Of a DNA stretch of 34,489 nt, positions 1 through 34,489 are shown piece by piece; positions within the stretch are counted from its first letter, which is position 1, and every line of letters begins with the position of its first letter. Made by a program: the position numbers and the translations under genes. The DNA is from Opitutia bacterium (GTDB lineage: Bacteria > Verrucomicrobiota > Verrucomicrobiia > Opitutales > Opitutaceae). The stretch spans positions 1 through 34,489 of the forward strand of contig JACRHT010000013.1 in NCBI GenBank assembly GCA_016217545.1, read 5' to 3'. Below the pieces are notes generated by a model. It was not told the origin of the DNA. It ran no database searches and was given only the letters and a program-made list of their open reading frames with translations.

Positions 1-362
<362 letters not shown>

Positions 363-739
363 AATCAGAGAGTCACGAATCCTAGTGATTCATGAACTAC
401 TAAAGAGAAACAACTTACGTTGTTCCTCCAAACACGGGAGGTGAATCCCGCGTCTTGGAATAATTTGATTGGGGGTCCCAATCAATCGCACAAAGTAAAT
501 TTCAAAGAACCGCTTCCTTTTCAGGGGAAAGGTTTCCAAGAAGACATTCGGCTTCCCGTTCGTCAACACATTTCCGAAGATTTTTCGAAAAATTTGCTGA
601 AAAGAACGAGGCCGATCTCTCGGCCCCTCGGACCGTCTCACCTCGAAGTTCGAAGCGATTGGCGCCGAAGGGACGGCAAACCATGCAAACGGCCACTCGA
701 CGATCAAGCCCATTTTATAAAACTTCTTCTAATGACATC
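363..739 (-). other. 16S rRNA leader with boxA-like sequence and hairpins
   Basis: This stretch is the transcribed leader expected upstream of 16S rRNA. On the minus strand it contains CTCTTTAGTA (407-398), which resembles the antitermination boxA core CTCTTTA. It also has a GC hairpin GGCCGA-GAGA-TCGGCC at 626-611 with a GNRA-type tetraloop, and an AT palindrome ATTTTTCGAAAAAT at 580-593. Sequences flanking the 5' end (CTCTCTGA and CGGAGAG) could form the foot of a processing stem. Short overlapping frames exist on both strands but none has a plausible protein. The leader role is inferred from position and motifs. Confidence 0.6.
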
Positions 740-775
740 ATAAAATACTAGCATATAACATTTTGCAATGTATTT
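740..775 (-). promoter_or_regulatory. Candidate rRNA operon promoter
   Basis: This is the most AT-rich stretch upstream of the 16S gene. On the minus strand it offers TTGCAA (768-763) as a -35 box and, 17 bases on, TTTTAT (745-740) as a -10 box. An A-run (CGAAAAAATA) just upstream of the -35 box could be an UP element. The boxes match the sigma-70 consensus only partly, so the region is more secure than the exact boxes. Confidence 0.4.
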
Positions 776-790
776 TTTCGCAGCTAAATC

Positions 791-1589
791 TGCAAAACAC
801 CGAACGCGGCGCATCGAACGGCAGCGGCCAATTTGTCGTATCTAAAATAGTGATACGATCATGCCCCAGCCTTGGTGGAGCGCTGACGCGGCGTGGGGTA
901 TCGCACGCGAAACTTGTCCGAGACAGACTCTGCGAAACCGTCCGCAACCGAGACCGCCACGACTAGTGTGCGACCGCGGAGTCAGGGCGCTCCGAGCGTC
1001 GCCGCACGCTTTCGCGTTTGCGCCAGGATCCTGGTGGCAGGGAGAGGGGGCCGTCTCGCCGCCATTCGTGGAGAGATCGGGAGGCTACCCGAAACCTTCG
1101 GATCCCGCGGTGGGAGGCGGTTGGAATGCGATGAATCCGACGACCCCTTGCGATTCCCTTTTAACAATTCCGGTCGCCAAACCGCCTATGCGACTGGAGT
1201 GGCTGGGGCGATAGCGGTGGGCTCGTGGGCTGTCAGTGGTTGAGCCGTGCAACGCGCTTCAGGACGCCCGATCGGGCTCAATCTTGAACTGGAGTTTTAT
1301 AAGAACCGATAGTGGCCGCAAACGGATGTAGGCGCGTCCGTTAGCATGCGATCGCCATACAACCTGACTGGGTTCTGCCCGTTTTTCCCGGGAAGCGGTC
1401 TTCTCAGAGCCACGATATCCGCTGGCGCATTGCATTCGAACGAATAACATAAGCAACAATTTTACCGTATTTCACAATCCAGGCGCCTCATGGAAACAAA
1501 GTCGTTGTCAGGTGCCGTAAACTACTTTTGAACGCCCGTCCGGTATCGGCAACTAACGATAGCCGACCTAACTCAACCAAGGCACACGC
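791..1589. other. Gene-free intergenic region between rRNA promoter and accB
   Basis: About 800 bases without a supportable gene. Short open frames of 60-120 codons occur on both strands but overlap one another, have arginine/proline-rich low-complexity translations, lack ribosome binding sites and show no recognisable domain. Base composition shifts from GC-rich (about 860-1250) to more mixed (about 1280-1560). The accB promoter should lie in the last 100 bases; TTGTCA at 1505-1510 is a possible -35 box but has no convincing -10 partner. Confidence 0.5.
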
Positions 1590-2072
1590 TTGGACCTAAA
1601 ACAGATTAAGCTAATCATCGACCTCATGAAGCGCTCGGATCTTACCGAGTTCGAAGTCGAGGAGCAGGGCTTCAAGATTAAGATTAAGCGCAACTCCGGT
1701 GAGCCCGTCCTTGTGGGCGGTGCCGCGGGTTACTCCGCCCACCCGTTCCCGGTGGCGACCGCGCCCGAGGCCCCCAAGGCTCCGGTGGCGCCCGCCGCCG
1801 CTCCGTCCACCGCGGGGGGCGACGAGGTCGGCTTCGCTTATGTGAAGTCGCCGATGGTCGGCACGTTCTATCGTTCGCCTTCCCCCGACAGCCCGCCGTT
1901 CGTCGATGCGAACAGCAAGATCGAAGAAAAGTCCGTGGTCTGCATCATCGAAGCGATGAAGATCATGAACGAGATCCAAGCCGAAGTGAAGGGCACCATC
2001 GTCGAGGTGCTGGTCGAGAACGGCCAACCCGTCGAATACGGGCAGCGCCTCTACAAGGTGAAGGCCAGCTAA
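1590..2072 (+). CDS. accB: Biotin carboxyl carrier protein of acetyl-CoA carboxylase
   Basis: AccB carries the biotin that AccC carboxylates and that the carboxyltransferase uses to make malonyl-CoA, the first committed step of fatty acid synthesis in the cytoplasm. The 160-residue product has the usual N-terminal region ([20 protein letters not shown]), a Pro/Ala linker at about 52-75, and a C-terminal biotinyl domain whose EAMKIMNE motif places the biotinylated lysine at residue 124. The start is a TTG at 1590: it gives the family N-terminus exactly, no ATG fits, and AAGG sits about 7 bases upstream. accC follows after 64 bases, which hold a terminator-like hairpin. Confidence 0.96.
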
Positions 2073-2093
2073 GCGCGCCTTCTCTGATCACCA

Positions 2094-2125
2094 GCCGGGC
2101 AGAGTCCTGTCCGGCTTCATTTTTT
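2094..2125 (+). terminator. Terminator-like hairpin between accB and accC
   Basis: A 9-bp stem pairs 2094-2102 with 2107-2115 (one G-U pair, tetraloop AGTC) and is followed by TTCATTTTTT (2116-2125). This has the form of an intrinsic terminator. It lies inside an expected operon, only 11 bases before the accC start, so it may act as a partial terminator or attenuator that sets the accB:accC ratio. That role is inference. Confidence 0.7.
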
Positions 2126-2136
2126 CCGCCCCTCCA

Positions 2137-3498
2137 ATGATTCAAAAGGTCCTCATCGCCAACCGCGGTGAAATCGCCCTTCGCGTGATTCGCGCCTGCC
2201 GCGAACTCGGCATCAAGACGCTCGCGGTCTATTCCGAGGCCGACGTCCAGTCGCTGCACGTCCAACTCGCCGACGAGGCCATCTGCATCGGTGGCCCGAA
2301 GAGTTCGGACAGCTATCTGCGCGCCGACCGCATCATCAGCGCGGCCGAGATCGCCGACGTCGACGCGATCCACCCGGGCTACGGATTCCTGTCCGAGAAC
2401 GCAAAATTCGCCGAGCAGTGTGAATCCTGCAACATCAAGTTCATCGGACCTAAGTCCAAGAGCATCCGCATCATGGGCGACAAGGCGATTGCGAAGGACA
2501 CCGTCCGCAAAGCCGGCGTCCCGACCGTGCCTGGCTCGGACGGCCCGGTCGAGTCCGAGACCGAAGCGGTCAAGATCGCCCGCAAGATCGGCTATCCGGT
2601 CATCATCAAGGCCGTCGCGGGTGGCGGCGGCCGCGGCATGCGCATCGCGCACAACGACGTCTCCTTCGCCAAGGAATACCACGTCGCGCGCGCCGAGGCC
2701 GAGAAGGCCTTCGGCAATGGCGCCGTTTACATCGAGAAATACATCCAGAACCCGCGCCACATCGAGTTCCAGATCCTCGCCGACAGCCACGGCAAGGTCC
2801 TGCACCTCGGCGAGCGCGACTGTTCGGTGCAGCGCCGCCACCAAAAGCTCATCGAGGAGGCACCCTCGCCCTTCCTAAACGCCGATCTGCGCAAGAAAAT
2901 GGGCAAGGCCGCCGTGCGCGCCGCCGAGTCCGCCGAATACCAGAACGCCGGCACCATCGAGTTCCTCGTCGATCCGAAGGGCAATTTCTACTTCATCGAG
3001 ATGAACACGCGCATCCAAGTCGAACACCCCGTCACCGAGGAAGTGACCGGCATCGACCTGATCAAGCAGCAGATCCGCGTCGCCAACGGCGAAAAGCTCG
3101 ATTTCGACCAAGGCGACATCAAGTGGACCAAGCACGCCATCGAGTGCCGCATTAACGCCGAGGATCCCGCCCGGAACTTCGCACCGTCCCCCGGCACCAT
3201 CTCGCTCTACTACGCGCCCGGCGGCAACGGCGTCCGCGTCGACTCCCACGTCTACAGCGGCTACGCCATCCCGCCGTATTACGACTCGATGATCGGCAAA
3301 CTCATCTGCTTCGGCGAGACGCGCAAAGTCGCCCTCCAGCGCTCCTACCGCGCCCTCTCCGAATACCTCGTCCGCGGCATCAAGACCACGATTCCCCTCC
3401 ACAAGGCGATCATGAGCGACCCTACCTTCATCGAAGGCAAGGCCACCACCGCCTACATGGAAGACTTTATGGCCCGCACGCCGCCCGATCTCTTCTGA
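2137..3498 (+). CDS. accC: Biotin carboxylase subunit of acetyl-CoA carboxylase
   Basis: AccC carboxylates the biotin on AccB with ATP and bicarbonate. The 453-residue length is typical. The N-terminal domain starts [20 protein letters not shown], the ATP-grasp domain has the glycine-rich loop [11 protein letters not shown] near residue 165, and the catalytic segment [20 protein letters not shown] lies near residue 288. A C-terminal biotin carboxylase domain completes it. The ATG at 2137 gives the family N-terminus. The upstream bases are the pyrimidine-rich tail of the preceding hairpin, with no Shine-Dalgarno match, so translation may depend on other signals. A second intrinsic terminator follows the stop. 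Confidence 0.97.
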
Positions 3499-3526
3499 GT
3501 TCGCCAAATCGACCGATTCCCGCTTC

Positions 3527-3554
3527 AAACCGCGTCCACCCGACGCGGTTTTTT
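3527..3554 (+). terminator. Intrinsic terminator after accC
   Basis: A perfect 10-bp stem pairs AAACCGCGTC (3527-3536) with GACGCGGTTT (3542-3551) around the loop CACCC, and the T-run continues to 3554. It lies 28 bases after the accC stop and is the clearest intrinsic terminator in the window. The ATG assigned to the next gene follows one base later, at 3556. Confidence 0.85.
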
Positions 3555-3555
3555 C

Positions 3556-4665
3556 ATGCCTCGCTCCGCCGTTTTCTGGCTCACGCTCCTCGTTTTCGCC
3601 CTGCTCGTCGCGGCGAAATATGACCGCGCCACCGGTTTCACGTCGCTCCTGCGCTTCGGCGAACCGTGGGCAACCCGCCGCGTGCCCGCCGCGCAACCGC
3701 TGCCCATCGCCGTGACGCCCTCCTCGACCGGCTACGACGGCCAATTCTACGCCCAAATCGCCCTTTCCCCCACGCTCCGCGATCCGAACCTCGACACGGC
3801 CCTCGACGCTCCCGCCTACCGCGCCAGACGCATTCTAGGGCCGTTTCTGGCCCATTGCGCCGGCTTCGGACGTCCCTGGCTGGTCCTGAATGCCTTCGCC
3901 CTCCTCAACGTCGCCTGCTGGCTCGGATTCGCGTGGCTCCTGCGGCGCGAAATCGACGACCTTTCCCCCGTCGGCACCGCCCGCTGGCTCGCCTGCGTGC
4001 TGTCGCTCGGCGTCCTGGACAGCGTTCGCCAATCCCTAGTCGACCTCCCTGCCCTGCTCTTCCTGCTGCTCGCCGTCCGCCAATCCCGGGGCGCCGCACC
4101 CGCCCGCACCACTCTGGCGCTCACTCTCGGCAACTTGACGAAGGAAACCAACCTCCTCGCCTCGCTCGCCCTCCTCAGCTGGCCCCGCCTGAGCCGCCAG
4201 CGCGTCCTTGCCCTCGCCGCCTGCGCGCTCCCCATCGTTCTCTGGGCGGCCTACGTCGCGCACCGCTTCCCGGCCACCCCGGTCACGACCGGCAGCGGCA
4301 ATTTCACCTGGCCCGTCGTCGGCGCCGCCGCGCAACTTGCCGCCTCCGTGCGCGCAATCATCGCCGGCAACTTCGACTCGCGCCACACCTTCGCCGTCCT
4401 CGGCATCCTCGGCCTTGCCCTTCAAGCCGCCGTGATCTGGCGCCACCGCGCGCCGGAAAGCCCGTGGTGGCGCATCGGAGCCGCCTACAGCGTCCTGCTC
4501 CTCTTCCTCGGTCCGTGGGTCTGGACCGGCTATTGGGCGGCCTGCCGCGCCGTGCTGCCGCTCACGATCGCCTTCAACCTCCTCCTGCCCGCCGGACGCC
4601 GCTTTTGGCCGTTGCTGATTCTCGGCAACCTCACCGCCCTCCACGCTGTCTGGCGCTTCCTCTGA
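3556..4665 (+). CDS. Polytopic inner-membrane protein, possibly GT-C-type
   Basis: The 369-residue product is hydrophobic along most of its length, with an N-terminal membrane segment (about 7-21) and roughly eight more, ending in a hydrophobic C-terminus. A soluble loop after the first segment contains SSTGYDGQFYAQIA; a Y-D-G-Q-F-Y loop in this position is seen in some uncharacterised membrane proteins resembling lipid-linked-sugar (GT-C) glycosyltransferases. LTLGNLTKETNLLASLALL is a second distinctive segment. I cannot assign a substrate. The start is uncertain: 3556 touches the T-run of the accC terminator and has no ribosome binding site, but the N-terminal membrane segment supports a start close to here. 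It is followed after 5 bases by the CpcT/CpeT-like gene. Confidence 0.65.
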   Translation: MPRSAVFWLTLLVFALLVAAKYDRATGFTSLLRFGEPWATRRVPAAQPLPIAVTPSSTGYDGQFYAQIALSPTLRDPNLDTALDAPAYRARRILGPFLAHCAGFGRPWLVLNAFALLNVACWLGFAWLLRREIDDLSPVGTARWLACVLSLGVLDSVRQSLVDLPALLFLLLAVRQSRGAAPARTTLALTLGNLTKETNLLASLALLSWPRLSRQRVLALAACALPIVLWAAYVAHRFPATPVTTGSGNFTWPVVGAAAQLAASVRAIIAGNFDSRHTFAVLGILGLALQAAVIWRHRAPESPWWRIGAAYSVLLLFLGPWVWTGYWAACRAVLPLTIAFNLLLPAGRRFWPLLILGNLTALHAVWRFL

Positions 4666-4670
4666 CCGCC

Positions 4671-5297
4671 ATGCGCAAGCTCCTCTTCGCCACCGCCGCA
4701 CTCATCGCCGCGCCGCTGTTCGCCGGCGATACCGCCGCCACGCTCGCCCTCGAGCGCCTCGCGACACTCCTCACGGGGACGTTTTCGTCGGCCGATCAAT
4801 CCCTCGCGGACAAGAACTACCGCAACACCACGCTGCACGCCGTCCGCATTTGGACCGACCGCGCCGACGGACCGTGGATCTACCTCGAGCAAGCCCTCGC
4901 CGACGCCCCCGACCAACCCTACCGCCAGCGCGTCTACCAACTCGCCCTCTCCCGCGACGACGCCCTCGAGACTCGCATTTTCACGCTGGACGACCCCATC
5001 AAGGCCACCGGCGCATGGCGGAAGTCCGTGCCGCTCTCCGACCTCACTCCCACTCGCCTCGCGTTCAACGAGGGCTGCACCGTCTTTTTCCGCGCCATGC
5101 CCGACGGTTCGTTCGTCGGCAGCACGCAAGGCGAAGGTTGCACCAGCGACCTTCGTGGCGCGACCCACGCAACCACCGAGGCCACTTTAACTTCCGACAA
5201 AATAATCTGGTGGGAACGCGGCTTCAACGCCGCTGGCCGCCAAGTCTGGGGCTCCGCCGCCGGCGGCTACGTTTTCAAGCGCGTCGTCGCGCCCTGA
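4671..5297 (+). CDS. Exported CpcT/CpeT-family protein
   Basis: The 208-residue product begins with a clear signal peptide (MRKLLFATAALIAAPLFAGD), so it should be exported. The mature part follows the CpcT/CpeT pattern: LLTGTFSSADQS, then WIYLEQ, PYRQRVYQL, GAWRKS, the LTP..L....GCTVFF segment with a conserved Gly-Cys, GEGCTSDLRGATHATTE, and a final GRQVWGSAAGGYVF. Cyanobacterial members are bilin lyases that attach chromophores to phycobiliproteins. Homologues also occur in non-photosynthetic bacteria, where the ligand is unknown, and the signal peptide makes a cytoplasmic phycobiliprotein lyase role unlikely here. It lies 5 bases after the membrane protein gene, so the two are probably co-transcribed, and it converges on prmA with a 6-base gap. 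Confidence 0.8.
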   Translation: MRKLLFATAALIAAPLFAGDTAATLALERLATLLTGTFSSADQSLADKNYRNTTLHAVRIWTDRADGPWIYLEQALADAPDQPYRQRVYQLALSRDDALETRIFTLDDPIKATGAWRKSVPLSDLTPTRLAFNEGCTVFFRAMPDGSFVGSTQGEGCTSDLRGATHATTEATLTSDKIIWWERGFNAAGRQVWGSAAGGYVFKRVVAP

Positions 5298-5303
5298 GCC
5301 GCC

Positions 5304-6764
5304 TCACGGCCGCACGAGCAGCAGGTCGCTCCATTCGCCCATCACGCGCGCATCCACGCGCCAGCTCGGCGCCGCCGCCGCAAAAGCCGCCCGCACGTCC
5401 GCCAACTCGCGCTCGAGGATTCCGCTGAGCACCAGCCAGCCGCCGGGCGCCACCGCACCGAGCAACTCGCCCGTGAAGCGCACCAGCACATCCGCTTGGA
5501 TGTTGGCCATCACCAACCCCGCCGGAGCATTTTCCCAGCCGCTCGTGAGATCGCCCACGAAAAACTCCACGCGCCCGCTCAACTGATTCAGCGCCGCATT
5601 CTCCTCGCTGACCCGAATCGCCTCCGGGTCGTTGTCGAAACCGCTGACTTCGCGAAAACCCAGCAACGCCGCCGACAGCGCGAGGATGCCCGAGCCGCAA
5701 CCCGCATCGATCACGCGCACCGACGTGCCCTTTTCCGCCGCGAACGCCACCAATCGCTCCGCCACGAGCCGCGTCGTCTCGTGATTCCCCGTGCCGAACG
5801 CCATGCCCGGGTCGAGCCACAGCACCTTCTCACCCGCCGGCAACCGGAACGTCTCGCGCTCCCAGACCGGCACCCAGTGCAACGGACCGAAAGCCGACGC
5901 CTTGAAGTGCGCCTTGTAGCTGTCCTTCCAATCGGCATCAGGCAACTCGCGCACTTCCGGTTCGCCGCGCAACCAGTCGCTTCCCAACACGGCCGCGAAA
6001 GCCTTCCAGCTCTCCTCCGCCTGCGCCCGCGAGTCGAAATACCCCGTCAGCCACGCCCGGGCGCTCGGCTTGTCCTCGAGCACCATCAGCCGCTGCTCCT
6101 CGCGCTCCGCGAGCAAGTCCTCGATCTCCGGCACCGCGCCGAGCGCCACCTCGATCTTGAACTCATGCACCGCCGGCTTCGCAGGCGCCGCCGCCTTGTC
6201 GCTCATCCGCGCGATCACGGCCGGCAACAGCTGGTGCTCCGCCGCGTGCACTTTTTCCGCCAGCGTCTCGAGCGTTTCCCCCGGCACGATCGGCACGCGC
6301 GCCTGCGCGATGATTTCGCCGCCGTCGACTTCGATGGTCACGTGATGCACCGTGCAACCGGTCTCAGTCACGCCGGCGCGCAACGCCTGGCCAATGCCGT
6401 CGAGCCCCGGGAACGCCGGCAGCAAACTCGGGTGCAGATTGATGATCTTCCCGGCAAACGCGTTGAGAAAACCCGGCTTCAGCACGCGCATGAACCCCGC
6501 AAGCACCACCAAATCCGGCGCACACGCCCGCACGGCGGCGATGAATCGCTCCTCGCCTGCGCCCTCGAGCTTCGTCTTGAACGGCGCGGGGTCGACGAAC
6601 GTCGCCGGCACGCCGAAGCGCGACCCGAGCGCGAGGATGCCCGCCTCCGGTTTGTCGGAAAAGATGTGCACGACCTGCGCGCGGCCGAGCCGGCCCGCGC
6701 GCTGCGCCTGCAGAATGGCTTCCGCGTTGCTTCCCCGACCCGAGCCAAGAATCACGATACGCAT
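5304..6764 (-). CDS. purN-prmA: PurN-PrmA fusion: GAR formyltransferase plus L11 methyltransferase
   Basis: One uninterrupted frame of 486 codons holds two whole enzymes. Residues 1 to about 187 are PurN, which formylates glycinamide ribonucleotide in purine synthesis: GSGRGSN loop at 7-13 and catalytic Asn109, His111 (NLHPSLLP) and Asp147 (EVDGG). A short Ala/Pro-rich linker (about 188-198) leads into a full PrmA, which methylates ribosomal protein L11: GMAFGTGNHETT at 320-331, the AdoMet loop DAGCGSG at 353-359, then ANIQADVL. No stop separates them, so PurN translation must continue into PrmA. An in-frame ATG at 6206 (residue 187) could also start free PrmA. The start at 6764 gives the PurN N-terminus; the frame stays open to 7085 but that extension resembles nothing. 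Confidence 0.88.
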   Translation of the reverse strand: MRIVILGSGRGSNAEAILQAQRAGRLGRAQVVHIFSDKPEAGILALGSRFGVPATFVDPAPFKTKLEGAGEERFIAAVRACAPDLVVLAGFMRVLKPGFLNAFAGKIINLHPSLLPAFPGLDGIGQALRAGVTETGCTVHHVTIEVDGGEIIAQARVPIVPGETLETLAEKVHAAEHQLLPAVIARMSDKAAAPAKPAVHEFKIEVALGAVPEIEDLLAEREEQRLMVLEDKPSARAWLTGYFDSRAQAEESWKAFAAVLGSDWLRGEPEVRELPDADWKDSYKAHFKASAFGPLHWVPVWERETFRLPAGEKVLWLDPGMAFGTGNHETTRLVAERLVAFAAEKGTSVRVIDAGCGSGILALSAALLGFREVSGFDNDPEAIRVSEENAALNQLSGRVEFFVGDLTSGWENAPAGLVMANIQADVLVRFTGELLGAVAPGGWLVLSGILERELADVRAAFAAAAPSWRVDARVMGEWSDLLLVRP

Positions 6765-7141
6765 CGTCCCAAATGGAGGCGGAAAGCGCCGCTCCTGCAC
6801 AACGCTAATTTCATGCGGCCCCGCGCTCAGCTTCGGCTTCGCCCTGCGCATCTCCTTCGACAAGAAAATCCACCAAGTCGCCCGTATCTTCTTCGCACGA
6901 TCCAGCAGCACTCTTTCGTCTCCGAGCTCGATGTGCAGCCGGGAGACGAGCTCGTTAGCACCAACGATCGGCCCGTCTCTGAATTCTCCGCCGGGATGGC
7001 GATGGGCCCCGAACTCGGAAAATTGCTTCTCGCGCCAGCCCGGCGACTCGCTCGACCTGGGCCTCGTCCGCCACCGGCCCGGCAAGACAACGGTGACCGT
7101 CGCGCCTGCTGCCGGTGCCCTAACGCATTTTCAAAAATAAT
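6765..7141. other. Intergenic stretch upstream of purN-prmA
   Basis: I see no gene here. The PurN frame stays open on the minus strand as far as 7085, adding 107 codons, but the translation matches no N-terminal extension I know and lacks a ribosome binding site. Plus-strand frames are the antisense of the same GC-rich sequence. The purN promoter should lie in this region; I could not identify boxes with confidence. Confidence 0.4.
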
Positions 7142-7217
7142 GTAGTCGGGGCGCTGACCCCGGAAAGGGGCTTTCCCGCGGGAAGAGGCGCCGACCGGGC
7201 TCAGCGAGCCCGGCTAC
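7142..7217. repeat. REPIN-like element: two inverted GTAG-type REP sequences
   Basis: Two related units face each other. On the plus strand GTAG (7142-7145) is followed by the hairpin TCGGGG-CGCTGA-CCCCGG (7146-7163). On the minus strand GTAG (7217-7214) is followed by CCGGGCTC-GCT-GAGCCCGG. A 5' GTAG tetranucleotide next to an imperfect palindrome is the hallmark of REP sequences mobilised by RAYT (TnpA-REP) transposases, and an inverted pair forms a REPIN. The spacer contains a further palindrome around TTCCCGCGGGAA. It lies between rfaE2 and purN-prmA, where minus-strand transcripts could fold it into a strong stem. Confidence 0.7.
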
Positions 7218-7234
7218 AGAAAAACAGAAAAGGC

Positions 7235-7762
7235 TCAGACTTCCCCCGCCGCCTTGATCTTCGCGATCAGCGCCGTGGTGCTGAAGCCCGCGAGGAAAGG
7301 CAGGAACTCGATCTGCGCGCCGCACGCCTGCAGCGCCCCGCGCTCGTCGGGATCGAGTTTCTCGAGCGTGTAGTCGCCCGCCTTCACGTAGACGTCCGGC
7401 CGCAACGCGCGGATTTCCGCCGTCAGCCTCTTCTCGCGAAAAACCACCACCGCGTTGACGCACGCGAGCGCCGCCAGCGCGTAGGCGCGCTCGGTCTCGG
7501 TCTGCACCGGACGCAGCGGGCCCTTCAGTTGCTTCACGCTGGCGTCGGCATTCAGCGCGATGAAGAGCGCATCGCCGCGCGCCCGCGCCTGCTGGAGATA
7601 GAAAAGGTGCCCCGTGTGCAGCAGGTCGAACACGCCGTTGGTCAACACCACGCGTTTGCCGGCCGCGCGCAACTGATCGCGCAGGGCAACAGCTCCGGCG
7701 AGGGAGAACAGCTTGGGGTTCGGCAGTTGATCGGCGGGCGAACTCACGCCACGAGCACACAC
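7235..7762 (-). CDS. rfaE2: D-beta-D-heptose 1-phosphate adenylyltransferase
   Basis: This enzyme transfers AMP to heptose 1-phosphate, giving ADP-heptose for the lipopolysaccharide inner core. The 175-residue product is a single nucleotidyltransferase domain with TNGVFDLLHTGHLFYLQQA (HxGH-type ATP-binding motif) near residues 40-58, NADASVKQLKGPLRPV, KAGDYT and the C-terminal FLPFLAGFSTTALIAKI. It matches the C-terminal half of the bifunctional HldE protein; the kinase half is absent, so a separate RfaE1-type kinase should exist elsewhere. The start is uncertain: GTG at 7762 gives the longest frame, GTG at 7747 is possible, and neither has a good Shine-Dalgarno sequence. It implies a Gram-negative envelope with heptose-containing LPS. 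Confidence 0.9.
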   Translation of the reverse strand: MCARGVSSPADQLPNPKLFSLAGAVALRDQLRAAGKRVVLTNGVFDLLHTGHLFYLQQARARGDALFIALNADASVKQLKGPLRPVQTETERAYALAALACVNAVVVFREKRLTAEIRALRPDVYVKAGDYTLEKLDPDERGALQACGAQIEFLPFLAGFSTTALIAKIKAAGEV

Positions 7763-7791
7763 GGCCGCGCCGCGGAAGTAAACTCAACTAT

Positions 7792-7806
7792 GCCGGCCGA
7801 GCCGGC
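7792..7806 (-). terminator. GC hairpin after the last gene of the flagellar block
   Basis: GCCGGC (7792-7797) and GCCGGC (7801-7806) pair around CGA. On the minus strand it lies 30 bases after the orf72 stop and is followed by ATAGTTGAGTTTACTT, a weak T-rich tail. It may end the flagellar transcript before rfaE2, but without a proper T-run this is tentative. Confidence 0.35.
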
Positions 7807-7836
7807 TGGGACCGCCGCGACGGACGCGTTCACCGC

Positions 7837-8055
7837 TCAGCTGCCGGCCGGATACAGGCAATCGATCTCGATTTTCTCTCCGCAGGAGCACGTGACGATG
7901 AGGCGCGTGATCTTGTCGCCTTCCTTCACCGCTTCGACGTGCGGTCCGCTGGGCGCGGCGCGCACGAGTCCCTGCTCGCCATGCGCGTGCTGCTTTTGCG
8001 GGCTGCGCAGGGGCTGGGTATCGAGTGGTTTTTTGCCGAGGAGGAAAGGTTTCAT
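7837..8055 (-). CDS. Small cysteine-motif protein coupled to motB (orf72)
   Basis: I do not recognise this 72-residue protein. It starts MKPFLLGKKPLDTQPLRSPQ, is basic and polar in its first half, and ends in a compact segment containing TCSCGEKIEIDCLYP: a Cys-x-Cys plus a third cysteine eight residues later, suggesting a metal site or redox pair. Its ATG (8055) overlaps the motB stop in an ATGA junction, a strong sign of translational coupling and of a genuine gene. It is the last gene of the flagellar block. A role in stator function or motility control is inference from position only. Confidence 0.7.
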   Translation of the reverse strand: MKPFLLGKKPLDTQPLRSPQKQHAHGEQGLVRAAPSGPHVEAVKEGDKITRLIVTCSCGEKIEIDCLYPAGS

Positions 8056-8876
8056 GGATGAGTCGAGGCGGCCTCTCCGCCGCGGCCGGAGGTGCCGAGG
8101 CCGCGAAGTTCGGCGAGCTTGGCGGAGCGGTTCTTCGCGGTCAGCGTCAGGCTGAGCGTAATGCGCTGGTTCGCGTCCGCAGTGGGCGGCTGGCCATCGA
8201 GCGGGCGCGTGTCGGCGTAGCCGGTCACTCGCTCGATCAATTTCTCCTCCACGGCGTAGTGCACGAGCGCGCGGCGCGCGGCATTGGCGCGATCGGAGGA
8301 GAGTTCCCAAAGGCCGTAGTCCTCCTTCTTCATCTCCAGCCCCGATTTCGTGTGGCCGTCGATCGTGACGCGGAATTGATGACGGTCGATCGTCCAGGCG
8401 ATGCTTTGCATCACGAACCGGCCCCATTCGGTGAATTCGGGCGAATCGCCCTCGAAAAGCGGATGCTTGGCGCGATCGAAGAGCGTCAGGCGCAGGCCGT
8501 CGGAGGTCACCTGCACGTCGATCGGCTTCTGGTCGAGATTTTCGTCGAGGTGGAGCAGTCGGTAGAAATCGGCGGCGACGGAATTGAGGAAGCTCAGCTG
8601 GATCTGCTTGTCCTTGTCGGTGGGCTTTTCCTTGCCCGCGCTTTCGTCGTCCTTCTTTCCCTCGGAGGACTGCTGCTGATTGTCCTTGTTGAAAGGCATG
8701 ATGCCCGAGTGGTCCTCCATCGGGGAACTGAACGGGTTCTGGAAATACTTCGAGGTGGCGATGAGGATTTTTTTGTCCTGGGCCGAGATCCACAGGACCA
8801 TGAAAAGCGCCATCATCGCGGTCACGAAGTCCGCGTAGGCCACTTTCCATGCACCACCTCCGCCGCCGGCTGCCAT
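8052..8876 (-). CDS. motB: Flagellar motor stator protein MotB
   Basis: MotB anchors the stator to peptidoglycan and, with MotA, forms the ion channel that drives rotation. The 274-residue product has one N-terminal membrane helix containing YADFVTAMMALFMVLWI, with the ion-binding aspartate at residue 16. A charged linker follows (about 45-85), then an OmpA-like peptidoglycan-binding domain with IDGHTKSG and LSSDRANAARRAL. The start at 8876 puts MAAGGGGGAWK in front of the helix; the open frame runs further upstream but codes across the repeat element in the gap. motA lies upstream after 116 bases and orf72 overlaps the stop by 4 bases. Which ion is used cannot be read here. Confidence 0.95.
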   Translation of the reverse strand: MAAGGGGGAWKVAYADFVTAMMALFMVLWISAQDKKILIATSKYFQNPFSSPMEDHSGIMPFNKDNQQQSSEGKKDDESAGKEKPTDKDKQIQLSFLNSVAADFYRLLHLDENLDQKPIDVQVTSDGLRLTLFDRAKHPLFEGDSPEFTEWGRFVMQSIAWTIDRHQFRVTIDGHTKSGLEMKKEDYGLWELSSDRANAARRALVHYAVEEKLIERVTGYADTRPLDGQPPTADANQRITLSLTLTAKNRSAKLAELRGLGTSGRGGEAASTHP

Positions 8877-8886
8877 GGTTAGGAGA

Positions 8887-8987
8887 AGTCCCCAGTGACA
8901 AGGGACAAGTGACAAGAGCCGGAAAAACCGGCGCACGGCGGCGTCGGGAGAGCGGCTCTGGGAACTTGGAACTTGTTACTTTCCACT
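8887..8987. repeat. Inverted heptamer-repeat element, copy A (motB-motA gap)
   Basis: The left arm is five tandem 7-base units at 8887-8921, each beginning AG (for example AGTGACA at 8894, AGGGACA at 8901, AGAGCCG at 8915). The right arm, 8953-8987, is five 7-base units each ending CT, the same family on the other strand (CGGCTCT at 8953, GGGAACT at 8960, TTCCACT at 8981). The innermost units, AGAGCCG and CGGCTCT, are exact reverse complements; the outer ones match only in part. About 31 bases separate the arms. The element fills nearly the whole motB-motA gap. The pattern is seen directly; its function is unknown. Confidence 0.7.
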
Positions 8988-8992
8988 TCGGT

Positions 8993-9856
8993 TTATTTGC
9001 CCGTGCCGAGGCTCTTCACCGCGGCTTCGAGCTCGTCGGCGCCGGGTTGGACGTTGCTGTCGAGAGAACGGCGCGCGATCTCGACGGCGGTGAGGGGCGC
9101 GAGGCCCTTCGCGAAGCCGGCCACGGCCTGCATGATGCACTTCAAGGCGAGCTGGTCGGCGGCGTCGTTGAACTTGATGCGGTTGGCCAGCGGGTTGACG
9201 AAGCCGTAGGCGACGAAAATGCCGAGCAGCGTGCCGGTGAGCGCGGCGGCGACGCGTTCGCCGACGACCTCCGGGCCGTCCGCGATCGCGGCCATCGTGT
9301 TGATGATGCCGAGCACCGCCGCGACGATGCCGATGCCGGGCAGCGAGTCGCCGACGAGCGAGAGGATGTGCACCGGATGCTCCGCCTCCTCTTTTTTCGC
9401 CGCGAGTTCGGCGGACATGAGGCTTTCGAGCTGGTCGGGCTTGATTTTGCCGTCGATGACGGGCTTCAGGCCGTTGCAGAGAAACTGGAGTCGCTCGTGG
9501 TGATTCGCGAGCGACGGATAGCGCTGGAAAATCGAGCTCTTGCTCGGATCCATCACGTGTTCTTCGAGCGCGATGAGTCCGTTTCTACGGCCGGTCATGA
9601 ACAGCTCGTAGAGCAGCTTCAGCAGCTCGAAATAGTCCTCCTTGCCGGGCGCCTTGCCTTTGATCGTCCCCTGGACCTTGTGAATGATCTCCTTCAGCAC
9701 GTGCCCCGGGCTGGCGATGATCAACACGCCCGCCGCCACGCCAAGGATGACGACGAACTCCGACAAGTGGAGCAGCACCATGGGCTGGCCACCCGCGATC
9801 ATGAAACCGCCCAGGGTGGACGCGAAAACTACGGCAGCTCCGATGAGGACGAGCAT
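8993..9856 (-). CDS. motA: Flagellar motor stator protein MotA
   Basis: MotA is the membrane subunit that surrounds MotB and pushes on FliG in the C-ring. The 287-residue product has two N-terminal membrane segments (about 1-20 and 30-50), a cytoplasmic domain of about 120 residues containing RRNGLIALEEHV, and two C-terminal membrane segments separated by a short loop. The third carries GDSLPGIGIVAAVLGIINTM and the fourth GTLLGIFVAYGFVNPLANRI. Length and pattern match the MotA/PomA family. ATG at 9856 starts 9 bases after the fliA stop, so motA is transcribed with the sigma factor gene. A heptamer-repeat element separates it from motB. Confidence 0.96.
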   Translation of the reverse strand: MLVLIGAAVVFASTLGGFMIAGGQPMVLLHLSEFVVILGVAAGVLIIASPGHVLKEIIHKVQGTIKGKAPGKEDYFELLKLLYELFMTGRRNGLIALEEHVMDPSKSSIFQRYPSLANHHERLQFLCNGLKPVIDGKIKPDQLESLMSAELAAKKEEAEHPVHILSLVGDSLPGIGIVAAVLGIINTMAAIADGPEVVGERVAAALTGTLLGIFVAYGFVNPLANRIKFNDAADQLALKCIMQAVAGFAKGLAPLTAVEIARRSLDSNVQPGADELEAAVKSLGTGK

Positions 9857-9865
9857 GAGGGGCGG

Positions 9866-10672
9866 TCAGCGGTTGCGGGCGCGACCGAGGAAGGCGCGCA
9901 GACCGAGGATGGTCTGCGAGTGGATTTGGCAGATGCGCGACTCCGTCAGGCCGAAAACGGCAGCGATTTCGGCCAGGCGCATGTTTTCGAAATAATACAT
10001 GGCAAGTATCTTCCTCTGGATATCGGGCAATTCCGTCATCCGTTGAGTGAGAAGTTGCAGCAGCTCCTGTTTCTCGAGCGTGTCGCGGCCGGTCGTATCG
10101 TGTTCATCGGCCAGCAGTTCGTGCAACGAGGCCCCTTCGGACTCCTCGCCTTCGGCATGCTGGTCGAGCGCGATGAAGGTCACCGGGCGCGATTCGTCGA
10201 GCCACTTGGCGTATTCGACGTGGCTCAGGCCGAGCTCTTCGCAGATCTCGTCCTCGGTGGCGGTGCGGCCGAGCTTTTGCTCGAGCTCGTTGATCGCCTC
10301 CTTGAGCTTGCGGGCGCGGGCGCGCGTGCGGCGCGGGCACCAGTCCATGCGACGGAGCTCGTCGAGGACGGCGCCGCGGATGCGCATCGCGGCGTAGCCG
10401 GCAAAGGTGTTGCCCTGCTCCGGATCGTATTTGCGCACGGCGGCGATGAGGCCGGTGACGCCGACGCTGTAGAGGTCGTCTGCGTCGATGTGCGGCGGGA
10501 GGGTGAGTTTGATGCGGTCCACGACATTGCGGACCAACGGCAGGAAGCGCTCGATAAGATCCTTCTCATCGACAGCGCCCGAAGTCCCCGCGTAGGCGCG
10601 CCAGGCGGCCGTAGCAGGGGCGGTGGGTGTGGCATCCATGCCGCGTGCGAGTGCTGCAGCGGCGTTTTTCAT
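9866..10672 (-). CDS. fliA: Flagellar sigma factor sigma-28
   Basis: FliA directs RNA polymerase to late flagellar promoters. The 268-residue protein has the order of the FliA/WhiG group: region 2 with DADDLYSVGVTGLIAAVRKYDP and TFAGYAAMRIRGAVLDELRR, region 3 with LKEAINELEQKLGRTATEDE, and region 4 ending in a helix-turn-helix, LAEIAAVFGLTESRICQIHS. The first 30 residues are a variable Ala-rich extension. Its ATG at 10672 overlaps the stop of orf83 by 4 bases (ATGA) and motA follows after 9 bases. No anti-sigma gene flgM is visible nearby. I found no convincing sigma-28 promoter in the window. Confidence 0.95.
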   Translation of the reverse strand: MKNAAAALARGMDATPTAPATAAWRAYAGTSGAVDEKDLIERFLPLVRNVVDRIKLTLPPHIDADDLYSVGVTGLIAAVRKYDPEQGNTFAGYAAMRIRGAVLDELRRMDWCPRRTRARARKLKEAINELEQKLGRTATEDEICEELGLSHVEYAKWLDESRPVTFIALDQHAEGEESEGASLHELLADEHDTTGRDTLEKQELLQLLTQRMTELPDIQRKILAMYYFENMRLAEIAAVFGLTESRICQIHSQTILGLRAFLGRARNR

Positions 10673-10920
10673 GACTTCAGGGGCGAGAGTTCCGGCTTGG
10701 TCTTGGCGACCTCGGCGGCGGCGGCCCGTTGCCGGGCGGCCATGGTTTCACGCAAGCCGTCGAGCATGATGCTCCACAGCCAGCGAAAGAGGAGAGCGCC
10801 GATGAGACAGCCCACGGCGCCATCGAAGAAAATTCGGTCGGGCCCGCGGCCCATGTAGAGAGCGGTGCCCGCGGCGAGCGCGAACCCCAGCAGACCTCCG
10901 AGAAGAAAGACGTAGCGCAT
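10669..10920 (-). CDS. Small two-helix membrane protein between flhF and fliA (orf83)
   Basis: I do not recognise this 83-residue protein. It has two predicted membrane segments, about residues 3-22 (YVFLLGGLLGFALAAGTALY) and 33-52 (FFDGAVGCLIGALLFRWLW), followed by a charged tail rich in Ala, Arg and Lys. Gene status is supported by tight packing: its ATG lies 2 bases after the flhF stop and its stop overlaps the fliA start in an ATGA junction. In many bacteria FlhG occupies the slot between flhF and fliA, but this protein is unrelated to FlhG. A structural or assembly role is inference. Confidence 0.7.
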   Translation of the reverse strand: MRYVFLLGGLLGFALAAGTALYMGRGPDRIFFDGAVGCLIGALLFRWLWSIMLDGLRETMAARQRAAAAEVAKTKPELSPLKS

Positions 10921-10922
10921 GA

Positions 10923-12071
10923 TCAGGCGGCGGTGTTGAGGGCGGTGGCAGCGGCGACTTCGTCCTCGTCGTCGATGTCCGCGGGTTCGGGCTGCACGGT
11001 GGTCTCCGCGACCGGCATGGTGCGGCGCGCGACGGCGTCGGCGGCGTCCACCTCGAGATCGCTCGTGAGCGACGGACCGGTGGCGAGGAACAGCGGCTCG
11101 AGGTCGCCATCGAGCAGGTAATCCCACAGGCGGCCCCACTGGGAAACTTCGTCGAGGTGCGTGAAGACAACATGCGTCGCACCGAGATCGCGGCCGGCGG
11201 CGTAAGCCGAGCGCAGCGTCGAGTGATCGTAGGCGGCGTTCAACACGAGCACGCGCTCGGTGATCTTCTCGGTGTCGAGGAAGCGAGCGATCGAGGCGTT
11301 CTCGCTCGGATTGCGCAGCGACAGGCCGGGCAGGTCGAAGTAAACGAAACCGCCCTCCGTCGCCGGCTCGGTCGACGCGGGGAAATGCGCGAGCGGCACG
11401 CCGAGCGCCTCGCAGAACACCGGCAGCTGGCCGGGCGAATTCGGACGATCGAACTCCGCGGTGACGACGTGCCCGATGCGGGCGCGGCGGAAAACTTCCG
11501 CGGAAAGCCATTTGCAGAGCGCCGTCGTGCGACCGACACCGGGCGTGCCGAGGAACGCCGCGCGGCTGAGCGGCGCGCGGGTTGCGCGTTGCGCGGCGAG
11601 ATCGCGGAGATGGTTGCCGGTCTCGACCAGCGCGCGGTGCAGCGGCAACTCCTCGAGGCGGCGCCATTCGGGGGCGCGTTCGAGGCGGGCGAGCAGAGAC
11701 TCGGAGAAACCGGAGCGGCGGAGCAGCTCGGGCAGGGTCATCTTCGGCGCGCGGATCATCGAGCGCGGCGCGCGCACGCGGCCGGCGGAGACGGCTTCGT
11801 TGGCCGCGCCGAGTTCGCTGAGGACGGCTTTCGGCTCGGCGACGACTTCGGGCGCGGGCGCCGGAGCCGGCTCGGGCGCGAGGATTTGCGCGATGACTTC
11901 GAGTTTCGGAGAGGAGAACAGGCCGAGCATGCCGCCGCTCTCGACGTTGCGGACGGAGAGCACGCGGGCGTTTTCGCCGAGTTGCTCGCGGATGACGCGC
12001 GCGGCTTCGTCGGCGTTTTTCACCACGAAGCGGTAGCAGGAAGCGGCGGAAGATTGGGGCGCGGTGGACAT
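10923..12071 (-). CDS. flhF: FlhF-family protein with altered nucleotide-binding site
   Basis: FlhF is an SRP-type GTPase that helps place and number flagella. The 382-residue product has the family N-terminus (YRFVVKNADEAARVIREQLG), a Pro/Ala linker (about 65-80), an N domain (about 110-165) and an NG domain. The signature sites are changed: the P-loop reads GTPGVGRTT (175-183) with Arg181 where the lysine should be, the DTAGR-type motif reads DLPGL (246-250), and the TKLDE motif reads THLDE (304-308). The acidic C-terminal tail (after about 345) is unusual. Position directly after flhA is normal for flhF, but no flhG follows. It may bind nucleotide weakly or act as a scaffold. Confidence 0.85.
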   Translation of the reverse strand: MSTAPQSSAASCYRFVVKNADEAARVIREQLGENARVLSVRNVESGGMLGLFSSPKLEVIAQILAPEPAPAPAPEVVAEPKAVLSELGAANEAVSAGRVRAPRSMIRAPKMTLPELLRRSGFSESLLARLERAPEWRRLEELPLHRALVETGNHLRDLAAQRATRAPLSRAAFLGTPGVGRTTALCKWLSAEVFRRARIGHVVTAEFDRPNSPGQLPVFCEALGVPLAHFPASTEPATEGGFVYFDLPGLSLRNPSENASIARFLDTEKITERVLVLNAAYDHSTLRSAYAAGRDLGATHVVFTHLDEVSQWGRLWDYLLDGDLEPLFLATGPSLTSDLEVDAADAVARRTMPVAETTVQPEPADIDDEDEVAAATALNTAA

Positions 12072-12078
12072 GGCGGGA

Positions 12079-14253
12079 TCAGGCGGCGGCCTTCAGGTTG
12101 TCGTTGCGGGCGAGGAGGTGCGCGGGAGCGGTGACGATGCCGGCGTTGTCGATCTCGGTGGACGACGGGAGCTCCTGGAACGCGAGGACCGTGAGGCGCG
12201 GGAACGACGGTTCGAGGAAGCGCTTGAGCGGGAGGCGTGTCTCGGTGGAGACGACGAGGACGGTGGGGAGGCCCTTGAGCGTGAGTTCGTTCGTGCGGCG
12301 GCTGAGTTCCTCGACGAGGTGGCGGCCCGTGGCCGGGTCGAGCGCGAGGCCGACATCGGTGGGCGAACGGTGAACTTTGGTCGCGAGCACTTGCTCGAGA
12401 CGCGGGTCGAGCGTGAGGGCTTTGAGCGAACCGGGTTTCGCCTCGAACTCGGGGACGAAATACAGACCGAGGCGGCGGCGGACGAGTTCGCTGAGGTCGT
12501 CGGGATTCTTCGAGAGCGGCGCGAAATCCGCGATGCCTTCGAGGATGAGCGGGAGATTGAGGATCGCGATGTTCTCGCGGAGGAGATTCTGCAGCACGCG
12601 CTGGATGATGCCCATGTTGACGAGGTCCGGCAGGAGCTCGGCGATGAGCGCGGCGTGCGTGCCTTTGATGTGGTCGACGAGCGCCTGCACGTCCTGGCGG
12701 CCGAGGAGGTGATGGGCGTTGGCCTTGAGCGTCTCCGAAAGATGCGTGATGAGAACCGACGACGGATCGACGACCGTGAAGCTGTTCAACTCGGCGGTCT
12801 TGCGCTCGCCTTCGTCGATCCACACGGCGTCGAGGTTGAAGACCGGCTCGCGCGTCGGCATGCCGCGGAGGCGCACCGTGCTGCCGGTGACGTTCATCGC
12901 CATGAAGCGACCGGGCATCAGCGTGCCACGCGCGACCGTCTTGCCGCGGAGGAGGAAGCGGTAGTCGTTGGCCTCGAGTTCGAGATTGTCGCGGACGGAA
13001 ATCGGCGGGACGACGATGCCCTTCTCGCGAGCGAGCGCCTTGCGCACGCCGGTGACGCGGGCGAGAAGGTCGCCGCCGACCTTGGCGTCGGCGAGTTGGA
13101 GAAGTCCGTAACCGATCTCGATCGCGAAGACGTCGACGTCGATGAGCTTGCGGACGTCCTCGGACTTCGCGGGCGAGACGGATTCGCCGGAGGCGCCGGC
13201 GGCGGCTTCGCCCGGTTTGCCGGAGACGCCGGACTTACCGGCTTTGGCGACAGCGGGAGCGCCCGAGGTGACGGCGGTGCCGTCGGCATCGAGAACCTTG
13301 AGCGTCTTGGCCATAAAGCCCGCGAGGAGCGCGAGGCTGGCGAACGGCAGCGTCGGCATGCCGGGCATGAGGGCGAACACGCCCATGCATCCGGCCGCGA
13401 TGCCGAGGGCGCGCGGGTAACGGAAGAGCTGGCTGGTGACTTGCGTGCCGAGGTTGTTGTTGTCCGAGGCGCGCGTGACCAAGAGACCGGCACCGATGGA
13501 GATGATCAGCGCGGGAATCTGCGAGACGAGGCCGTCACCGATGGAGAGCAGCGTGAACTTCTGCAGCGACTCGCCGAGCGACATGCCCATTTGGAACACG
13601 CCGATCGCGAAACCGCCGAGAACGTTGACGAGAGTGATGAGGATGCCGGCGATCGCGTCGCCGCGCACGAACTTCGAGGCGCCGTCCATCGCGCCGTAGA
13701 AGTCGGCTTCCTTTTGGACCTTCAGGCGGCGAGTGGTGGCTTGGACTTCGTCGATGATGCCGGCGTTCAGTTCGGCATCGATGGCCATCTGCTTGCCGGG
13801 GAGCGCATCGAGCGTGAAGCGTGCGCTCACTTCAGCGATGCGGCCCGCGCCCTTCGTGATGACCACAAAGTTGATCACGACGAGAATGATGAACACCACG
13901 GCGCCGACGACGTAGTTGCCGCCGATGACGAAGTGGCCGAACCCTTCGATGATCTCGCCCGCGTAGCCGTGCGCGAGGATCTGGCGGGTTGAGCTGATGT
14001 TCAGCGCGAGGCGGAACAGCGTCAGCACGAGGAGCATCGTCGGGAAGCCCGAGAACTCCGGCGGATCCTTCACGTAGACGATCGCGAGGAGCACCAGCAG
14101 CGAGAGGCCGATGTTTAGCGCCAGCGCGAGGTCGATGAGGAACGGCGGAATCGGCAGCACCAGCAGCAGCACCGTGCCGAACAGCGCGGCGGTGAACAGC
14201 AGGTCAGCGCGCTGAAGCAGCTTGGCGATGTGGGCGTTGGAGGAGACGGGCAT
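12079..14253 (-). CDS. flhA: Flagellar export gate protein FlhA
   Basis: FlhA is the largest export-gate subunit; its cytoplasmic ring docks substrates and chaperones. The 724-residue protein has about eight membrane segments in its first 340 residues. The conserved cytoplasmic loop carries GAGRIAEVSARFTLDALPGK followed by MAIDAELNAGIID, the FHIPEP family signature. A linker rich in Gly, Ala and Ser (about 325-365) precedes a large soluble C-terminal domain with DPSSVLITHLSETLK and GRQDVQALVDH. ATG at 14253 lies 3 bases after the flhB stop, and flhF begins 7 bases after the flhA stop. Confidence 0.97.
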   Translation of the reverse strand: MPVSSNAHIAKLLQRADLLFTAALFGTVLLLVLPIPPFLIDLALALNIGLSLLVLLAIVYVKDPPEFSGFPTMLLVLTLFRLALNISSTRQILAHGYAGEIIEGFGHFVIGGNYVVGAVVFIILVVINFVVITKGAGRIAEVSARFTLDALPGKQMAIDAELNAGIIDEVQATTRRLKVQKEADFYGAMDGASKFVRGDAIAGILITLVNVLGGFAIGVFQMGMSLGESLQKFTLLSIGDGLVSQIPALIISIGAGLLVTRASDNNNLGTQVTSQLFRYPRALGIAAGCMGVFALMPGMPTLPFASLALLAGFMAKTLKVLDADGTAVTSGAPAVAKAGKSGVSGKPGEAAAGASGESVSPAKSEDVRKLIDVDVFAIEIGYGLLQLADAKVGGDLLARVTGVRKALAREKGIVVPPISVRDNLELEANDYRFLLRGKTVARGTLMPGRFMAMNVTGSTVRLRGMPTREPVFNLDAVWIDEGERKTAELNSFTVVDPSSVLITHLSETLKANAHHLLGRQDVQALVDHIKGTHAALIAELLPDLVNMGIIQRVLQNLLRENIAILNLPLILEGIADFAPLSKNPDDLSELVRRRLGLYFVPEFEAKPGSLKALTLDPRLEQVLATKVHRSPTDVGLALDPATGRHLVEELSRRTNELTLKGLPTVLVVSTETRLPLKRFLEPSFPRLTVLAFQELPSSTEIDNAGIVTAPAHLLARNDNLKAAA

Positions 14254-14256
14254 GGC

Positions 14257-15369
14257 TTAGGCGGCGTTGGTTCCGGCCGTGAGGCGGCGCGTCTTCAGCT
14301 GGTGGAAGTAGTAGCGGTGCGTGCGGTAAACGACCGCGAGGATCTGCGCGACGGCCTGGTAGAGCTCCGGCGGGATCGCCTCGCCGACCTTGCCCATCGC
14401 GAAGAGCAGGCGCGCGACCGGCTTGTTCTCGACCGTCGGCACGCCGTGTTCGGCGGCGAGCGCCTTGATGCGCTGCGCGAAACGATTCTCGCCCTTCGCG
14501 AGGATGACCGGGGCCTTGTCGACGCCGCGCTCGTATTTCAGCGCGACGGCAAAGTGCGTGGGGTTCGTCACGACGACGTCGGCCGTGGCCACGGACTCGA
14601 GCATCTGCCTTTGCAGGAGTCGGCGGGCCATGCGGCGCATCGCGCCCTTCACGTGCTGGTCGCCTTCGGAGTTCTTGGCCTCATCCTTCACTTCCTGCCG
14701 CGTCATCATCATGTCGCGGTGGGTTTTGAATTTTTCCCAGCCGTAGCTGATCGCGGCGATGACGCCGAGCGAGAGAAGCAGGCGGCCGAAGAACGCCGTG
14801 GAAGCTTCGCGCAAGAAGGTGCCGAGATACGCGGCCTCGACCGGCGCGGTGAACAGCGGATCCTCGAGCAGCGTGCGGGCGCCGAGATACAGCGCGTAGC
14901 CGATCGCGATGAGCTTCAGCACGTCGATGCCGGAACGCACCCAGGTGGCTTTCGAGAACAGGCGCTGGAGGCCGGCGACCGGGTTGAGCTGGTCGAGCTT
15001 CGGCGTGAGCACCTTGGCGGAAAGGCGGAATCCACTCTGGAAACCTCCCGCGAGCATCGCGGCGCCGGCGCAAGCGACGAGGACGGGCAGCACGACCTTC
15101 GCGCACGTGAGCAGGATGTTGCCGAGCAGGAGCGGAAACGTGTCCGTGTTCACCTGCATCAGCCGGAAATTCGTGAACATCATCACCGAATATTCGGCGA
15201 CCTCGTTGGCGCTCTGCCGCACCGTGAACGCGAGCGCTCCCAGGGCCGCCGTCAGCGTGAACACGACCGTGAGCTCCTGGCTCCTCGCGAACTGACCCTT
15301 TTCCGCGGCCTCGGTGAGACGCTTCTCGGTCGGTTGCTCTGTTTTTTGGTCGTTGTCGGTGTCTGCCAT
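14257..15369 (-). CDS. flhB: Flagellar export switch protein FlhB
   Basis: FlhB sits at the export gate and switches specificity from rod/hook to filament substrates after self-cleavage. The 370-residue protein starts with KTEQPTEKRLTEAAEKGQFA, the family N-terminus, has four membrane segments, and carries the autocleavage motif NPTH at 269-272 within VVVTNPTHFAVALKYERG. I chose the ATG at 15369, which gives MADTDNDQ; a TTG at 15414 would add 15 residues but overlaps a sigma-54-like promoter. It is the first gene after a 201-base gap, so a new transcript may begin here and read through flhA and flhF towards fliA and the motor genes. Confidence 0.95.
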   Translation of the reverse strand: MADTDNDQKTEQPTEKRLTEAAEKGQFARSQELTVVFTLTAALGALAFTVRQSANEVAEYSVMMFTNFRLMQVNTDTFPLLLGNILLTCAKVVLPVLVACAGAAMLAGGFQSGFRLSAKVLTPKLDQLNPVAGLQRLFSKATWVRSGIDVLKLIAIGYALYLGARTLLEDPLFTAPVEAAYLGTFLREASTAFFGRLLLSLGVIAAISYGWEKFKTHRDMMMTRQEVKDEAKNSEGDQHVKGAMRRMARRLLQRQMLESVATADVVVTNPTHFAVALKYERGVDKAPVILAKGENRFAQRIKALAAEHGVPTVENKPVARLLFAMGKVGEAIPPELYQAVAQILAVVYRTHRYYFHQLKTRRLTAGTNAA

Positions 15370-15397
15370 CGTGGCGGGTGTTTGTCCGACCCACTTG

Positions 15398-15413
15398 AGC
15401 AACGCCGATGCCA
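15398..15413 (-). promoter_or_regulatory. Sigma-54-type promoter candidate upstream of flhB
   Basis: On the minus strand 15413-15398 reads TGGCATCGGCGTTGCT. The GG and GC dinucleotides have the exact spacing of the -24/-12 consensus TGGCAC(N5)TTGCW, with matches at TGGCA and TTGCT. Transcription would begin around 15387, giving a leader of about 17 bases before the flhB ATG. The site lies in one of the few long gaps of the block. Sigma-54 control of flagellar genes is common in other bacteria; its use here is inference. Confidence 0.5.
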
Positions 15414-15518
15414 AGGGTCTGCCACCGCCTGCTACGCGCAGTTCATCAACGTTTTAAATTTATTCCCGCCTCGCAAAAACGTTCCAACAGGCACTTCGTC
15501 CGGAGGCCGCAAAACTTA

Positions 15519-15533
15519 AGGCAAAAATTGCCT
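15519..15533 (-). terminator. Weak hairpin after fliR
   Basis: On the minus strand AGGCAA-TTT-TTGCCT (15533-15519) forms a 6-bp stem 37 bases after the fliR stop and is followed by TAAGTTTT. It could be a weak terminator separating the fliR transcript from the one starting before flhB. Confidence 0.3.
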
Positions 15534-15570
15534 CATTTCCGCGGGGATGTTCTCCCGGCCCCGCCGTCCG

Positions 15571-16323
15571 TCAACGCGCCGGCAGGATTTGGAGCATCTG
15601 GATCGGCAGATCCGAAAACTCCACGTAAAGGTAGCGCCCGATCAGCGCACCGGCGCTCGCCAGCAGGCCGAGACCCATGATCGCACGCAACGAGAAGCTC
15701 AGCACGAAAACCTGCATCTTCGGCACGGCGCGGCCGAGCACCGAAAACGCGAGCGTGATGAGGAAGTTCAGCGCGATGAACGGCGCCGAAATGCGCAAAC
15801 CGAGCTCGATCACGTGCCCGGTGTCGCGGATCAACTCGTCCCCCGCCCCGCTCGCCAGCATCGGGTGCCCCGGCGCCGCGAGCGTGAAGCTCTTCGCGAA
15901 GGCGCCGATCACGAGCAGGTGCGCTCCAAACAGAAAAAACAAGACGGTCGCCAGCACCGACAGGAAACCGGCCACGACTTCCGAGCTGATCTCCGGCGTG
16001 CCGAACCCGGGCGTGCCAGCGAGACCGATCTCCGACGAAACCATGCGGCCCGCCATTTCGATCGCCGCAAACGCCATCCGTCCCACGAAACCGAGCGCGA
16101 TCCCGAGCAACAATTCTCCGCCAAACGCCAGCGCGAGGTGCCAGATGTCGAGCGGCAGCTGGGCCGCGGGCACGAGTCCGGTCAGCAGCGTCGCGAGACA
16201 CATGGCCATCGCCGCGCGCACGATCACCGGCGGCGGATGACCGCCGAGCGACGGCAGCAGGATGATCACACCGAGTCCCCGCAGGAACACCATCATCCAG
16301 GTGAGCAGGTAGCCGATGGTCAC
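15571..16323 (-). CDS. fliR: Flagellar export gate protein FliR
   Basis: FliR joins FliP and FliQ in the core of the export gate. The 250-residue product is hydrophobic throughout, with about six membrane segments. The N-terminus contains [20 protein letters not shown], the usual FliR opening with an arginine in the first segment. Later come [21 protein letters not shown] and the P-x-F-I-A-L-N segment ([19 protein letters not shown]), which is well conserved. The start is GTG at 16323; no ATG fits before the first helix and no clear ribosome binding site precedes it, possibly because the upstream gap is taken up by a heptamer-repeat element. fliQ is the next gene upstream. Confidence 0.93.
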
Positions 16324-16345
16324 GAAACGGCGGCGGGAAGGCCGC

Positions 16346-16439
16346 CGGGTTGAGGGTTGAGAGTTGAGGGTTGAGAGCCCAAGGCAGCGTCGAGTGATCG
16401 GAGCAACTGGTTCGGTCTCTCAGCACTAGGCTCCAAGCT
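16346..16439. repeat. Inverted heptamer-repeat element, copy B (fliR-fliQ gap)
   Basis: The left arm has four tandem units starting AG at 16353-16380 (AGGGTTG, AGAGTTG, AGGGTTG and AGAGCCC), preceded by a near-unit CGGGTTG at 16346. The right arm has units ending CT: GGTCTCT (16414-16420), CAGCACT (16421-16427) and, after a 5-base short unit, CCAAGCT (16433-16439). The arms belong to the same AG-heptamer family in opposite orientation, with the right arm less regular than in the other copies. The element fills most of the 121-base gap. Confidence 0.6.
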
Positions 16440-16444
16440 TTTCC

Positions 16445-16714
16445 TCAGTGCGCCAGCGCCGGCATCTTCGCGAACACCGCGAGCGTGAACTCGGTGAGGC
16501 TGCGCAGCAGCCACGGCGCGAGCAGCACGGCGAGTCCCGCGAGCGCGATCAATTTCGGCGCGAAGGTCAGCGTGTTTTCCTGCATCGAAGTGATCGACTG
16601 GAAAAGGCTCGTGATGAGACCGACCACCAGCAGCAGGCCGAGAAACGGCGCCACGATGTAGAGCGCGAAGAGCACCGTGGACTTGAAGAGGTCGATGGCG
16701 AGTTCGGGGTTCAT
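16445..16714 (-). CDS. fliQ: Flagellar export gate protein FliQ
   Basis: FliQ is the small two-helix subunit of the export gate. The 89-residue product has the standard length and pattern: MNPELAIDLFKSTVLFALYI opens the first membrane hairpin, GLLLVVGLITSLFQSITSMQ follows with the conserved FQ..T..QE segment, and TLTFAPKLIALAGLAVLLAP begins the second helix. The ATG at 16714 gives the family N-terminus. fliP lies upstream and fliR downstream, but both gaps hold heptamer-repeat elements, so this gene is bracketed by them in a block where most neighbours touch or overlap. Confidence 0.96.
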   Translation of the reverse strand: MNPELAIDLFKSTVLFALYIVAPFLGLLLVVGLITSLFQSITSMQENTLTFAPKLIALAGLAVLLAPWLLRSLTEFTLAVFAKMPALAH

Positions 16715-16727
16715 GCGGGAAACGCTG

Positions 16728-16813
16728 AGAGTCTAGAGCTGAGTGCTGAGAGAAAAAAGAGAAGCGGCACGGCGTTGGAAATGGGTCGGACTCTAGACTC
16801 TTGGCTCTGGACT
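16728..16813. repeat. Inverted heptamer-repeat element, copy C (fliQ-fliP gap)
   Basis: The left arm has four tandem units starting AG at 16728-16755 (AGAGTCT, AGAGCTG, AGTGCTG and AGAGAAA). The right arm has four units ending CT at 16786-16813 (TCGGACT, CTAGACT, CTTGGCT and CTGGACT). AGAGTCTAGAG on the left and its near complement CTCTAGACTCT on the right show that the arms are related in inverted orientation. About 30 bases separate them. The element fills the 104-base gap. Confidence 0.65.
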
Positions 16814-16818
16814 TCTCC

Positions 16819-17667
16819 TCACGTCGCGAAGCTCTGCACGAGCGACTTCACGATCAGGTGCCAGCCGTCGACGAGGACGAACAGCAGCAGCTTGAATGGC
16901 AGCGAGACGACGTTCGGCGGCATCATCATCATGCCGAGGCCCATCAGCACCGACGACACGAGGAAATCGATGATGAGGAACGGCAGGAACAGCAGGAATC
17001 CCATCTGGAACGCCGTCTGCAGCTCGCTGATCACGAACGCGGGGATCACGACGCGCAGCGGCAGGTCCTTCACCGCCGTCGGGCCGTAGCCGCCGAGTTC
17101 GAGGAAATACTCCAAGTCGCGCGTGCGCGTCTGCTTCAGCATGAAATCCCGCAGCGGCGCCGCGCCGCGATCGAGCGCTTCGTTCGACGTGATCTTGTTG
17201 TCGAGATACGGACGCAGCGCCTCGTTGTTCACACGGTCGAACACCGGGCCCATGATGAAAAAGGTGAGGAAGAGCGAGAGGCCGACGATGATCTGATTCG
17301 ACGGTGCGCTGGGCACGCCGAGCGCCGTGCGCACGAAGCCGAGCACGATCACGATGCGCGTGAAGCTCGTCATCAGCAGCACCAGCGACGGCGCCACCGA
17401 GAGCAGCGTCATCATCAGCACGATCTGCACCGCGACGCTCATCTGCGCGGGCTTTTCCGCGCCTTCGAGATTGATCGAGAGGCGGAGCGGATCGTTGGCC
17501 GTGGTGGTGGCGGTCGGGCTCGACGCGCTCGGGCCGGTCGGCTGCACGAGCAGTCCGGTGGGCGGCGTCAGCGTCGTGGATTGTCCCGACTGCGGTGCTG
17601 CAGTCTGGGCTGCGAGCGGCAACACGCCGAGCGCGAGACAGAGAAAAATTTGGGCGAAACGTCGCAT
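16819..17667 (-). CDS. fliP: Flagellar export gate protein FliP
   Basis: FliP is the main ring-forming subunit of the export gate. The 282-residue product begins with a signal peptide (MRRFAQIFLCLALGVLPLAA), as FliP often does, followed by a Pro/Thr/Ser-rich stretch to about residue 60. The core then has VQIVLMMTLLSVAPSLVLLM, TSFTRIVIVLGFVRTALG, a periplasmic loop, and the C-terminal membrane pair with FQMGFLLFLPFLIIDFLVSS and MGLGMMMMPP. All are standard FliP landmarks. ATG at 17667 lies 21 bases after the fliO stop. A heptamer-repeat element separates it from fliQ. Confidence 0.96.
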   Translation of the reverse strand: MRRFAQIFLCLALGVLPLAAQTAAPQSGQSTTLTPPTGLLVQPTGPSASSPTATTTANDPLRLSINLEGAEKPAQMSVAVQIVLMMTLLSVAPSLVLLMTSFTRIVIVLGFVRTALGVPSAPSNQIIVGLSLFLTFFIMGPVFDRVNNEALRPYLDNKITSNEALDRGAAPLRDFMLKQTRTRDLEYFLELGGYGPTAVKDLPLRVVIPAFVISELQTAFQMGFLLFLPFLIIDFLVSSVLMGLGMMMMPPNVVSLPFKLLLFVLVDGWHLIVKSLVQSFAT

Positions 17668-17688
17668 GGTCGTCCGTGACGGGGCGCG

Positions 17689-18102
17689 TCAATCGCGCGG
17701 GTCGCGCTCGTCCTCGTCGAGCGACTTCAACAGCGAGATGCTGCCAGGGCAGACACCGAGGAGGAATTTCTTCCCTTCGTAGTCGGCGACCACGAGGTAT
17801 TGGCGGTTACCGAGCGAGCGGCTCTCGGCGATGGTCAACTTGCGCGCATCGCGACCGGCGATGCCACCGGGAGTGCGGCGTTGGCGCCAGAGCATCCAAC
17901 CGCCCGCGGCTGCGGCGCCAGCGGCGAGGACGATAAGCACGTAGTTCGAGTCGCCCGACTTCGTGGCCGAAGTGGCCGGCGCGTCGCCGGACACGGCGTT
18001 GCGCGGACGGATGATGTCGGACTCCTTCGGCTTTTCTTGCGCGAAGGCAGCGAGGCTGAGCGCGGCGAGCGCGCAGGCGGCGATGGCGAGCCGGCGGATC
18101 AT
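17689..18102 (-). CDS. fliO: Flagellar assembly protein FliO
   Basis: FliO helps assemble the FliP ring of the export gate and is not itself part of the finished channel. The 137-residue protein has a signal-like N-terminus (MIRRLAIAACALAALSLAAF), a polar stretch, one membrane segment (about 53-71) and a short cytoplasmic domain. That domain reads LTIAESRSLGNRQYLVVADY and KKFLLGVCPGSISLLKSL, the conserved FliO pattern. The ATG overlaps the fliN stop by 4 bases. FliO diverges fast between species, so the call rests on the cytoplasmic motif together with its place between fliN and fliP. Confidence 0.87.
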   Translation of the reverse strand: MIRRLAIAACALAALSLAAFAQEKPKESDIIRPRNAVSGDAPATSATKSGDSNYVLIVLAAGAAAAGGWMLWRQRRTPGGIAGRDARKLTIAESRSLGNRQYLVVADYEGKKFLLGVCPGSISLLKSLDEDERDPRD

Positions 18103-18362
18103 GCCTTCGGGCTGCCGACGAGTTCGGTGATCTTGATGCCGAAATTGTCTTCGACGACCACGACTTCGCCGTAGGCGACGAGCTTGTCGTTCACGTAGAG
18201 GCCGACCGGGTCGCTGGCGTGCTGCATGAGCTGCACGACGGAGCCGGAGGAGAGTTCGAGGACGTCGCGCATCGGCAGCATGCAGGAGCCGAGTTGCACG
18301 GTCACCTTCACCTTTACGTCCAAAACGATATCAAGAGCTTTTTCGTCCATCAGGTTTGCCAT
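18099..18362 (-). CDS. fliN: C-ring protein FliN
   Basis: FliN forms the base of the rotor C-ring, helps set rotation direction and docks the export ATPase complex through FliH. The 87-residue product is a bare SpoA domain: VKVKVTVQLGSCMLPMRDVL, ELSSGSVVQL, DPVGLYVNDKLVAYGEVVVV and FGIKITEL match the family. It lacks the longer N-terminal extension of some FliN proteins. The ATG at 18362 overlaps the end of fliM by 32 bases; an in-frame ATG at 18350 would still overlap by 20. Its stop overlaps the fliO start by 4 bases. Confidence 0.95.
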   Translation of the reverse strand: MANLMDEKALDIVLDVKVKVTVQLGSCMLPMRDVLELSSGSVVQLMQHASDPVGLYVNDKLVAYGEVVVVEDNFGIKITELVGSPKA

Positions 18363-19395
18363 GGGAAATGTCCTCCGGGTTGAGCGGGATCTTCTTTGTG
18401 AGCTGCACCGCCACGTGGTCGGAATCGAGGCCGACGGTGCCGATGAATTTCGGCGTGCCGTTCAGCAAGACGCGGGTGCGCTGCATCAGGTCGGTCGGCA
18501 TCTCGATGACGTCGCCGACACGCAGGCTGCTCACTTCGCGCAGGGAAAGTTCGAACGCCTCCCACTCCGCGCGCACGGGCATGGAGATGTGGTCGTAGGC
18601 CTTCTGCCAGGCGGCGCGCTTCTCGACGGTGGTGACTTGGGAATCCTTAGCCCGGCGCGCCTGCATCTTTTTCACGAGCGGCTCGATCGTGTAGTAGGGC
18701 ACACCGAGCTGAATCTGCTCGGAGCAATCGCCGAAATTCACCTCGAGCGTCAGCGCGAGGACGATGGCGTCCTTGGGCGAGGTCTGGAGAAAGCGGCCGT
18801 TGTTTTCGTGGCCGACGATGAGCGGGCGCAGGTCCTGCTCGGCCTTCCATTGGCCGCACCATTCCTCGAGCACGATAACGATCACGTCCTCGAGCAGGGC
18901 GACTTCGATCTCGGTGAGGTAGCGCTCGGCCTTCACGGAGTGGCCGCGGCCGCCGAGCAGGCGGTCGGCGATGGTGAGCGCGAGGCGCGGATTGATGTCG
19001 AGCACGCCGACGCCGATCAGCGGCTCGGCCTTGAACAGGCAGATGTGCGTCGGGCTCGGCAGCGACTCGGTGAACTTCGAGTAGGTGACCGTCGTGAGCT
19101 GCGCCATCTTCAGGCCGAACTCCATGCGGAGAAACAGCGAGAGACGCGCGCTCAGGTAGCGGATGAAGTCCTCGTGCAGCAGACGCAGGCGGCGAAGTTC
19201 GACTTCGGAGAGGAAAACCGGATTCCGGAAGTCGTAGGCTTCTACCTTGCTGACCGCCTTCGCATCGCCGCGCCGCCCGTCGGCGCGGATGAGCATGCTC
19301 TTCGGTCCGGCGTCGACGGAGGTCTGTGCCAGCAGTTTGTCGATCTCGGATTGATCGAGAAACTCGCTGGCAGTCTTTTGCGGGTCGTCGGCCAT
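18331..19395 (-). CDS. fliM: C-ring switch protein FliM
   Basis: FliM is the middle layer of the C-ring and binds phosphorylated CheY to reverse the motor. The 354-residue product has the N-terminal CheY-binding peptide (LDQSEIDKLLAQT, residues 13-25), a variable linker, the CheC-like middle domain with the loop LLGGRGH, and a C-terminal SpoA domain (VGDVIEMPTDLMQRTRVLLN) resembling FliN. The intact CheY-binding segment implies a working chemotaxis pathway even though cheA and cheY are outside the window. ATG at 19395 lies 10 bases after the fliL stop. The 3' end overlaps fliN by 32 bases. Confidence 0.96.
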   Translation of the reverse strand: MADDPQKTASEFLDQSEIDKLLAQTSVDAGPKSMLIRADGRRGDAKAVSKVEAYDFRNPVFLSEVELRRLRLLHEDFIRYLSARLSLFLRMEFGLKMAQLTTVTYSKFTESLPSPTHICLFKAEPLIGVGVLDINPRLALTIADRLLGGRGHSVKAERYLTEIEVALLEDVIVIVLEEWCGQWKAEQDLRPLIVGHENNGRFLQTSPKDAIVLALTLEVNFGDCSEQIQLGVPYYTIEPLVKKMQARRAKDSQVTTVEKRAAWQKAYDHISMPVRAEWEAFELSLREVSSLRVGDVIEMPTDLMQRTRVLLNGTPKFIGTVGLDSDHVAVQLTKKIPLNPEDISHGKPDGRKSS

Positions 19396-19405
19396 GGTCG
19401 CAGCC

Positions 19406-20044
19406 TTACTGGATCACGAAGTCCGAGAAATACACCTGCTCGACGAGGCGTTTGCCGAGCGCCTGGTTGTAGGCGGCGACGAGTTTCTCGCGCAGGACGT
19501 TCTTGGAGCCGGGCTCCTCGAGGTCGGCGAGCGTGAGCGACGAGAGGACGTTGAGCGTGATGTCGGTGAGCTTGGCCTTCTGGGTTTCGAAGACGCCCTT
19601 CACGCTTTTGCCGCCGACGCCGGTCACGATGAAACTGGTCTTCAGGTAACGCGTGCCCATGGTGCCGGCGAGATTCACGACGACGTTGGAGAACTCGTAG
19701 TTGCCGCCGGTGTCCTTGCCCTCGCCCTTGCCTTCCTTGCCGCCGTGGCCGCCCTTTTCTTCCTTCGCGGGCGCCTCTTCGGCGGGCTCTTCGTGCTCGG
19801 CGCCGGCTTCGGCTTTGCCGTGGGCGTCGGCCGCGGGAGCGCCGAGCTTGGCTTGGAGGCGCGGCAGCAGCACGTATTCGGCGACACCGAACGTCGCCGC
19901 CGGCGCGAGCAAGATGGCCACGATCGCGGGCAACCACGCGGAGAGGCCGCCGCCGCCTTTCTTCTTTTCGGCGGGAGCAGAGTCGGCGGCGGGAGCAGCC
20001 GGCGCGGAGTCCTTCGATTCCTTGGCGTCTTTTTTCTCGGCCAT
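19406..20044 (-). CDS. fliL: Flagellar basal body-associated protein FliL
   Basis: FliL surrounds or supports the stator and affects torque and stator stability. The 212-residue product has a charged Lys/Ala-rich cytoplasmic N-terminus, one membrane segment (about 35-56) and an unusually long low-complexity periplasmic stretch rich in Ala, Glu, Gly and Lys (about 70-110). The conserved FliL domain follows, with YEFSNVVVNLAGTMGTRYLK, LTDITLNVLSSLTLADLEEP and a C-terminus ending in VYFSDFVIQ. The ATG at 20044 is the only sensible start. It lies between flgE and fliM, the usual setting in the flgD-flgE-fliL-fliM arrangement. Confidence 0.92.
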   Translation of the reverse strand: MAEKKDAKESKDSAPAAPAADSAPAEKKKGGGGLSAWLPAIVAILLAPAATFGVAEYVLLPRLQAKLGAPAADAHGKAEAGAEHEEPAEEAPAKEEKGGHGGKEGKGEGKDTGGNYEFSNVVVNLAGTMGTRYLKTSFIVTGVGGKSVKGVFETQKAKLTDITLNVLSSLTLADLEEPGSKNVLREKLVAAYNQALGKRLVEQVYFSDFVIQ

Positions 20045-20067
20045 GGCGGCGGGCGGTTAGGCGAAGC

Positions 20068-20931
20068 TCAGCTGCGCTTCAGGTTGACGATGTCTTCGAG
20101 GACGGTGTCGGAAACCGTGATGAGACGGGAACCGGCCTGGAAGGAACGCTGCGTGGTGATGAGGTCGGAGAACTGCGCGGTCAGGTCGACGTTCGAGGAT
20201 TCGAGGACGCCCGACTGCACGTTGCCGAGGCCGTCGGAGCCCGGGTCGTTGTTGCCGGCGAGGATGCCGCCGCCGACCGGACCCGCGGCCGCGAGGCCCG
20301 AGTAGAGGTTGTTGCCCTCGCGGGTGAGCGCGGAGGTGTCGTTGAAATTCTGCAGCTGCAGCTTGTTCGTCGTCGCCGACGTGCCGTCGGAGAAGAACTC
20401 GACGAGGTTGCCCTGCTTGTCGATGGAGATGGATTTGAGCTCGGCGCCAGTGGGGTTGTTCTGGCCGACGCGGATGTCGCCGACGGCGGTCGGCGGGACC
20501 GCGCCCGTGAGGCCCTGGAGGCGGAGACCGCTTTGCGTGACGACGTAGCCGTTGTCGTCGATGCGGAAGGAGCCATCGCGCGTGGCGTAGGAGGTGCCAC
20601 TGGTGGCGTCGTTGACGACGAAGAAGCCGCGGCCGGAGATGCCGATGTCGGTCGTCACGCCCGTGCTGGTGAGCGCGCCCTGCGAGAAGTTGGTGCTGAT
20701 GCCGGCGAGCTGCACGCCCGTGCCGACTTGGATCGCAGACTGGCTCGAGGCCGTGCCGTTCGACGGCGCGGAGCCGCGCAGCGTGTTGGAGAAGCTCTCC
20801 GCGAAGCTCGCTTGCGACGACTTGTAGCCGGTCGTGTTGATGTTCGCGATGTTGTTGCCGATGACTTCGAGGCCCTTGCTGAACGTGCGAAGGGCGCTGA
20901 CGCCGGAGGTGAGTGTGCCGATGAGTGCCAT
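20068..20931 (-). CDS. flgE: Flagellar hook protein FlgE, short form
   Basis: This is a member of the rod/hook FlgE/F/G family. The N-terminal D0 helix reads GVSALRTFSKGLEVIGNNIA followed by NINTTGYKSS, and the C-terminal D0 helix reads SNVDLTAQFSDLITTQRSFQ. A DIGISGRGFFVV segment near residue 95 is typical of hook and distal rod proteins. At 287 residues it is shorter than the roughly 400 of enterobacterial FlgE and closer to FlgG. It lacks the FlgG-specific rod signature, and its place directly after flgD points to FlgE. I favour a hook protein with a reduced variable domain, but a rod-like role cannot be excluded. Confidence 0.82.
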   Translation of the reverse strand: MALIGTLTSGVSALRTFSKGLEVIGNNIANINTTGYKSSQASFAESFSNTLRGSAPSNGTASSQSAIQVGTGVQLAGISTNFSQGALTSTGVTTDIGISGRGFFVVNDATSGTSYATRDGSFRIDDNGYVVTQSGLRLQGLTGAVPPTAVGDIRVGQNNPTGAELKSISIDKQGNLVEFFSDGTSATTNKLQLQNFNDTSALTREGNNLYSGLAAAGPVGGGILAGNNDPGSDGLGNVQSGVLESSNVDLTAQFSDLITTQRSFQAGSRLITVSDTVLEDIVNLKRS

Positions 20932-20963
20932 GGTGAGTTGAGGATGTTTGGAAGTTTTCTGGT

Positions 20964-21446
20964 TTAGGCCGACGTGCCGTCCGTTGCGGTGCTGCTCTGC
21001 TGGGTTGCGGTCGGCTCGATCCGTCGAACCGAATAAAGGGGATAGGATTTGTCGCCGATCTTGAGCGACACGCCGTTGGTGGCGTCGTTGTCGAGGGCGG
21101 TGACGACGCCGGTCACGGACTTGCCCTTGTCGTCCTCGACGGTGACGGTGCGGCCGATGTAGCTGTTGCCCATCAGCAGCTGCTGGTCAGCGCGCAGGGC
21201 GGCCATCTGCGTGGCCATCGTCTTGTTTTGCTCGAGGGCGGAGAACTGCGCCATCTGCGCGATGAACGCGGTGTCTTCCATCGGCTTCATTGGGTCCTGC
21301 TGCTGGAACTGCACGGCGAGCAGCTTCATGAATTCGTCGGAACCGAGCGTCTTGGTGACTTTGCGCGCGGTGCCGCCGCTGGAGTTGTAGAGATCGGAGT
21401 AACCGACGTTCTTGGACGAGGTGGAGGTGGCGCTGGTGACGGACAT
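20964..21446 (-). CDS. flgD: Hook assembly scaffold protein FlgD
   Basis: FlgD caps the growing hook and is discarded once the hook is complete. The 160-residue product has the conserved N-terminal region with LGSDEFMKLLAVQFQQQDPM, then FIAQMAQFSALEQNKTMATQ, the standard FlgD export and capping signature. A short beta-rich part with a VTGVVTALDND segment follows. It is near the small end for FlgD and seems to lack the extra C-terminal Fn3-like domain of larger versions. I chose the ATG at 21446 because it gives MSVTSATSTSS, a polar export-type N-terminus, 4 bases after the fliK stop. The open frame extends far upstream, but that part is antisense-like sequence within fliK. Confidence 0.92.
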   Translation of the reverse strand: MSVTSATSTSSKNVGYSDLYNSSGGTARKVTKTLGSDEFMKLLAVQFQQQDPMKPMEDTAFIAQMAQFSALEQNKTMATQMAALRADQQLLMGNSYIGRTVTVEDDKGKSVTGVVTALDNDATNGVSLKIGDKSYPLYSVRRIEPTATQQSSTATDGTSA

Positions 21447-21450
21447 GGGA

Positions 21451-23346
21451 TTAAGCGACGGCGGAAAGGTGGACGGACGTGGGCAGCACGACGGGCGCGG
21501 CGCTGGTGGCGGCGCCGCCATCGCGCGGCTGGAAAGGCGTGGAGCGGGCGATGCTGCCGAAGAATTCCTGCGCGCGCGCCTGCTGCTGATTTTGCTGCTG
21601 TTGCTGCTGCGCAGCGGATTGCCCGGGCGATTGCTGGTGCTGTTGCTGCGCGAACGACCCCGTGCCGGTCTGCGGCGACGAGGTGGGCGAGACCACGGGC
21701 TCGAGGAAACGCAGCGCGCTCTCGGGCTGCGCGGCGACGGCCTTCCACTCGTTCGAGATCGCGGCGCGCAACTCAGGGGAATCCGTGCGGAATTCGGTGC
21801 GGACGGTGCCGTTGCGGAGCTCGACGCGGACGGCCAGATCCTCGGTGCCAAACTTGAACTTCAGCTGGACGCTCGGCACGGGCTGGAGCTTCGAGGCGGC
21901 CTGGGCGTCGACGACGTTGGTGACCGTCTCCACAGCGCGCTTCGCAAACGAAGCCGCGACCAGCTGCGGCATCGGCTCGGGCGAACCAGCGGCCACGACC
22001 TGCGTCTGCGCCGGCACGACGGACACGATCGCCGGGACCGTCGGCGAGACGGCGGAGAAGGTGTCGTGCGGAATGAAGAGCATGGTCGGACGCGTTTCAG
22101 CAACGCCGATGCCAGCTTTCTTTTCCGGCAAGCTAAGCTCCTGCTTATCCGCAGTTAGAAAGTTTTTTCCGGCGGACTTTTTTTCGCCGAAATCGATCTC
22201 CGGCGACTCGGGGTTCGAAGCGGCAGAATTTTCCGCGCGCGGTGCGACGGACTCGGTCGCAGGCACGTTCTTCGACGCGACCTGGCCTTCGACGACCGGC
22301 GCCGTCGGCAAAGCCAGCGCAACGACCACACCTTCCGGAAGCTCGACCGACGCCTCCACTTGCAGGGGCGCCTGGTCCGGCGCCGATGAAACCGGCAGGC
22401 CAGGAGTCGTCGGGCGAACCGGAGTCGATGCGCGAACGATGGGAGTCGGACGCGGCTCGGTCGACGTCGCAGGCCGGCTCGTCGCGGTCGGAACAACCAT
22501 CGTTTCGGAAACGGTCGCGGGCGAAGTCGGAGCGGCTTCGGTCTGCGGTGCCGCTGCCGTCGCGTCCACCACCTCGGGCGCGCTCGCGGAAGCGAACGGC
22601 TGGCCGGGCGCCGGCGCGGGCGTCGTCCGCTCGGGCAACGTCACGCTCAAGGCGATCGCGCCGCCGCGAAGCGCCTCAACGGTCGAAGGAACACCGCCGG
22701 GCAAAGTGTCGTCGTCGGCATTTTCCGCGCCGTGCTCGTCGGGCGAAGTGGCGACCGGAGTGAGAGGAGCTTCCGCCGGAGGCGGCGCGACCAGCGCGGC
22801 AACGGGCGCGAGCAGCGCCGCGACGGCCTCGAGAGTCGCGCGATCCGGCATCGTCGCCGTCACGGCGGGCGACGCTTCGGGCATCGCCTCATCGCTGTCG
22901 CCGGACACCGCCGCAACGTTCACGCCGCGCGCGATGCCGCGAGCATCGGTCGGCGCGCCTCGAGTCGACGACGGCGGCACGTTCTTGGACGGTGCCACGC
23001 TCGTAGGTATTGCCACACTCGTCGGCGATGGCGGCACGGACGTCGCGGTCGTCGGAGTGACGGTGCGCACGCCGGGAGCGGTGGCCACGGTGCCGGGGTT
23101 GGCGACCGGTGTAGAAACAGGGCTTGTCGCCGGCTGTGGCGCCACGGGAGCGGGCGTCGCCGTATCGCCACCGAGCAACGCGCCGAAATCGGACGCCGCG
23201 CAGGCCGGACTATTGGTCGCGACCGGCGACTCCGAAGCGCTGGCGCCGAGCAGCGCGGCGAGATCGCCGGTGAGCGCGGAGGGAACGGTCGAACTCGCAC
23301 TGAGCGAGATTTCGGCGGGGGAAGTGCTGGGGAAGGAAGTCGTCAT
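21451..23346 (-). CDS. fliK: Hook-length control protein FliK
   Basis: FliK is the secreted ruler that measures the hook and triggers the FlhB switch. The 631-residue protein is dominated by a low-complexity Ala/Pro/Thr/Val/Ser region (about 20-500), as expected for the extended ruler, though longer than the 400-450 residues of many FliK proteins. The conserved C-terminal domain is recognisable at about 500-555: VQLKFKFGTEDLAVRVELRN, then VRTEFRTDSPELRAAI. After it comes a Gln-rich tail (about 570-600) with runs of glutamine. ATG at 23346 gives a polar export-type N-terminus. The call rests on the C-terminal domain and the position before flgD. Confidence 0.85.
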   Translation of the reverse strand: MTTSFPSTSPAEISLSASSTVPSALTGDLAALLGASASESPVATNSPACAASDFGALLGGDTATPAPVAPQPATSPVSTPVANPGTVATAPGVRTVTPTTATSVPPSPTSVAIPTSVAPSKNVPPSSTRGAPTDARGIARGVNVAAVSGDSDEAMPEASPAVTATMPDRATLEAVAALLAPVAALVAPPPAEAPLTPVATSPDEHGAENADDDTLPGGVPSTVEALRGGAIALSVTLPERTTPAPAPGQPFASASAPEVVDATAAAPQTEAAPTSPATVSETMVVPTATSRPATSTEPRPTPIVRASTPVRPTTPGLPVSSAPDQAPLQVEASVELPEGVVVALALPTAPVVEGQVASKNVPATESVAPRAENSAASNPESPEIDFGEKKSAGKNFLTADKQELSLPEKKAGIGVAETRPTMLFIPHDTFSAVSPTVPAIVSVVPAQTQVVAAGSPEPMPQLVAASFAKRAVETVTNVVDAQAASKLQPVPSVQLKFKFGTEDLAVRVELRNGTVRTEFRTDSPELRAAISNEWKAVAAQPESALRFLEPVVSPTSSPQTGTGSFAQQQHQQSPGQSAAQQQQQQNQQQARAQEFFGSIARSTPFQPRDGGAATSAAPVVLPTSVHLSAVA

Positions 23347-23368
23347 GCAGGGCTTCCTTCCGTGGAAT

Positions 23369-23394
23369 TCGTGCGCGCCATCCGTGGCGCACGA
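23369..23394 (-). other. Hairpin in the fliK-motE gap
   Basis: TCGTGCGC (23369-23376) pairs with GCGCACGA (23387-23394) around a 10-base loop. The stem is perfect but no T-run follows on either strand. It could affect mRNA processing or translation of fliK; no function can be assigned. Confidence 0.35.
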
Positions 23395-23409
23395 TTGAGT
23401 GTGGGCGAA

Positions 23410-24015
23410 TCAGGCCGGCTTGGCGGCCTTCATCAGACGCAGTTTTTCGGAAAGGATGGCGACGCGGCGCGCGAGCGTGCCGTCGACGGTGGCGGTCTTG
23501 CTCATCTCCTCGAAGATCGGCGACACCGTGTCGGGCTTCATCAGCGAGAGGATTTTAACGGCGGTGGTGTCGTCGAGTTCCTTGATGATCGCGACGGCGG
23601 CACGCGGCGTGAGATTGGCGTAGGTGGTGGCGAGGGTCTTGAGGTTCTTCGCCTCGTCGGCGTTGATCTCGACGACCTTGTCGGAAATTTCCTTCCGCAT
23701 CCGCTCGAGATCGGCGCGGACCTTGTCGAGTTCCTGCTGTTCCGCCGAGAGGCGGGCAGCGCGCTGGTCGAGCTGCTCGGCCTGTTTGCGCAGGCGTTCC
23801 TTCTCGCCCTTCAACTCGGAGGCGAGGTTGTCGATTTCGATCGTCCAGAAATCCCAGCCCTGGGCCTTCTGCGTCTTCACCGACGCGGCGCGCGTCGCGG
23901 CGGCGTGCGCGATGATGGCGTCGCCGGCGCGCCAGAACCAGCCCAAGCCGGCGGCCATGCCGGACATCAGCGCGAGAAAAACGACGATCGCGGGATTTTG
24001 AGCGAGCTTGGTCAT
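23410..24015 (-). CDS. MotE-like protein with MgtE N-type domain
   Basis: The 201-residue protein has one N-terminal membrane helix (about 10-26), a long charged coiled coil (about 60-115, with ELKGEKERLRKQAEQLDQRA) and a C-terminal MgtE-intracellular-N-like helical domain (YANLTPRAAVAIIKELDDTT then AVKILSLMKPDTVSPIFEEM). This architecture matches the MotE family, a periplasmic flagellar protein studied in rhizobia as a chaperone for MotC, and related proteins encoded near fliJ in many bacteria. No MotC is seen here, so I assign the family and not that role. ATG at 24015 overlaps the fliJ stop by 4 bases (ATGA), supporting coupling. Confidence 0.8.
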   Translation of the reverse strand: MTKLAQNPAIVVFLALMSGMAAGLGWFWRAGDAIIAHAAATRAASVKTQKAQGWDFWTIEIDNLASELKGEKERLRKQAEQLDQRAARLSAEQQELDKVRADLERMRKEISDKVVEINADEAKNLKTLATTYANLTPRAAVAIIKELDDTTAVKILSLMKPDTVSPIFEEMSKTATVDGTLARRVAILSEKLRLMKAAKPA

Positions 24016-24464
24016 GAGAAGAGAGTGCGGCGCACCGACCGGAAGCCGGCGAAATCATCCATCGCGTTCTGGTCCTCGACGAGCGCGGCGGCGCGATGGA
24101 CGGAGCGCGCTTTTTCCTCGAGCTTGTTGACGACCTTGAGCTGGCGGCTCGCATCGAGGTATTCCGCGCGGCGCTTGTGCATCACATCGCGCGCCTCGAT
24201 GACTTTGCGCTCTGCCTGCACTTCCTCTTCGCACTCGCTGCGGTAGGTGCGGAAGAGCGACGCGGCATCGGCGGCGAGAAACGTGCCCCCGCGTCCGTCG
24301 AACAGCGTTTGCGCGAGCTCGGCCACCCGCGTGCGCGTGGTCGCGAGCGACTCTTCGGCTTGCACGTAAACATGGACCGAGGCGGCGAACGCCTCGCGAG
24401 CGCGCAGCTCCTTGTGCGCGCGGATGACGGCCACGGGCCGGAGGGGAAAACGGAAACGTTTCAT
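24012..24464 (-). CDS. fliJ: Flagellar export chaperone/stalk protein FliJ
   Basis: FliJ forms the stalk inside the FliI hexamer ring and recycles export chaperones. The 150-residue product is almost entirely helical and charged, with the family opening MKRFRFPLRPVAVIRAHKEL and long heptad-rich stretches such as YRSECEEEVQAERKVIEARD. Its length is typical. FliJ is weakly conserved in sequence, so the call rests on the N-terminal F-x-F-x-L-x-x-V pattern, coiled-coil character and its place after fliI. Both ends are coupled: its ATG overlaps the fliI stop, and its stop overlaps the motE-like start, each by 4 bases. Confidence 0.9.
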   Translation of the reverse strand: MKRFRFPLRPVAVIRAHKELRAREAFAASVHVYVQAEESLATTRTRVAELAQTLFDGRGGTFLAADAASLFRTYRSECEEEVQAERKVIEARDVMHKRRAEYLDASRQLKVVNKLEEKARSVHRAAALVEDQNAMDDFAGFRSVRRTLFS

Positions 24465-25783
24465 GGCACGAGGATCTTCCTGAGCAGCTTGAAGGATTCC
24501 GCGCGGGCCGTGTGCTCATGGACGCCCTGACGGAGAAATTTGCGCAGCGGCTCGTGCAGCGTGATCGCCTGGTCGAGCGCGGCGTTGGCGCCCTTTTGGT
24601 AGGCGCCGATGGAAATGAGATCCTCGTTCTTGCGGTAGAGCGCGAGGTGCTCGCGGGCCTTGGCGGCGACATCCACCTCGTCGATCGTGCAGACGTCGCG
24701 CGTCAGACGGCTGACGGATTCGAGCACGTCGACCGCGGGGTAGTGATTGAAATGCGCGAGCTGGCGCGAGAGCACCAAGTGTCCGTCAAGAATACCGCGG
24801 ACGGCGTCGGCGACGGGCTCGTTCATGTCGTCGCCTTCCACGAGCACGGTGTAGAGCGCGGTGATCGCGCCGTTCTCGCCGGCGCCGGAGCGCTCGAGCA
24901 GGCGCGGCAGCAGCGCGAAAACCGACGGCGTGTAGCCGCGCGTCGCGGGAGGTTCGCCGATGGCGAGGCCGATCTCGCGTTGCGCCATCGCGAAACGCGT
25001 CACCGAGTCCATCATCAGCATCACGTTCTTGCCCTGATCGCGATACGCCTCGGCGATCGACGTCGCCGTGAACGCAGCACGCAGGCGCAACGGCGCGGGT
25101 GTGTCGGAAGTGGCGACGACGACGACAGAGCGCTTCAGGCCCTCGGGGCCGAGGTCCTTCTCGAGGAACTCGCGGACTTCGCGACCGCGCTCACCGACGA
25201 GCGCGATGACGACCACGTCGGCCGAGCAACCGCGCGCGATCATGCCGAGCAAAGTGGACTTACCGACACCGGAGCCGGCGAAGATGCCGAGACGCTGACC
25301 GCGTCCGATCGGCGTGAAGGTGTCGAGCACGCGCACGCCGGTCGTGAGTGCTTCCTTGATGCGCTGGCGGCGCAGCGGGTGCGGCGGCGTGTGGTCGCGC
25401 TCCGTGCGGTCGACGGGGAGCAAACCGAGTTCGTCGAACGGACGACCGAGCGCATCGAGCACGCGGCCGAGCAACTCCGGGCCGGGGCGCGGCAGCGGCG
25501 GACGGTCGGCGGCGGCGACTTCGCAGCCGACGTGCAGGCCGGACGTGTCGCCGAGCGGCATGAGCAGCACGCGGTGTTCGCGGAAGCCGACGACCTCGGC
25601 GCGGACGGTGAAGTCGGTGCGCGGCGAGCGGACGTTGCAAAGTTCGCCGAGGCCGACGTTCGGGCCTTCGGACTCGATGATGAGGCCGGCGACACCCGTG
25701 ACCGCGCCGACGCGCTGCACCGCCGGCAGGTGCTTGACCTGCGTGCGGAGCACATCGACAAGCGGTGCGACGGCGGCGTTCAT
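24461..25783 (-). CDS. fliI: Flagellar export ATPase FliI
   Basis: FliI is the hexameric ATPase that unfolds and feeds substrates into the export gate. The 440-residue protein has the F1-type order: a beta-barrel N-terminal domain, the P-loop AGSGVGKST at 169-177, the VVIALVGERGREVREFLE segment, Walker B in NVMLMMDSVTRFAMAQREIG, and a C-terminal domain with ALDQAITLHEPLRKFLRQ. All catalytic signatures are intact. I chose the ATG at 25783: it gives MNAAVAPLV and overlaps the stop of the small upstream gene in an ATGA junction. A TTG two codons earlier is possible. fliJ follows with a 4-base overlap. Confidence 0.97.
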   Translation of the reverse strand: MNAAVAPLVDVLRTQVKHLPAVQRVGAVTGVAGLIIESEGPNVGLGELCNVRSPRTDFTVRAEVVGFREHRVLLMPLGDTSGLHVGCEVAAADRPPLPRPGPELLGRVLDALGRPFDELGLLPVDRTERDHTPPHPLRRQRIKEALTTGVRVLDTFTPIGRGQRLGIFAGSGVGKSTLLGMIARGCSADVVVIALVGERGREVREFLEKDLGPEGLKRSVVVVATSDTPAPLRLRAAFTATSIAEAYRDQGKNVMLMMDSVTRFAMAQREIGLAIGEPPATRGYTPSVFALLPRLLERSGAGENGAITALYTVLVEGDDMNEPVADAVRGILDGHLVLSRQLAHFNHYPAVDVLESVSRLTRDVCTIDEVDVAAKAREHLALYRKNEDLISIGAYQKGANAALDQAITLHEPLRKFLRQGVHEHTARAESFKLLRKILVP

Positions 25784-26010
25784 GCGCAATCGCCTCCGAA
25801 GCCGATCTCGTCGGTGAGGTTGAGGATCTCCGCGCCGAATCCCGGCGAAACGCCGGAGCGATCGAAATCCGTCGCGTCGCCCGCGCCGCAGAAAGTGTAA
25901 CCTAATAGGTTACAAGTCGCGGCCGGCCTCGGCGCGTTTTCACTCGAGAGTGCGCGGAAAGTGTAACCTATTAGGTTACACGGCGGCAGGAGCTGGAGGC
26001 GGGGATTCAT
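25780..26010 (-). CDS. Small protein between fliH and fliI containing two palindromic repeats (orf76)
   Basis: The 76-residue frame runs exactly from the fliH stop to the fliI start, overlapping each by 4 bases (ATGA at both ends), which is strong evidence that it is or was translated. The product begins MNPRLQLLPP and ends in an acidic tail, EILNLTDEIGFGGDCA. It contains the octapeptides CNLIGYTF and CNLLGYTF, 22 residues apart, each encoded by a copy of a 19-bp palindrome. No known domain is recognised. It might be a small protein invaded in frame by a mobile palindrome, or a leader whose translation couples fliH to fliI. Confidence 0.6.
   Translation of the reverse strand: MNPRLQLLPPCNLIGYTFRALSSENAPRPAATCNLLGYTFCGAGDATDFDRSGVSPGFGAEILNLTDEIGFGGDCA
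25896..25914. repeat. 19-bp perfect palindrome, copy 1
   Basis: TGTAACCTA-A-TAGGTTACA is a perfect 9+1+9 dyad, AT-rich amid GC-rich sequence. It is preceded on the plus strand by GAAAG, which is also present before copy 2. It is in frame within the small gene between fliH and fliI. Confidence 0.9.
25962..25980. repeat. 19-bp perfect palindrome, copy 2
   Basis: TGTAACCTA-T-TAGGTTACA is identical to copy 1 except for the central base, 66 bases away (22 codons, so both copies read in the same frame). Flanking G25961 and C25981 extend the dyad to 10 bp per arm. The shared GAAAG to the left makes a direct repeat of about 24 bases. Confidence 0.9.
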
Positions 26011-26585
26011 GCGCCGGTGAGGGAGTGGCTGAGGGCGGCGAGCTTGGTTTCCTGGCGGGCGTCGGTGAGGCCGAAGCGCGAGCGGACGAGGCAGTCGCCG
26101 GGGCGGAGCGTGCCGTCGACGCGGACTTGCAGGCCCGGATAACGCTTCATCCAATCGGGATTCAGCGCGGTGAGCAGTTCGGCGTCGCGCGGGGCGAGCG
26201 AGAGTTCGAGGCCTTCGCGCTCGGGGAAGAGCTGTTCGAGCGCTTCGCGGCAGAGGCGCTCAATCGTCTCGACCGGCGGCTCGTAGCCGGCGAGGAGGCG
26301 GTGCGCGATGTCGACCGCGAGCGCCGGGAGGGCGTCGCGAAGTTGCGTGACGAGCGAAGGCTCGATCGCGGAGAGTTTGTGCAACACGCCTTCGCTGAGC
26401 TGGCCCATGTCGGCGCGGAACTCGACCATCTGCTGGTCGGCGAGCGCGCGGGCGGAGTCGACGCCGCGGCGGTAGGCTTCCTCGCATTTGGCGGCGACCT
26501 CGGCCTCGGTGTAGATGCGTCCCTGGCCGGGCAGCACGGCGGCGGCGAGCGGGCGGTCGAAGGCGATGAGTTTGGCGTAGCCCAC
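26007..26585 (-). CDS. fliH: Flagellar export apparatus protein FliH (main frame)
   Basis: FliH holds the FliI ATPase and tethers it to FliN and FlhA. The 192-residue frame contains a helical central part (EAEVAAKCEEAYRRGVDSAR) and the conserved C-terminal FliH domain with LAVDIAHRLLAGYEPPVETI and PGDCLVRSRFGLTDARQETK. The only in-frame start is a GTG at 26585 without a ribosome binding site. The sequence just before it in the same frame (DPLFQILT) reads as natural protein, and another frame carries a plausible N-terminus from 26761. The gene therefore seems frameshifted at 26610-26613; repaired, it would be about 251 residues. fliG lies upstream, and the small orf76 overlaps the stop by 4 bases. 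Confidence 0.85.
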   Translation of the reverse strand: MGYAKLIAFDRPLAAAVLPGQGRIYTEAEVAAKCEEAYRRGVDSARALADQQMVEFRADMGQLSEGVLHKLSAIEPSLVTQLRDALPALAVDIAHRLLAGYEPPVETIERLCREALEQLFPEREGLELSLAPRDAELLTALNPDWMKRYPGLQVRVDGTLRPGDCLVRSRFGLTDARQETKLAALSHSLTGA

Positions 26586-26587
26586 GG

Positions 26588-26761
26588 TCAGGATTTGGAA
26601 GAGCGGATCGGGGAAACCGGGAAAGCCACCACGCGCGCCCGCGAGCGAACCGGACGCGAGCGCACCGTGGCCGGGCGCGACGCGGCGGACACGCCAAACT
26701 CGAAGCTCCGCATGATGGCGCGGAGCGGTTCGGTGGTGGCGGAGGTGGGCGACGGCGTCAT
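26588..26761 (-). pseudogene. fliH: Probable N-terminal part of fliH in another frame
   Basis: A 57-codon frame starts with ATG at 26761, 5 bases after the fliG stop, the expected place for the fliH start. Its product contains TTEPLRAIMRSFEFG and ARVVAFPVSP, protein-like segments, then runs out in IRSSKS and a stop at 26588. Adding one C to the C4 tract (26613-26610 on the minus strand) would join VVAFPVSP to DPLFQILT and the FliH frame. This could be a real mutation, a programmed -1 shift or a sequencing error in a homopolymer. Confidence 0.6.
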
Positions 26762-26766
26762 GGGCG

Positions 26767-27786
26767 TCAGGCGACGAGTGCTTGCGACTCGGAATCGAGG
26801 GAGATCTGGCCCTCTTCCTCGAGGCGGCGGACGGCCTGGATGATGACGTCCTGCGCGGCTTCGACGTCCTTGAGGCGGACGGGCCCGAGGAGTTCGATTT
26901 CCTCCTTGAGGCCTTCGGCGGCGCGCTTGGAGAGGCCGGCGTAGATTTTTTCGCGCAGCGATTCGCTGGCGGACTTCATCGAGATGGCGAGGTTGCCGGA
27001 GTCGACTTCGCGCAGCACGCGCTGCAGGTCGGCGGCGGCGAGGCGGTTGAGGTCCTCGAAGCTGAAGAGCTTCTTGCGGATCGCGGCGCCGAGGGTCGCG
27101 TTGCGCTCCTCGATGCGGGCGAGCAGGTTCTTCGACATGTCCTTGTCGAGGGAGTTGAGCAGGCCGGCGACCGCGCGGACGCCGCCGCTGCGGTGGAAGG
27201 CGGTGCGCACCTTCGTGTCGAAGTGCTTGCCGAGGGAGCGCACGATTTTGCCCACGAGGTCGAGCGACGTGGACTCTATCGTGCCGAGGCGCTCGACGAC
27301 TTCCTCGCGGAGGTCGGGACTGAGCAGGGCAAACACTTCGGCGGACTTCGCCGGATCGAGATACGACAAGACGAAGGAAATCGTCTGCGGCTGCTCGTGC
27401 TTGATGAGATTGAAAATCTGGCGGCCTTCCATCTCGGCGATGTCGCTGATGATCTCGATGGAGCTGCCGGCGACGGGGCCGACGCGGCCGATGATCGATT
27501 GGGCCTTGTAGTCGCCCTTGGCGATCTCGAGCGTGCGTTGCGCGAAGGGCAGGCCGCCGAGCGCGGAGCCGACGCTGGTGGCGACGATCGAGCTGAATTC
27601 CTCCATCGCCTGCTTCTGCGTGGCCTCGGGAATCATCGTGAACGTCGACATCTCGCGGCACAGCATCTCGATCTCGGCGTCGTCGAATTGTTTCAGCACC
27701 TCGGCGGCGGCCTCGGGCCCGATGCAAATCAGGAAGACGGCGAGCTTCTGCTGACGGTTGAGCTTGGTGAAATCGATGTCGGCCAT
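26767..27786 (-). CDS. fliG: Flagellar motor switch protein FliG
   Basis: FliG is the top of the C-ring, bound to FliF, and carries the charged ridge on which the stator acts. The 339-residue product has the N-terminal domain (FTKLNRQQKLAVFLICIGPE), the middle domain with HEQPQTISFVLSYLDPAKSA, close to the EHPQ motif, and a C-terminal domain with LFSFEDLNRLAAADLQRVLR and the charged segment MKSASESLREKIYAGLSKRA. Length and landmarks are standard. ATG at 27786 is clear. A heptamer-repeat element fills the gap to fliF, and fliH starts 5 bases after the stop if the N-terminal fragment is counted. Confidence 0.97.
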   Translation of the reverse strand: MADIDFTKLNRQQKLAVFLICIGPEAAAEVLKQFDDAEIEMLCREMSTFTMIPEATQKQAMEEFSSIVATSVGSALGGLPFAQRTLEIAKGDYKAQSIIGRVGPVAGSSIEIISDIAEMEGRQIFNLIKHEQPQTISFVLSYLDPAKSAEVFALLSPDLREEVVERLGTIESTSLDLVGKIVRSLGKHFDTKVRTAFHRSGGVRAVAGLLNSLDKDMSKNLLARIEERNATLGAAIRKKLFSFEDLNRLAAADLQRVLREVDSGNLAISMKSASESLREKIYAGLSKRAAEGLKEEIELLGPVRLKDVEAAQDVIIQAVRRLEEEGQISLDSESQALVA

Positions 27787-27800
27787 GGGAGAACTAGCTG

Positions 27801-27896
27801 AGAGTTGAGAGCTGAGAGCTGAGAGAAAGAGCCGCGACGCAGAGAGCGGTCCGGTTGGCCGGGCCGCTCGTCTCTGGGCTCTGGGCTCTGAGCTCT
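27801..27896. repeat. Inverted heptamer-repeat element, copy D (fliG-fliF gap)
   Basis: The left arm is four tandem units starting AG at 27801-27828 (AGAGTTG, AGAGCTG, AGAGCTG and AGAGAAA). The right arm is four units ending CT at 27869-27896 (CGTCTCT, GGGCTCT, GGGCTCT and GAGCTCT). This is the most regular of the four copies: each arm contains a duplicated unit, and the consensus AGAGCYS holds in both arms. The 40-base spacer contains its own GC hairpin (GCGGTCCGG with CCGGGCCGC). It fills most of the 125-base gap. Confidence 0.7.
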
Positions 27897-27911
27897 GGAC
27901 TTTTCACGGGA

Positions 27912-29510
27912 TCAATTCTTGGCGGCGGGCGGGTTGGCGACCCAGTCGCGGAGCGCCGTGCCGATGTTGGCGGGTTTCTGCCGGATGAGTTGGTTGAGCA
28001 TGTCCGGCGTGATCGCGGAGCCGTTCTGGAGCTGGCGGGCGGCGATGTCGGGCGGCATGGCGAAGACTTCGACCGGGACGGTCTCGGGCTTCTGCTTCGA
28101 GAGGAGGCGGAGGAAAACGAGGAGCACGATCGCGGCGCCGGCGACGGCGGCCCAGCGCGAGGCGACCTCGATCCAGCCTTGCATGCGCGTCTCGCTCTGG
28201 ATGGCGGAGACGGTCTCGGCCACGGGCTCGACGGCGAAGGGCAGTTCCTGCAACGCGACGATCGAGTCGAGTTCCTGGCCGGGCGCGGCCTTGAGGCCGA
28301 GCGCGTTGACGACCACTTGGCGCAACGCGGTGAGTTCCTCGGGCGTGCGTTTCTGTTGCGTGGGCTGCGTGCCGGCCGGCGAACCGGCGGGCGGCGGGAC
28401 GAGGCGCGGCGCGATCATCACGGAGGCGGTCACGTTCTTGATCGTGCCCGGATTGCGCGTGATGTTCGTCGTGGTGCGGTTGATCTCGTAAGCGGTGGTG
28501 CGGTTCTTGCGCGATTGCTCGGTGGTGTTGACCGGCTTGGCGGTTTCGGCCGCGACCGTCTTTTCCGGGACGTTGGCGCTCACGCCGGTGGCGCCGCCGT
28601 TGGTGCGGGTTTCGGCGGAGTTGGAATTATCCTCGGTGATCGTCTGCGTGCGGACAACCTGGCCGTCCGGATCGAATTTTTCCTGCATCTGCGTCGTCGA
28701 CTCGGTGTCGATGTCGGCGGAGACGCGGACGACGGCGTTGCCCGGCCCGATGACGGCGCCGAGCATGGTCTCGACTTTCTTGGAAAGGTAATCCTCGACC
28801 TGTTGCTTGTAGCGCATCTGCGAGGAGGCGTTGCCGAGCGACGGGTCCTGCTTGAGTTCCTCGGAGAGCACGCGGCCGCGGTTGTCGACGACGGCGACGG
28901 TGTCGGGCGTGAGGCCTTGGACGGCGTTGGCGACGAGGTGGCGGATGGCGTTGACGCCCTCGGTGTCGAGGCGACCGCCGCCCATGTCGACGAAGACGGA
29001 GGCGGTGGAGCGCACGCCCTGGTCGGTGAGGAGGAGCCGGTTTTCCGGCTGCACGATCATGACGCGCGCGGCGCGGACGCCTTGGAGCTGCGTGATGGTG
29101 CGGGCGAGTTCGCCTTGGATGGCGCGGAGGTAATTGGTGCGCTGGACGAAGTCCGAGAGGCCGAACTGGCCCTTGTCGAAGATTTCAAAACCGACGCCGT
29201 CGCCGCTCGGGAGGCCCTTCGAGGCGAGATCCATGCGGAGCTTGTAGACTTGGTCGGCCGGGACCTGCACGGCGGTGCCGCCGGCGGTGACTTGGTAAGG
29301 GATGTTGCGCGTCTGGAGTTCGCTGATGATCGCGGTGGCGTCCTTCTCGGCGAGGCGGGCGTAGAGCAGCTGGTAATCGGGGCGGCGCGACCACATGACG
29401 AGCGCGATCATCGCGCCGATCACGCCGAGGGCGGCGACGATGAGCGAGACGCGTTGGTTGAGGCCAAGCTGTTGCCAGAGGGCGAGCAGGGAGGCGGCGA
29501 AGTTTTTCAT
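27912..29510 (-). CDS. fliF: Flagellar MS-ring protein FliF
   Basis: FliF builds the MS ring in the inner membrane, the foundation of the basal body. The 532-residue protein has an N-terminal membrane helix (about 22-40), ring-building domains with YQLLYARLAEKDATAIISEL and LDTEGVNAIRHLVANAVQGL, and a YscJ-type segment with ARVMIVQPENRLL. A variable Thr/Asn-rich periplasmic region follows (about 290-370), then a second membrane helix (about 455-473) and a C-terminal FliG-binding tail with DMLNQLIRQKPANIGTALRD. All expected parts are present. ATG at 29510 is followed by the family start KNFAASLLALWQQLG. A hexamer repeat lies in the gap to fliE. Confidence 0.96.
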   Translation of the reverse strand: MKNFAASLLALWQQLGLNQRVSLIVAALGVIGAMIALVMWSRRPDYQLLYARLAEKDATAIISELQTRNIPYQVTAGGTAVQVPADQVYKLRMDLASKGLPSGDGVGFEIFDKGQFGLSDFVQRTNYLRAIQGELARTITQLQGVRAARVMIVQPENRLLLTDQGVRSTASVFVDMGGGRLDTEGVNAIRHLVANAVQGLTPDTVAVVDNRGRVLSEELKQDPSLGNASSQMRYKQQVEDYLSKKVETMLGAVIGPGNAVVRVSADIDTESTTQMQEKFDPDGQVVRTQTITEDNSNSAETRTNGGATGVSANVPEKTVAAETAKPVNTTEQSRKNRTTAYEINRTTTNITRNPGTIKNVTASVMIAPRLVPPPAGSPAGTQPTQQKRTPEELTALRQVVVNALGLKAAPGQELDSIVALQELPFAVEPVAETVSAIQSETRMQGWIEVASRWAAVAGAAIVLLVFLRLLSKQKPETVPVEVFAMPPDIAARQLQNGSAITPDMLNQLIRQKPANIGTALRDWVANPPAAKN

Positions 29511-29547
29511 GCGGCGTTAGGCGCGGGAGCGGAAAGAGAAAGTTCGG

Positions 29548-29583
29548 GAGAACGAGAAAGAGAATGAGAACGAGAACGAGAAC
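29548..29583 (-). repeat. Six tandem hexamers upstream of fliF
   Basis: On the plus strand this is six units of GAGAAN, in order GAGAAC, GAGAAA, GAGAAT and three GAGAAC, so the fliF leader reads a pyrimidine-rich TTCTC repeat on the minus strand. It lies 38 bases upstream of the fliF ATG and after the fliE stop. Unlike the heptamer elements it has no inverted partner. Confidence 0.8.
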
Positions 29584-29599
29584 GATTCAGGCGGCGGGC

Positions 29600-29956
29600 T
29601 CACACCTGCATGCGCATCAATTCCTGGTAGGATTCGACGAGCTTGTTGCGCACCTCGACCATGAGGGAGAACGCGACGCCGGCTTCCTGCATGGCGATGA
29701 CGGATTGGTGAAGCTGGTCGGTCTCGCCCATGAGGACCTTTTGCGTGAGCTGGCTGGCTTCGGCCTGCTTCGAGCTGACGGTGTCGACGAGTCCGCCGAG
29801 CATTTCGCTGAAGCCGTTCGAGGTCGGCGCGGCGGCGCGCATGCCGTCGGGCAGCGACCCGATGGCGCCGGCGGCGGCCTGCTTCTCGCGCAGCGCCTCG
29901 GCGCGCGCCATGGCTTGGGGAACGAGGGAGGAATAAACGGAGCCGACGGGAGACAT
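29600..29956 (-). CDS. fliE: Flagellar hook-basal body protein FliE
   Basis: FliE links the MS ring to the proximal rod and is the first substrate exported. The 118-residue product has the family C-terminal half: FSEMLGGLVDTVSSKQAEAS, then KVLMGETDQLHQSVIAMQEA and the conserved LMVEVRNKLVESYQELMRMQ. The N-terminal 40 residues are variable. ATG at 29956 lies 4 bases after the flgC stop. The order flgB-flgC-fliE-fliF is the widespread arrangement. Confidence 0.95.
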   Translation of the reverse strand: MSPVGSVYSSLVPQAMARAEALREKQAAAGAIGSLPDGMRAAAPTSNGFSEMLGGLVDTVSSKQAEASQLTQKVLMGETDQLHQSVIAMQEAGVAFSLMVEVRNKLVESYQELMRMQV

Positions 29957-29960
29957 GGGA

Positions 29961-30374
29961 TTACTTGCCGATCTCGAGCGTCTTCATCGCGAGGTTGCGC
30001 GAGTTCTTGGCGACGGAGAGGTTCGCCTCGTAGGCGCGGGAGGCCGTGATGAGGTCCACCATTTCGTAGGCGAGGTTGACGTTGGGCATCGTGACGAGGC
30101 CGTCCGGGCCGGCGTCGGGATGCTGGGGGTTGTAAACTTGTTGGCCGGGCGACTTGTCGCTCTGCACGCCGCCGATGCGGACGGTGGTGAGCGAGGCGCC
30201 GCCGGTGCGCTTCACGAGCTCGGTCTCGAAGGAAACGATCTGGCGCTTGTAGGCGCCGCCGTCGGCGGTGCGGGTCGTCTGGGCGTTGGCGATGTTCTGC
30301 GCGACGATGTCGAGGCGCATGCGCTGGGCCGCGAGCGCGCCGGAGGTGACTTGGATGCCGGGGATGAGGTCCAT
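29961..30374 (-). CDS. flgC: Proximal rod protein FlgC
   Basis: FlgC is a proximal rod subunit. The 137-residue product has the rod N-terminal helix (SGALAAQRMRLDIVAQNIAN followed by AQTTRTADGGAYKRQ) and the C-terminal helix (VNLAYEMVDLITASRAYEAN) that bracket the family. The VTMPNVNLAYEMVDLI segment is diagnostic for FlgC. Length is normal. ATG at 30374 follows the flgB stop by 11 bases, and fliE begins 4 bases after its own stop. Confidence 0.96.
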   Translation of the reverse strand: MDLIPGIQVTSGALAAQRMRLDIVAQNIANAQTTRTADGGAYKRQIVSFETELVKRTGGASLTTVRIGGVQSDKSPGQQVYNPQHPDAGPDGLVTMPNVNLAYEMVDLITASRAYEANLSVAKNSRNLAMKTLEIGK

Positions 30375-30385
30375 GGGTCAGCGGC

Positions 30386-30769
30386 TCAGTATTGGCGGCC
30401 GGTGATGGCGAGCTTCAGCTGCTTGATGTTCCGGGAGACGACTTCGCTGAGGAATTCGTATTCGGCGGAGTTCTTGTTCATCGCGAGCAGCTCGTGCTCG
30501 ATCTCGACGGTGTTGCCGTCCGGGCGCACGGCGCGCGCATGGGCGTCCTCGGCGAGTTTCGGCTTCAGCTCGGCGGCGCGGTCGAAATCGCCGGTCTTCA
30601 AGCTGGCCTTCAACTGCTCCGAAAAATCCGTGCTGACGTCCAAGCGCCGATAGCCGGGCGTTTCGGCGTTGGCGATGTTGGCAGCGATCGCTTCCTGGCG
30701 CAGGGCGGCCGCATCGAGGAGTTTCCGGGCTACGGCGTAGTTGGCGGATTGAAAGATGGGGTCGACCAT
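30386..30769 (-). CDS. flgB: Proximal rod protein FlgB, first gene of the flagellar block
   Basis: FlgB is a proximal rod subunit. The 127-residue product contains AIAANIANAETPGYRRLDV, the FlgB N-terminal signature, and the C-terminal helix NSAEYEFLSEVVSRNIKQLK. I chose the ATG at 30769: it gives MVDPIFQSANYAVARKLLD, the family N-terminus, and GAGGG sits just upstream. A longer frame to 30826 reads through non-conserved sequence. As the first gene of the 28-gene block it should have a promoter in the 221-base gap shared with cheR; only a half-matching sigma-54-like site was found. Confidence 0.95.
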   Translation of the reverse strand: MVDPIFQSANYAVARKLLDAAALRQEAIAANIANAETPGYRRLDVSTDFSEQLKASLKTGDFDRAAELKPKLAEDAHARAVRPDGNTVEIEHELLAMNKNSAEYEFLSEVVSRNIKQLKLAITGRQY

Positions 30770-30990
30770 ACCCTCGCGTAAACACGGCGCATGCCAGTGC
30801 ACGCCCCACCCCTCCAAGCCACACAATATCAGCGAAATAGGCCGAAACTCCCGAACGCGCCGGCCAATTGGGCGACAGCTAGGTCGTTCCCCGGCAGAAA
30901 TTGCCCGCCCTCGCGGAGGCGTCCGGAGAATTTCCGGAGCGTAAAACTACAGCCCCGCCCGTTTGGGCCGATGGATGGGGACAAAGCCTC
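30770..30990. promoter_or_regulatory. Divergent control region between flgB and cheR
   Basis: This 221-base gap must hold promoters for flgB (minus) and cheR (plus). An inverted repeat, TCCGGA-GAATT-TCCGGA at 30922-30938, lies 53 bases before the cheR ATG and could be an operator. Upstream of flgB, 30796-30781 on the minus strand reads TGGCATGCGCCGTGTT, a good -24 but poor -12 element of a sigma-54 promoter. It would place the transcript start almost on the flgB ATG, so it is doubtful. No other boxes could be fixed. Confidence 0.4.
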
Positions 30991-31821
30991 ATGAGGGACA
31001 GCGAGTTCGATTTCATCCGCACGCTCGTTTACGAACGCAGCCGCATCCAGCTTGGCCCCGACAAACGGGAGCTGGTCGCCGCGCGTCTCGGCAAACGGCT
31101 CCGCGCCACGAAGACCGACAGCATCGGCCACTACTGCGACCTGCTCAAATCCGGCCAAGCCGAGGAAGAGCTCGCGCACCTGATCGACGCCATCTCTACG
31201 AACCACACGTTCTTCTTCCGCGAGAACGCGCACTTCGACTACCTCCGCTCGCACATCGTGCCGGAAATGCTCGCGCGCCACCGCACGGAGCGCTGGTCGC
31301 AATTCTACGTGTGGAGCGCCGCCAGCTCCTCCGGCGAGGAGCCCTACTCCATCGCCATGACGCTTGCCGAAGCCCTGCCGCGCACCAGCGGCTGGAACTG
31401 GCGCATCGAAGCGACGGACATCTCGCACCGCATCCTCGAGAAAGCGCGCAACGCGATCTACCGCGACGACGTGGTCGCCAAGCTCCCGCAGTCCACGATC
31501 AAAACCTACTTCCAGCGCGGCGTCGGCCCGCAGGAAGGCAACTACCGCGTGCGCCCGGAAATCCGCTCTCAGGTGAACTACCAGCATCTGAACCTCCTCG
31601 AGGGCGAGCCGCCGTTCAAGGATTCGTTCCAAGTCATTTTCTGCCGCAACGTGATGATCTACTTCGATCGCCCCACGCAGGAGGAACTCGTCAACAAGCT
31701 CACGCGCCGCTTGGTCCCCGGCGGTTACCTCCTCGTCGGCCACAGCGAAAGCCTCACCGGCATCAAACACTCTCTCCAACTCGTCAAACCGGCGATCTAC
31801 CGGCGTCCGCTCAAGCCATGA
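30991..31821 (+). CDS. cheR: Chemotaxis protein methyltransferase CheR
   Basis: CheR methylates glutamates on chemoreceptors using AdoMet, the forward step of adaptation. The 276-residue protein has the helical N-terminal domain, then the conserved STNHTFFFRE (69-78), the AdoMet-binding WSAASSSGEEPYSIAM (108-123), ATDIS, FCRNVMIYF and GHSESL. I chose the ATG at 30991 (MRDSEFDFIRT) because the longer frame lacks family similarity. The stop overlaps the cheB start in ATGA, so the two adaptation enzymes are translationally coupled. No receptor gene is in the window. Confidence 0.96.
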   Translation: MRDSEFDFIRTLVYERSRIQLGPDKRELVAARLGKRLRATKTDSIGHYCDLLKSGQAEEELAHLIDAISTNHTFFFRENAHFDYLRSHIVPEMLARHRTERWSQFYVWSAASSSGEEPYSIAMTLAEALPRTSGWNWRIEATDISHRILEKARNAIYRDDVVAKLPQSTIKTYFQRGVGPQEGNYRVRPEIRSQVNYQHLNLLEGEPPFKDSFQVIFCRNVMIYFDRPTQEELVNKLTRRLVPGGYLLVGHSESLTGIKHSLQLVKPAIYRRPLKP

Positions 31822-33005
31822 CCGCACCGAAAAAAATCCGGGTGCTCATCGTCGACGACTCCGCCGTCGTCCGGAAACTCGCCAGCGAAGCCCTCGCCGC
31901 CGATCCCGAGATCGAAGTCGTCGGCACCGCCATCGATCCCTACATGGCGCGCGACAAGCTCAAGGAGCTCTCGCCCGACGTCCTCACGCTCGACCTCGAA
32001 ATGCCGCGCATGGACGGCCTCACGTTCCTGCGTCTGCTGATGGAGCGCCGCCCGATCCCGGTCATCGTGATGAGTTCGCTCACGCAGCGCGGCTCCGAAT
32101 ACGCCCTCGAGGCGCTCCGCCTCGGCGCCGTCGACGTTCTCGGCAAACCGAGCGGCTCGTTCTCCTTCGGCAACCTTGGCCCGCAACTCATCGCGAAGGT
32201 CAAAACCGCCGCGCAAGCGCGCGTGCGCCCGCTCCCTCCGTCCGCCGATCCCGCGCCCGCCACCCACGCCGCATCGAGTCCCGCCACCGCGACAACGGCA
32301 GCCGCGCCCGCGCCGAAACCCGTCCGCTACGTCCCGGCCCTCACGCCCGCCGTGGCGAAAACCCGCATTGATCCGTCGCGCCTCCGCCAGCTGGACCCGC
32401 GCGCCATCATCCTACTCGGCGCCTCCACCGGCGGCACCGAAGCGCTCCGCGACGTGCTCACCCGCCTGCCGGGCGACTTGCCGGGCATCGCGATCGTGCA
32501 GCACATCCCGGCGACGTTCTCCAAGGCCTTCGCCGATCGCCTGAATTCCCTCTGCCAACTCGAGGTCCGTGAAGCCGTCGATGGCGACCGCGTCACGCCC
32601 GGCCTCGCGCTGATCGCCCCCGGCAATTTCCACATGATGCTCCAGTGGGCGGGCGACGGCTACCGCGTGCGCGTCGTCGACGGTCCGCCGGTCTGGCACC
32701 AACGCCCCGCCGTCGACCTGCTTTTCAAGTCCGCCGCCGATTGCGGCGCCGCCCCGCGCGCCGTCGCCGGCATCCTCACCGGCATGGGCAAGGACGGTGC
32801 CGAGGGCCTCAAGAAGCTCCGCGAGAAAGGCGCCACCACCTTTGCCCAGGACGAAGCCTCGTGCGTCGTCTACGGCATGCCGAAAGCCGCGTGGGATTGC
32901 GGCGCCGCCCAGATTCAAATCGCCCTCGAGCGCATCGCTCCCTATCTTGTCGGCCGTTGCGAAGCCGCGCCTCACCCTGCCGCCGTTCCGGTGCTGAGCG
33001 GCTGA
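31818..33005 (+). CDS. cheB: Chemoreceptor methylesterase CheB
   Basis: CheB removes methyl groups from chemoreceptors (and deamidates glutamine) when phosphorylated by CheA. The 395-residue product has an N-terminal receiver domain with VLIVDDSAVVRK and the phosphoacceptor Asp59 in VLTLDLEMP, a Pro/Ala-rich linker (about 136-180), and a methylesterase domain with catalytic Ser203 (GASTGG), His229 (VQHIP) and Asp326 (TGMGKDGAEG). All key residues are intact. It overlaps cheR by 4 bases and is followed after 4 bases by a second receiver-domain gene, so the three genes look like one operon. Confidence 0.96.
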   Translation: MTAPKKIRVLIVDDSAVVRKLASEALAADPEIEVVGTAIDPYMARDKLKELSPDVLTLDLEMPRMDGLTFLRLLMERRPIPVIVMSSLTQRGSEYALEALRLGAVDVLGKPSGSFSFGNLGPQLIAKVKTAAQARVRPLPPSADPAPATHAASSPATATTAAAPAPKPVRYVPALTPAVAKTRIDPSRLRQLDPRAIILLGASTGGTEALRDVLTRLPGDLPGIAIVQHIPATFSKAFADRLNSLCQLEVREAVDGDRVTPGLALIAPGNFHMMLQWAGDGYRVRVVDGPPVWHQRPAVDLLFKSAADCGAAPRAVAGILTGMGKDGAEGLKKLREKGATTFAQDEASCVVYGMPKAAWDCGAAQIQIALERIAPYLVGRCEAAPHPAAVPVLSG

Positions 33006-33009
33006 TCCC

Positions 33010-34278
33010 ATGTCCGGTCCTGTCAACCAGTCACCCTCCATCCTGATCGTCGACGACGAGCCGATCGTCCTTGGCGCATTGAAGGAAACGCTCGAACGCG
33101 AACGCTACCAAGTCGTCTCCTGCTCCAGCCCGATCAAGGCCCTCGCGATTCTCGAGGAGCGCGATTTCGCCGTCATCATCTCGGATCAGAAGATGCCCGA
33201 GATGCTCGGTCTCGATTTTCTGATCGAGAGCCGCCGCTTCCGGCCGCACGCCTCGCGCATTCTCATCACCGCCGTCCTCTCGCTGCCGACGATCGTCGAC
33301 GCGATCAACAAGGGCGAAATCTTCCGCTTCGTCGCGAAGCCGTGGCTCCGCGAGGAACTCCTCGCCACCGTCCGCAACGCCATCCAGCGCCACGACCTCG
33401 TCACCCACAACGAAGCGCTCATGGCGCAGACCCAGCAGCTGAACGCGCAGCTGATGATGGCCAATAGCCAACTCGAGAAGCAGGTCGCGGCCCTTGAGCA
33501 GAAACGCCAGAGCCTCGACGCCGCCAACCAGGAACTCGGCGCGCGCTACGAGAGCTCGCTCGAACTCTGCCGCCGCATCCTCACCGCCTACGATCCCACG
33601 CTCGGCGGTCAGGCCAAGGCGCTCGTCGAGTTCGCCACCAAGATGGCCGACAACGGCCCGTTCACCGACGCCGAGAAGCACGCGCTCAAATCCGCCGCAT
33701 GGCTCTGCGACCTCGGCCTCATCGGCGTCTCGCGCGAGCTGCTCCGCACCTTCCGCACGAATCCCGCGCAACTCACCGACCGCGAACGCGGCACGTTGCA
33801 CAACCACCCGATCTACAGCCAGACGCTCGCCTCGCTTGTCGACCCGCGCCCCGAAGTCGGCGAAGTAATCCGCGCGCACCACGAGAATTTCGACGGCACC
33901 GGCTTCCCTGATGGCCTCGCCGGCAAAATTATCCCGTGGCCCGCGCGCTGTCTCGCCGTCGCCGTCGGCTTCGTCGAATCGTCCGCACCGAAGCAATCCA
34001 CGATCGACGCCATCCTCGCGCGCTCCGGCACGAAGTTCGACCCCGAGGCCGTCCGCCTTTTCCTCAAGGTCACGCAACTCGTCCACCTCCCGCGCCAAGT
34101 CCGCGAAATCCTCCTCGACGAACTCGAGCCCGGCATGGTGCTCGCCACCGGCATCTACAGCCCGCACGGCCTGTTGTTGATCGGCGAAGGCCAGGCCCTC
34201 GGTCCGGCCACGATCGCGAAAATCCGCGATCACAACAACATCGCCCCCATCTCGCAGCGCCTGCTGGTCTACAGCTGA
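33010..34278 (+). CDS. Response regulator with degenerate HD-GYP-like output domain
   Basis: The 422-residue protein has a receiver domain (about 10-125; acidic pocket IVDDEP, phosphoacceptor Asp59 in IISDQKMPE, Lys110 in FVAKPW), a coiled coil (about 133-180) and an HD-GYP-like domain (about 185-345). The catalytic motifs are eroded. The HD-GK motif reads LCDLGL (232-237), the early histidine motif is missing, HHE (290-292) remains and GYP is GFP (GTGFP, 296-300). Several metal ligands of a working cyclic-di-GMP phosphodiesterase are therefore absent. The C-terminus (LEPGMVLATGIYSPHGLLLI) is typical of the family. It probably acts by binding, not hydrolysis; the link to chemotaxis or motility is inferred from cheB lying 4 bases upstream. 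Confidence 0.85.
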   Translation: MSGPVNQSPSILIVDDEPIVLGALKETLERERYQVVSCSSPIKALAILEERDFAVIISDQKMPEMLGLDFLIESRRFRPHASRILITAVLSLPTIVDAINKGEIFRFVAKPWLREELLATVRNAIQRHDLVTHNEALMAQTQQLNAQLMMANSQLEKQVAALEQKRQSLDAANQELGARYESSLELCRRILTAYDPTLGGQAKALVEFATKMADNGPFTDAEKHALKSAAWLCDLGLIGVSRELLRTFRTNPAQLTDRERGTLHNHPIYSQTLASLVDPRPEVGEVIRAHHENFDGTGFPDGLAGKIIPWPARCLAVAVGFVESSAPKQSTIDAILARSGTKFDPEAVRLFLKVTQLVHLPRQVREILLDELEPGMVLATGIYSPHGLLLIGEGQALGPATIAKIRDHNNIAPISQRLLVYS

Positions 34279-34349
34279 GCGCGCCGCGCCGAGGGACGCC
34301 GGGCCTCAGGCCTGCGCGCGCAAGCCGCCAGAAAAGGAGCGAGAGCTTC

Positions 34350-34489
34350 TGACCTGCTCCCCTCCCGCTGAAGTGGTTTGAGTGAGAAATCCGGGTGTAA
34401 TACCAAACCGACACCCGACATGAAGAAGCACCACACCGAGGAGCAGATCCTCGGGATCTTGAAGGAAGCGGAGCTGGGCAAACCGTTGC
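34350..34489 (+). mobile_element. IS3-family insertion sequence, left end (truncated by window edge)
   Basis: The probable terminal end starts at 34350 with TGACCTGCTCCCCTCC. IS3-family ends begin with TG, and TGACCTGC followed by a C-run is common among them. A transposase OrfA start follows at 34420. The right end lies outside the window, so target duplication and inverted repeats cannot be checked. It sits 71 bases after the response regulator stop. Confidence 0.6.
34420..34489 (+). CDS. IS3-family transposase OrfA, N-terminal fragment
   Basis: The visible codons from ATG 34420 encode MKKHHTEEQILGILKEAELG, then KP, and the frame continues beyond the window edge. The K-x-H-T-E-E-Q-I-x-x-x-L-x-E-A-E pattern is the standard start of the helix-turn-helix OrfA of IS3-family elements, whose product binds the IS ends and usually frameshifts into OrfB to make the full transposase. 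Only about 23 residues are present. Confidence 0.8.
   Translation, partial: MKKHHTEEQILGILKEAELGKPL

Follow-up and report, generated by a model that had tools for sequence, protein, structure and literature searches.

The window, a stretch of 34,489 nucleotides from an Opitutia bacterium of the family Opitutaceae, carries a block of flagellar genes in which four gaps hold the elements A to D (Table 1). The original prediction, made from the sequence alone, had described one architecture for all four, with tandem heptamers starting in AG, a spacer, and then heptamers ending in CT, and re-reading of A-D bore this out in 4/4 gaps. The number of clean units per arm, given there as four to five, varies, with about three counted by program in the right arm of B and the left arm of C. 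Likewise, the right arm of B departs from the AG/CT register, and the claim that the elements make up most of the long gaps of the block is partly right: four of its eight gaps of at least 100 nt are elements, by our gene calls, in which some of the other gaps may reflect mis-called starts.

Table 1. Positions of elements A-D and their parts in the window.
Feature	Position	Strand	Description
Element A (motB-motA gap)	8886-8988		whole
Element A left arm	8886..8920	+	AGTGACA/AGGGACA units
Element A spacer	8921..8953	.	inner hairpin, GC-rich
Element A right arm	8954..8988	-	inverted units GGAACTT/GTTACTT
Element B (fliR-fliQ gap)	16348-16439		whole
Element B left arm	16348..16375	+	AGGGTTG/AGAGTTG units, 14-nt alternation
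Element B spacer	16376..16418	.	
Element B right arm	16419..16439	-	
Element C (fliQ-fliP gap)	16730-16813		whole
Element C left arm	16730..16750	+	AGAGTCT/AGAGCTG units
Element C spacer	16751..16785	.	
Element C right arm	16786..16813	-	
Element D (fliG-fliF gap)	27800-27897		whole
Element D left arm	27800..27827	+	AGAGTTG/AGAGCTG units
Element D spacer	27828..27862	.	inner hairpin, GC-rich
Element D right arm	27863..27897	-	CTCTGGG units

Folded as RNA in the sense of the genes, all four elements can form stem-loops. Elements A (-38.1 kcal/mol, z = -2.7) and D (-47.1 kcal/mol, z = -2.6) stand out, whereas B (-36.5 kcal/mol) and C (-24.9 kcal/mol) are not distinctive by energy alone, since their z scores are only -1.4 and -1.1. 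Intrinsic terminators were rejected as candidates, with none of the nine terminator-like matches (a hairpin, then a T run) between positions 8700 and 28000 lying within the four gaps. Known RNA families were rejected too: Rfam gave no match in these gaps, and the sole match of the window at gathering score is the SSU rRNA at 1-362.

We scanned 834 kb of the source genome for (AGN5)3 followed within 80 nt by (N5CT)3. The pattern occurred in 11 of 386 intergenic gaps of at least 50 nt and in none after each of ten dinucleotide shuffles; with four units the count was 10 against 0 shuffled, and periods of 8 and 6 returned 0 and 2. The pattern thus exceeds shuffled expectation and recurs at other loci, as had been anticipated, and the four elements are real members of a dispersed family. 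One match, C12:205117, is a long one-direction array rather than a convergent pair, and element B, with a right arm out of register, is for that reason not among the 11. When the register was dropped in a looser scan, period 7 was no longer specific, as lags 5, 6 and 9 also gave high counts.

The heptads are one class of a wider kind, in which inverted arms, each a tandem array of degenerate 6-9 nt words, flank an unrelated spacer. Period 7 and the AG/CT rule are true of the commonest words of the source genome, where degenerate, convergent, intergenic period-7 arrays were found, but not of the whole kind: congeners also use words of 6, 8 and 9 nt, and one common word puts the pyrimidine-rich arm first. 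Our strict set comprises 46 elements, about five of which resemble GC-rich background.

Do the two arms of an element belong together? Among 28 AG/CT-register elements, which were not chosen by complementarity, arms paired at -28.3 kcal/mol with their own partner and at -17.7 kcal/mol across elements, and 0 of 20,000 permutations did as well. Among 17 elements with GAG words, own-partner pairing was no better than that with the arms of others (-28.6 vs -27.6 kcal/mol, p = 0.27). Arms therefore match at the level of the word without base-by-base compensation, and compensatory evolution of the latter sort was not supported within one word. A separate compensation test with p = 0.0045 is not relied on, its elements having been selected partly by complementarity; the same bias applies to the folding of the strict set, where z < -2 in 39/46 elements and 13/40 control gaps. 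Stop codons in all three frames occur in 31/92 arms on the strand entering the element, in 6/92 on the other strand and in 4/92 shuffled arms, and are word-specific, because 35/92 arms have no stops. The tetramer CCGA just inside the 5' arm (18/52, against 333/3377 control 20-mers and 7/52 at the 3' arm) is treated as a lead, because it was picked post hoc and some of the elements are orthologous.

The elements fill the space from a stop codon to the next start codon. The 36 strict elements between co-directional genes begin a median 7.5 nt past the stop and end 10 nt ahead of the start, and strict elements occupy 23/282 co-directional gaps of 90-140 nt and 1/276 of 50-80 nt. Co-directional placement as such was not significantly enriched (36/45 elements vs 1096/1553, p = 0.19). 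Shine-Dalgarno-like leaders precede few genes (71/646), so that insertion directly before a start codon is probably tolerated. This tolerance would suit a selfish repeat, one that brings no benefit and that some enzyme would insert at harmless short gaps between co-transcribed genes, with safe gaps re-used and stem-loops as a by-product; we consider such an origin rather unlikely, for reasons that emerge from the orthologous gaps below.

The arms are dispersed. A blastn search of the source genome with gap D returned at least 47 matches, gap D itself included, with 40 of 85 candidates scored. An exact, irregular 23-mer is present in six of 13 genomes of the genus and absent from seven, with 32 copies in the congener G006, nine in the congener G007 and two in the source genome; the reversed-pattern control gave 0 copies. 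Such lineage-specific bursts speak for selfish spread. Of 20 places read in G006, 18 are inverted pairs (at least 17 of 23 positions matching). Their central spacers, compared for the 13 of 20 with at least 15 nt, resembled each other on average as little as shuffled ones did (5.58 vs 5.19), and mostly unrelated spacers again accord with selfish repeats. One spacer pair has 12 bases in common, a score that the best shuffled pair also reached. An exact inverted GTTGAG pattern was found in 2/387 genomes across the phylum, with one match in another order of the class, a count unfit for judging spread because the exact pattern is too strict.

It seems improbable that the arrays arose by slippage of the SSR/STRR kind, with words expanding in place and template switching between arms matching imperfect palindromes. 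The units are indeed tandem and degenerate, TTGAGRG arrays show a 14-nt alternation (A-G-A order in 14/25 matches), and template switching in quasi-palindromes is established. Against slippage stands an identical irregular array, the 23-mer, at many loci, which already points towards copying from locus to locus. So does the excess of inverted partners: among 41 intergenic period-7 tracts, 21 have an inverted partner at a threshold of at least 13 of 18, against three with a direct one, although at the looser threshold of at least 12 the split narrows to 28 against 18. Slippage is also at odds with wholesale changes of word between congeners, at sites whose flanks are mostly 86-96% identical.

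The original prediction raised the possibility of mobile elements; dispersal of the arms agrees with this, but no mobilising enzyme was found. In the elements, as in REPs and REPINs, dispersed repeats form an inverted pair separated by a spacer that varies, and like REPINs they are intergenic and hairpin-forming (PMC3116915). Ten Y1_Tnp matches occur in the source genome, and Opitutus terrae is reported to have GTAG REPs (PMC3733652). Nevertheless, mobilisation of classical REP/BIME/REPIN elements by RAYT transposases was rejected and strikes us as very improbable: across four genomes, no word array borders the gene at any of 30 Y1_Tnp loci, three tracts were seen in 97 kb where about six would be expected from density, and the arms do not behave as palindromes, folding on themselves at a median of -2.95 kcal/mol (10/92 below -8). 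As a separate observation, the word AGTAGCG includes GTAG within its repeat.

Comparison of relatives for presence or absence, as had been proposed, gave a pair at 8/10 element sites of the source genome in G007 and at 7/9 in G006, with a single arm at one more, while some gaps are empty. This count excludes the one-direction CT array C12:205117 together with the site matching it in G007, GC-rich hits in which no word could be made out (e.g. C17:31341) and sites without an orthologue in the stretches compared (e.g. C12:7464 and C17:94979); words were named by eye. The word differs in both arms at four of eight pairs common to the source genome and G007 and at five of seven common to it and G006. 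In both congeners the motB-motA gap has AGTTTAA/AGGTTTA words in both arms (the gap is 4 nt in G004), and the fliQ-fliP gap AAGTTGA/AGGTTGA words in both arms, with AAGTAAG words in the more distant G032. The fliR-fliQ gap keeps the word family of element B in both congeners and holds no element in G004 and G008, where it measures 24 and 30 nt; the fliG-fliF gap holds a pair in G007, a single arm in G006 and, at 18 nt, no element in G008. At C17:39950, one element is common to G004 and G006, and G007 and the source genome each have another word. Where the word has changed, the identity of the gap between the source genome and G007 is 0.29-0.57. The 73 other gaps compared have a median of 0.80 and a 10th percentile of 0.45, so that a tenth of them are likewise poorly conserved.

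Two gaps occupied elsewhere are empty in G007 (C12:368985, 9 nt; g6a:60865, 26 nt). Since close relatives have empty gaps, the presence of an element is dispensable at many sites, a further point in favour of selfish repeats. Against these, sites persist with a changed word even though strict elements occupy so few of the co-directional gaps of 90-140 nt. The sequences themselves show dispersal, inverted pairing, persistence of sites in three congeners and, at one orthologous site, matched arms made of different words.

The odhB-lpd gap, picked since the source genome has an element there, extends this picture. From 29 genomes with a close match to lpd, 24 were read (five more distant ones were left out) and yielded 22 odhB-lpd gaps, G014 (a different upstream gene) and G018 (not parsed) being set aside. 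The gap measures 70-260 nt in 16 of the 22. In these 16, the ends pair at -34.1 kcal/mol within and -16.3 kcal/mol between genomes (p = 2e-5), and the own partner ranked first in 12; the control of 419 gaps without a listed element gave -27.2 vs -24.4. At least nine different words are represented, and a pair was recognised by eye in 14/22 gaps, which also argues against repeats without benefit.

The explanation that we favour, with moderate confidence, is that these are dispersed pairs, laid out like REPINs, which serve as stem-loops between cistrons and are selected at some sites. Inverted pairs of short word arrays would spread as units of about 25-40 nt, in lineage-specific bursts, and settle between a stop and the next start codon, where after transcription the arms would pair across the spacer. 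An occupied gap would tend to remain occupied, its element being replaced wholesale by one with a different word, and at some sites, odhB-lpd and fliP-fliQ among them, a stem-loop is probably maintained by selection whatever its sequence. We infer transcription and action as RNA, a selective benefit and an agent of spread; the likeliest benefit would lie in processing or stabilising the mRNA or in expressing the two genes unequally, in line with the suggested role as mRNA stabilisers or processing sites.

More tentatively, the stem-loops may be anchored to the site and free in sequence, with a long hairpin selected and the word exchanged in both arms from a dispersed repertoire through some copying machinery. 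If so, whole arms would covary by replacement of the element and not by point mutation. Different words with matched arms in one gap of closely related genomes allow "structure kept" to be separated from "sequence kept", and make both function (is any hairpin enough?) and copying (by what route are the two arms exchanged at once?) testable. RNA searches that rely on alignment can overlook elements of this sort, in which not a single base pair has to be shared between species.

Many bacterial genomes are enriched in heptamer repeats; the literature we searched holds few detailed studies of them and, as far as found, no agreed account of where they come from or what they do. The exchange of words at a fixed site seems to be new: among open-licence PMC articles we found no report of it, or of such elements in Verrucomicrobia. 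Like the Opitutaceae elements, cyanobacterial STRRs (Calothrix) have tandem units of period 7 (PMC4692102), and the TAACTGA arrays of Beggiatoaceae are intergenic heptamers, mostly directly before start codons and spread across distant taxa; the latter, however, are direct repeats of a single fixed word, in 169 sets with one indirect (PMC4679880). Compared with MITEs, inverted arms are present and a target-site duplication is not recognisable by eye, the whole gap differing between species. REPINs and REP dimers likewise join two dispersed repeats in inverted orientation across a spacer that varies, lie in intergenic DNA and form hairpins in mRNA or ssDNA, but REPs are described as tagged palindromes tied to RAYT genes (PMC3116915, PMC3733652), whereas our arms are non-palindromic word arrays for which no RAYT linkage was found. 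A close parallel is with the GGGAATC heptamers of Xanthomonas, which form 70 convergent pairs in Xcc and 75 in Xac, and the GGGGA(T/C)T heptamers of Nostoc, with few such pairs (Rehm et al. 2015, PMC4692102). The inverted-pair architecture is therefore not new, contrary to the original prediction, which knew of no described inverted-arm version. These heptamers too are degenerate, often in four units, intergenic and mostly between co-directional genes near a stop or start (PMC4692102). That study deals with one G-rich word and proposes G-quadruplexes, whereas most units of our scan elements, read by eye, lack GGG. Unlike in Xanthomonas and Nostoc, Opitutaceae genomes use many words of 6-9 nt, often swapped at one site, and such swaps would have been invisible to the one-word search that the study describes (PMC4692102).

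The four flagellar-block gaps of the window (motB–motA, fliR–fliQ, fliQ–fliP and fliG–fliF; elements A–D) carry, on re-reading, the architecture first described, with inverted arms of tandem words around a spacer. The window makes up the entire contig C13 of a 5.09-Mb, 17-contig genome, and among named hits those nearest to its FliP belong to metagenome-assembled genomes of Opitutaceae (Verrucomicrobiota). The original prediction had proposed a genome scan, which we ran over 834,489 bases of the source genome (contigs C17:1-400000 and C12:1-400000 and the window), in which a purpose-made simple gene caller left 386 gaps measuring 50 nt or more. The motif of three AG-first heptads with three CT-last heptads no more than 80 nt beyond them occurred in 11 gaps, one of them a long one-direction array, and in 0 gaps in each of ten dinucleotide shuffles; with four units per arm, the counts were 10 versus 0. 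Gap B is absent from the 11. The everted order, with a CT-first arm leading, occurred in a single gap, and the same scan at periods 8 and 6 found 0 and 2. Tract scores were 18 at lag 7, 15 at lag 14, 10 at lag 6 and 0 at lags 8, 11 and 13. A looser inverted-tract scan admitting any word did not single out period 7, lags 5, 6 and 9 also being high; these counts are part codon and hairpin background and part words of other lengths.

In the elements listed, arms measure about 21–45 nt each and spacers mostly 20–60 nt. Within a strict set of 46, about five of which resemble GC-rich background, the 36 co-directional elements start a median of 7.5 nt past the stop and end a median of 10 nt ahead of the next start. 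Co-directional gaps of 90–140 nt held strict elements in 23 of 282 cases, versus 1 of 276 at 50–80 nt. Co-directional placement showed no significant excess (36/45 elements versus 1096/1553 gaps, p = 0.19); only one strict element lies between convergent genes, though 199 of the 1553 gaps are convergent. For 41 intergenic period-7 tracts in 1.23 Mb of the source genome, partners within 130 nt were inverted in 21 cases and direct in 3 at a threshold of at least 13/18, and 28 and 18, respectively, at a looser 12/18 or better.

We examined pairing in 28 elements picked by AG/CT register and periodicity, with complementarity not used. Arms paired far better with their own partners than with others (-28.3 versus -17.7; 0 of 20,000 permutations as good), and within GAG words (n = 17) the own partner was no better (-28.6 versus -27.6, p = 0.27). 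The arms share a word, with no base-by-base tuning; a common word family as the source of both arms explains this better than gradual compensatory change does.

Comparison of orthologous gaps, suggested earlier for presence or absence, found pairs at most sites in the congeners G007 and G006, with the word, assigned by eye, often changed. In the G007 stretches, the gaps orthologous to ten element sites comprised eight inverted word pairs (four with a different word), one remnant and one 9-nt gap with nothing; the nine in G006 comprised seven pairs (five with a different word), a single arm at fliG–fliF and one with nothing alike. Flanks of changed-word sites are 86–96% identical, with one side at 77%. 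Gap identity between the source genome and G007 was 0.29–0.57 where the word changed and 0.73 in two gaps where it did not, the median of 73 other co-directional gaps being 0.80 (10th percentile 0.45). At C17:39950, G004 and G006 have one element in common, spacer included, and G007 and the source genome each have another word, a history most simply read as replacement in place. The fliP–fliQ gap is at most 43 nt at most of 106 loci (four genomes counted twice); it exceeds 85 nt in 15 distinct genomes, 12 of which have word arms of differing words (by eye; two with one clear arm). Ordinary inverted repeats without tandem words were seen by eye in the G004 gap orthologous to C12:164723 (L284) and the G008 fliP–fliQ gap (L285), where congeners have word arrays; these are possibly again hairpins at the same site.

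Coordinates of word-swap sites and related features (C17, C12 and C13 are contigs of the source genome, G000; C13 is the window)
Location	Feature	Word differs in
C17:39950	inverted word pair	G007, G006
C12:164723	inverted word pair	G007, G006
C13:8877	inverted word pair	G007, G006
C13:16715	inverted word pair	G007, G006
C17:27168	inverted word pair	G006
Window 25784-26006	flagellar-block gap; non-heptad inverted repeat, core like GTAACCTATTAGGTTAC, two inverted copies ~35 nt apart	
C17:143545; C12:77608	same inverted layout, ~8–10-nt words (CACAGAG-, CGCAAGG-like)	
L386, L387, L393, L392	same ~8–10-nt-word layout before lpd in G008, G002, G016, G022	
C12:205275-205363 (L061)	one-direction (AGCTCTC)n or complement, ~9 or more units	
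About C12:685692	as L061	
G007, near C1:2330969 and C1:2383525	as L061	
Window 1-362, minus strand	3'-truncated bacterial 16S rRNA gene (289.7 bits)	

One (AGCTCTC)n-type array adjoins a gene end in both the source genome and G007, with differing copy number. The contig starts within the 16S rRNA gene, so the assembly broke there.

The neighbours of C17:39950 read, from their sequence, as odhB and lpd, encoding E2 and E3 of 2-oxoglutarate dehydrogenase; this site was picked because the source genome carries an element there. The lpd protein matched in 42 of 43 relatives, closely so in 29 genomes, of which 24 had the preceding gap read, G014 (upstream gene not odhB) and G018 (a long one-direction array, not parsed) being left out. 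In the 22 genomes, six gaps are at most 42 nt and 16 are 70–260 nt. When stretches of up to 48 nt from the two ends of all 16 long gaps were paired with no selection for complementarity, the mean was -34.1 kcal/mol within versus -16.3 between genomes; the true partner ranked first in 12 of 16, and 0 of 50,000 permutations were as good. The source genome's gap lost 14 nt to the stop finder here, and the test is conservative because G004/G006 and G008/G002 are near-duplicates. In 419 gaps without a listed element, end pairing was -27.2 versus -24.4. By eye, matched inverted arms occur in 14 of the 16 (exceptions G019 and G024), built from at least nine words of 6–9 nt.

Arms are dispersed, unlike most spacers. 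Blastn of gap D against the source genome gave 47 matches, itself included. An irregular 23-mer built from CTTTCT-like words, essentially a hexamer with one heptamer, occurs 32 times in G006, 9 in G007, 6 in G001, 2 each in the source genome and G003, and once in G004; it is absent from 7 other genomes of the genus, and a reversed-pattern control gave 0 matches. An inverted partner (at least 17/23 matches) accompanies 18 of 20 places read in G006, the pyrimidine-rich arm leading, the opposite order to the window's AG words. Of the 20 central spacers, 13 had sufficient length for comparison, and their average similarity did not exceed that of shuffled spacers; this argues for bursts in which arms are copied between loci, the spacers being local. 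In G006, 23 copies are forward and 9 reverse despite arbitrary contig orientation, unpaired copies being mostly forward.

We propose that the elements, lying between a stop and the next start in polycistronic mRNA, would act there as stem-loops, that a copying process would spread arms and replace elements, and that selection may keep a hairpin present at some sites. Pairing potential and dispersal are evident in the sequence itself; we infer transcription, an RNA role and a selective reason. The leading alternative is that the elements are selfish and re-use gaps where they do no harm. GGAG, GAGG or AGGA lies about 4–18 nt ahead of the predicted start in only 71 of 646 predicted genes (~11%; C17, C12 and C13 sample), suggesting that Shine-Dalgarno leaders are little used, so insertion right before a start may cost little, as the selfish reading would have it. 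Mobilisation by RAYTs failed its test, none of 30 Y1_Tnp loci in four genomes having word arrays at gene ends. Overall, the first observation is confirmed and its interpretation is partly supported; the elements' unusual evolutionary behaviour merits following.

The literature searched (open-licence PMC) yielded no report of both-arm word replacement at a fixed site. The earlier statement that no inverted-arm heptamer had been described fails, since Rehm et al. 2015 (PMC4692102) report degenerate GGGAATC heptads in Xanthomonas, intergenic and mostly of four units, with 70 and 75 convergent pairs; the search described there used one word, which could not reveal word swaps. Opitutus terrae is reported to be rich in GTAG REPs (PMC3733652). 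REPINs (PMC3116915) and REP dimers (PMC3733652) share their layout with the elements here, but consist of tagged palindromes with a link to RAYTs, unlike these word-built arms.
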